Shown: positions 1-40,226 of the stretch, piece by piece | Position numbering within the stretch: the stretch's first letter is position 1 | How the letters are laid out: the number at the start of each line of letters is the position of its first letter | Source of the DNA: Verrucomicrobiota bacterium JB024 | GTDB taxonomy: Bacteria > Verrucomicrobiota > Verrucomicrobiia > Opitutales > Cerasicoccaceae | Length of the DNA stretch: 40,226 bases | Reading direction: 5' to 3' | Assembly (NCBI GenBank): GCA_030673825.1 | Contig: JAUTCS010000151.1 | Coordinates: 1 to 40,226, forward strand | Made by a program: the position numbers and the translations under genes | Notes under the pieces: model-generated | What the model was told of the DNA's origin: nothing | The model's input: the letters and a program-made list of their open reading frames with translations, nothing else | The model's database searches: none

Positions 1-2
1 CC

Positions 3-1616
3 CTCCCCGCCGCCGAACGCCAACACCGCTCCATCTGGGCGGCGTACATGCTGGGGCGTCTCGCCGCGACACCGGAAGAAGCGACTCAACGTTTCCGTAT
101 GGTTCGCAAACTCGCCGCCGAGGGTTTCAGCGATTCTCAGGACATGTGCGACGCAAGCTGGGGCTGGGAAGCCAGAGCGTATCTCGATCACGAGCAATAC
201 GCCGAGGCCGCCGACCTCTACCTGCGCCACTACCAGACGGGAGCCCCCTCCGCTCTCAACTCCCTGCGCATGGTCATGCAAAAGGTCTTCACGCAGTCCC
301 GCTACGACTATCTAGCCGACGACCTATTCGATGATTTTGCCCGTGATGCCACTGCCCGTCGCCTCTGGACCGCCTATTTGCTCTCGCTCGGGACAGACCG
401 CTACTACTGGGACGAAGAATACAACCAGCAAGTCCTTCATGCCTGCCAACGCTGGGTGAAGACGCTTAACGCAGAAGATATTACATCGATCGACGAATAT
501 GGGAGTTTTGCCTGGCTCGCCTATAAAAGCGGCGACACTCAGCTAGCCAAAGAGTGGCTGGCCCTCGCTCCACCCGATGCCGAGGTCGCCTCGTGGATAG
601 CTGCCAAAATCGCCCAGCGCGAAGGTAACCTCGCGCTGGCGGCACATTCACTGCAAAAGGCGCTGAAAGAACCGGAACTGAGCCCTTATCACAGACTCAT
701 CTATGCCGAACTGGGCCGCGTCGAGCTGGCGCTGGACGAGCCGCAGAAAGCCCTCACCGCATGGCTGCTGGGTGGACATTGGGAAGATGCTGCCTACATC
801 GCCGAACGCGTCCTCTCCACAGATGAACTTGTCGCCTATGTCAATGATCGCCTGGACGCCGTAGTCGATGAGTCCATGAGCACTAACCACGAATCGCTGC
901 CCGATACGCTCTCACGTTCCTGGACGAACTACTATGCCCGCGTCCTTCAGGAAAATCGCAAAAACCTCCGCAATCTCCTCGCTCGGCGACTCATGCGTGA
1001 GAGCCGCTTCGACGAGGCCTTGCCCTATTTCGACGAAGCCACCCGGCCCGAGGCGGACCGCTACCTTGCGCTCGTCCGTTCGGCCTACGACAGCAACCAC
1101 CCCGCCGAGAACAGGGCCGCTGCGTTCTGGATCGCTGCCGTGCTCACCCGTGAGCACGGCATGGAACTTTTCGGCACAGAACTATTCCCTGACAACGTAA
1201 TCTGGTGGGGCAGCTTTGTCTATCTTGGCGATCCGACCGCCATACGACAGGAACTCGCCCGCTATGAACGCGGCCCACTTGCCCCGACACGAAACGAATT
1301 GCAAAGGATCGAAGAGCACACGGTCCCCGACCAACGCTTCCACTATCGCTACCGGGCGGCCACACTGGGAGGCTGGGCCGCCGCCCTCCTGCCTAACGAC
1401 TCCGAAGATACGGCCGACGTGCTTTACACCGCTGGCTCCTGGTTAAAATACCGCGACCCTCATGCAGCCCAACCGTTTTATCAGGCTCTTGTCATCCGCT
1501 GCCCGCACACCCCGCTGGGCCAGGCTGCCGCCAAGGCAAAGTGGTTTCCATCCGACAAGTTCGCGTTCACCGATCACACTTATGCGCCTGACCTGCCTGC
1601 GGCTCAGGAGCCCTGA
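3..1616 (+). CDS. Helical-repeat (TPR-like) protein, 5' end outside window
   Basis: The frame is open from base 3 through the first ATG at 48, and the codons before that ATG read as ordinary protein, so the true start is probably left of the window. The visible product is about 537 residues. It is a chain of helical pairs rich in Ala, Leu, Tyr and Trp, with TPR-like spacing (for example around residues 150-215 and 310-345 counted from the ATG). No catalytic motif or membrane segment is seen in this part. TPR-like solenoids usually scaffold protein contacts; nothing here identifies a partner. It ends convergently with the FAD oxidoreductase, 175 bp away, and that gap shows no convincing terminator. 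The exact family is not recognised. Confidence 0.75.
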   Translation, partial: LPAAERQHRSIWAAYMLGRLAATPEEATQRFRMVRKLAAEGFSDSQDMCDASWGWEARAYLDHEQYAEAADLYLRHYQTGAPSALNSLRMVMQKVFTQSRYDYLADDLFDDFARDATARRLWTAYLLSLGTDRYYWDEEYNQQVLHACQRWVKTLNAEDITSIDEYGSFAWLAYKSGDTQLAKEWLALAPPDAEVASWIAAKIAQREGNLALAAHSLQKALKEPELSPYHRLIYAELGRVELALDEPQKALTAWLLGGHWEDAAYIAERVLSTDELVAYVNDRLDAVVDESMSTNHESLPDTLSRSWTNYYARVLQENRKNLRNLLARRLMRESRFDEALPYFDEATRPEADRYLALVRSAYDSNHPAENRAAAFWIAAVLTREHGMELFGTELFPDNVIWWGSFVYLGDPTAIRQELARYERGPLAPTRNELQRIEEHTVPDQRFHYRYRAATLGGWAAALLPNDSEDTADVLYTAGSWLKYRDPHAAQPFYQALVIRCPHTPLGQAAAKAKWFPSDKFAFTDHTYAPDLPAAQEP

Positions 1617-1791
1617 GTTCGGTATTATGAGATGACGCGATTTTGGCAAATAATTGGCAAACAGTTTCCTAAACTTGAGGTACTGTATTCTCTGAACTTC
1701 AGCCGATGAAGTGTGTGACGAAGCCAGAACAGTTGTCTCCACACGCCCTACAACTACAGGCGATATCATGGAACTCACTTGATAACCTCAA

Positions 1792-3168
1792 TCACAATAC
1801 TGATCCCCCTTCGTCCGCGTGAAGTGCGACAGGGATATCTTCCAGTAAAACACCGTCTGCGATCAACGTACGCTGGAGCCGTTCGATCTCCACACGGTTC
1901 AGGTCGCCGCCGTTTTCGAGGCTGAGCGCAGCTGCGGTCCCAACCCCCTGCCCCATCATCATGCAGTGCGTCTGGAGGCGCACCGAGGCATGCCCCTCGT
2001 GGGTAGAGGAGGCGCAACGTCCGGCCACGGCGAGGTTTTCAAAACGGTCGTTCAGGCACATGCCAAAGGGGACGTGATAGCTCTTGCCGGCAGGCACATG
2101 GTGCGAGTGGTCGTCCTCGGACCAGGTCGTGTAGCCGGTGCCCTTGGGATCGTGGATGTCGATCATCCATACGCCGTGGCCGATCGCGTCGGGCTGTTTC
2201 TGGGCGCCGAGTACCATCTCGCAGTCGAGCGTGGTACGGCCCTGGATGCGTCGACTCTCGCGCACGCCCAGGCAGGCAGCCGTCTGCTCGATCCGCGCGT
2301 GCTCATAGCCGGGGATGCACGCACGCCATCGCTCAAGGTAGCGCGGCAAAAAGGCCCGGGCGCACATCATCATGTGGGTGAGTTCCTCCTCGTCCACGGG
2401 GTTCCCCGCCGCCGGTGCTATGTTAAAGGGATAGTGGTTGCCCGCGTGTCCGGCGAGGTTGATCTCGAGCACCTTGTTGTTAAACGGCGGGAAGCGCCCC
2501 TGAGCCGCCTCCAGCTCCATGCGCCGGACCTCACGTGCGATCTGCGCCGGGTCGGCGCGGCAATTCGCCTCCACGTCCACCCCCTCCAAGGTAAACATCA
2601 GCGTGGCCCCCTGCACACAACCATCCTCCGGACGTCCATAGTGGTAAGGGACTCCGGCGTTGGCCGCGATGTCTCCGTCACCGCTGGCATCGACAAAGAC
2701 TTGCCCCGTCACGGCCCGTCTGCCGCGTTTGGTATCGACGAGCACGGCCTGAACGCGTCCTGCCTCGACCACGGTCTCCACCGGCATGACATTACAGACG
2801 ACACGCACCCCCGCCTCGCGCAGAGCAGATTCAAAAACGAGCCGCATCACCTCCGGGTCAAACCAATGGGTGTCCGGACGGTTGGGAAAATCTTCATAGC
2901 GGTGCACGCCCTCGCCGCCGCGCTCGATCATCTCCTGCACGAGTCCAAAGATCACCTGACGGGTGCAGTCGCTAGTGTGCCAGATGTTGACGAGGCCGTT
3001 CGTGGCCATCCCGCCAACGGTCGGCATCTTCTCCAGCAGGAGGACGTCCGCGCCGTGGCGCGCCGCCGAGATGGCAGTGGTGATGCCGGCGACGCCACCG
3101 CCGCAGACGACGACATCGGCCTGCGTCCAAACTGGAACGCGTGAGGCAGGGATATTCAGATGCTTCAT
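1792..3168 (-). CDS. FAD-dependent oxidoreductase (FAD_oxidored family), copy 1
   Basis: A 458-residue flavoprotein with an N-terminal Rossmann dinucleotide motif (VVVCGGGVAGI, about residues 19-29) followed by the acidic FAD-ribose position (LLLEK). A second conserved block near the C-terminus (LAVAGRCASSTHEGHASVR) is typical of the FAD_oxidored family (PF12831), which is common in Verrucomicrobiota and Lentisphaerota and mostly of unknown substrate. No signal peptide is seen, so it is probably cytoplasmic. It is clearly paralogous to the gene at 4676-6007: both carry GVRE(S/T)RR(I/L)QGR and AVAGRC/LVAGRC. The start ATG follows a pyrimidine tract (gtccct) with no Shine-Dalgarno. A GACTA direct repeat lies 244 bp upstream. 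The family call is firm; the reaction is unknown. Confidence 0.88.
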   Translation of the reverse strand: MKHLNIPASRVPVWTQADVVVCGGGVAGITTAISAARHGADVLLLEKMPTVGGMATNGLVNIWHTSDCTRQVIFGLVQEMIERGGEGVHRYEDFPNRPDTHWFDPEVMRLVFESALREAGVRVVCNVMPVETVVEAGRVQAVLVDTKRGRRAVTGQVFVDASGDGDIAANAGVPYHYGRPEDGCVQGATLMFTLEGVDVEANCRADPAQIAREVRRMELEAAQGRFPPFNNKVLEINLAGHAGNHYPFNIAPAAGNPVDEEELTHMMMCARAFLPRYLERWRACIPGYEHARIEQTAACLGVRESRRIQGRTTLDCEMVLGAQKQPDAIGHGVWMIDIHDPKGTGYTTWSEDDHSHHVPAGKSYHVPFGMCLNDRFENLAVAGRCASSTHEGHASVRLQTHCMMMGQGVGTAAALSLENGGDLNRVEIERLQRTLIADGVLLEDIPVALHADEGGSVL

Positions 3169-3586
3169 AGGGACACGGTTAAAGAATTCCGGGCCGGGGT
3201 TTCACTTTACTACCCGTGCTGGAACCGTCCTTGTGCCATCACTCTCCGCACTCCGAACTACCTCGCAGCCGAACCTCACCCGCAGCCGTCATGCTCGGGC
3301 GGATACATCACAAATAGTTCTGCCGTAAAGTCACCGGGTACATACGGAAGTGGGGTAAAGAACGCGACCAACGGCCGTTCACGCATCATAATCTTCCGCA
3401 CTGCCTCGCTCTAGTCTGCACCCATCGGGTTTTTAGTCGGATTTCAACATCCATTGAGGGCTTATCTGTATCCCCACACGGTAAAGGATCCGTCGCAATG
3501 CGCCCCGAAACGCGCTCTTGGTGAGACTGCCAGTGAGGCCCCCTCAATCGTCCATAATCAGCAGCCCAGGTGGCTAAAAGCAGGTC
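3169..3586. other. 418-bp intergenic region upstream of FAD oxidoreductase 1
   Basis: This stretch lies between the stop of the first PocR-AraC regulator and the start of FAD oxidoreductase 1, both on the minus strand. Short plus-strand frames inside it (for example 3160-3414) have no family resemblance and no start signal, and I treat them as noise. The one structured signal is the GACTA direct repeat at 3412-3438. I see no clear sigma-70 promoter or terminator. Confidence 0.6.
3412..3438 (-). promoter_or_regulatory. GACTA-N17-GACTA operator candidate (site C)
   Basis: On the minus strand GACTA occurs at 3438-3434 and again at 3416-3412, a direct repeat spaced exactly 22 bp and reading toward FAD oxidoreductase 1. 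The same arrangement occurs at 4614-4640 and 17757-17783. AraC-family proteins carry two HTH motifs and bind direct half-sites about two helical turns apart, so the neighbouring PocR-AraC regulators are the obvious candidates. Binding itself is inferred. Confidence 0.6.
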
Positions 3587-4603
3587 CTAAAGGCTGTTGA
3601 CATTGCTCAACAGCGGGGTGGAGAGACTCAGGCTGACGGGCGGCTCTCCGGCCCGGCAGTGCTCGCGGAAGGCGTTCGGCGTCATTCCGACGAAATGCCT
3701 GAAGACCTTGCCGAAGTGGCTCTGGTCCTGAAACCCGACGAAATAGCAGATCTCTCCCACACTGAAACGGTCCATGATCAGGAGCTGGATGGCGTGGTCG
3801 ATACGCACACGCTTGATGTACTCGGCCAGGCCGAAGCCGACGTTTTCCTTGAACGTCCGGCTAAGGTAGGTCGGGTGGCACTTGAGACTTTGTGCAATCC
3901 CCTCCACCGAGAGCTCATCCTCGTAGTGCCGGTGCACATGGCGCATGGCCGACTGCACGAGCGGGGAGAAGGAATGGTGGTTGTTGAGAAACTGCGTGTT
4001 CATCTCCGTGCGATAGCGCGACAGCGGCAGCCCGCTGGCCTTGACCGTACTGAGGGCGAAATCACAGACCAGACGCAGTCTTTCCCGGTAAACCGGCACA
4101 CTCTCGGGTGTGATCTCCGGCAGGTGGTTGAGCTCGTGAAGGTAGGCGTCGGGCGAGAACTGTCGCCGCTGGCAGTACTTCATGATCCGGCGGCGAGCCA
4201 GCTCGCGCGTGCCCCTGAGCAGAACCGAGCCGTAATAAAAGACCCCCATCAGCCGGTCGCAGAAAAACAGCGGCTCGACCATATCGGTAACCCCCAGGTG
4301 GCACTGACCGACGAAGCCCTGCCCACGCTTGCGTGCCAGCGTGTTGGTCAGGATCTTGTTCTTAATACAGTCGGCGTGACTCTGCCGCGAATGCCGGGCC
4401 TGGTTGCAAAACGCGCAGTTATGCATGCGAAAGCGCGAGGTCAGGCGCAGTTCCGGGATGTCGAATGTGATCCCGGTGAGGTCCTCGAAATTAAGCCGGA
4501 GCACCCCGGCATCCTCGACGAGCACACAGAGCCGCTCCAGCAGGGACTCTCCCGCAGCCAACTTGGGCTGGCGCTTATCGGTGGTATCTGAGGTCGAACT
4601 CAC
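3587..4603 (-). CDS. AraC-family regulator with PocR sensory domain, copy 1
   Basis: A 338-residue transcription factor. Residues about 25-185 form a PocR-type ligand domain, a PAS-like variant predicted to sense small organic molecules. Residues about 213-316 form an AraC DNA-binding domain, with SVEGIAQSLKCHPTYLSRTFK as the first helix-turn-helix and the typical VGFQDQSHFGKVFRHFVGMTP as the second. The PocR part carries cysteines at 63, 66, 79 and 101 (HNCAFC, CIKNK, GQCHLG). All four are kept in the paralogue at 18089-19171. The first codon is GTG. It is divergent from the FAD2-sulfatase-esterase operon, and the GACTA repeat (4614-4640) lies in the narrow gap, so it probably controls that operon and itself. 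The inducer is unknown. Confidence 0.9.
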   Translation of the reverse strand: MSSTSDTTDKRQPKLAAGESLLERLCVLVEDAGVLRLNFEDLTGITFDIPELRLTSRFRMHNCAFCNQARHSRQSHADCIKNKILTNTLARKRGQGFVGQCHLGVTDMVEPLFFCDRLMGVFYYGSVLLRGTRELARRRIMKYCQRRQFSPDAYLHELNHLPEITPESVPVYRERLRLVCDFALSTVKASGLPLSRYRTEMNTQFLNNHHSFSPLVQSAMRHVHRHYEDELSVEGIAQSLKCHPTYLSRTFKENVGFGLAEYIKRVRIDHAIQLLIMDRFSVGEICYFVGFQDQSHFGKVFRHFVGMTPNAFREHCRAGEPPVSLSLSTPLLSNVNSL

Positions 4604-4613
4604 AGCAAGCAGA

Positions 4614-4640
4614 GACTAATAAGGGGAAATTTACAGACTA
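4614..4640 (+). promoter_or_regulatory. GACTA-N17-GACTA operator candidate (site E)
   Basis: AGACTA occurs at 4613-4618 and again at 4635-4640, giving GACTA copies 22 bp apart in the 72-bp gap between the divergent PocR-AraC gene and FAD oxidoreductase 2. The second half-site continues as GACTATCTG, close to the GACTAGCTG at the sites near 17.8-17.9 kb. It reads toward the FAD oxidoreductase and ends 35 bp before the ATG at 4676, where it could place an activator next to RNA polymerase. It also sits 10-37 bp from the regulator's own start, which would allow autorepression. Confidence 0.65.
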
Positions 4641-4675
4641 TCTGAATCGGGGTGGCCGGTGTAAAGTCCAAAGGC

Positions 4676-6007
4676 ATGCCGCAGCACAAGCAGAGCCTGA
4701 AGACTGACGTTCTCGTCGCCGGCGGAGGCTGTGCCGGCTTGGCCGCCGCCCTCGCCGCCGCCCGTAAAGGCTGCGACGTGATTTTGGTCGAGCGAGCGCC
4801 TTTCGCGGGGGGGATTGTCACCGCCGTGGGTCTGCCCTACCTGGACGGACTCGTCGATCCGGACAGCGGCGCGATCGTCACGCGCGGCATCCCCGTGGAA
4901 ATACTCAGCCGCATGGGGGGCTGCGCCTGCGACGCGCAGCGAACGGCGGACATATCCCCCCGCTTACGCGAAGAAAACTCCCCCGCCGCCGTTCTAATCC
5001 CGAGCACCGAGCAGTTCAAGCGAGTGGCCGATGCCATGCTGACCGAATGTGGCCCGCGTCTGCGCATCCTCTACACCGGCACGGTCTGTGACGCAACCGT
5101 GCGCGAAGGCCGTATTGCCCGTGTATCCGTCGCCGCCAAGACTGGGCTGTATCCGATTGAGGCGCGGAGCTATATCGACGCCACGGGGGACGCCGACCTG
5201 GCCTGGCTCGCGGAGTGCGCGGTGGAAAAATCCACGCCACTGATGCCAATGACCCTGCACTTTCGCATCGGCAACGTACACCCCCACCCCGGTATGAAAG
5301 CGCAGATGCAGACTGTCTGTGAGCAGGCGACCCGGTCCGGGGAACTCAAGGCCTTTTACGGCCCGCACTTCGAGTGCCACTACGCCCCGGACGAGATCGA
5401 CGTGCATGCCATTCGCATCAACGGCGATGCCAGCGATGCTTTTGACCTCAGCCGGGCCGAGATCGAAGGTCGCCGCGACAGTTGGCTCATGTTCGAGCGC
5501 TGGAAAAAAGACGTCCCCGGTTTCGAGGATGCGTACTTCGTCACCTCCGGTCCCTTCATCGGCGTGCGCGAAACCCGCCGCCTGCAGGGCCGCTATCGGC
5601 TGCATGAGGACGACATCCTCGGGCACACGACCTTCGATGATGCTGTGGCAACGGGCACCTGGTACATGGACGTGCATCCGAACTCCGCCACCCCCGGCGA
5701 TTTTCAGGATTACAAGCCGTACTGGCCGGGGCCCTACCAGATCCCTTACCGGAGCCTGCTTCCAATTGAAGTCAACAATCTTTTGGTCGCCGGGCGCTGC
5801 CACTCCGCCACGCGCCAGGCTGCGGCCTCAAGCCGTGTCACCGCCACCGCCATGGCCATGGGGCAGGCTGCCGGGTACGCAGCAGCCTTGGCGCATAGTA
5901 GCCGCAAAGATGTCGGTGACCTAAACGGGGAATCCGTGGGCAACGCGCTTGCCGAGAACGGCGCGGGTATCTACGTTCAGGAGCGCCGCCCCGCCGCCAC
6001 CCGTTAA
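4676..6007 (+). CDS. FAD-dependent oxidoreductase (FAD_oxidored family), copy 2
   Basis: A 443-residue flavoprotein with the FAD-binding motif near the N-terminus (VLVAGGGCAGLAAALAAA) and an acidic ribose-binding position (VILVERAP). The C-terminal half has GVRETRRLQGRY and NLLVAGRCHSATRQAAASSR, matching the paralogue at 1792-3168. There is no signal peptide. The start could also be the in-frame GTG at 4652; I prefer the ATG at 4676 because it begins just before the Rossmann strand, as in the family. It is first in a plus-strand operon: the sulfatase starts 31 bp downstream and the esterase overlaps the sulfatase. This suggests the oxidoreductase acts on a product of the same substrate. The reaction is not known from sequence. 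Confidence 0.88.
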   Translation: MPQHKQSLKTDVLVAGGGCAGLAAALAAARKGCDVILVERAPFAGGIVTAVGLPYLDGLVDPDSGAIVTRGIPVEILSRMGGCACDAQRTADISPRLREENSPAAVLIPSTEQFKRVADAMLTECGPRLRILYTGTVCDATVREGRIARVSVAAKTGLYPIEARSYIDATGDADLAWLAECAVEKSTPLMPMTLHFRIGNVHPHPGMKAQMQTVCEQATRSGELKAFYGPHFECHYAPDEIDVHAIRINGDASDAFDLSRAEIEGRRDSWLMFERWKKDVPGFEDAYFVTSGPFIGVRETRRLQGRYRLHEDDILGHTTFDDAVATGTWYMDVHPNSATPGDFQDYKPYWPGPYQIPYRSLLPIEVNNLLVAGRCHSATRQAAASSRVTATAMAMGQAAGYAAALAHSSRKDVGDLNGESVGNALAENGAGIYVQERRPAATR

Positions 6008-6038
6008 AACACGCCCGACCAAGCCCGCCGTTTTCCCC

Positions 6039-7496
6039 ATGTGCCCCGACAGCCCGAATATCCTTTTCATCACCTGTGATCAACTGCGCAAGGACGCCCT
6101 CGGCTGCTACGGCAACCCGGCCATCCACACGCCCAACATCGACCGCCTGGCCGCCCAGTCGCTTCAGCTCGACGATATGCACGTGGCCTGCCCCGTCTGC
6201 GCCCCCAACCGCGCCAGTTGGGCCACCGGGCGCATGCCCTCGGCCCACGGGTTGAAAGCCAACGGCACGGCTCTGCCTCAGCACGAGTTGACCCTTATGG
6301 AGGTCCTGCGGCGCAACGGCTACCACACGGGCGCGGCGGGCAAACTCCACTTCCGCCCGCAGTGGAACTACCGCCCCGGCGACAAGGAGGGCGTCCTCAA
6401 AGCCGCCTCTGGCGAAGGTGCCGCCGACCCGCAACCGCCACTGTGGGAACTGCCGTTCTACGGACTGGAGAGCTGCATGCTCGTCGAGGATCATAACGCA
6501 GGCCCCTACGGCGAAATGCTCCGCGCCCACGGCTTCGACCCTTGGGAGGATCCGCACAGCTTCACCTACCCGCAGCACACCACCCAGCGCTCCAGCTACC
6601 CCGCCCACCTGAGCAAGACGACCTGGATCACAGATCGCTCGCTGGAGTTTCTGGAACGGCAGGACGCAGCCCGTCCGTTTTTCCTGTGGACCTCGTACGT
6701 CCACCCGCATCATCCCTTCGTCGTGCCCGCGCCCTTTGACACGCTCTATAATCCGGCCGAGATGCCGCTGCCACAGTGGCGTCCGGGCATGGACGCAGAC
6801 TTCCCCGAGCGCTACCGGCGCAAGTATCTCGCCGAAGGCGCCTCACACGAGGCCATCGGCATGCACAAGCTCAGCGACGAAGACTGGCAGCGCATCAAGG
6901 CCTATTATTACGGTATGATCAGCCACATCGACGAGCAGGTCGGCCGCCTCCTCGACTGGCTGGAGAAACATGATCAACTCGAACGTACCTTGATCGTCTT
7001 CTCTTCCGACCATGGGGAGCTTTTGGGAGACTACCACTTGCTCTTTAAGGCCACTCATCACGGCTGCGTAACCTCCGTGCCCAGCCTGTGGAAACTTCCC
7101 GGCGCGTCCACAAGCAACCGCCGGCTTGACGGCCTGTGCAGCTGCACCGACCTGATGCCGACCCTGCTCGACCTCGCGGGCACGGACATCCCGGAGGGCG
7201 TTCAGGGTCGCAGCCTGCGCCAGCTCTTCGAAGACGGCAGCGCACCGACACGCGAGGAGCTTCTGATCGAGGACCAGACCAACCTGCGCACGCTACTGAC
7301 CGGTCGCTGGCGCTTCACCTGGCACGGCCACGGCGAGCGCGGAGAGCTTTTCGACCGCCAGAACGACCCCCACGAACTGCACAACCTCTGGGACAGCCCC
7401 GAGCATGCAGTCACCCGCCGCGAGCTCACCGCCCGCCTCATGGACACGCTCATCGCCAATCTCGATTCCCTCCCCCTCAAGACCGCCTTATGCTGA
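6039..7496 (+). CDS. Sulfatase (formylglycine-dependent, alkaline phosphatase superfamily)
   Basis: A 485-residue sulfatase. It begins with NILFITCDQLRKDALGCYGN, the metal-binding N-terminal strand, and carries the formylglycine signature C-A-P-N-R at residues 54-58, with Cys54 the residue to be converted. FSSDHGELLGDY near residue 325 supplies further metal ligands, and a C-terminal sulfatase subdomain follows. The ATG at 6039 is chosen because the frame upstream overlaps the previous gene and shows no leader; the ATG follows a pyrimidine run (ttcccc). There is no obvious signal peptide, unusual for glycan sulfatases and suggestive of action on an imported sulfated sugar. The maturation enzyme is not in this window. 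The substrate cannot be assigned. Confidence 0.92.
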   Translation: MCPDSPNILFITCDQLRKDALGCYGNPAIHTPNIDRLAAQSLQLDDMHVACPVCAPNRASWATGRMPSAHGLKANGTALPQHELTLMEVLRRNGYHTGAAGKLHFRPQWNYRPGDKEGVLKAASGEGAADPQPPLWELPFYGLESCMLVEDHNAGPYGEMLRAHGFDPWEDPHSFTYPQHTTQRSSYPAHLSKTTWITDRSLEFLERQDAARPFFLWTSYVHPHHPFVVPAPFDTLYNPAEMPLPQWRPGMDADFPERYRRKYLAEGASHEAIGMHKLSDEDWQRIKAYYYGMISHIDEQVGRLLDWLEKHDQLERTLIVFSSDHGELLGDYHLLFKATHHGCVTSVPSLWKLPGASTSNRRLDGLCSCTDLMPTLLDLAGTDIPEGVQGRSLRQLFEDGSAPTREELLIEDQTNLRTLLTGRWRFTWHGHGERGELFDRQNDPHELHNLWDSPEHAVTRRELTARLMDTLIANLDSLPLKTALC

Positions 7497-8332
7497 CACG
7501 CTCCTTCTGTCTTCTATTGGCCGTGCTCATGACCGCTTTCGAGCCTCTTCATGCAGCCGCCTCATCGGACGAAGCCCGCATCCGTCATCAGAATTTCGCC
7601 AGTAAAGCCCTCGATAAAAACATGGCCTACACCGCCATCGTACCGGAGGGCTATGACGAGAGCCGCAGCGACTGGCCCGTCCTCTTTTTTCTCCATGGAC
7701 TGGGACGCAACGAAAACAGCCTGACTGATGATCCCACCTGCCGCGAGTTACTGTTGAAGCAACCCTATGTCATCATCCTTCCGCGCGGCGAAGGTGGCTG
7801 GTACATCAACTCTCCGGTTAATCCCGCGGGCCGCTACGCCGACTACATGGACGAGCTTTTCAAGCAAGTGGCAAAAGATTACCGACTCTCCACCGATCCA
7901 GCCCAACGCGGTATCGGCGGGTGGTCGGCAGGTGGCTACGGCAGCGTGCAAACCGTGCTTCGTCACCCGGGTGCTTTTACCGCGCTGGCCACAATCATTG
8001 GTGTTGTCGATTATCCGCGCGAGGACACGGCGGATAATCCGCTCAAATTCGATGTCATCACCAGCGTTTTCGGCAAGGATCCTGAGGTCTGGCAGGCATA
8101 CAACCCCCTGCTCCGCGCCAAGGAACTCCAGAATATCGACGTGCTCATCGTGATCGGCGACCGCGCCTTTGACCGGGGGATGAACGAACGATTCGTAGAC
8201 GAGCTGGAAGCCGCGGATATTACCGTGACGGTCGAACACGTCCCGCCGGGGCACACCTTCGCCGCCATCCAACAGGGGCTGCCCCATGTGCTGAACTTCA
8301 TGCGCGGGCACATCACAGCGGATCGCAATTAG
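7490..8332 (+). CDS. Secreted alpha/beta-hydrolase esterase (esterase D / feruloyl esterase-like)
   Basis: A 280-residue hydrolase with an N-terminal hydrophobic leader (about residues 1-23, ending LHAAA) that looks like a signal peptide. The fold is marked by VLFFLHGLGRN (oxyanion strand) and the nucleophile elbow G-W-S-A-G with Ser146. A late His in VPPGHTF completes the probable triad, with an Asp likely in VIGDRAFDRG. It starts inside the end of the sulfatase gene (7-bp overlap), so the two are translationally coupled. It probably removes acyl groups (acetyl or aromatic) from the glycan handled by this operon. The exact ester is unknown. Confidence 0.82.
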   Translation: MLTRSFCLLLAVLMTAFEPLHAAASSDEARIRHQNFASKALDKNMAYTAIVPEGYDESRSDWPVLFFLHGLGRNENSLTDDPTCRELLLKQPYVIILPRGEGGWYINSPVNPAGRYADYMDELFKQVAKDYRLSTDPAQRGIGGWSAGGYGSVQTVLRHPGAFTALATIIGVVDYPREDTADNPLKFDVITSVFGKDPEVWQAYNPLLRAKELQNIDVLIVIGDRAFDRGMNERFVDELEAADITVTVEHVPPGHTFAAIQQGLPHVLNFMRGHITADRN

Positions 8333-8336
8333 CAAC

Positions 8337-9386
8337 TCACATCAAGACGCCCGAACCCCGTTCTGGGCTGAGCGCAGCCCCATTCTTACCTAGGATTGGG
8401 CCCAGTCGGGCGGCCAGCCGCTCCGCGATCACCGCCTGCCCCAAGTCCGTGGGGTGCAGCAGGTCGGCCTTCAGTAATGACAACTCGGGCAGCAGTTCGG
8501 CTCCTTCGACCAGCACGACGCCTCCAGCTTCAAACTCACTTGCAAGTTCGCGCAAGCAAGCATTATAGGCCAACTCGCGGCGCCTCAGCTCGGGCTCGAC
8601 ACCTGGCAGGCAAGCACCCTCCGGCAGGACAGTGATCAGCACCACAGGTTTACCCCTGCCCGCCGTCACACATGTATCGATAAACGCACGACTGCGCCGG
8701 GCAAACTCGTCCTCATCAAAATGCCCACGCATGTTGATACCCAGCTCAAGGGTCAACAGGTCCCAGCAGCAGCTATCGCAGAAGAACCGCGCCAGCTCAG
8801 GCTCGGCGAAGCATCCGCCGCTCAGCCCTTTGTTTTGAACATCGACAGCCAGCCGCCTCCCAGCCTGAGCCGGATAGCCGGTCAACGAGGAATGGGTGAT
8901 GGACGATCCGTAGGCCAACCATTTCGAGGCAGGCTTTTCGGCGGCGACCGGGGGGCGAAGCTCGCCCCCCATGCTGTCGAAATAATGCAGGACGATGCGG
9001 GCTCGTCCGAAGATTACGCGCCAGACCGACGGGGCAAAAACGCGCCCGCCGACCTTCTCGGCTTCGCGCAGTTGCCCGAAGCGTTCTTCCTCAACCAACT
9101 CCAATGTCTGAACTGATCCCATCCTTAACAGACAGGCGCGGACAAAATAATCCCCCCGGTACAGATGGACCTCCGTGTCGGTGTCGAGCGACTGAAGGCA
9201 CAGGCGTACCCGATGTCCATCGGTAACAAAACGTAGCTCACCCCCCGTGGCTTCTTCGGCGGCGGCCCGTCCGTTATCGGTCAGGCGATGGCGAACGGAG
9301 GCCGGCAGACGTGCCAGCAGCCAACCGCCGATGGGCCGGGGTTCCGGAAAAAGATTATGAAACTCGCAATACCGGATAAGGTCCAT
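8337..9386 (-). CDS. SGNH/GDSL-type hydrolase with N-terminal beta domain
   Basis: A 349-residue esterase-like protein. Residues about 1-145 form a beta-rich accessory domain. From about 155 the SGNH hydrolase follows: block I G-S-S-I-T (catalytic Ser162), block II around GLSGGCF, block III G-I-N in LELGINMRG, and block V D-L-L-H (catalytic Asp and His) in ADLLHPTDLG. This matches the SGNH_hydro families of carbohydrate esterases. No signal peptide is visible. Its ATG overlaps the stop of the upstream glycoside hydrolase by one base (TGATG), so it is co-translated and probably de-acylates the same glycan. It ends 4 bp from the convergent esterase. Confidence 0.82.
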   Translation of the reverse strand: MDLIRYCEFHNLFPEPRPIGGWLLARLPASVRHRLTDNGRAAAEEATGGELRFVTDGHRVRLCLQSLDTDTEVHLYRGDYFVRACLLRMGSVQTLELVEEERFGQLREAEKVGGRVFAPSVWRVIFGRARIVLHYFDSMGGELRPPVAAEKPASKWLAYGSSITHSSLTGYPAQAGRRLAVDVQNKGLSGGCFAEPELARFFCDSCCWDLLTLELGINMRGHFDEDEFARRSRAFIDTCVTAGRGKPVVLITVLPEGACLPGVEPELRRRELAYNACLRELASEFEAGGVVLVEGAELLPELSLLKADLLHPTDLGQAVIAERLAARLGPILGKNGAALSPERGSGVLM

Positions 9387-11917
9387 CAGCGCGGACGCGA
9401 CAGCTTCAGCAGCGCCGGCCCCTGGTCGATATGGATGCAGCTTTTGTCCCCATCCTCAGTCACGGGCAATGTCGTCTCGGAAAAGAGTTCACGCGCCTGC
9501 GCATAGCTGCCATCAAGCTCGACCGTGACGTCGCTCGCCCACGGGTCGACAAAGACGTAGAGACACTCCTCCGACTCGCGCAACGCAGCCTGGCGCGGGC
9601 TCAACTCGCCCTCTGACGACAGATAGCGCACACGCGGTGCATCCGCGGCGGCAAGTTTTTCTCCAATATCCTTCAGCGCAGGAGAGAGTGCTAACGCGGC
9701 CCAATTAAAGGGCCAGGCGGCAGACTTAACCGTCATGCCCTTGCGCAGGGCACGCAGGGCCTCGGCATCGAAACGCTGCACATGCGGGTTGTTCTTCAGC
9801 CAGGCCAAGTCTGCCTCCGAACGGGTCCGTCCATAGCGGTCATAGCGGGCGAAGTCCGGCGGCACAAGCAGAGTTCCTCCGCGCTGGACAAAGGCCTTGG
9901 CTGAGGCCATCGCATCGTCATCGACAGCGACTACGCCGGGAGCGAAGAGCACCTTAACCTCTGCCGGGATTCCCTCGTGCAACTGGCGGTCGGCATAAAC
10001 ATCGTAGAGCCGCTGAAGGCGAGTCAGCGCGGCCACCCCGACCTGTACGTCCTGCAGGTACGACTCGGGTGAACCACTGAGCGCATCGTTGAGGTACAGC
10101 GTATCGAGCGAGTACCACAAGGCCACCCCATCGCTGACCGGGGCCGACGCGTGCTGAAGGTCCTCGTCATCCATCGCACGGACAACCTCAAAGATTTTTT
10201 CCGAGCCGCGGGCGGGCACATCGTGCACATCGCCGAAGAGCCAGAAGGACGTGCCGCTGGCCCCGAAGGCGAAACAATACATGGCCACGTACTGCCCAGC
10301 CTGCGGGTCAAGGTAGTTCGTCTCGTGGATGAAGAATTCGCGCCCGTTGGCCGCCCCGCGCAGGATGCCCATGTACGCCTGGAGGAAATCCAGCACGTAA
10401 AAATCTATCCCAAGAGCGTCCAGGCCATCGGATGTCGTCCATGCGAACAGCCCCGTATCGGCGGCATTGAAAAGATAATTGTTGATGCAGTGGCCAACGA
10501 CGGCATTGGTCGTGACGGGGGCACGCACGCCGCCGGACTTGAGCGCGTGCATATTCTCGACGAGGAAATCATTCACGGTCCAAGCCCAGAACTCGGCCCA
10601 GTCGGTCCAGGCCGGAGCATCCTCGCGGGTGGGCGTGGGCAACTCGGAGAGATCGCCGATCCACTGCTCGGGAATGTCACGCAGAGACGGGTCGATCCCC
10701 CCGGTGAGCCCGGTGTTGCGGCGGGCCGTCGGCAGGGGTGGGAAGACATCCTCCCACGCGCCGAACCAGCGTCCCCGTCCCTCAGGACCGAACCACGCAT
10801 CATTTAGCGCCTCCAGGCTACCATAGCGATTTTTCAGAAACTGTATAAAGGTCAAGCCACGCGCCTTACTCAGGTCGAACTGCACATCCGCAAGCGAGTC
10901 CCACGGAAAAAACGCTCCAAGCGGACGGTTCTCCAGAAGCACGTGGTTGCGGCCATTGGCGGCGGTGTCCGGAATGGATGATCGCCAGGCGGCGATATCT
11001 GGGTAGCGCTCTTTCAGGTGGCGCTTCCAGGTCTCCACACTGCAACCGATCGTCATCGGGTCGTAGCCCAGGATCGGATTAGCCGCCGTGCTCCAGAAGG
11101 GCTCGTTGTTCATCTGGTAAACGAGGATATTGTCCACCTCGGCGGTACGCTCGCCCCAGGTGCGGTAGGCCGTCTGGAGCGCATCGCGCATGCCCGCCGA
11201 GTTGTAGTTGAAGCCCCAGAAGCTCCGGCGCAGGTCGGGCACGAGGTTTTGTGTAAAGACAAAGTCCTCGGGCACCTCGGGCAGGGGCTTCACGTTGACG
11301 ATGAACATCGACTCCAGCCCCCAGGCGCGCGCGTGTTCCAGCTTCGCCAATGAGTCCGTGATGGTCTCGTCGATACGCTGCAGATCGTTCCCTCCTTGCT
11401 GCCAGAAGGAGTTCATACGGAACATCCCTTCGCCGAACAGCGCCCACTTCGCCAGCCGGTCCGTCGGGTCACGGTCGTAACTGACGCCGATACGGTATTT
11501 CTGCCGCTCGAAGAATGCCTTTGTCTCCGTAGAGAGGGCTTCGGCGTTGTCCTGACAGAACGCGTCGATCGCGGCCTGCACCTCCGCCAGCCCGGATTCG
11601 ATATTCTCCCGCAGGACTGTCCGCTTCCCGGCATCAGCCGCACCTCCGGCCACCTCCAGCCAATCCGCGACATCGTCCAAACGCGGCTGGGTCTTCCCCT
11701 CGAACTCCGTGTACGCCTCACGCGGAAATCCATCGCCGCCATGGATATCCCAGTACTCCAGAACGTTCATCCATGCCTGACTATCCTGCCAGGCCTCCTC
11801 CAGTTGTTGCCAGTCGTCCTGGACGGCGTCCTTAGCAGATGTCGTTACCATGGGGGTGAAGATAAGAAGGGCAGCAACCAAGGATGAACTGCGGAAGTGT
11901 GAACAACAGAATCGCAT
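9386..11917 (-). CDS. Secreted GH-A clan glycoside hydrolase, GH42-like
   Basis: An 843-residue exported protein with a leader around residues 8-27. The middle looks like a (beta/alpha)8 barrel of clan GH-A. A probable acid/base Glu272 sits in VYQMNNEPFWS and a probable nucleophile Glu532 in FFIHETNYLD. YGSLEALNDAWFG around residue 365 and the phrase ETWKRHLKERYPDI are typical of GH42 beta-galactosidase-like proteins. A glutamine-amidotransferase-like domain (about 600-740, VLFAPGVVAVDD) follows, as in GH42 trimerisation domains. The N-terminal 200 residues are unusual, so the family may be new. It heads an operon with the SGNH hydrolase. Start and leader are clear; the substrate is open (beta-galactoside or similar). 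Confidence 0.72.
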   Translation of the reverse strand: MRFCCSHFRSSSLVAALLIFTPMVTTSAKDAVQDDWQQLEEAWQDSQAWMNVLEYWDIHGGDGFPREAYTEFEGKTQPRLDDVADWLEVAGGAADAGKRTVLRENIESGLAEVQAAIDAFCQDNAEALSTETKAFFERQKYRIGVSYDRDPTDRLAKWALFGEGMFRMNSFWQQGGNDLQRIDETITDSLAKLEHARAWGLESMFIVNVKPLPEVPEDFVFTQNLVPDLRRSFWGFNYNSAGMRDALQTAYRTWGERTAEVDNILVYQMNNEPFWSTAANPILGYDPMTIGCSVETWKRHLKERYPDIAAWRSSIPDTAANGRNHVLLENRPLGAFFPWDSLADVQFDLSKARGLTFIQFLKNRYGSLEALNDAWFGPEGRGRWFGAWEDVFPPLPTARRNTGLTGGIDPSLRDIPEQWIGDLSELPTPTREDAPAWTDWAEFWAWTVNDFLVENMHALKSGGVRAPVTTNAVVGHCINNYLFNAADTGLFAWTTSDGLDALGIDFYVLDFLQAYMGILRGAANGREFFIHETNYLDPQAGQYVAMYCFAFGASGTSFWLFGDVHDVPARGSEKIFEVVRAMDDEDLQHASAPVSDGVALWYSLDTLYLNDALSGSPESYLQDVQVGVAALTRLQRLYDVYADRQLHEGIPAEVKVLFAPGVVAVDDDAMASAKAFVQRGGTLLVPPDFARYDRYGRTRSEADLAWLKNNPHVQRFDAEALRALRKGMTVKSAAWPFNWAALALSPALKDIGEKLAAADAPRVRYLSSEGELSPRQAALRESEECLYVFVDPWASDVTVELDGSYAQARELFSETTLPVTEDGDKSCIHIDQGPALLKLSRPR

Positions 11918-11920
11918 ATC

Positions 11921-11934
11921 AATTCGCGTGAATT
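11921..11934. promoter_or_regulatory. Near-palindrome abutting the GH-A hydrolase start
   Basis: AATTC-GCGT-GAATT, 5-bp arms around a CGCG-like centre, lies 4 bp before the start codon at 11917. It could be an operator or a hairpin that limits ribosome access. No GACTA repeat is found upstream of this gene. Function is inferred only. Confidence 0.3.
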
Positions 11935-12107
11935 AAACGTACAGAATAGAATATCAAAGCCGACAGGCCACGTATACCGAAAGCTGGCCCTCAACGACGG
12001 CTCCCGAATATACGGGCTCTTCGACTACGCGCCTCGCCCCTGAAAACCGGTGCGAAAAATCCCGATTCGGACCTTTCGCGACGCCTCCAGCGGGGCAGAG
12101 ATTTACC

Positions 12108-12938
12108 TCAGCTCTGGCGACGCTTGCAGTGGCGGAAGGTCAGCGCGCCCAAGACAATCAGACCGGCCACCAGCGCGGAGCTGGAAGCCTCCGGGATGCT
12201 CGTGTAGGTCAGTGAAGGGCCGTCATAGCTGGTGTTCTCGCGCGTGGCGAACTGATGAATGACGTTATCGCTCGCATCTGCGCCGCCAGTGGTGTCTGTG
12301 CGTACGATGAGAAAGGATACATACTGGCTGCCCACAACCGTGCTCAGGAAGTTGTCGAGTGCGTCGCCAGAAACCGTAATGGTATCGCCATTCGTACCTG
12401 TTCCAGTGATGCTGAAAGTTCCCACCAGTGTTGTGGTGGCAGCGTCCGTGCTGTAGGTCGTGGCCGTATTGTTGCCGGGAGCATTGTTCCAGGTGACGGC
12501 ATTGGGCGGGGTCGGGCCGCTCACGCCGGTCTCCCCACTTCCTTCGACCCAGTCCTGGCCGGTGGCGGAGCCATCGAGCCCATAAATGGCAAAGTTCCAC
12601 ACCATACCCACCGGGGAGGCTCCCGCACCAGCGAGCACGGTCATCGTGATCGAGGAGTTATCGACTGCCCCCGCGCCATTGGAGCCGGTGAAGTCAAAAC
12701 GGATGATCCCCTTGCGGGCATAGCCCATATTGCCACCCCCCTTGACCTGGAGTAGAGTGCCGTTGCCGTAGTTGGTCGTGGCATTCGTACCATAGGAGCG
12801 CAGGTAGGCGTCTGCCGATGCTTCGACAGTCACCTGGGCCTGGGTGACCAGCGGCAGCACTGCCATCAGCGCAAGCGCGGCCAAAGCCGGACGGCGGGTG
12901 TGACGTAAGTCGTTAAACAAGCTGGAGGTAATGTTCAT
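12108..12938 (-). CDS. PEP-CTERM surface protein with DNRLRE-type domain
   Basis: A 276-residue exported protein. A signal peptide covers about residues 17-36 (ALAALALMAVLPLVTQAQ). Residues about 37-245 resemble DNRLRE-type beta-sandwich domains: VTVEASADAYLRSYG near the start, RKGIIRFDF, and AVTWNNAPG. The C-terminus is a PEP-CTERM-like tripartite signal: IPEAS, a hydrophobic helix and CKRRQS. Such proteins are cut and anchored by an exosortase, which is not in this window. DNRLRE domains are found in secreted glycan-associated and adhesin-like proteins. The GACTA-like element at 13023-13060 lies 85 bp upstream. It is transcribed in the same direction as the Verru_Chthon A pair but has its own upstream region. 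Confidence 0.8.
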   Translation of the reverse strand: MNITSSLFNDLRHTRRPALAALALMAVLPLVTQAQVTVEASADAYLRSYGTNATTNYGNGTLLQVKGGGNMGYARKGIIRFDFTGSNGAGAVDNSSITMTVLAGAGASPVGMVWNFAIYGLDGSATGQDWVEGSGETGVSGPTPPNAVTWNNAPGNNTATTYSTDAATTTLVGTFSITGTGTNGDTITVSGDALDNFLSTVVGSQYVSFLIVRTDTTGGADASDNVIHQFATRENTSYDGPSLTYTSIPEASSSALVAGLIVLGALTFRHCKRRQS

Positions 12939-13022
12939 AAGACAATGTTGGGTGGTTGAGGTTGAAACTAATGCAATCGGGTTTGTTATGGATAAATGTA
13001 CACCAGCGGCCCACTAAATGAA

Positions 13023-13060
13023 TAGTCCAAGACCAACCTTGAATTCGTTCGTATTTAGTT
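13023..13060 (-). promoter_or_regulatory. GACTA/AACTA operator variant (site A)
   Basis: On the minus strand AACTAAATACG (from 13060) is followed, 33 bp on, by GGACTA (ending 13023). The segment GGTTGGTCTTGGACTA matches GGTTGATTCTGGACTA of site B (17757-17783) at 13 of 16 positions, and ACTAAATRCG is shared too. Site A has 11 extra bases between the two blocks, one helical turn. It lies 85 bp before the PEP-CTERM gene. This looks like the same regulator site with an added turn. Confidence 0.5.
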
Positions 13061-13082
13061 CGCATGTGAGATCGAGAGAAAC

Positions 13083-13778
13083 TTAGTGTACAGCCGGGCG
13101 GTCCGTAATGCGGCGCATGGTGAAATGGCCACGCGGATTTTCCAAGATGAGGAATAGCGTCCGCAAGTGCTGCCGCTGCGTCCATCTCCCCGTATAGAAG
13201 GGCTCCCATCCCTCCTTCCCCTGATAGGCGAAGCGCATCCGCACCTCCTCCTGTCCGTCCGCTGTGACACCGGGCACGGTGTGCATCTGGCCGGGTTTCA
13301 GCACAAAGACATCGTCATCGAGCGCTGCCGCGACATTGACTGCGCTCGCTGTCAGATTAATAAAACGGCAGGCCCCTGCGGGAAACTCCATCAGGTTATC
13401 TGGCAGGGATTGGGCGAAGACCCGTCCGCTCCCGTCCGGTGCCTCCGAAAGCAGTAACAGGTAGGTAGACTCGCCCCCGGCAAGATCAACCCCCGCAACC
13501 GGTGTCGGCAACACGGCCCCCTCTGGCACAGGATCATCTTCACGGTAAAGGAGTAGCCGCGTCGGCCCCCGATAGGCATAGGGACCGCTACGCACCAACG
13601 GCAGTGCCCGCAGAGGAACTTTATTCTCACCTGAAACGTAGAAAAGCCCCTCGACCGGGCGACTTCCTGAAATCGTCGTAAAGCGGCAGTTCATCACGCC
13701 GGGCTCCTGCTGAGCGTGGCACAGCGGCGAGAGCACAGTCAAAACGAGCAACACTAGACTGGGGGTCAAGCGGTTCAT
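13083..13778 (-). CDS. Exported protein of unknown function, partner of Verru_Chthon A-like protein
   Basis: A 231-residue protein with a signal peptide (about residues 5-22, ending LCHAQQ). The mature part is beta-rich, with segments such as MNCRFTTISGSRPVEGLFYVS, LLLYREDDPVPEG and RFINLTASAVNVAAALDD, suggesting one or two beta-sandwich domains. I do not recognise a named family. Its ATG overlaps the stop of the Verru_Chthon A-like gene by 4 bp (ATGA), so the two are translationally coupled and probably work in the same envelope structure. No transmembrane segment follows the leader. Confidence 0.7.
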   Translation of the reverse strand: MNRLTPSLVLLVLTVLSPLCHAQQEPGVMNCRFTTISGSRPVEGLFYVSGENKVPLRALPLVRSGPYAYRGPTRLLLYREDDPVPEGAVLPTPVAGVDLAGGESTYLLLLSEAPDGSGRVFAQSLPDNLMEFPAGACRFINLTASAVNVAAALDDDVFVLKPGQMHTVPGVTADGQEEVRMRFAYQGKEGWEPFYTGRWTQRQHLRTLFLILENPRGHFTMRRITDRPAVH

Positions 13779-16700
13779 ATTTCATCCTCGGTAAGCCAGC
13801 GGAAGGCCACGATCTTGAACTTGCGCCCGAACTGTCGGTTGATATCAGAGAGGGCGGGATTTTCCGGACGGACCGGCTCACCGGCATCACGCAGGGAAAC
13901 CGACGTCTCAGGCGCATCGGAAGCGTCCACATATTCCGGAACGCGCTGGACGATCGCCTCCAACCAGGCCCGGGACTCAATCTCTCCGCTGACGGCGCTC
14001 TCCACATCTCCGTAGGCGCGAATACGGAAGGTATCCGAGCGCGCCGTCAGGACGGGGGCAAGCCCGCGGAGGATGTCGTTTTGCAGGAGCCATCCCGCCA
14101 CCCCGGCCCCCTGCGCAGGGGCGAGATTGGCAGCGTTCATCCGCTGATAGGGAGAACTTACGCTGGCGGAAATGTTATACGAGGACCCGAGCTCGGCAGT
14201 GGAGTTGATCCCCGAGTTGTCGATGGCAGCCTGGAGCGCTCCGGCCTTGCCAGTATCGCCGTTGGTCAGCCGACGGTTGACAAAGTCCGACAGCGACAGG
14301 AACGGCCCCCGTGCCTTCACCTCCTCGACGATGTTCTCAGCCAGTGTCTCCACCTCGGCCTCACTGAGGGTGCGAAATCCCGTCCAACGCCGGCCCGGGT
14401 CATCCACCGGCAGGGAAAAACGCGGCGCCGGATAGTCCAATGCATTGGCGCTGAGGCTGCCGTTTCCACCGGTGTAGCTGGCCAGCGGATACGTCTCCCC
14501 CGGGGCCAGCGCGAGGGAGCCAAGCACGGCCTTCCATGCCTCGACCGAGGTCGAGTTCACGTTAAAAGCGCCATCCACCATCAATTGTGACGCCGCCGTA
14601 TCCACATCCTGGATACGTTCGAGCGTTTCCGCCCAAGTACTCGCCTGTCGTGGAATCATCCGCGGGTTGGGTAGCGGCTTACCAGCGCTGAGGTAGTTCT
14701 CATCAAAGTTTTCGTAGGGTGGGAGCTGAGCAGCCATCGATTCCAGCTCGGCAGAGCCGTAGCGCGAATAACTCGCGGGTACCCCGGAAAAAAAGTATTC
14801 GTCAAAGAGCGCGTCGTTGAGTGCGTAGGAGTAGTCCACGACCGGGAATTGCGAGCCACTATCCTGATCCCAGATCGCGTAGTAATCACCAGCAGGGATA
14901 TAGGGCGAGGCGTAGGAATTACCCACCGCATACTGCGGCAGGATGTCGTAGTAGGAGACGTTGGCGTGCATGAGTTCGCCCACGGATAGCAGCGGCTGGC
15001 GCGGCACATCAAAAAGGATCAGGCGAGACTGGCCGCCGTCCTGCGTCTCATAACTGGGACCGTAAAAGCTCAACCCGCCGCTTTCCTGGATGTCGAGCTG
15101 GCTGTCGCTGGCGTCGAGCAGGCCGCCGCGGTAGATCTCGGTAAAGGGCATGTCCGGGTTGCCAATAAGCTTATTCGAGACGAGAGCGCGGGCGTTAAAC
15201 TGCGAGAAGACCGGCACACCGTCCGCGCTCTCCTGCGTGGTCTTGAGCGCGGCGTAGATGGCGGCAAAAGGCACCGGGTTGCCGACGAGGCCATCAACCG
15301 GCCCCAGCGAATAGGGGGTGTCGGCCGTGACGAATCGCGCGTAGCGCAGCCCTCCGCCCATGCGGATCGGCGTGTTACCGGAGAAATGGTTGGGCTCGGT
15401 GTTAAGGTCGATGCCCTCCGCTGTGAGGAACCCGTTGTTGCCGTACTGGGTGCCGATCGACTCGGCGAAAAAAGTCACCGTGATGTCGCCGGGATGCCCC
15501 GCATCCACCTTGATCTCCGGCAGGTCCGTGGTCGGGTTGGGCGAGCTGGAGTTGTAATTGATAAAGGTGCCGTTCTGGCTGGTTTTCAACAGCTCGACAA
15601 AAGAGGAGTTTGTCGGATTGAACTGGTTGCTCAGCCAGTAATTTGAGTTATTCTCCGAGCCCTTGGTCATGAGCGGGTGCCAGGGAATATCCGAGCTGGG
15701 CAAAGAAAAGACCCGCACCTCCCCCGGGGCCAGCGTAACCGGCTGGGTCTCGAACTGCATCACCTGCTTGTACTCGCCCACCCCGAGATTCGCAAAGGTG
15801 TTGCCGGAAGCGTCCGTCTCGCTCGACGGTCCCCAAGCGTTGGCCTTAAGCAACTCGATGAGGTTGTATTTGCCGTTGGCAGGGCCGGTCAGGTAATCGA
15901 CTCCGTCCACTTTGATCTGCAAGCGCACGATGGGCTCGAAATTGAACGAATACCGCGTGGCCGCGAGGGTGGCGTTGTAGGGGTTCCAGAGCACGACGGC
16001 GGGGCTCATGTCCAAACGCAGACGATAAGATATCTCGCTGGTAACAGGGTCTTCGATCTTGACGCTGGAAAGCGAGAAGACGATCTGGAGGCGTGTCAGG
16101 ACGGGCGCGAGGGTGTTCCATACGGGGTCGCGGCGGGCGCTGTCGCCGAGATCATAGGTGTTGCTGGCATGCAGGGTCGGGGGCAACGCAAACCAGTTTC
16201 CGCGCATCCACTTGCTGGTGTCGTTGGTGAAGTCGTGCCGGGGCAGAAAATTCTGATCGTCCGGCCCCATGCCCCGCACCTCAATGTCCGCGTCGCCGGC
16301 GCTGAGATCACCGATACCTGCCGGACCATTCTCCCCGCTGACGTACCCGCGAAAGGTCATGGAACTGCTCAAGTCATGGAGATTCGGGATCCATGGCTGG
16401 TGGGGCTGGTAAAGATTGGCGTAGTGGTAGAGTACGTCCCAATAGGGTCCATAGAGGCTGCCGTCGTAGGGAGCCCCATAGAGGCCATTCGGGCCGGGCA
16501 CCTGAAAAACCGCCTGCGGGCGCGGCCAGCCATTCGACCACTGGGTACTGTCGCTCTGAAGCTCCTGCATGAACGTCTGCCACTGGTCGCCCAGGCCGCG
16601 ACTGAGGTCTTTTTTCAACCCGCCGTGCCGTGTGTCGCTGAGCACACCCGCCGAGGCGAAAGTCACGTCATGGAAGCTCTCCTTCACCCAGTCGGCATCG

Positions 16701-17539
16701 AGAGCCTCGTTCGAGAGCCAGGAGAGTTCAGTGCCCGAGCCGACCTTTTCCAGTTTGGCCGTGTTGACGGGATAGTCTGCTCCAGCGTCGAGTAGCAACT
16801 CTCCCGCCGTACGCTGGCTGGTCACCAGCGGCATCCGATCACGCTGATGACGCTGATCCGCTGTCCCGGCGTCCAGCTCGCCCGTGTGGTCCACGAGGTT
16901 GAGCTTGGCCTTGACGCCCTCGTCGCCCACCCACCAGGCAAAGCCACCGACTTTCCCGCCCGGCTCCTCCACCCGCACACGGCCCGCAATAATCTCACCC
17001 GGATCGGAAACTGCCTGCGGTGTAAAAGTGTTTTCACCCAGCAGGCGAACCGTTTGCACTTCCCCATCCACGACGTTGACGGACTCGATGGTCGCGCTGG
17101 GGTCGGGAGCGTTGTTGCTGGAAATGAGCCAGACCGGAGGGTGCTCGGACTCGTCGATCCGGCCCTCGCCGTCACGGATGCCCGAGGTGTAGTCGAAAGG
17201 ATTGTCGCCCTCGACGTTCCAGACTCCCGTCCAGTAGCGGTTTTCGTCGCGAGTATCGTCAAGGATACCGGCGGTCGCCGTGACGCGCTGGTCCGGCCCC
17301 GCCGCCGCCTGGAGTTCGCCCAGTGCCTGCGACAGGCCCAGAAGCGCGTTGGCACGGGCATCGAGCTGCCGGTTGGAAATAGAGGCCGCGTGCGTTTCTA
17401 CCTGAAGCTGCACACTGAGGGAAATCAGCAGTAGCAGGATAAACCCCATCAGCACCATCGCGATCACGAGGGCCATGCCTCGGCGCGCAAGCCGACGGCG
17501 ACCCGTGGGCCATGCTCTGTCTACGCCTTTTCGCATCAT
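13775..17539 (-). CDS. Verru_Chthon cassette protein A-like giant exported protein
   Basis: A protein of about 1254 residues. After a basic N-terminus (RRRLARRG) comes a single hydrophobic segment, MALVIAMVLMGFILLLLISL, then a long extracellular region. RRG-MALVI resembles the entry of pseudopilins such as GspK but lacks the usual Glu5. The length, the QVETHAA and LGLSQALGELQAAAGPD phrases just after the helix, and the C-terminal ESRAWLEAIVQRVPEY block fit the family named Verru_Chthon cassette protein A, known from Verrucomicrobiota. The usual B, C and D partners are absent here; only a small exported protein follows, overlapping by 4 bp. ATG at 17539 is chosen over the GTG at 17542. A GACTA operator lies about 218 bp upstream. 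The role is unknown, perhaps a surface or secretion structure. Confidence 0.72.
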   Translation of the reverse strand: MMRKGVDRAWPTGRRRLARRGMALVIAMVLMGFILLLLISLSVQLQVETHAASISNRQLDARANALLGLSQALGELQAAAGPDQRVTATAGILDDTRDENRYWTGVWNVEGDNPFDYTSGIRDGEGRIDESEHPPVWLISSNNAPDPSATIESVNVVDGEVQTVRLLGENTFTPQAVSDPGEIIAGRVRVEEPGGKVGGFAWWVGDEGVKAKLNLVDHTGELDAGTADQRHQRDRMPLVTSQRTAGELLLDAGADYPVNTAKLEKVGSGTELSWLSNEALDADWVKESFHDVTFASAGVLSDTRHGGLKKDLSRGLGDQWQTFMQELQSDSTQWSNGWPRPQAVFQVPGPNGLYGAPYDGSLYGPYWDVLYHYANLYQPHQPWIPNLHDLSSSMTFRGYVSGENGPAGIGDLSAGDADIEVRGMGPDDQNFLPRHDFTNDTSKWMRGNWFALPPTLHASNTYDLGDSARRDPVWNTLAPVLTRLQIVFSLSSVKIEDPVTSEISYRLRLDMSPAVVLWNPYNATLAATRYSFNFEPIVRLQIKVDGVDYLTGPANGKYNLIELLKANAWGPSSETDASGNTFANLGVGEYKQVMQFETQPVTLAPGEVRVFSLPSSDIPWHPLMTKGSENNSNYWLSNQFNPTNSSFVELLKTSQNGTFINYNSSSPNPTTDLPEIKVDAGHPGDITVTFFAESIGTQYGNNGFLTAEGIDLNTEPNHFSGNTPIRMGGGLRYARFVTADTPYSLGPVDGLVGNPVPFAAIYAALKTTQESADGVPVFSQFNARALVSNKLIGNPDMPFTEIYRGGLLDASDSQLDIQESGGLSFYGPSYETQDGGQSRLILFDVPRQPLLSVGELMHANVSYYDILPQYAVGNSYASPYIPAGDYYAIWDQDSGSQFPVVDYSYALNDALFDEYFFSGVPASYSRYGSAELESMAAQLPPYENFDENYLSAGKPLPNPRMIPRQASTWAETLERIQDVDTAASQLMVDGAFNVNSTSVEAWKAVLGSLALAPGETYPLASYTGGNGSLSANALDYPAPRFSLPVDDPGRRWTGFRTLSEAEVETLAENIVEEVKARGPFLSLSDFVNRRLTNGDTGKAGALQAAIDNSGINSTAELGSSYNISASVSSPYQRMNAANLAPAQGAGVAGWLLQNDILRGLAPVLTARSDTFRIRAYGDVESAVSGEIESRAWLEAIVQRVPEYVDASDAPETSVSLRDAGEPVRPENPALSDINRQFGRKFKIVAFRWLTEDEI

Positions 17540-17756
17540 CACTGACAGTTCGAGGTTGGGGCATTATCCATCGCGGCGCCGCAATTTGTTGCAGGTAAGG
17601 CCGCGCGTCGGTACGCGGCGTCTGGAAGGGAAACGATGAAGCCGATTTTCACAAGCAAAAGGGGGTTATGCCTTAGGGGTAGGCGGTAGTCAGAAGATAA
17701 AATAAACAAAGGCAAATGAGATGGGCTCATCATAGCGGCGGAAGCCGAACGTCAGC

Positions 17757-17783
17757 TAGTCCAGAATCAACCCGCATTTAGTC
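17757..17783 (-). promoter_or_regulatory. GACTA-N17-GACTA operator candidate (site B)
   Basis: On the minus strand GACTA occurs at 17783-17779 and 17761-17757, spaced 22 bp and reading toward the Verru_Chthon A-like gene. The second half continues as GACTAGCTG, identical to the half-site of site D and close to GACTATCTG at site E. Confidence 0.62.
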
Positions 17784-17908
17784 TTCATTTGGCCTATGAA
17801 TCGCCAGAATCCAGAGACGCTTTACGTAAAACAGGCGTTAGCCCACCAGAAATAAGGTCATTGCTTCCAAGGGACAATTGCTGACAAGCGAGCATCACGT
17901 CGGTTTCA

Positions 17909-17956
17909 GACCAGTTTATAGGCGGAAATCGACTAGCTGTGAGGCATGTTGGACAG
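17909..17956 (+). promoter_or_regulatory. GACCA-N17-GACTA operator candidate (site D), with third phased GAC
   Basis: GACCA at 17909-17913 and GACTA at 17931-17935 are 22 bp apart and read toward the second PocR-AraC gene; the second half continues as GACTAGCTG. A further GACAG at 17952-17956 keeps the phase (21 bp) and may be a weak third half-site. It lies about 150 bp before the ATG at 18089, a position that would allow autoregulation. Confidence 0.5.
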
Positions 17957-18088
17957 ATATTATCGCCCCATGTACATACCCGCGACTGGTCCCCTGCCCC
18001 TCCCCGGTCTGAGGTGGCGGGCCGACGACGATCTTCCCCAGCAATGCTGGATGGAAACCGACACGGCCCAGATCAACCCCACCGACCA

Positions 18089-19171
18089 ATGAGCGCTCGC
18101 CGACCAGAGTCGGGCTTATCCGGGATCGCACAGCGCGCCATCCCGAGCGACTTCAATTCCGTCTTCAACCAGTTGTTGGAATTGACCGCACAACGGACGA
18201 GCCTGAAAATTCTGTTCGAAGACCTTTCGGGAATCACCCTCGACCACCCGGACCTGCGGCTGGAGCCGCGCTTCCGTGTGCACGACTGCGCCTTTTGCAT
18301 ACTCGCCCAAAGCACCCCCGTAGGTCACGCCGCCTGCATCCGCAACAAGCTCGCCGTCAACCACCGGGTACGGCGGCAGGGCGAAGGGCTCGGGGGGCAG
18401 TGCCGCCTAGGCCTGACCGACCTGGTCGAGCCACTCGCCCTGCACGGACTGTTGCTAGGGGTGTTTTATTTCGGCTCGGTCGTGGTCTGCGGAACAGAGG
18501 TCGTGGCTAAGGCCAACATTTACCGCCAATGCCGACGTCTTCGACAAAACCCCGAGCCGTACCTGCGAACGCTGGATACCGTGCCGCGGGTCACCGCCGA
18601 GGAGCTCGCCCATCACCAGCGCACACTTATCCTCGTACGCAAACTGACCCTGCGTCTGATCGAGTTCTGCGGGCTGAACGTCCGCACCTACGCCAGTGTC
18701 AGCGGCTCTCAGGCCATGGGCATGCAGCGCAAGCTAGCACCGCTGGTGCGGGCCGGAATCGAACTCATCCAACATCGCTACGCGGAGGCGCTAACTCTCG
18801 CCGAGGCTGCCGACGCCCTCTCCTGCCACCCGGACTACCTCGGGCGCTTGTTCAAGGCGCAGACCGGCTTGGGCTTTCACCAGTACCTGCTGCGGGTCCG
18901 AATTGCGTGCGCCCGGCGCCTGCTCCAGTCTGGACGTTTCAACATCAGCCAAGTTTGCTACCAGGTCGGCTTTCAGGATCAAAGCCACTTTGGGCGCGTC
19001 TTTCGCCGGCTTAGCGGTTGCACGCCGAGCCAATACCTGCACCAGCGGCGGGAGGCCGGAGCAGGTGCGTCCCCTTCCGCCGCCTGGCGGATTACCCGCG
19101 ACGCCAATCGATATGTCAGTGGCTCTGGCCCGTTAGAACTGTTGAAGAAACGACCTAGTCCAGATCTTTGA
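18089..19171 (+). CDS. AraC-family regulator with PocR sensory domain, copy 2
   Basis: A 360-residue paralogue of the regulator at 3587-4603. The PocR-type domain covers about residues 25-195 and keeps the cysteine set C67, C70, C83 and C105 (HDCAFC, CIRNK, GQCRLG), plus LGLTDLVEPL and GVFYFGSVVV. The AraC domain covers about 218-320, with TLAEAADALSCHPDYLGRLF and VGFQDQSHFGRVFRRLSGCTP. The ATG at 18089 is chosen because the upstream extension (to a GTG at 17939) has no counterpart in the paralogue. It is divergent from the Verru_Chthon A-like gene, and its end overlaps the convergent alpha/beta hydrolase by 17 bp. It probably controls the GACTA-marked genes on either side. The ligand is unknown. 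Confidence 0.9.
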   Translation: MSARRPESGLSGIAQRAIPSDFNSVFNQLLELTAQRTSLKILFEDLSGITLDHPDLRLEPRFRVHDCAFCILAQSTPVGHAACIRNKLAVNHRVRRQGEGLGGQCRLGLTDLVEPLALHGLLLGVFYFGSVVVCGTEVVAKANIYRQCRRLRQNPEPYLRTLDTVPRVTAEELAHHQRTLILVRKLTLRLIEFCGLNVRTYASVSGSQAMGMQRKLAPLVRAGIELIQHRYAEALTLAEAADALSCHPDYLGRLFKAQTGLGFHQYLLRVRIACARRLLQSGRFNISQVCYQVGFQDQSHFGRVFRRLSGCTPSQYLHQRREAGAGASPSAAWRITRDANRYVSGSGPLELLKKRPSPDL

Positions 19172-20054
19172 GTCCGGCGGGCTTTTTTAGTGTGGGCTTG
19201 CCCCTGAGCCAGCCCAATCCTTCGAAGAAGCGGTCTGTCTCCGTCAGGCACAGGTAAAAGCCACGATCCCCAGCGTAGCGCCGGTGAAACACGCTGTGCG
19301 GCAGCCCCTCGTACACAAAGGCCTCGCATTCCACTCCCGCCGCCTGCATCCGTTTTTCGAACCCAAGGATCATCTCCTCGGGAACCAATTTGTCCTCGGT
19401 TCCGACGAAGATAATCGTTGGCGGAGCGTCCGAGCGGACATTGTGGAAAGGCGAAAACTCCGGATAGCGATCACCGATGCGGCGGTAGCCGTAGCCGTCC
19501 GGACCGTTGTCGATCACAGGATTATAGAGGACGAGCGCATCCGGTCGACAGGATATGTGCAAGTCGTCCCCCGGGCTGTAGAAACCCGGAATCAGCGCCA
19601 GTGCCGCAGCCAGATGTCCTCCAGCCGATCCGCCCCCGGCAGCGATACGGTCCGGGTCAATTCCAAGCTCATCAGCGTGTCCACGCACCCAGCGGAAGGC
19701 CGACTTCGCGTCCTCAATGCAGATGGCGGGCGGGTCCATCGTCTCCAGCAGCCGGTATTCGGGCAGGATGCATACCATGCCGCGCGAGGCCAGGTACTCA
19801 GCCTGCTCGTTAAACGCACTCGGACCTCCCCCTACCCAGCCACCGCCGTGGTAAAAGACCAGTGCCGGATGATCGTCGCTTGCACGCCAGCCCTTAGGCT
19901 TGACCACATAGAGCTTCAACTCCCGGCCATCCACGGATTTATAAACCATCGGGGTACCCGCGACCTCCGCACCGGGACTCAGAACAGGCAACGTAGATAT
20001 GGCCACCAATAGGACCAGCAAAGACATGAAACGAGCAGGAGATAACATCATCAT
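19155..20054 (-). CDS. Exported alpha/beta hydrolase (HSL/BD-FAE-like esterase)
   Basis: A 299-residue esterase with an N-terminal hydrophobic leader (about residues 8-27). It has the HGGGW oxyanion motif (69-73), the nucleophile elbow G-G-S-A-G with Ser143, an Asp in VGTEDKLVPEE and a His in EGLPHSVFHRR, the usual hormone-sensitive-lipase-like triad, also seen in acetylxylan and other carbohydrate esterases. The start at 20054 is the first of three ATG codons in a row; the longer frame to 20261 runs into the upstream gene. It begins 30 bp after the GH38 mannosidase and is probably in the same operon, removing acyl groups from a mannose-containing glycan. Confidence 0.83.
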   Translation of the reverse strand: MMMLSPARFMSLLVLLVAISTLPVLSPGAEVAGTPMVYKSVDGRELKLYVVKPKGWRASDDHPALVFYHGGGWVGGGPSAFNEQAEYLASRGMVCILPEYRLLETMDPPAICIEDAKSAFRWVRGHADELGIDPDRIAAGGGSAGGHLAAALALIPGFYSPGDDLHISCRPDALVLYNPVIDNGPDGYGYRRIGDRYPEFSPFHNVRSDAPPTIIFVGTEDKLVPEEMILGFEKRMQAAGVECEAFVYEGLPHSVFHRRYAGDRGFYLCLTETDRFFEGLGWLRGKPTLKKPAGLKDLD

Positions 20055-20057
20055 CGC

Positions 20058-20075
20058 GTATTGAATTTCGAATAC
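20058..20075. promoter_or_regulatory. Interrupted palindrome before the alpha/beta hydrolase start
   Basis: GTATT and AATAC arms, 8 bp apart, lie 4 bp upstream of the ATG at 20054, where a ribosome binding site would be. A similar palindrome stands 4 bp before the GH-A hydrolase start. It may be a translational or transcriptional control site, or chance. Confidence 0.25.
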
Positions 20076-20083
20076 ATTAACAA

Positions 20084-22207
20084 TCAGGAACCGATCTCGC
20101 CACGCAGATAGCGTCGAGGCATGCCGTCGGTCGTGGTGGAAACAAGCGGCCTCTGCACACAATCGCGGGCCATGGAAGCCAGGGTCTCGTGCGACGTCCT
20201 CCCTCCCAGCGTGAAGCGAAAACGGAAAAGGTGTTCGCCCTGGTCGCTGATCTCCCGACACGGAGAGGTCCCGGGGTTGGGATCGTGATGCGCCATGACC
20301 GAGGCGCGCAAAAGCGTCAGTGCCAGCCGCTCAGGACGTGCATCCGCTGCGAACACATCCGGGCTGGCCACGCCCCAGGCTTCGTCCCCGGATGCCTTCA
20401 TGCTGGCCCAATCGGTGAAGGGGAACTCCCGCCCCTGTGGTTCGCGTCGGAGTTCCCCGCCGGGGATGCCTGCGTGTAAAACACTTATGCCCGATGTGCC
20501 ACTAATCTCTAGTTTGGCCACCGTCCGCTGTTCATGCCAGTGCACTCGCAGGATCCATTCGACGACCGATTCTTCCCCGGCGTAGATGCTCCACTCAGCA
20601 CGCAGGGTCGAACGCTCCCCGAGGGTCCCGGTCTGCGCCCAGGCCCACCGCAACGGTCCCTCCTCCAGCGCGACAGGCTCCTGCCAATGCGCCTGAGCCA
20701 GCACCTCGCCATCGTACCGGTCCACGCCATGCGACCAGGTATCCGTCATATCCTTGCGCAGAAGCAGATTCAGAGTAAGCTCTCCACCTCTCGCGGACAA
20801 ACGGGGCAAAGCCCCGGAACGCCACGCGAGCTCAGGTGCGTTTTCGACCGACGGCAGTGTCGTGGAAGCCCCCTCTCCGGAGCGGTCCAGTCTCAGGCAG
20901 CGGGTTTCCCCCGCCGCGATTTTCATGAAAAACAGCAAACGCGTCTGGCGCTGGTGCATCGCCTCGGCGGCAATCTCCTGAAAGGGCACCGCTTCTCCCG
21001 ACTCATCGAGCAGGCACCAGCCGGGCTGCCATTGCGTCCACTCCAGCCACGGCTCTACCTCCATCCAGCCACTCCAGTCCCGCGGCCCGGGATGGTAAAA
21101 GACCAGCCGCTGGAGCGGATCGGGAGCCAGACGGACGACTTCCCGCCGTAGCGCATAGGCCATCGCCCGCTCCGCAGTCGCCTCGGCCGCGCCAATCTCG
21201 TTGCACACGTGCCGGTATGCACTGGGGATGCAGGTGCCGCCCAGCGTGTCGTGAAAGGCGTGAAAACATGCCTGCCGCCAAGCCGCATTCAGTTCGCTCT
21301 CTTCCTCCGGCAATAATCCGGCGCACCGCTCGGCCTGCTCCAGTCGAAGCTCCGTTCGCTTGAGCGCCGTTTTCAGGTCGTGCATAACACTATAGCAGCC
21401 GACCGCGTGGTACTGCAGCTCGCCGTTCACCACGGGGAACGACTCGCTTTGCCCAGCGACAGCGGCGAAGAACCGGCTCGGCGAAGAAAAGACCAGACGC
21501 ACCCCGGGAATCGCCGAGGAGTGCTCGCGGCACCACTCGATCATCGCCTGGCTGGGACCGCCTCCGTGGTCGCCGAGACCGACAAAACACATCGTGTGCT
21601 CCACGCCGTCGGGCAGCTCCGTCAGCGAGCGTTCGATAAACTCTGTGGTGATCCCCTCGGGCGTGCAGTACTCCCCGGCAATACGGAACGTCGTCACCTC
21701 ACAGCCCGTTGCCGCGTCGCGCCAGCGAAAGAGCCGCGCCGGTAGCGTCATCTCGTGCTCCTGCGGACGCATCATGATATAGTATCTCTGCCCGGCCCGG
21801 CTCATCAGCGTGGGCAAAGTCGCCGCGTGTCCGAAGGAATCTACGTTGTAGGCGACCGTCGGAAACACGCCGAGTTTCTGCTCGAAGTACGTTCGACCGA
21901 ACTCAATCTGTTTCTCCAGGGCCCGCCAACTGGGCAGGTTACAGTCCGGCTGGATATACCAGCCGCCGACCGGTTCCCACTGGCCCCGTTTGATCAGTGC
22001 CCGGATGCGTACGAACAGTGCCGGGTCGAGACGTTCTATCTGCTCGTACACCCAAGACTCCCCCCGCGTAAAAGAGACATCCGGGTTGACCTCAAGCAGG
22101 GAGCATACGCTCCGGCAGGTCGAGAGCGCCTCGTCCACGCCATCCTGCCAACCCCATAACCAAACCGGATCCAAATGGGCATTGAAAATCAGATGGACCG
22201 TCTTCAT
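20084..22207 (-). CDS. GH38-family alpha-mannosidase
   Basis: A 707-residue enzyme. The N-terminal GH38 domain opens with HLIFNAHLDPVWLWGWQDG (zinc-binding His11 and Asp13) and carries the nucleophile motif YNVDSFGHAATLP with Asp123. A three-helix region follows (HAFHDTLGGTCIPSAY around residue 315), then beta-sandwich domains. No signal peptide is seen, so it is probably cytoplasmic and acts on imported oligosaccharides. It is somewhat shorter than most GH38 enzymes, with the C-terminal beta domains reduced. It leads an operon with the alpha/beta hydrolase. Specificity is not shown by the sequence; retaining alpha-mannosidase is the family rule. Confidence 0.88.
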   Translation of the reverse strand: MKTVHLIFNAHLDPVWLWGWQDGVDEALSTCRSVCSLLEVNPDVSFTRGESWVYEQIERLDPALFVRIRALIKRGQWEPVGGWYIQPDCNLPSWRALEKQIEFGRTYFEQKLGVFPTVAYNVDSFGHAATLPTLMSRAGQRYYIMMRPQEHEMTLPARLFRWRDAATGCEVTTFRIAGEYCTPEGITTEFIERSLTELPDGVEHTMCFVGLGDHGGGPSQAMIEWCREHSSAIPGVRLVFSSPSRFFAAVAGQSESFPVVNGELQYHAVGCYSVMHDLKTALKRTELRLEQAERCAGLLPEEESELNAAWRQACFHAFHDTLGGTCIPSAYRHVCNEIGAAEATAERAMAYALRREVVRLAPDPLQRLVFYHPGPRDWSGWMEVEPWLEWTQWQPGWCLLDESGEAVPFQEIAAEAMHQRQTRLLFFMKIAAGETRCLRLDRSGEGASTTLPSVENAPELAWRSGALPRLSARGGELTLNLLLRKDMTDTWSHGVDRYDGEVLAQAHWQEPVALEEGPLRWAWAQTGTLGERSTLRAEWSIYAGEESVVEWILRVHWHEQRTVAKLEISGTSGISVLHAGIPGGELRREPQGREFPFTDWASMKASGDEAWGVASPDVFAADARPERLALTLLRASVMAHHDPNPGTSPCREISDQGEHLFRFRFTLGGRTSHETLASMARDCVQRPLVSTTTDGMPRRYLRGEIGS

Positions 22208-22234
22208 GCAAATATAGACTGCAAAGCTTGCATG
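22205..22234. promoter_or_regulatory. Inverted repeat over the GH38 start codon
   Basis: CATGCAA (22205-22211) and TTGCATG (22228-22234) form a 7-bp inverted pair that includes the start codon; an inner TGCAA-AGC-TTGCA lies at 22220-22232. Such spacing suits a dimeric repressor blocking initiation. No GACTA repeat is found here, so this gene may have its own regulator. Confidence 0.35.
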
Positions 22235-22360
22235 GAGCTATCTTATCACTTGCTCCATTCCCAGCTTGGGTCCAGCCAAGGCAATTTTGGTTCAACCCTG
22301 CTCCGGCCTTTAGGCAGTGTCTTCAAATTATGAGAGGAGCCAAATTTTGATGGCGACCAT

Positions 22361-22600
22361 GGTTGGCACTTCCACTTCATCCCCACACACTCCAGTTGGC
22401 TCAACCAAGTCGAACGTTTCTTCGCCAAAATCACACTCCAGATAATACGAAGATGATCATTTTCAAGCCTGCCCCAATTGCGCAAAGCCATCCTACAATA
22501 CATCGACGTCCACAACCAGAACCCAAAACCTTTTCAATGGACCGCATCCGCTGAACAAATCTTTGAAAAAATAAATAACTTTTGTAATAAACTTGGCTAA
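22361..22600 (+). pseudogene. IS630-family transposase remnant (C-terminal part)
   Basis: In the frame beginning near 22361 the sequence reads GWHFHFIPTHSSWLNQVERF, the conserved DDE_3 block of IS630-type transposases, followed by FAKITLQIIRR. A TGA stop at 22454-22456 stands where the family has RRGSF. The frame then continues correctly with SFSSLPQLRKAILQYIDVHN and PKPFQWTASAEQIFEKI to a TAA at 22598. Upstream of 22352 the frame has another stop and no resemblance, so the N-terminal two thirds are lost. No terminal repeats can be traced. The element is dead. Confidence 0.85.
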
Positions 22601-22718
22601 CACTACACGAGCATAACTAGGCATCGATTGCGTCTTCGATCCTGTTGCTTATCTGGCAGGTCTTGGCACCTTCAAAATAAGCAACAAGGGTATTTGCCAA
22701 AAACAAAATCGCCAAACA

Positions 22719-22751
22719 AAAGACCCGCAAGTCGTTGACTTGCGGGTCTTT
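22719..22751 (-). terminator. Rho-independent terminator of tRNA-Phe
   Basis: A perfect 15-bp inverted repeat (22719-22733 with 22737-22751) around a 3-nt loop, four bases past the tRNA 3' end, followed on the minus strand by a T-rich stretch (tcttttgttt). Confidence 0.8.
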
Positions 22752-22755
22752 AAAG

Positions 22756-22831
<76 letters not shown>

Positions 22832-23002
22832 AAAGTATTTGGTTGCGAGAAAGTTAGAAAAAATCAGGCAACCGGAAAATGGATTGCAGCGCAAGGATTT
22901 TACCACCGGTGCAGGGCACTTTTTTGATGGGTCGGCTCTTGAGCTGAACTGGACTTTCTGAGAACGGGAAAACGGGAGATGCTACGGGTGCGCGCCCCCC
23001 GG

Positions 23003-23842
23003 TCAACTGGAAAAACCGTAATTTTCGGCGGATTTTTCGATCCGGGGTTCGCCGCCATACTCGGCGGGGTCGATACCCATGACTTCGCGGGCAAACTGGG
23101 CCATATCCCAGGCCAGCGGAAGCCGGAACTGCGGTCCGTTGGTGAACTCAAGGCTGGCGGCATGCAGGGCCTGGCGGCGCATGGGCAGCGCGGCGGCGAG
23201 CCGGGGGGTCCAGCCATCGGTGATGAACTCCAGAAAGAGCGAGTCGTCCGGGCCGTACACCTTGTCCCCGGCGATGGGGTGACCGAGCCAGAAGGCGTGG
23301 GCGCGGATCTGGTGCTTGCGGCCGGTCTCGGGCTTGACGCTGGCGAGCGTGTACCCTCCCCCGCTCACCAGCGGCTCGAAATGGGTAATGGCCCGTTGCG
23401 CCGAGCGGGACTTGCGCACGGTGACGCGCGAGGCCACGGGCGATTCCAAGTCCTTGGCCAGGGGCTGGTCCACCGTGACGGCGGCGGCCAGCTCCCCGCC
23501 GAGGATGGCAAGGTAGGTCTTCTCCACACGGCGCTCCTGAAAGGCCATCTGGAGTCGCCGGGCCGAGGCCGGGCGCTTGGCGATAAGGACGATGCCGCTG
23601 GTTTCACGGTCGAGCCGGGCCACCAGGTGAAGCGTTTCCAGGCCGGTCAGCTCGCGGCAGGCCCCCACCAAGCTCGACCAGGGGCCGTTTTTGGAGGGGT
23701 GGCAAACGATCCAGCCCGGCTTGTCGATCACGAGCACGTCCTCGTCCTCGTAAACGATCCAGCTGCGCAGCTCGTCGGGTTCGATCAGCTCGGCCTCACC
23801 GCTCAGGGGAGGCCAGGTGGTAAAGTGGCGCTCGGAGCTCAC
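23003..23842 (-). CDS. RluA/RluD-family pseudouridine synthase
   Basis: A 279-residue RNA-modifying enzyme. It has VLVIDKPGWIVCHPS (residues 37-50), the catalytic motif L-D-R-E-T-S-G with Asp78 (here preceded by VAR), and PETGRKHQIRAHAFWLGHPIAGDKVYG, all typical of RluA-type synthases that convert uridine to pseudouridine in rRNA or tRNA. No S4 domain is present. The start is taken as the GTG at 23842, whose GTGA overlaps the stop of the upstream SDR gene; the longer open frame runs antisense-like through that gene. The target uridine is not known. Confidence 0.88.
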   Translation of the reverse strand: MSSERHFTTWPPLSGEAELIEPDELRSWIVYEDEDVLVIDKPGWIVCHPSKNGPWSSLVGACRELTGLETLHLVARLDRETSGIVLIAKRPASARRLQMAFQERRVEKTYLAILGGELAAAVTVDQPLAKDLESPVASRVTVRKSRSAQRAITHFEPLVSGGGYTLASVKPETGRKHQIRAHAFWLGHPIAGDKVYGPDDSLFLEFITDGWTPRLAAALPMRRQALHAASLEFTNGPQFRLPLAWDMAQFAREVMGIDPAEYGGEPRIEKSAENYGFSS

Positions 23843-24636
23843 GGCTGGCGAATTTTCCGCAGGGTGCCGCCGGAGAGCTTGGTCACGAGGACCTTGGGGA
23901 GCTTGGAGGAGATGCCGACGCCCATCTTGTTCCAGAAGCCCGTGGTGACGATCCACTTGTCCTTGAAAAAGGCGCGCATGGACTCGTCCACGACCTTGTC
24001 CGCGGTGGTCCCGACGCTGATCGGGGACTCCTTGAAGCCCGCGGCGCGGAAAAAGTTCGTCGCGGTCGGGCCGGGGCACACGCACAGCACGCGCACGCCC
24101 TTGTCCTTGAGCTCGTCGCTGAGGGCCAGGCTCCAGCTGTGGAGGAAGGACTTCGTGGCCCCGTAGGTGGCCATGAGCGGCGTGGGTTGGAAGCACGCAG
24201 TGGAGGCGACGTTGATGATCCCGCCGCCGCGCTCGATGAGCGTGGGCATGAGCAGACCGGCCAGGTGAACGCAGGCACGCACGTTCAGGTCGATCATGCT
24301 CAGATCGCGCCGCAGGGACTGGGTGTGGAACTCTCCGTAACCCCCGAATCCGCTGTTATTTATGAGCAGGACGCCTCCGTCGGCATGTTCAGCGAGAAAA
24401 GCCTGAATTTCGGGAACGACCCTCTCGATTTCCTGTCCTATACTTAGATCACACGAGATGTGCCTGACCCCACGATCCAGCCACTTTTTAGCAGGTTCCG
24501 TTCGGGAAAGGTTGCAAATCGCAGGATTATCCTCTAGGTTACTGATCGAAGCTATGAAGCTTTCCCCAATACCCGAAGATCCGCCCGTCACGACGACGGC
24601 GGATATTTTTTTGTCGGCACACTTTAAGCTATTCAT
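23839..24636 (-). CDS. Short-chain dehydrogenase/reductase (SDR)
   Basis: A 265-residue classical SDR with the cofactor motif T-G-G-S-S-G-I-G (17-24), NNSG (93-96), and the catalytic Ser145, Tyr158 and Lys162 (YGATK). It resembles the DltE/YqjQ-like acyl-chain or ketone reductases, but the substrate cannot be read from sequence. It overlaps the pseudouridine synthase start by 4 bp and so is in the same operon; a functional link is not obvious. It is divergent from hpf with 64 bp between start codons. Confidence 0.88.
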   Translation of the reverse strand: MNSLKCADKKISAVVVTGGSSGIGESFIASISNLEDNPAICNLSRTEPAKKWLDRGVRHISCDLSIGQEIERVVPEIQAFLAEHADGGVLLINNSGFGGYGEFHTQSLRRDLSMIDLNVRACVHLAGLLMPTLIERGGGIINVASTACFQPTPLMATYGATKSFLHSWSLALSDELKDKGVRVLCVCPGPTATNFFRAAGFKESPISVGTTADKVVDESMRAFFKDKWIVTTGFWNKMGVGISSKLPKVLVTKLSGGTLRKIRQP

Positions 24637-24700
24637 TTCGAGACGGGTGGATGTCTTAGCATATTAAAAGTCCATTACGTCACTAACCACTAACCGGAAT

Positions 24701-25081
24701 ATGCGTATGAACAATAAAGAAGTGATCATCTCCGGTCTTCATATCGACCTGACCGAGGCCCTCAAGAATCTCGTAAACGAGAAGACGGAAAAGTTGTTCC
24801 AGCATCAGGAACGCATCATCCGTATGCGAGTTGAGCTTGAGTACAACCTCAACAAGGGACATGGCAAGACGGAAGAGTTCATCGCGAAGGGACACATCGA
24901 AATCGACGGCGCTCCGATGGTCGTCAGTGTGGCCAGCGAAGACCTCTACAAGTCGATAGACCAGATGGTGATCAAGCTCGACCGTAAGCTCAGGCGCCGT
25001 TCGCGGCTCCACCGGGTCAAGCGCAAGCAGCCTCACGAAGTGGACATTCCGGCCCAACTGCCGAAAGTATACGCCGCCTAG
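24701..25081 (+). CDS. hpf: Ribosome hibernation promoting factor (HPF/RaiA family)
   Basis: A 126-residue protein of the Sigma-54 modulation / S30AE family. It has ISGLHIDLTEALKNLVNEKT, a central VELEYN strand, HIEIDGAPMVVSVASEDLYK, and the basic helix IDQMVIKLDRKLRRRSRLHR that contacts 16S rRNA. The length fits short HPF, though it has a brief tail. It binds the decoding centre of idle ribosomes. A strong terminator follows, so it is monocistronic. A second ATG at 24707 could also start it. Confidence 0.93.
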   Translation: MRMNNKEVIISGLHIDLTEALKNLVNEKTEKLFQHQERIIRMRVELEYNLNKGHGKTEEFIAKGHIEIDGAPMVVSVASEDLYKSIDQMVIKLDRKLRRRSRLHRVKRKQPHEVDIPAQLPKVYAA

Positions 25082-25120
25082 GCGTCCTGCTCTGTCGAAT
25101 AAAAGACTCTAACTCTCAGT

Positions 25121-25150
25121 GCCCGGTCGCGAAGGCCGGGCTTCTTTTTT
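25121..25150 (+). terminator. Rho-independent terminator after hpf
   Basis: GCCCGG (25121-25126) pairs with CCGGGC (25136-25141) around a 9-nt loop, followed by TTCTTTTTT. It lies 40 bp past the hpf stop. Confidence 0.85.
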
Positions 25151-25280
25151 GTCTGGGCCGGAACTGCGAGGGGTAATTATCTCCGGACGCACGCCACGGT
25201 GGCCCAGGCAGCCAAGGGTAATCTTTTCCTGCGCCGAATGCCGTTGACAGGTTCGCCCCGGTGCCCCATCCCCCGTAAGC

Positions 25281-25643
25281 ATGACTGTTCAACTGTATAA
25301 GGTCATCCACCTGCTGGGTGTGATGATGGTGTTTCTGGGATATGGTGGCCTGATCATCCGTGGCCTGCTCGACAGCACGAACAAAAAGCTGCGTATCCTT
25401 GGCTCGGTCACCAGCGGCATCGGCCTGCTGCTGTTGCTGGTCAGCGGTTTCGGGATGATCGCCCGCTACGGCGGCGCCTATAGCTACGCCGAGGGCTGGC
25501 TCATCGCCAAGTACGTCATCTGGTTGATCCTCGGAGCCGCCACCGCCGTCCTCAGCCGCAAGCCCAAACTGGGCATGCCCCTGTGGTGGGCCATCCTCGT
25601 CCTCGGGGTTGTCGCCGCCTACATGGGCGTGATGAAACCCTGA
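25281..25643 (+). CDS. Small integral membrane protein (four helices)
   Basis: A 120-residue hydrophobic protein with about four transmembrane segments (residues 5-27, 38-60, 70-90, 99-117), beginning MTVQLYKVIHLLGVMMVFLG. The His10 in the first helix and the overall plan recall SirB2/CopD-like or other small haem- or quinone-linked membrane proteins, but I cannot name a family. It stands alone between two terminators, so it has its own transcription unit. Confidence 0.8.
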   Translation: MTVQLYKVIHLLGVMMVFLGYGGLIIRGLLDSTNKKLRILGSVTSGIGLLLLLVSGFGMIARYGGAYSYAEGWLIAKYVIWLILGAATAVLSRKPKLGMPLWWAILVLGVVAAYMGVMKP

Positions 25644-25695
25644 GCGCAGGCTGTCGGCGACCCGGCGACTCTTCCACCCTTTTACCCAGCCTCGC

Positions 25696-25719
25696 GCCTC
25701 GTCCGGTGCGGGGCTTTTT
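25696..25719 (+). terminator. Rho-independent terminator
   Basis: GCCTCG (25696-25701) pairs with CGGGGC (25109+600, i.e. 25709-25714; one T-G wobble) around a 7-nt loop, followed by five T. It closes the small membrane protein gene. Confidence 0.7.
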
Positions 25720-25743
25720 GTTGGTGAAGACCGGAGAAATAGG

Positions 25744-25984
25744 CTCACACGGAGGCACGGGGGCACAGAGGCCAACGGGCAGCAGGCACACCGTCGAACA
25801 TGCCTGTGTTCTCATTTTTTACAGGAAGGGCGGGAAGAGCGGGGTTTTATGCCCGAAAAATGGCTATCTCGTACTTCCCACCCTTCCGGTTAATGCCACT
25901 TTTTGAGGAGAGGTGTGCAGGTGGTTTTTGCTGAAAGCCGCGGATCAGCCCGTTGGCCTCTGTGCCCCCGTGCCTCCGTGTGAG
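25744..25984. repeat. 241-bp nested inverted-repeat element built on tandem octamers
   Basis: The outer arms 25744-25780 and 25948-25984 are a perfect 37-bp inverted repeat. Inside, GCACACC / GGTGTGC form a second short pair (near 25786 and 25912), and 25824-25837 with 25874-25887 a third pair of 14 bp with one mismatch. The outer arm contains three tandem octamers (CTCTGTGC, CCCCGTGC, CTCCGTGT at 25958-25981). The frames crossing it are not real genes. It may be a non-coding mobile repeat (MITE-like), and it can fold into a long hairpin. It separates two tail-to-tail genes. Confidence 0.75.
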
Positions 25985-26017
25985 AAAAAGTCTTTTCTTT
26001 CCCGGGGCACCTGCCGC

Positions 26018-26686
26018 CTACCCCAGTCGCTTGAGAATCGCCTCCCGCGCCTGACGCGACGGGGCCAGTCGCTGGCGGGCGGCGGCGAGAATCTCCGCCC
26101 CGGCCTGCTCCGGCGTACCGGCGGCGAAGGGCGGCTGCGGCGCGTATTCGAATGCGAGCTGGATGGTCTGGGCCTCGGTCGCACCCAGTAGCTCCGCCAC
26201 CACGGTCAGCCCGAAGTCGATCCCGGCGGTGATCCCGCCCGCCGTAATCAGGCTCCCGTCGCGCACCACCCGCCCCTGCGTCGGCACGGCCCCGAACTGC
26301 GCCAGTAGGTCGTGGGCATTCCAGTGCGTGGTGGCCTTTTTGCCATTCAGGAGCCCCGCCGCGCCCAGCACGAGCGCCCCGGTACAGACGGATGTGAGAA
26401 AACGCAGCCCCGGCGCCTGTTTGCGGATAAAGGCGAGCACGTCCGCATCTTCCAGCAGGGCATTGATCCCGGTCCCGCCCGGCACGCAGAGCACGTCGAG
26501 CTGCGGGCAATCATCCAGCGTCAGCGTAGGCGTCAGGCTCAGCCCCGTCGAGGCGCGCACGGGCTCGACGGTTTTCCAGAGCAGGTCCACACGCGCCCCT
26601 TTCGCGGAGGCGAAGACTTCGTAAGGGCCGGTGAGGTCGAGTTGCTGGACCTGGGGAAAGACGAGAATGCCGAAATGCAGGCTCAT
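26018..26686 (-). CDS. DJ-1/PfpI-family protein, isocyanide (isonitrile) hydratase-like
   Basis: A 222-residue DJ-1 superfamily protein. The nucleophile elbow SVCTGALVLGAAGLL carries Cys101 followed by Thr102, and QQLDLTG supplies Asp17. These are the positions of the catalytic residues in Pseudomonas isocyanide hydratase (InhA), which turns isonitriles into N-substituted formamides; ATTHWNAHDLL also fits. The start is the ATG at 26686, where homology begins; the frame runs further upstream without support. It stands alone. An AraC-like amidase-domain regulator is the nearest alternative family, but no HTH is present. Confidence 0.82.
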   Translation of the reverse strand: MSLHFGILVFPQVQQLDLTGPYEVFASAKGARVDLLWKTVEPVRASTGLSLTPTLTLDDCPQLDVLCVPGGTGINALLEDADVLAFIRKQAPGLRFLTSVCTGALVLGAAGLLNGKKATTHWNAHDLLAQFGAVPTQGRVVRDGSLITAGGITAGIDFGLTVVAELLGATEAQTIQLAFEYAPQPPFAAGTPEQAGAEILAAARQRLAPSRQAREAILKRLG

Positions 26687-26795
26687 GGTGCGGAGCGACG
26701 AGTGGATGACCCTTTCTATAATAGAAAGCCGACCGGTAAAGTCACGCCCAGAGACGTGCGTGCCTACCCCCATTGACCTCGGCCGCCGCGCCCCA

Positions 26796-26822
26796 TAAAA
26801 AAGCCCCCGCCGAAACGGGGGC
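26796..26822 (-). terminator. Rho-independent terminator after the Gfo/Idh/MocA pair
   Basis: On the minus strand GCCCCCG (26822-26816) pairs with CGGGGGC (26809-26803), followed by six T. It lies about 45 bp past the stop of the gene at 26869-27948. Confidence 0.85.
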
Positions 26823-26868
26823 CTGAAATACGTCCGTGCGCCGGAGCTGTTCAGTCAGACGACCGCTT

Positions 26869-27948
26869 TTAGCGGCGGCTGTCAGCGAGGGCCTGGGCCT
26901 TGAGCGAGAGTTCGGAGGCCATGAAGGCGTGCTCCTGCGTCATGGCGTGCTCGGTACGGTTAAGGAAGTCGAGGATGAGCTGCCCGAAGAAGGGGAAGCC
27001 GACCTTGCCGTCCACCTCGATCATCTGGTCGCTCTGCTGGTCGGCGAGGAAGATGAGATTGCCCGTATTGCTGCGGCCAATGTCGAAATACTTGCGGATT
27101 TCGATCGAGCCCTTGGTCCCGGTGATAAAGCTGCGCCCATCGCCCCAGCCGCGCATGCCGTCCGGCGTGAACCAGTTCACGCGCGAGAAGCAGGAGGCGC
27201 CGGTGTCGAGCTTGAGCACGGCCTCGCCGAGGTCTTCCAGCTCGGGCTTGTCCGCGTTGGCCATGTTGTCCACGCGGGCGTGGAGCACGTCCCCGCCCTT
27301 GGAGCGGGTGTAATGCAGGAACTGGTCAAACTGGTGTGAGGCGATATCCGTGAGGATGCCACCGTACTTGGCCTTCTGGAAGAACCACTCCGGGCGCGTC
27401 GGCTTGGACAGCCGGTGCGGCCCGAAAATCTCCATGTGAACGATGTCGCCGATCGCGCCGCCCTGAATGAGCTGGTCCACGTACCAGGCCGACTCCACGT
27501 GCACGCGCTCGGAGTAATAGACCATGTACTTGCGACCCGTCTCGGCCACGACCTTGCGGGCGGCTTCGAGCTGCTCCAGCGTCGTGAAGGGGCACTTGTC
27601 GGTAAAGTAGTCGCGCCCGGCCTGCATCACGCGGCAGCCCAGCGGCCCGCGCTCGGAGGGAACGGCTGCCGCCGCCACCAGTTTGACCTCGGGGTCGTCA
27701 AAGATCCGCTCCAGGCAGTCCACCGGCTTAGCCTGGGGAAACTTTTCCACGAAGGCTTTCACCTTCGCCGGGTCGGGATCGTACACGTAGCGAAGCTCGG
27801 CCCCCGCTTCGGTCAGGCCGTTGCACTGGCCGTAGATGTGGCCGTGATCGAGGTGCGCCGCCGCGAAGACGAATTCGCCGGGCTTGACCACGGGCTCCAC
27901 CTTGGAAGCCGTGGGGGCGTAGTTCATGCCGTCTGCTTGTTGTGCCAT
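26869..27948 (-). CDS. Gfo/Idh/MocA-family oxidoreductase with altered cofactor loop
   Basis: A 359-residue protein. The N-terminal Rossmann-like domain is followed by a C-terminal domain of this family: GAIGDIVHMEIFGPHR, GGILTDIASHQFDQFLHY and GTKGSIEIRKY. The usual G-x-G-x-x-G loop is replaced by AAAHLDHGHIYGQ (residues 29-41), and the usual E-K-P is DKCP. A subgroup with this HxDHGHI pattern exists in Planctomycetota and Verrucomicrobiota. NAD(P) binding may differ or be lost. It starts 25 bp after the second family member and shares its operon. It probably acts on a sugar or inositol derivative. Confidence 0.85.
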   Translation of the reverse strand: MAQQADGMNYAPTASKVEPVVKPGEFVFAAAHLDHGHIYGQCNGLTEAGAELRYVYDPDPAKVKAFVEKFPQAKPVDCLERIFDDPEVKLVAAAAVPSERGPLGCRVMQAGRDYFTDKCPFTTLEQLEAARKVVAETGRKYMVYYSERVHVESAWYVDQLIQGGAIGDIVHMEIFGPHRLSKPTRPEWFFQKAKYGGILTDIASHQFDQFLHYTRSKGGDVLHARVDNMANADKPELEDLGEAVLKLDTGASCFSRVNWFTPDGMRGWGDGRSFITGTKGSIEIRKYFDIGRSNTGNLIFLADQQSDQMIEVDGKVGFPFFGQLILDFLNRTEHAMTQEHAFMASELSLKAQALADSRR

Positions 27949-27973
27949 GGGAGGTATCGAAATAAAATTGCGG

Positions 27974-29134
27974 TTAAAAGGTGCTGCTCATGTCCGCGGA
28001 TTTGCCCGCGGACTCGTCCACTTTTTTGACAAAGGTGGAGTTCTCGATCTTCTTCTTGAGCGCGGTCTCGTAGGCCACGCCGTCCAGCGGAAAGCTGACC
28101 GTCTCGCCCAGATCGGCGGAGTGGATCATCCCGTTGGCCAGCTCGACGGAGTTGATGCCCTCTTCGGCCGGGGCGATGAGCGGGGTCTTGTCGAGGATGG
28201 CCGCGACGAAGTTCTTAATAATGCCCATGTGCTGGGGGCCGTTGCCGCCGGCGATCGGGATGGAAATATCCCAGGTCGCGGGCTTCTCAAAGCCGCCCTG
28301 GCACGTCTCCGACCACTCGGAGGTAGCGGTCTCGTTGCGCAGCCAGCTGAAGCTGTCGCCCTCGACCACCACGCGCCCGCGCTCGGCGGCGATTTCGAGG
28401 CGGTTGGTGCCGGGGGCCTCGCCCGTGGTGGTGATAAAGACGCCCGTCGTGCCGCTGGCATACTCCAGGTATGCGGTCACGTCGTCCTCCACCTCAATCC
28501 GGTGAAAGCGCCCATTCTGGCAAAAGGCACGAACCTTGTCGGGCATGCCGAAGAGCCACTGCCACAGGTCGAGCTGGTGCGGGCACTGGTTAAGCAGTAC
28601 GCCGCCACCCTCGCCGCCCCAGGTGGCACGCCAGCCGCCGGAGGCGTAGTACTGCTGTGTACGGAACCAGTTGGTGATAATCCAGTTAACGCGGTTAATC
28701 TTACCCAGTTCGCCGGAGTCGATCAGCGCCTTGAGCTTGATGTAGTGCGGGTCCGTACGCTGGTTGAACATGGCGGCGAAGACCACCGCCGGGTCCTTGT
28801 GAGCGGCGATGAGGCGCTCGCAGTCGGCCTTGTGCACGGAGATGGGCTTGTCCACGAGCGTGTGCAGTCCCAGCTCCAGGGCGCGGATGCCCAGCGTGGT
28901 GTGATCGTAGTGCGGCGTGGCAATGATGACCGCGTCGATCAGCCCGCTGGCGAGCAGCTCCTCGGCCTCCGAAAAACGTTTGGCCTCACCCGCGGCGGCA
29001 GCCTCCAGCTTGGCCGGATTGTGGTCGCAGACCGCCGTCAGCCGACAGCGCTTGATTTCCCCCTGGGAGAGCTTGGCGGCGTAGTGCCCGCCCATATTGC
29101 CCAGGCCGATGATACCGATTCTGACTTCACTCAT
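27974..29134 (-). CDS. Gfo/Idh/MocA-family dehydrogenase
   Basis: A 386-residue NAD(P)-dependent dehydrogenase with a standard cofactor loop G-L-G-N-M-G (residues 10-15), the catalytic Lys in VDKPISVH, and the family C-terminal domain with GGEGGGVLLNQCPHQLDLWQ (His and Asp of the active site). It resembles myo-inositol or sugar 2-/3-dehydrogenases. The ATG at 29134 directly precedes the Rossmann strand; the longer frame to 29170 is not supported. It leads a two-gene operon with the altered family member downstream. Substrate unknown. Confidence 0.88.
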   Translation of the reverse strand: MSEVRIGIIGLGNMGGHYAAKLSQGEIKRCRLTAVCDHNPAKLEAAAAGEAKRFSEAEELLASGLIDAVIIATPHYDHTTLGIRALELGLHTLVDKPISVHKADCERLIAAHKDPAVVFAAMFNQRTDPHYIKLKALIDSGELGKINRVNWIITNWFRTQQYYASGGWRATWGGEGGGVLLNQCPHQLDLWQWLFGMPDKVRAFCQNGRFHRIEVEDDVTAYLEYASGTTGVFITTTGEAPGTNRLEIAAERGRVVVEGDSFSWLRNETATSEWSETCQGGFEKPATWDISIPIAGGNGPQHMGIIKNFVAAILDKTPLIAPAEEGINSVELANGMIHSADLGETVSFPLDGVAYETALKKKIENSTFVKKVDESAGKSADMSSTF

Positions 29135-29325
29135 GGCAAATTTATAGAAAACCCCAGCCTCTACTAACACGTGTAGGGCGGCAAGCTTTTACGTGTCCCC
29201 AATATCAAAAAAAAGACCCCGAGGACTTCTTGCTGTCACCATTGGCCGAGCCTTATCCCCGCATGGCCCTAATGATTGACTTAAACGGGTGCCGTGCCGA
29301 AGATACGCGCTTTCTTCCCTTGCCT

Positions 29326-30933
29326 ATGCTTCAGGTACTCCTCGTCCTGTCTGTTCTCTTTCTCGTTCTCGCCTACCGCTTTTACGGCAAGTTTCTGGCC
29401 ACGCGCTGCCGGGCGGACGATGCCGTGCCCACACCCGCCTGCACCCATCAGGACGGGGTCGATTACGTGCCCACGCGCGCCTCGATCGTCTTCGGGCATC
29501 ATTTTTCCTCGATTGCCGGTGCCGGGCCCATCGTGGGGCCGATCTTCGCGGCGCAGTATTTCGGCTGGGGGCCGACGTGGCTGTGGATTCTCATCGGATC
29601 GATCTTCGTGGGCGGTGTCCACGACTACGGCAGCACGCTGATGAGCCTGCGCTTCGCCGGGCGCACGGTCTCCGAGATCACCCGCTCGCTCGTGGGGCGA
29701 CGCACGGCGCAGTTTTTCCGCATCTTTCTGCTGCTGACGCTAATGTACGTCATCATCGTTTTCGCCGACCTGACGGCGGCGACCTTCCGGACCGAGCCCG
29801 CCGTGGCCACGGCCTCGGGCTGGTTTGTGGTGGCGGCGGTGCTCTTTGGCTGGCTCCTGCGCAAGGGCCTGCGCTTCGCCCCACTGCTGCTAATCTTTGT
29901 TCCCCTGACCTTCGCCGGGCTCCTCGTGGGCAATCTTCTCCCCGCCCCGGTGCTGGGGAAAAACTTCTGGCTCGTGGTCGTGCTGATCTACTCGCTGGTG
30001 GCGGCTGTGCTGCCGGTGGACACCCTCCTGCAACCGCGCGACTTCCTCAGCTCGACCTTCCTTTTCGCCATGCTGGCGCTGGGCCTCGTGGGAATGGCCA
30101 TCACGGACGCCGCCGTCCAGATCCCGGCCTTCGAGGGCTTCGTCTCGGACAAGGTCAACCCCGGCTACCTCGCGCCCATCCTGTTCATCACAGTGGCCTG
30201 CGGGGCGTGCAGCGGCTTCCACAGCCTGGTGGCCAGCGGCACGACCTCCAAGCAGCTCAAACTCGAATCCGACGCCCGGCGCGTGGCCTACGGCGGCATG
30301 CTGCTGGAGGGGCTGCTGGCGGTATTCGCCCTGGCCACGGTGGCGATCCTCAGTGCCGAACAGACCGCCGGACAGAGCCCGGTCGCGCTCTTCGCCTCGG
30401 GCGCGTCGGTCTTTTTCGCGCACCTGGGCATCCCTCCGCAACTCGGGGTGGAATTCGCCGCGCTGACGGTCAGCACCTTCCTATTAACCACGCTCGACAC
30501 CTGCACGCGCCTGAGCCGCTTTTTGCTGGAGGAATACTTTGACTGGCGCAACCAGACCAGCCGCTACCTCGGAACCGTCCTCGTGTTGATCCCGCCAGCC
30601 GCGCTGGTTTTCCAGACCTTTAACGGCCAACCGGCCTGGAAAGCGATCTGGCCCATGTTCGGCTCGACCAACCAGCTCATGGCCGCCCTCGCGCTGGTCA
30701 CGTTCGTCGTGTACCTCAAAGCCAAGGGCATCCGCTATCACTTCGCACTGATCCCGGCGCTGTTCATGCTGGCCATGCCGCTGTCCGCGCTCGGACTGAT
30801 GGTTTTCGACGCCGACCAGCCGCCCGTCCTGCGGGTGATCAGCGTCGCCATGCTCGCGCTGGGGGTCTTCGTCTCCGCCATGTCGCTGAACTTCGTCTCC
30901 CGCGGCCAGGAACTCGCCCGTGGCGATGTGTAG
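29326..30933 (+). CDS. cstA: CstA-family carbon starvation transporter
   Basis: A 535-residue polytopic membrane protein with about 14-16 helices. It has the family hallmarks VDYVPTRASIVFGHHFSSIA (family consensus GHHFAAIAGAGP), GAGPIVGPIFAAQYFGWGP, GGVHDYGSTLMSLR, CGACSGFHSLVASGTTSKQ and TTLDTCTRLSRF. CstA proteins import peptides or pyruvate at starvation. It is shorter than E. coli CstA, lacking the C-terminal extension, as in many Bacteroidota and Verrucomicrobiota. The ATG at 29326 precedes the first helix; an upstream TTG at 29230 is rejected. It ends convergently with a small membrane gene. Confidence 0.92.
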   Translation: MLQVLLVLSVLFLVLAYRFYGKFLATRCRADDAVPTPACTHQDGVDYVPTRASIVFGHHFSSIAGAGPIVGPIFAAQYFGWGPTWLWILIGSIFVGGVHDYGSTLMSLRFAGRTVSEITRSLVGRRTAQFFRIFLLLTLMYVIIVFADLTAATFRTEPAVATASGWFVVAAVLFGWLLRKGLRFAPLLLIFVPLTFAGLLVGNLLPAPVLGKNFWLVVVLIYSLVAAVLPVDTLLQPRDFLSSTFLFAMLALGLVGMAITDAAVQIPAFEGFVSDKVNPGYLAPILFITVACGACSGFHSLVASGTTSKQLKLESDARRVAYGGMLLEGLLAVFALATVAILSAEQTAGQSPVALFASGASVFFAHLGIPPQLGVEFAALTVSTFLLTTLDTCTRLSRFLLEEYFDWRNQTSRYLGTVLVLIPPAALVFQTFNGQPAWKAIWPMFGSTNQLMAALALVTFVVYLKAKGIRYHFALIPALFMLAMPLSALGLMVFDADQPPVLRVISVAMLALGVFVSAMSLNFVSRGQELARGDV

Positions 30934-30959
30934 GCGGGGTCAAAGAGAGATTTATGGAT

Positions 30960-31184
30960 TCACTCTTTATTCAATAGATCCTTGATCGCGGACAAATTAA
31001 AGTTGGCCAACACGCAGATCCAAAACAAGGGCCCAATAACGCCGATATAGTACGACTTGATAAAGCAATAAACCATAACACCAAACAAAAAAAGGCATAT
31101 AGGGATTGATACAACCAGTAAGGCTATATCAACAGCATACCCTAAACGCTTTCTCGTTATTTTCATACAATCCTCACTAATCAC
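30960..31184 (-). CDS. Small AT-rich two-helix membrane protein
   Basis: A 74-residue product with two hydrophobic segments (about 17-40 and 46-62) and a short basic N-terminus. No family is recognised. The segment is far richer in A and T than its neighbours, so it may be of foreign origin. It lies 11 bp downstream of pilT on the same strand and could be read through with it. An alternative start is the ATG at 31166. It could be spurious, but the hydrophobic pattern argues for a gene. Confidence 0.5.
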   Translation of the reverse strand: MISEDCMKITRKRLGYAVDIALLVVSIPICLFLFGVMVYCFIKSYYIGVIGPLFWICVLANFNLSAIKDLLNKE

Positions 31185-31195
31185 AATGCCCCTGC

Positions 31196-32305
31196 TTACC
31201 CGACGATCCCGCCCTGGCTCAGGAAGATGCCCTTGAGGTTCATTTCGAGGGCCTTGGGGTTGGGAGAATAGGCCAGCGCGTCCTGGCGGCCAATGACCCC
31301 GGCCTTGACCAGCCGGTAGAGGTCCTGGTTAAAGGTCTTCGAGCCGACCTCCTCGCTCGCCTCGATGACGGCGGGGATTTTTTGGAAAGCCCCCTCCTCG
31401 ATCACCTTGCGACCGAGCGAGTCCACTGCAAAAATCTCCACCGTAGGCACCCGGCCTTCGCCCTCAATCTTGGGCACGAGGCGCTGAGTGATGGTGGCCC
31501 GCAGGCCGATGGCGATCTGGCGGCGCATGCTCTCCTGCTGGTCCACCGGGAAAAACTCGAACAGCCGCTGAACGGCCTGCTGGGCGCTGCCGGCGTGCAG
31601 CGTGCCGAAGACCAGGTGCCCCGTCTCGGAGGCGTGCAGCGCGGTCTCGAAGGTCGCCCGGTCGCGCATTTCCCCGATCAGGATGATGTCCGGGTCCTGA
31701 CGCAGCACGGCCTTCAGCCCCAGCTCGAAGTCCGGCGCGTCCAGCCCGATCTCGCGCTGGTTGAAGATCGACTTCTTGTCCGTGTAGTTGAACTCGATCG
31801 GGTCCTCCAGCGTGACGATGTGCCGGTCGAAGGTCTCGTTGATGTACTCAAGGATGGCCGCCAGCGTGGAGCTTTTACCCGATCCGGTTGGCCCGCACAC
31901 CAGCACGATCCCGTCCCGCTCCGCTGCGAGTTTTTTAAACGTCTCGGCATCATGGTTGAGCTCCTCGAAGGTCGGGGGCGTGTCCTTGACGTGGCGGAAG
32001 ACGACGCTCGGCGTCCCGCGCTGGTAAAAGCCGTTCACGCGGAACCGGCCCAATCCGAGTTCGTTCAGGTCGTAGGAAAAGTCGATCTGCCCGTTCTGTT
32101 TCCAGTCCTCGTAAAACGAGGCGGGCATGGCCGTCTCCAGAAACTCCTGAATCTGCTCCGGAGTGAGCGGGTCCATATCCACGACTTCGAGCTTGCCATG
32201 CAGCCGCAGGTGCGCCGGTTTGTTGGACTTGACGTGGACGTCACTGGCGGCATTTTCGACCGCCAGCGACAGCAGGCTGTTGAAAGTTTCAGTGATGGCG
32301 GACAT
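31196..32305 (-). CDS. pilT: Type IV pilus retraction ATPase PilT-like
   Basis: A 369-residue secretion ATPase of the GspE/PilT family. It has an N-terminal PAS-like domain (ASDVHVKSNKPAHLRLHG), Walker A G-P-T-G-S-G-K-S (138-145), the Asp box (LEDPIEF), Walker B IILIGEMRD (207-215) and the His box (TGHLVFGTLHAGSAQQAV). The AIRNLIRE-like C-terminal motif of true PilT is not obvious, so PilU or a PilT paralogue is possible. It powers pilus depolymerisation for twitching motility. No pilin genes are near it here. Confidence 0.9.
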   Translation of the reverse strand: MSAITETFNSLLSLAVENAASDVHVKSNKPAHLRLHGKLEVVDMDPLTPEQIQEFLETAMPASFYEDWKQNGQIDFSYDLNELGLGRFRVNGFYQRGTPSVVFRHVKDTPPTFEELNHDAETFKKLAAERDGIVLVCGPTGSGKSSTLAAILEYINETFDRHIVTLEDPIEFNYTDKKSIFNQREIGLDAPDFELGLKAVLRQDPDIILIGEMRDRATFETALHASETGHLVFGTLHAGSAQQAVQRLFEFFPVDQQESMRRQIAIGLRATITQRLVPKIEGEGRVPTVEIFAVDSLGRKVIEEGAFQKIPAVIEASEEVGSKTFNQDLYRLVKAGVIGRQDALAYSPNPKALEMNLKGIFLSQGGIVG

Positions 32306-32410
32306 CGGCTGGCTGGATCATTTTCCCGTTGTCAGACACCCACGTTTGGCGCAAGTTGTTGAGCCAAAGGACCGGGGCAGCTTTCTTGCCGACAAATCCT
32401 ATTTTACCCG

Positions 32411-33304
32411 ATGATGAACACAACCCAATTTTACGGCGTCCACACCGCGCTCGTCACACCGATGCGCGACGGCCAAGTCGCCTATGACGACCTCGAGCGC
32501 CTCGTCGGTGCCCAGCTCGATGCTGGTGTCAACGGCCTCGTCGCCGTCGGCACGACCGGCGAATCTCCCACGCTCGACCATGAGGAGCACGCCGAGGTCA
32601 TCCGCCGCATCGCGGCCCAGGCCGGTAGCAAGGTCCCCGTCCTCGCCGGGACCGGCTCCAACTCCACCGCCGAAGCGGTCGAGCTGACCCGCGGCGCCGA
32701 CGCCGTCGAGGGCGTGGCCGGGATGCTCCAGGTCGCCCCCTATTATAACAAGCCCAGCCAGGAAGGGCTCTTCCGGCACTTCAGCGCCGTGGCCGAGGCC
32801 ACCGAAAAGCCCATCATCCTCTACTCCATCCCCGGCCGCTGCGGCATCTCCATCGGGGTGGATACCTGCGCCCGCCTGTTCGAGGCCTACCCGCACATCT
32901 GCGGGATCAAGGAAGCGGGCGGCTCCTCCGAGCGCGTGGCCGAACTCGTGCAAAAGCTCGGGCCCGATTACCTCATCCTTTCCGGAGACGACTCCCTCAC
33001 CCTGCCCTTCATGAGCTTCGGCGCCAAGGGCGTGATCAGCGTCGCCTCAAACCTCGTCCCGGCCCCGCTGGTCGAGATGGTCCAACTCGCCCTCAAGGGC
33101 GACTACGCCGCCGCCGAGCTCATCTCGCGCAAGTACTTCGGCCTCTTCAAGACCCTCTTCATCGAGCCCAACCCCGTGCCCGTGAAGTACGCCATGCACC
33201 GCCTCGGCCTCATCTCCTCCGCCGAGGTGCGCCTGCCTCTGTGCGAGATGACCGCCGACTCTATTGCCAAGCTCTGCGCCGTCCTCGGCAAGCTCGGCCT
33301 CTAG
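32411..33304 (+). CDS. dapA: 4-hydroxy-tetrahydrodipicolinate synthase
   Basis: A 297-residue TIM-barrel aldolase of lysine and peptidoglycan-precursor synthesis, condensing pyruvate with aspartate semialdehyde. The Schiff-base Lys167 lies in CGIKEAGG, Tyr138 in LYSIPGR, the triad Thr and Tyr in VGTTGESPTL and VAPYYNKPSQEGL. The length is standard. Start ATG at 32411 or the next codon. It is followed 45 bp later by dapB, so the two consecutive enzymes are in one operon. No lysine riboswitch is seen upstream. Confidence 0.97.
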   Translation: MMNTTQFYGVHTALVTPMRDGQVAYDDLERLVGAQLDAGVNGLVAVGTTGESPTLDHEEHAEVIRRIAAQAGSKVPVLAGTGSNSTAEAVELTRGADAVEGVAGMLQVAPYYNKPSQEGLFRHFSAVAEATEKPIILYSIPGRCGISIGVDTCARLFEAYPHICGIKEAGGSSERVAELVQKLGPDYLILSGDDSLTLPFMSFGAKGVISVASNLVPAPLVEMVQLALKGDYAAAELISRKYFGLFKTLFIEPNPVPVKYAMHRLGLISSAEVRLPLCEMTADSIAKLCAVLGKLGL

Positions 33305-33349
33305 ACCGTCCGTCCGGCCCATAACCTTCCAGCCATCCAGCATTTTCCC

Positions 33350-34081
33350 ATGGTAAAAGTACTCCTTAACGGCGCCCGCGGGCGCATGGGGCAGGCCATC
33401 CAGGCCAGTGCCGCCGCCGAAGAAATCGAAATCGTCGCCGCCATCGATATGGGTGACGACCCGGTGCCCGGCCTCCAGGCCTGCGAAGTCGCCATCGACT
33501 TCAGCTTCCACGAGGCCACCGCGCCGCTGGCCAAGCTCTGCGCCGAGTACGGCAAGCCGCTCGTCATCGGCACCACCGGCCACACCCCCGAGGAAAAGGA
33601 AGCCGTCGCCGAGTACACCGCGCAAATCCCCATGGTCTGGGCGGGCAATTATTCCATCGGGGTCAACCTGCTCTTTTACCTCGTTGGCAAGGCCGCGAAA
33701 ATCCTCGGACGCGAGTACCATCCCGAGCTCATCGAGATGCACCACTGCCGTAAAAAGGACGCCCCCAGCGGCACCGCCGAGCACCTGCTGGAAATCCTCC
33801 GCGAAGCCCGTGGCCTCACCCCCGAGCAGGAAATGCACGGGCGCAAGGGCCTCGTCGGCGAACGTCCGGACGACGAGATCGGCGTTCACGCCCTGCGCGG
33901 TGGCGACGTCGTCGGTGACCATACCGTGATGTTCGCCGGGCCGGGCGAGCGCATCGAGCTCACCCACAAAGCCTCCGACCGCCGCATTTTCGCCCAGGGC
34001 GCCCTCCGCGCCGCCCATTGGGTCCTCGGCAAACCGCCCGGCCTCTACCGCGCCGAAGACGTCCTCGGCCTGCGCGACTAG
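33350..34081 (+). CDS. dapB: 4-hydroxy-tetrahydrodipicolinate reductase
   Basis: A 243-residue NAD(P)H-dependent reductase, the step after DapA. The cofactor loop is NGARGRMGQ (7-15), and the signature EMHHCRKKDAPSGTA (129-143) carries the catalytic His and Lys. IGTTGHTPEE and FHEATAP-like blocks are also in place. Slightly shorter than the E. coli enzyme (about 273), as in many bacteria. The ATG follows tttccc rather than a Shine-Dalgarno. Confidence 0.96.
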   Translation: MVKVLLNGARGRMGQAIQASAAAEEIEIVAAIDMGDDPVPGLQACEVAIDFSFHEATAPLAKLCAEYGKPLVIGTTGHTPEEKEAVAEYTAQIPMVWAGNYSIGVNLLFYLVGKAAKILGREYHPELIEMHHCRKKDAPSGTAEHLLEILREARGLTPEQEMHGRKGLVGERPDDEIGVHALRGGDVVGDHTVMFAGPGERIELTHKASDRRIFAQGALRAAHWVLGKPPGLYRAEDVLGLRD

Positions 34082-34138
34082 GTGCGTGGCCGCACGGGGC
34101 ATTGAGGGGCTGCGCCCCTACGGAGCCAGACAGGCTCC
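34082..34138. repeat. Cluster of three short hairpins after dapB
   Basis: Directly past the dapB stop lie GTGCG-tggc-CGCAC, AGGGGC-tgc-GCCCCT (34105-34119) and GGAGCC-agaca-GGCTCC (34122-34138). There is no T-run, so this is not a standard terminator; it may stabilise the 3' end or be a REP-like genome repeat. Confidence 0.5.
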
Positions 34139-34191
34139 TACCCCGGCGTGTCCACACCGGACCATGGCAGGCTTATCAAGCGTATGAACGG

Positions 34192-34404
34192 ATGAAACAA
34201 CTCGCGTCAGCTTATCTTATCGCGGGCTCGCCTTTCATCGTGCTGGCTGTTTATGCCCTCATCAAAACAAACGGGCGACAGCCAGGAGTCGTTGCCTTGT
34301 TTTTCGCCGCGTTTTTAATTTTTCCGCTCTACCCTTATTTCGTGAGCAGACGGCGCCTTAAGAAGAAAAAGACAGGCTCCAAAACGTTGCCGCAACGCCG
34401 ATAA
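34192..34404 (+). CDS. Small two-helix membrane protein
   Basis: A 70-residue product with two hydrophobic helices (about 5-24 and 31-50) and a strongly basic tail (SRRRLKKKKTGSK), which by the positive-inside rule would be cytoplasmic. No family is recognised. The ATG at 34192 is where the hydrophobic pattern begins; the upstream part of the frame crosses the hairpin repeats and is not protein-like. Possibly co-transcribed with dapAB. Confidence 0.55.
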   Translation: MKQLASAYLIAGSPFIVLAVYALIKTNGRQPGVVALFFAAFLIFPLYPYFVSRRRLKKKKTGSKTLPQRR

Positions 34405-34457
34405 CCTTCGCTCCCGTTTTCACCTCGTCGAGTCTTTGTTTCAAGGGCCAGGGTTGG

Positions 34458-34859
34458 CTACGAAGGCAGGTCGTCGAGCCGGGCAATGTTGTCAAGCGAG
34501 TCGTCCCAGTTCGCGCGGTCGGCCAGACAGATGCGCGCATCGGGCCGGATCGGCACATCCGTATCGAGGCTTCCGGCGGGCACGACCAGCCGTCGGCCTT
34601 CGTCTTGCACACTAGGCAAGGCCGAGCCGCAGTGAGTGCAGAAGCTCCGCTGGTGTAAAGAGCCGGACAGCGTGTACGTGCGACACAATTCCTCCCCGGC
34701 AAGCCAGATCAGCCTGGCTGTGGTCGAAAACAGGTTGGCCGCGTGGGCTGAGCCGGTGTCCTTGCGGCAACGCTCGCAGTGGCACAGGAAAAACTTTTCG
34801 AAGTCGCCCTCGATCTCAAACTTGACCGACTGGCAGAGGCAGGAACCGTAATGTTTCAT
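34458..34859 (-). CDS. GFA-family zinc protein (CENP-V/GFA domain)
   Basis: A 133-residue protein with the zinc ligands of the GFA fold: Cys7 and Cys9 (GSCLC), Cys26, Cys28 and Cys31 (CHCERC), and Cys74 and Cys77 (FCTHCG). Members were named after glutathione-dependent formaldehyde-activating enzyme, but most have unproved function. The start is the ATG at 34859; the longer frame lacks homology. Stands alone between the small membrane gene and ruvA. Confidence 0.88.
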   Translation of the reverse strand: MKHYGSCLCQSVKFEIEGDFEKFFLCHCERCRKDTGSAHAANLFSTTARLIWLAGEELCRTYTLSGSLHQRSFCTHCGSALPSVQDEGRRLVVPAGSLDTDVPIRPDARICLADRANWDDSLDNIARLDDLPS

Positions 34860-34997
34860 AGACAGAGTTGGGGGTGGGATTCTTGACAGAAGAGGAATAC
34901 CTAAAAATCGTCCGACAGGGGGTTCGCCTATAGACTGTGCAACGCGCCTGAGATGGGCGAGCCGGGAAACGAGTTGCATGCTCAAAAAATAGGTCCC

Positions 34998-35030
34998 TTT
35001 TGCGCTTTGTGTCTTTGTGCCTTTGTGGTT
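34998..35030 (+). repeat. Tandem octamer repeat abutting ruvA
   Basis: CTTTTGCG is followed by three perfect-phase units CTTTGTGT, CTTTGTGC and CTTTGTGG (35005-35028), then TTAAT. The same CTYYGYGN unit makes up the arms of the inverted repeats at 25744-25984 and 37075-37155. It ends 14 bp before the ruvA ATG, so it lies in the probable ruvA leader. Confidence 0.65.
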
Positions 35031-35044
35031 AATACCCTCTCCCT

Positions 35045-35653
35045 ATGATCGTCTCGCTCGAAGGTAAACTGATCGAAGCCGCCCCGCTCTCCTGCGTGAT
35101 CGAGGCTCACGGTGTGGGCTACGAGGTCTTCATCCCCGTCACGACCGCCGAAAAGCTCCCGTCCAACGGCCAAGTCGCCCGCCTGCACACGCTGGCCGTG
35201 TACCGCGAGGATTCGCAGACGCTCTACGGTTTCGCCAGCCGCGAGGACCGGGACTTTTTCCGGCTGCTGGTCGAGAAGGTCTCCGGCATTGGCCCCAAGA
35301 TCGCGCTCAACATCATGAGCCGCATGTCCGTCGAGAGCCTGCGCACCGCCATCGCCCACTCGGATGTGGCCCTGTTATCGAAGTGCCAGGGCATCGGAAA
35401 AAAAACCGCCGAGCGCCTCGTGGTCGAGTTACGCGACAAGGTTTTCCCCGGTGGCATCCCCACCCCCGCCGCCCCCGGCATGCCGGATGGTACTCCCGCC
35501 CCCGCTGGCGGCACCGCCTTTCAGGATGCGCTGGCCGCTCTGGTCACACTCGGCTACAAGCCGCCCGAGGCCGACAAGGCCCTCCGCAAGGCCCAGGACA
35601 AGCTCGGCGCCGACGCCAGCACCGAGGCCCTCATCAAGTCCGCCCTGGGCTGA
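35045..35653 (+). CDS. ruvA: Holliday junction DNA helicase subunit RuvA
   Basis: A 202-residue protein of normal length. The N-terminal OB fold (MIVSLEGKLIEAAPLSCVIE) is followed by two helix-hairpin-helix motifs (KVSGIGPKIALNIMS and KCQGIGKKTAERLVVEL) and, after a Pro/Ala-rich linker, domain III (FQDALAALVTLGYKPPEADKALRK), which contacts RuvB. RuvA binds four-way junctions and loads RuvB for branch migration. RuvB and RuvC are not adjacent. Confidence 0.97.
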   Translation: MIVSLEGKLIEAAPLSCVIEAHGVGYEVFIPVTTAEKLPSNGQVARLHTLAVYREDSQTLYGFASREDRDFFRLLVEKVSGIGPKIALNIMSRMSVESLRTAIAHSDVALLSKCQGIGKKTAERLVVELRDKVFPGGIPTPAAPGMPDGTPAPAGGTAFQDALAALVTLGYKPPEADKALRKAQDKLGADASTEALIKSALG

Positions 35654-35870
35654 GCCGCTGTCCCCTTTGGGCATTCTCGACAGCCGCTGATGCCCGGACC
35701 CGTAACACATCTCTCGACCTTGCCCGTTGTTGACAGGCAAAGGCTCCTCTGGCTCTGCGAAAAATCACATCTGGCAAGCCTGCGATCGCCGTCCACCCCG
35801 CATCAACAGTCACCCCTCAGCCTCCTGAAAACCGAACCCATTTTTTCTGCAAAAAGTTTCAGATAAAGGG

Positions 35871-35899
35871 TTGACTACCCCCCGACAGATGGTTTGCTT
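35871..35899 (+). promoter_or_regulatory. Sigma-70-like promoter of tRNA-Ala
   Basis: TTGACT (35871-35876) is separated by 17 bp from TTGCTT (35894-35899; TGCTTA or GCTTAT are alternatives). The pair lies 14 bp before the tRNA 5' end, the expected position. Confidence 0.5.
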
Positions 35900-35913
35900 A
35901 TCCGCTTTCACTT

Positions 35914-35989
35914 GGGGCCGTAGCTCAGTTGGAAGAGCGCTTGCATGGCATGCAAGAGGTCGTCGGTTCGATCCCGATCGGCTCCACCA
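35914..35989 (+). tRNA. tRNA-Ala (anticodon GGC)
   Basis: A 76-nt cloverleaf: acceptor GGGGCCG with CGGCTCC (one G-U), D arm AGCTCAGTTGGAAGAGC, anticodon stem CTTGC/GCAAG with loop ATGGCAT (anticodon GGC), T loop TTCGATC. CCA is encoded. A promoter-like TTGACT lies upstream and a terminator follows. Confidence 0.96.
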
Positions 35990-36001
35990 TTTCCCTTTTT
36001 A

Positions 36002-36028
36002 AACCTTCCATGACAGGAGGTTTTTTTT
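36002..36028 (+). terminator. Rho-independent terminator after tRNA-Ala
   Basis: AACCTTCC pairs with GGAGGTT (one bulged T) around ATGACA, followed by eight T, 12 bp past the tRNA. Confidence 0.75.
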
Positions 36029-36077
36029 ATGCCCTCAGGTCAAGAGTTGGCCCGCCGTCACGCTAAAGATGACCTGC

Positions 36078-36983
36078 CTAATCCTTGCCCATCACTAGCA
36101 GGATGATCCCGAGCAGGATCATGAGCAGGGCCGGGAATTTTCGCAGCCCGTTCGTTTCCTTAAACAGCCACAGGCCCCCGGCAAAGGACACCAGAGCGCT
36201 CCCCCGGCGCAGGCACGACATGACGCCGATCAGCACACCGTCCATCTCCAGCGCCCGGAAATACGCGAAGTCCGCGATCAGCAGCGCCACGCCCACAAAC
36301 GGGATCGACCAGCGCCACTCGAACTCGCCCCGCGGCCACCAGCGCCGCTTCCAGCCCCAGAAAAACGGGAAGAAAAAGACAACCAGATAAATCGCGAACC
36401 ACGACTGCACCGTCGGCGCGTCGTAGCCCACGACATTGAGCAGGTACTTGTCGTAAAGCGAGCTGATCGCCCCCAGCAGCGTCGCCACGATGATAAACAA
36501 CACCCAACGGTCCCGGTGAAAACGGATGCCCTCCTTTCGCCCGGCCACCGACAGCAGGTAAAAGCCCCCCAGCGTGACCGCGATCCCCGCCCACTGCAGG
36601 CCGTTGAACCGCTCCCCCATGAGAAAGAACGCCCCGAACAGCGTCCACACGGGGCTCGTGGCCCGGATCGGCGCCACCAGCGAGAGCGGCAGGTGTTTGA
36701 TCGCAAAATAAGCGAACACCCACGAAGTGCCGACCAGGACCGACTTGGCGAACAGCCGCACGTGCCCCAGGGCGTCGAGCGACCCGACCCGCAGAAAATC
36801 CGTCGGAACCAGGTCCGGACGCACGCGGCTAAGGATCACCCACGGCAGCCAGATCGACGCGGCAAAGATCTGCGCCCAGAACAACACCGGCAGCACAGCG
36901 TTGTCGCGGACCGCGTGCTTCTTGCCCAGATCATACAAGCCGAGGACGACGGCGGAAAACAGCCCCAGAGTTACCCAATCCAT
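36078..36983 (-). CDS. EamA/DMT-superfamily permease
   Basis: A 301-residue membrane protein with about ten helices in two EamA repeats (about 1-140 and 155-300). Typical phrases are HLPLSLVAPIRATSPVWTLF and LFKETNGLRKFPALLMILLG. EamA permeases export or import metabolites such as amino acids or nucleotide sugars; the substrate is not shown. It is transcribed on the minus strand after the flotillin operon but is separated from it by a terminator and an inverted repeat. Confidence 0.88.
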   Translation of the reverse strand: MDWVTLGLFSAVVLGLYDLGKKHAVRDNAVLPVLFWAQIFAASIWLPWVILSRVRPDLVPTDFLRVGSLDALGHVRLFAKSVLVGTSWVFAYFAIKHLPLSLVAPIRATSPVWTLFGAFFLMGERFNGLQWAGIAVTLGGFYLLSVAGRKEGIRFHRDRWVLFIIVATLLGAISSLYDKYLLNVVGYDAPTVQSWFAIYLVVFFFPFFWGWKRRWWPRGEFEWRWSIPFVGVALLIADFAYFRALEMDGVLIGVMSCLRRGSALVSFAGGLWLFKETNGLRKFPALLMILLGIILLVMGKD

Positions 36984-37074
36984 CCGGAAAAAGCGTGCGC
37001 AGTTCCCGCCTCACGGCAACGCCGACTTTTGCCAATTTTCACGACTCCAGTCCGTCGATCCCGACAATAACCAT

Positions 37075-37155
37075 TTTCCCGCGAAGCCACGCGAAGGTGC
37101 GCGAAGAAATATTCTCTTTAGAACTTCGCGTCCCTTCGCGTGGCTTCGCGGGAAA
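37075..37155. repeat. 81-bp inverted repeat of CTTCGCG units
   Basis: Arms 37075-37106 and 37124-37155 are complementary over 32 bp with two mismatches around a 17-nt AT-rich loop. The right arm has three CTTCGCGK units with a 10-nt period (37124, 37134, 37144). The composition matches the repeats at 25.8 and 35.0 kb. The T-run that follows is on the plus strand, where no gene precedes, so a terminator role is unlikely. Confidence 0.7.
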
Positions 37156-37190
37156 CCTCTTTTTTTTAATGACATAAGAGTCCCCTCAAC

Positions 37191-37222
37191 AAAAAGCGGA
37201 GCGTCCGTGTGGACGCCCCGCT
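37191..37222 (-). terminator. Rho-independent terminator of the flotillin operon
   Basis: On the minus strand AGCGGGGCGTCC (37222-37211) pairs with GGACGCTCCGCT (37206-37195; one wobble) around ACAC, followed by T residues. It lies about 30 bp past the flotillin stop. Confidence 0.82.
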
Positions 37223-37252
37223 TGGGGTTAGGTAAAGCGTTCTCTGTTATCC

Positions 37253-38995
37253 TCAGGACTTCTTCGGGGCGGGCTTGCCGCCGTCGAGAGCGTCGGCCAG
37301 CTCGCCGGAGAGACCGCCGGGCTTGGAGGGGTCGATACCGAGCTCGTGCAGGAGCTTGTCCACGATGGGCGAGTTCATCCGGTAGGCCAGCAGGGACTCC
37401 ATCAACTGGTTGGGCATCCCGCCGACAGCGGCCGGTGAGGTGGCTCCATTGCCGTTGGTACCGTTGCTGCCGCCACCGGTGCCGGGCAGGTTGAAGCCGT
37501 TGGTCGAGACGATCTTGATGCTGTCGATCTTCTCCATCGGCTTGACGCTGGCCTCGATGATCTGCGGGGCCACCTGGGCGAGGATCTTGCGGATTTCGAA
37601 GCTGATAATCTCCTGGCTGAGCAGGTTCTTCGCCTCGTTGATCGCTTTTTCCCCGTAGGCTTCGACCTCCAGGCGCTTGTGGTCGGCCTCGGCCACGATG
37701 CGGATGCGTTCGGCCTGCGCCTTGGCCTCGGTCACAGCGGCATCGGCCTTGTCGAGGGCGGCCTGCTTCTCGGCCTCGGCGGCGACCTTGATGTCGATGG
37801 CGTCCTTTTCGGCGGCCTCGCGGGCCTTGATCAGCTGGATTTCCTTTTCGCGGTTGGCCACGGAGGTCTGGCGCACGGTGATGACGTTTTCTTCTTCCTT
37901 GACCATGAGCGCGCGGGCCTTGGCGGCCTGGGCCTCGGCCTGCGACTGCTCCTCAGACTTCTTCGCCACGACGATGTCGGCAGTCTGCTTCTTGACCTCG
38001 ACGGACTGCTGGCGGTCGATGTCGGCCTCCTCGACCTGGCGCTTGGCGTGAATGTCACGCTCCTTAATCGCCTGCTCGCGGGTGATGTCGCGCTCCTTCA
38101 CGGCCTGCTCGGCGGCGATGGCGGCCTCCTTCTCCTTCTGCTCCTGGGTGATGCGTGCCTCCTCGGCCTCGCGACGGCGGGTGGCCTTTTCGGTGGCCAC
38201 GAGCGACTCCTGCGAGGCGGTGGCGAAGGCGACCTCGCGCTCCTGGTCGAGGCGGGCCATCTCCTCGTCGCGCTTGATGTGAAAGCTCTGGCGGGCCGCT
38301 TCGAGGTTTTTGGTCTCGATCAGCACGCGGGTATCCTGCTCGATACGGTTACGCTCCTCGCGCTTGGCCTCGGTGATCATGGTCAGTTTGGCCAGGCCCT
38401 GCGCGTCAAAGGCGTTATCCTCCTTAAAGTACGTGCGTCCGGTCTGGTCAAGGGCGGTCAGCGAAACCGACTCCAGCTCCAGGCCGTTCTTGAGTAAGTC
38501 CTCGCTCACGGACGACTGCACGGACTGGACGAACTCCGCCCGCTGCTCGTGCAGCTGCTCCATGGTCAGCCCGGCGGCCACGGCACGGAGCGAGTCCACG
38601 AACTTGCCTTGCAGCAGCTCCTTGAGCATCTCGGGCTGGAGGGTCCGATCGCCAAGCGTCTGCGCGGCCTTGGCGATGGATTCCTTTTCCGGCTTCACGC
38701 GGACGTAAAATTCCGCCGTCACGTCCACGCGCATACGGTCCGCGGTGATGAGGCCGTCCTCGTTCTTGCGGTCCACCTGGAGGCGCAGCGTGCGCATGTT
38801 GACCGCGACGATCTCCTGAAACACCGGCAGGCTGATCGCGCCGCCGTCGAGGATGACCTTTTCGCCGCCCAGACCGGTCCGGACGAACGCAAGCTCCTTG
38901 GAGGAGCGCTTATAAAGCCGTGCGACCACGACACCGAAGAAAATCAGGGCGACAAAAGCAATGCCGACCCAGATCAGGATATTAATATTAAACAT
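37253..38995 (-). CDS. Flotillin-like SPFH-domain membrane protein (YqiK-like)
   Basis: A 580-residue protein with one N-terminal membrane helix (about 5-26), an SPFH/band-7 domain (about 35-200, with LQPEMLKELLQGKFVDSLRAV), a very long charged coiled coil (about 215-470, Ala/Glu/Lys/Arg rich), and a Gly/Asn-rich tail. Flotillins organise membrane microdomains and protect the envelope. It follows a YqiJ-like gene, as in the E. coli yqiJ-yqiK pair, and the operon begins with a PspA-like gene. A terminator closes the operon downstream. Confidence 0.9.
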   Translation of the reverse strand: MFNINILIWVGIAFVALIFFGVVVARLYKRSSKELAFVRTGLGGEKVILDGGAISLPVFQEIVAVNMRTLRLQVDRKNEDGLITADRMRVDVTAEFYVRVKPEKESIAKAAQTLGDRTLQPEMLKELLQGKFVDSLRAVAAGLTMEQLHEQRAEFVQSVQSSVSEDLLKNGLELESVSLTALDQTGRTYFKEDNAFDAQGLAKLTMITEAKREERNRIEQDTRVLIETKNLEAARQSFHIKRDEEMARLDQEREVAFATASQESLVATEKATRRREAEEARITQEQKEKEAAIAAEQAVKERDITREQAIKERDIHAKRQVEEADIDRQQSVEVKKQTADIVVAKKSEEQSQAEAQAAKARALMVKEEENVITVRQTSVANREKEIQLIKAREAAEKDAIDIKVAAEAEKQAALDKADAAVTEAKAQAERIRIVAEADHKRLEVEAYGEKAINEAKNLLSQEIISFEIRKILAQVAPQIIEASVKPMEKIDSIKIVSTNGFNLPGTGGGSNGTNGNGATSPAAVGGMPNQLMESLLAYRMNSPIVDKLLHELGIDPSKPGGLSGELADALDGGKPAPKKS

Positions 38996-39058
38996 GGCGT
39001 ATGTGAGTGATGGTTAGTGACGAAAGATAAAGCGTATGCGAGGTGTCGAGCCCGGCGC

Positions 39059-39772
39059 TCAGGCACTGTCGAGGTTCGGGTTGCTCACGGCGATGCAGGT
39101 GAACTCTCCCCCGTCCTCTCCGACGAGCAAGACGTGCTCGCCCTGCTTGAAGTGAGCCTCCTCGCGGTCGGCCCGGACCATCACGTAGTGCGTGCGTCCG
39201 AGCGGTCCCTTGAGCTTGGCCTCGGCCGCGCGTTCGTGCGTGGCCTCGCCAATGGTGATGACTGCCACCCGCCCGACATAGCTGTGGCTGGAGACGGCGT
39301 TGGTCTCGTCCTTGGGCAGGATGTTGCCGAGCAGGGCGTTCCCCCACTTGAGCGGAAAGACTGCCACCACCAGCGCCAGCGGCGCGATGATCACCGCCGG
39401 GAGCAACCCGATCCCGCTGCCGGAGAGCGCGAGCTGGACATTATATCCGATGCAGGAGAACAAAAACAGGAAGAGCAGGAAGCTGATGATGAACGGCACG
39501 CGCCCGAAGTTCATCCAGGCGAAGACGTCGGCCACCCACGAGTGCTCCGCCATCCCCTCGCCCACCTCGGCGTCCGCCTCCACCCCGGCATCGGCCTCCA
39601 GGCTGAGTTCGCCCGGCAGGTCCGTGTCGAAGTCGGGGATCAGGTCGTCCAGCCAACCGAAGAGGCTGAGCCCGGTCAGCAGGCTGACGGTCTGGAGGAT
39701 GCCGATGAGGAAAAACAGCCCCAACGCCACAGCGAAGGGCAGGTTTTCAGGCGCGGTGAAGTGAGCGAACAT
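39059..39772 (-). CDS. YqiJ-like membrane protein with C-terminal OB fold
   Basis: A 237-residue protein with about four membrane segments (12-34, 93-113, 125-145) and a C-terminal OB-fold domain (about 160-232, SYVGRVAVITIGEAT and GEHVLLVGEDGGEFTCIAVSN), as in NfeD-related partners of flotillins. An acidic loop (residues 50-75, rich in Glu, Asp, Ala) lies between helices. It sits between the PspA-like and flotillin genes (22 and 63 bp gaps), which fits a flotillin partner. Confidence 0.83.
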   Translation of the reverse strand: MFAHFTAPENLPFAVALGLFFLIGILQTVSLLTGLSLFGWLDDLIPDFDTDLPGELSLEADAGVEADAEVGEGMAEHSWVADVFAWMNFGRVPFIISFLLFLFLFSCIGYNVQLALSGSGIGLLPAVIIAPLALVVAVFPLKWGNALLGNILPKDETNAVSSHSYVGRVAVITIGEATHERAAEAKLKGPLGRTHYVMVRADREEAHFKQGEHVLLVGEDGGEFTCIAVSNPNLDSA

Positions 39773-39794
39773 GGGGGTGCCGGATGGGCCGACC

Positions 39795-40226
39795 TTACTG
39801 GTTGGCGAGCTCCTTCATACGGGCTTCGATGCGGGCCTTCTTGTTCAGATGGGCCAGCTCGACGAGCTTGGCGGTCTCTTCGGAGCCGGCCTTGAGCGCG
39901 GCGCGGCGCACTCCGGTGGCGTCCTGCAAGACGCGGGAGAAAGCGCGCTCGGCGCGATCGGCTTTGGCGGCGGCACCACCGTTGGCGGAAGTCCCGGCGG
40001 GCGTATCCGTGGCACCGGTGGCTGCGGCTTCTTTCTGGGCCTGCTTAAACTCGAAAAGCTCGTCGTCCATCTCGTTGCGCTTGGCCACGAGCCCGGCAAT
40101 CGCCTTGTTCAGCTCCTCTTCCTGACGGCCCAGCTCGCCGAGCTGGCTTTCCAGGGCCGGAAGCTGGTCCTCGATGTCGAGCTGACGCGAAATGGCGGCC
40201 TCGACCAGGTCCTTGCGGCCCTGTTT
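39795..40226 (-). CDS. PspA/IM30-family protein, 5' end outside window
   Basis: The frame is open to the right edge, so only the last 143 residues are seen. They begin GRKDLVEAAISRQLDIEDQ, the conserved A-x-x-x-R block of PspA/IM30, continue as coiled coil (LPALESQLGELGRQEEELNK), then a variable Ala/Gly/Thr linker, and end with LVELAHLNKKARIEARMKEL. A GTG at 40088 is not a start, since the family block lies before it. PspA-like proteins bind and repair the inner membrane under stress. First visible gene of the operon with the YqiJ-like protein and flotillin. Confidence 0.82.
   Translation of the reverse strand, partial: KQGRKDLVEAAISRQLDIEDQLPALESQLGELGRQEEELNKAIAGLVAKRNEMDDELFEFKQAQKEAAATGATDTPAGTSANGGAAAKADRAERAFSRVLQDATGVRRAALKAGSEETAKLVELAHLNKKARIEARMKELANQ

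Follow-up and report, generated by a model that had tools for sequence, protein, structure and literature searches.

Four direct repeats in a window of 40,226 nucleotides from Verrucomicrobiota bacterium JB024 probably serve a local PocR-AraC regulon as operators for class II activation. This regulon would join a giant pseudopilin-like protein with a cluster of sulfatase, oxidoreductase and glycosidase genes. The repeated GACTA tag is probably the binding place of one or two neighbouring AraC-type proteins that would switch these genes on jointly. A regulon of this kind had been proposed in a preliminary description of the same DNA. The proposal is supported by the placement of the sites, their conservation and their co-occurrence with one regulator; it is here refined to one gene cluster, with regulator 1 (R1) a better candidate for the binding protein than regulator 2 (R2).

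Candidate operators and the genes they precede

The four sites, S1 to S4, were found at the positions and on the strands first reported for them (Table 1). Each points to the gene that it precedes, also as reported, and the reported extension of the proximal half, GACTAGCTG or GACTATCTG in three of four, was confirmed for S2, S3 and S4. The preliminary description made no mention of a −10 element; TAnnnT follows all four sites at 21–22 bp, which makes promoters of activator type probable. At a 17-bp spacer the −35 region matches 0–3 of 6 positions in all seven promoters, and the best match at any spacer of 15–19 is 4/6. Two features of class II AraC-type operators are thus present in the letters themselves: a direct repeat of two half-sites about two helical turns apart, and a proximal half-site that adjoins or overlaps a weak −35, the −10 being in register. 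A second box may precede GACTA in the half-sites, with G at −10, counted from the GACTA, in 7/7 proximal and 5/7 distal copies and R at −7 in 7/7 proximal and 6/7 distal copies, a small sample.

Table 1. Candidate operators, regulators and neighbouring genes in the window
Feature	Position	Strand	Description
S1	3385..3438	-	Candidate operator GACTA-N17-GACTA 3412-3438; -10-like TATGAT 3385-3390, 21 bp downstream; before FAD oxidoreductase 1
S2	4614..4667	+	Candidate operator 4614-4640; TAAAGT 4662-4667, 21 bp downstream; before FAD oxidoreductase 2-sulfatase-esterase operon
S3	17729..17783	-	Candidate operator 17757-17783; TATGAT 17729-17734, 22 bp downstream; before giant gene
S4	17909..17963	+	Candidate operator GACCA-N17-GACTA 17909-17935; TATTAT 17958-17963, 22 bp downstream; before R2
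R1	3587..4603	-	338 aa; PocR domain + AraC-type two-HTH domain (Pfam)
R2	18089..19171	+	PocR-AraC paralogue, 41% identical to R1; start ATG 18089 placed from G054
40-codon ORF	17970..18092	+	First part matches start of 601-aa GH42-like gene of G054
FAD-dependent oxidoreductase 1 (PF12831)	1792..3168	-	Candidate target of S1
FAD-dependent oxidoreductase 2 (PF12831)	4676..6007	+	First gene, putative S2 operon; ORF opens GTG 4652, likely start ATG 4676
Sulfatase (PF00884)	5949..7496	+	Second gene, putative S2 operon; real start probably later (G054: 485 aa)
Esterase (PF00756)	7136..8332	+	Third gene, putative S2 operon; real start probably later (G054: 282 aa)
Giant protein	13775..17542	-	1255 aa, pseudopilin-like N-terminus; first gene of putative S3 transcription unit
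231-aa protein	13083..13778	-	Signal-peptide-like N-terminus; 4-bp overlap with giant gene
CBM96/DNRLRE-domain protein	12108..12938	-	Possibly in S3 unit; NCBIfam DNRLRE score below cut-off
GH42-like glycosidase	9386..11917	-	Same strand as giant gene; same order after giant gene in G033
GDSL esterase	8337..9386	-	1-bp overlap with GH42-like gene

Two annotations had to be changed. The start of R2, formerly put at 17939, is most likely ATG 18089 by comparison with the congener genome G054, where the 601-aa GH42-like gene and a 500-aa gene lie between the S4 counterpart and R2. The name "Verru_Chthon A-like" could not be kept for the giant protein: it resembles Verru_Chthon cassette protein A (TIGR02600) in length (1255 against 1296) and in an N-terminal alignment from profile position 1, but scores 8.9 bits, far below the curated cut-off of 332.3. 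With the GspK model it scored 16.9 bits (cut-off 130). Its orthologue in Coraliomargarita sp. SDUM461004 (G033), which belongs to a family other than that of JB024, is 66% identical over 1244 aa, and the gene for the 231-aa protein lies next to the giant gene in both G054 and G033.

Placement, promoter register and recurrence of the sites

The JB024 genome (G000; 4,603,737 bases) contains three exact GACTA-N17-GACTA pairs, all in intergenic spaces of the window and hence none elsewhere; allowing one mismatch, 43 places were found, four in the window and 39 outside it. The pairs are not numerous in themselves: a control with the pattern reversed matched the same genome 5 times exactly and 166 times with one mismatch, and 18 exact pairs were counted over nine genomes without R1. 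The sites stand out by placement, and the suggested intergenic enrichment was borne out to that extent: all three exact matches are intergenic and beside both regulators, while the totals do not exceed the control. Of the 39 one-mismatch places elsewhere, 35 fall within an ORF of 100 aa or longer and none has TAnnnT at 20–23 bp, so that a genome-wide regulon, as far as close matches go, was rejected.

Counting both strands, the window contains 27 copies of GACTA. At any one fixed spacing about 0.009 exact pairs would be expected from these, and among spacings of 6 to 60 bp GACTA pairs are seen at 22 bp alone. Among all 5-mers at spacings of 11–33 bp, GACTA at 22 bp (taken with its reverse complement, which marks the same sites) is the sole combination with three exact pairs in the 7,326 non-coding bases defined by a hand-made gene list; over all window DNA, coding included, 128 of 23,552 combinations attain three. 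A scan of the whole window with up to two mismatches returned 17 matches against 12.0 expected, a count attained in 9 of 100 shuffles, so this weaker test is not significant.

For other genomes a composite pattern, RACYA-N17-GACTA-N21/22-TANNNT, was used, RACYA having been widened after GACCA and AACCA were seen; since the 22-bp spacing was preset, these searches are no test of it. The pattern matched only S1–S4 in JB024 and only their four counterparts in G054. In G033 it matched three sites, before sulfatase-type, GH42/MFS and giant-protein operons. The other seven genomes of these searches yielded one match, inside long ORFs; the match in G020, within frames of 557 and 566 aa, was set aside.

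The conservation proposed earlier was thus found, with all four sites at the same places in G054 and those of FAD oxidoreductase 2 and the giant gene also in G033. The S2 counterpart in G033 (L038:5918-5971) has the same spacing and the same TAAAGT, and the S3 counterpart (L092:8758-8811, TATAAT) is an exact pair, directly before the giant orthologue, recovered in a whole-genome search. In the comparison of JB024 with G054, the operator and −10 of the S1 region are identical in 32/33 columns against 281/395 in the rest of the intergenic region, and those of the S3/S4 region in 61/67 against 252/372 outside; TAGAAT stands equally far downstream of the S4 counterpart. The S2 intergenic region is 99% identical in G054, and its counterpart there is therefore uninformative. 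In G033, a search upstream of the orthologue of FAD oxidoreductase 1 found no site. That genome has four exact pairs, only one with a −10 element; the other three (contigs C22, C44 and C152), of which two fall within long ORFs and the third spans the start of an ORF, were discarded, as none has TAnnnT at 20–23 bp.

The predicted co-occurrence with PocR-AraC genes was also observed. In 273 genomes of the order, seven of nine matches to the strict composite pattern came from the three genomes with an R1 orthologue, two of them congeners; the pattern is present in 3/3 carriers and in 2/270 others. Both non-carrier matches were rejected, one (G148) lying inside a 1,027-aa frame and the other (G011) outside the listed ORFs, near a contig start. 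More distant regulators, 33–43% identical to R1, lacked the motif apart from one imperfect candidate: for the second copy of G186, two in G050 and two in G342, none was found in the 20-kb loci or regulator-adjacent space. The imperfect candidate, GTCAA-N17-GACTA-N22-TATTAT (G186 L039:10594-10620), lies beside a regulator 43% identical to R1 and with the most similar helix; it was excluded from the conservation counts.

Regulators and alternative readings

Both regulators match the PocR domain PF10114 (R1 55.2, R2 48.8 bits; curated cut-off 23.9), and HTH_18 and HTH_AraC are above cut-off in both, giving two C-terminal helix-turn-helix motifs. Orthologues of R1 are 99% identical in G054 and 72% in G033. 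In what we take from family knowledge to be the recognition helices, the second, QSHFG(K/R)VFR, is nearly identical in R1 and R2, while the first reads HPDYLGRLFK in R2 against HPTYLSRTFK in R1. With R1 as query at E<=1e-30 or 1e-40, R2 was detected in JB024 and G054, and G033 gave no second match besides R1, which makes R1 the likelier binder. A third PocR protein of JB024 (C106), 19% identical to R1, had no composite site in its 20-kb region at the score used. A loose R1 search of JB024 returned 58 candidates, so many further AraC-type proteins are probably present.

In the mechanism that we favour, a PocR-AraC dimer, most likely of R1 and possibly of R2 too, would bind after its PocR domain has sensed a small catabolite. 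Each half-site would take up some 15 bp and consist of GACTA and, one helical turn before it, a purine-rich box with G at −10 from the proximal GACTA, R at −7 and frequently A at −6; the two half-sites would recur with a 22-bp period. Because the proximal half-site abuts a poor −35 place and the −10 lies 21–22 bp on, the protein would act as a class II activator recruiting RNA polymerase. FAD oxidoreductase 1, the FAD oxidoreductase 2-sulfatase-esterase operon, the giant-protein unit (the giant and 231-aa genes, perhaps with the CBM96, GH42-like and GDSL genes) and R2 would be switched on jointly, and induction of R2 would close a positive loop if R2 binds too.

That the sites are activator operators of R1 alone, with R2 a mere cascade target having its own site or role, is given somewhat less than an even chance. 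G033 keeps three composite sites with R1 and no detected R2, and the first helices differ; however, the second helices are nearly identical, S4 sits before R2 itself, and the lack of an R2 match in G033 comes from searches with R1 as query. Rather unlikely, in our estimate, are repressor or mixed operators, the protein bound at S2 also blocking a divergent R1 promoter in negative autoregulation. Such a promoter could be TTTACA-17-GATAGT (4665-4637, minus strand). Its −10 shares bases with the complement of the proximal half-site, and by eye its counterpart at the same place in G033 reads TTTACT-17-GATAGT, but the promoter scan gave three matches against 4.5 in shuffles, so no excess, and the conservation may stem from the overlapping operator and forward −10.

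Adjacency is not binding, and with so many AraC-type candidates a DNA-binding protein other than PocR-AraC might recognise the motif. We regard this as improbable: the strict pattern largely follows R1 in the 273 genomes, the sites in carriers lie at genes adjoining R1 or homologous to genes of the window cluster, and two-box half-sites in tandem, with a 22-bp period, are a typical layout for AraC-type dimers. Chance repetition, or functionless promoter duplication of shared ancestry, is scarcely credible, even though the half-sites are just 5 bp, the motif was chosen after being seen and the bare counts do not exceed the reversed control. Against it stand the placement, the −10 register and the exact pair before the giant orthologue of another family, and the flanks of S1–S4 show, by eye, no resemblance to one another; chance itself is rejected on placement, register and recurrence.

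Known systems and meaning

Arrangements of this type are known, but the tag and the genes that it accompanies appear to be new. MtlR (AraC/XylS) of Pseudomonas fluorescens has two similar 15-bp blocks at −72/−58 and −50/−36 of PmtlE, with a 22-bp period, upstream of the −35 (PMC4514859). With a transcription start 7 nt downstream of the −10 hexamer, the half-sites studied here would lie at about −71/−57 and −49/−35. Unlike those of MtlR, which responds to mannitol, the operators here are predicted, their boxes have other sequences, and R1 and R2 carry PocR domains. At Pm of Pseudomonas putida, XylS half-sites TGCA-N6-GGNTA stand in tandem with a 21-bp period (PMC4514859 and PMC5481539). The direct repeat of two-box half-sites, the box order and the one-turn separation are shared with the present sites; the boxes (GACTA and GNNR), the 22-bp period and the sensor domain differ.

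Like PocR of propanediol utilisation (PDU) loci, R1 and R2 combine a PocR sensor domain with an AraC-type HTH, but at 104.6 and 81.1 bits they are below the equivalog cut-off of 500 for the PocR orthologue (NF047788), and a Pfam scan of 20 window ORFs matched no propanediol or microcompartment family. Our literature search found no described PocR-AraC regulon in Verrucomicrobiota, and a search by name for the Verru_Chthon cassette found nothing.

More tentatively, these Verrucomicrobiota may assemble dedicated machinery for processing polysaccharides in response to a single small-molecule signal. The paralogous PocR-AraC proteins would read this signal through one GACTA operator code common to both, with R2 as feed-forward amplifier, and the oxidoreductases, sulfatase, esterases and glycosidases would be induced along with the giant pseudopilin-like protein, which would act in secretion or at the surface. 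The analysis supplies a precise candidate operator and gene set that can be checked. The cis-regulation predicted in two families would tie the giant pseudopilin-like protein to a sulfatase/glycosidase cluster, and S1–S4 offer a small set of promoters with which the inducer, and thereby also the substrate, may be found.

Placement of the GACTA pair and its -10 element

Four sites with a GACTA-N17-GACTA direct repeat (S1-S4; S4 carries a one-base variant, GACCA) had been reported in the preliminary description, and all four were found in place. The exact pair occurs three times in the 4.6-Mb genome, each time within the 40-kb contig that makes up the window; all three occurrences are intergenic and lie beside two of the three PocR-domain genes of the genome. 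One-mismatch pairs were found at 43 places in the genome, 4 of them in the window. A reversed-pattern control gave more matches (5 exact, 166 with one mismatch); what counts is therefore where the pairs are placed, their number being unremarkable. In the window, which contains 27 GACTA words on both strands, about 0.009 exact pairs are expected per spacing; among spacings from 6 to 60, GACTA pairs occur there at 22 bp alone. When all 5-mers were scanned at spacings of 11-33 bp, no combination other than GACTA at 22 bp (with its reverse complement) reached 3 in non-coding DNA, as set by our own gene list; in all DNA of the window, coding included, 128 of 23,552 5-mer/spacing combinations reach 3. 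A two-mismatch scan of the window yielded 17 matches where 12.0 were expected, not a significant excess.

Each of the four sites is followed, at a constant 21 or 22 bp, by a -10-like hexamer. TAnnnT stands 20-23 bp after none of the 39 other one-mismatch places in the genome, 35 of which fall within an ORF of 100 aa or more (both strands, open ends allowed). In the window and the 39 one-mismatch stretches together, TAnnnT is found 21-22 bp after 8 of 144 GACTA words, S1-S4 included. Seven promoters were compared, four from the window genome and three from Coraliomargarita sp. SDUM461004, a member of another family. Their -10 elements match TATAAT at 4-6 of 6 bases; at the -35 position, 0-3 of 6 bases match TTGACA with a 17-bp spacer in all seven, and the best match with spacers of 15-19 is 4 of 6 (S3, 15 bp). 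Judged by these sequences, the seven promoters look activator-dependent.

Sites, stretches and frames discussed in the text
Feature	Location	Description
S1	window 3412-3438, minus	before FAD oxidoreductase 1; TATGAT at 21 bp downstream
S2	window 4614-4640, plus	before FAD oxidoreductase 2-sulfatase-esterase; TAAAGT at 21 bp downstream
S3	window 17757-17783, minus	before the giant gene; TATGAT at 22 bp downstream
S4	window 17909-17935, plus	before regulator gene R2; TATTAT at 22 bp downstream
Leader block	window 3282-3310	~29 bp, in the long leader from S1 to FAD oxidoreductase 1
Extra stretch at S1	window 3439-3457	just upstream of distal half-site
Extra stretch at S3	window 17784-17812	just upstream of distal half-site
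CBM96/DNRLRE protein	window 12108-12938	
40-codon frame	window 17970-18092	starts like the 601-aa gene of the congener; stop overlaps R2 start (ATGA)
R2 start	window 18089, most likely	ATG
Genes between S4 and R2 in congener	L037:11072-14271	601-aa and 500-aa genes
Giant-protein homologue in G186	L040, ~850-4213	35% over 437 aa
231-aa frame in Coraliomargarita	L092:528-1223	36% identical to part of the giant protein (184 residues)

Conservation of the sites and spread of R1-like regulators

Conservation in related genomes, proposed as a check, was borne out in the congener (G054), where S1-S4 have counterparts at the same four places; three of these four are all the exact pairs of that genome. 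Operator and -10 element are identical in 32/33 columns in the S1 region (outside, 281/395) and in 61/67 columns in the S3/S4 region (outside, 252/372). Being 99% identical along its whole length, the S2 region is uninformative on site conservation. In the congener the cluster is split over two contigs that share an end overlap of 2,021 bp at 100%; most likely, therefore, its genes are ordered as in the window. The leader block is nearly unchanged in the congener amid differing surroundings and may be a leader peptide or an RNA element. The extra stretches at S1 and S3, likewise conserved there, are possibly part of the half-site together with a site for a second regulator.

In Coraliomargarita (G033) conservation was partial, with counterparts of the sites for FAD oxidoreductase 2 and the giant gene and none found for FAD oxidoreductase 1 in a search upstream of its orthologue (73% identical). 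Between the orthologues of R1, the window regulator encoded between S1 and S2 (72% identical), and of FAD oxidoreductase 2 (67%) lies GACCA-N17-GACTA-N21-TAAAGT, which was located by the pair alone, its -10 being noticed later. A second site, AACCA-N17-GACTA-N21-TATTCT, located through the composite score, precedes a pair of GH42-type and MFS genes on the opposite side of R1. The genome has four exact pairs, one of them followed by TATAAT at 21 bp. This pair, which came from a whole-genome search and lies on a contig previously unexamined, is directly upstream of the giant-gene orthologue (66% over 1,244 aa), itself followed, as in the window, by a 231-aa gene, one small gene and a GH42-like gene (55% over 829 aa). 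Since the strict composite (GACTA pair with TAnnnT downstream) occurs in only 2 of 270 genomes without R1, an accidental match at this place is very unlikely. None of the remaining three exact pairs has a -10 element; two fall within long ORFs and the third spans the start of an ORF. Near a contig start, the 231-aa frame listed in the table may represent a second giant paralogue close to the first.

R1 belongs to a rare clade. At E<=1e-30, 5 of 387 genomes in the phylum sample and 2 of 10 in the family yielded R1-like proteins; at E<=1e-40, 2 of 43 genomes in the Coraliomargarita family did. Taken together, the samples, including that of the order, gave six carriers (G000, the window genome; G054; G033; G186; G050; G342), with R1 orthologues (at least 72%) only in the first three. 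The bare exact pair is unspecific, with 18 occurrences over 9 genomes lacking R1-like proteins, and is absent from G186, G050 and G342. The suggested co-occurrence with the regulators was supported for the strict composite: among 273 genomes of the order, 7 of the 9 matches belong to the three orthologue carriers (3 in G000, 3 in G054, 1 in G033), the others being one in G011 and one in G148, the latter inside a long ORF. By row count, the reversed composite matches 24 times, spread over 21 of the 273 genomes; none of these matches is in the three carriers. With the wider form RACYA-N17-GACTA-N21/22-TANNNT, searched in 10 genomes, the sole match outside the three carriers (G020) is inside long ORFs, and with reversed patterns as controls, G033 had 2 matches and G069 had 1; because RACYA was picked after the GACCA and AACCA sites were known, the strict pattern gives the fairer count.

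Two R1-like copies are present at the thresholds used in five of the six carriers (G000, G054, G186, G050 and G342), and in G050 one of the copies and a PF12831 oxidoreductase are again divergently arranged (L042). The G186 giant-protein homologue lies within 6 kb of a PocR-AraC regulator. Inspected by eye, the pseudopilin-like N-terminus of this homologue is in a different frame from the remainder, so either the gene or its assembly is broken.

The regulators and the half-sites

Both R1 and R2 have PocR (PF10114) and AraC-type domains scoring over cut-off; tests of the two as PocR orthologues were negative. No second R1-like protein was detected in Coraliomargarita at thresholds that detect R2 in the window genome and the congener. 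As sites are present there, R1 is, on this comparison, the best candidate for the protein that binds them. R2 is 41% identical to R1, and in their alignment the second recognition helix is nearly identical (DQSHFGKVFRHF vs DQSHFGRVFRRL) and the first similar, at positions that we assigned by those usual in the family. One G186 copy (43% to R1) has a like helix, EQSHFSRVFK, and its locus is the only one among those of more distant paralogues with an imperfect candidate site.

Alignment of the seven sites pointed to an additional box: counted from the proximal GACTA, all seven have G at -10 and a purine at -7. Each half-site thus seems to consist of two boxes one turn apart, and two boxes per half-site are expected for a protein with two HTH motifs. 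According to PMC4514859 and PMC5481539, the XylS operator is a 21-bp tandem of TGCA-N6-GGNTA, and that of MtlR comprises blocks of 15 bp at -72/-58 and -50/-36. With transcription assumed to start 7 nt downstream of the -10 hexamer, the window half-sites lie, by our own arithmetic, at about -71/-57 and -49/-35; given this assumed start, the geometry nearly equals that of MtlR.

Predicted target genes and mechanism

The predicted targets comprise two PF12831 oxidoreductases, a sulfatase, an esterase, a GH42-like protein, a GDSL esterase, a CBM96 protein and a giant protein of 1255 aa with a pseudopilin-like N-terminus. The Verru_Chthon A-like name earlier given to the giant gene is not supported (8.9 bits, cut-off 332.3); the only other NCBIfam match, GspK (16.9 bits, cut-off 130), is also below threshold. 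The CBM96/DNRLRE protein ends in a putative PEP-CTERM-like tail.

Comparison with the congener showed the 410-aa ORF of R2 to be too long and identified ATG 18089 as the most likely start. Between S4 and R2 the congener has a 601-aa gene (weakly GH42-like) and a 500-aa gene (GH39-like, just under cut-off), and about 3.1 kb is absent from the window at this place. The missing genes and the residual 40-codon frame point to a deletion that put R2 directly behind S4. We infer from this arrangement that S4 originally drove an operon of enzymes and regulator.

In the most likely mechanism, a PocR-AraC dimer that senses a catabolite would bind the tandem half-sites and recruit RNA polymerase. Sensing of simple hydrocarbon derivatives is predicted for the PocR domain in the title of Anantharaman and Aravind 2005, cited in PMC4207490. 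A link to fucose- or rhamnose-derived 1,2-propanediol is our guess. A possible divergent R1 promoter at S2 overlaps the proximal half-site, and negative autoregulation is therefore possible. Among the open-licence PMC papers listed, none describes this regulon, judged by title or start of abstract; the kind of system is known, and the operator and the gene set appear to be new.
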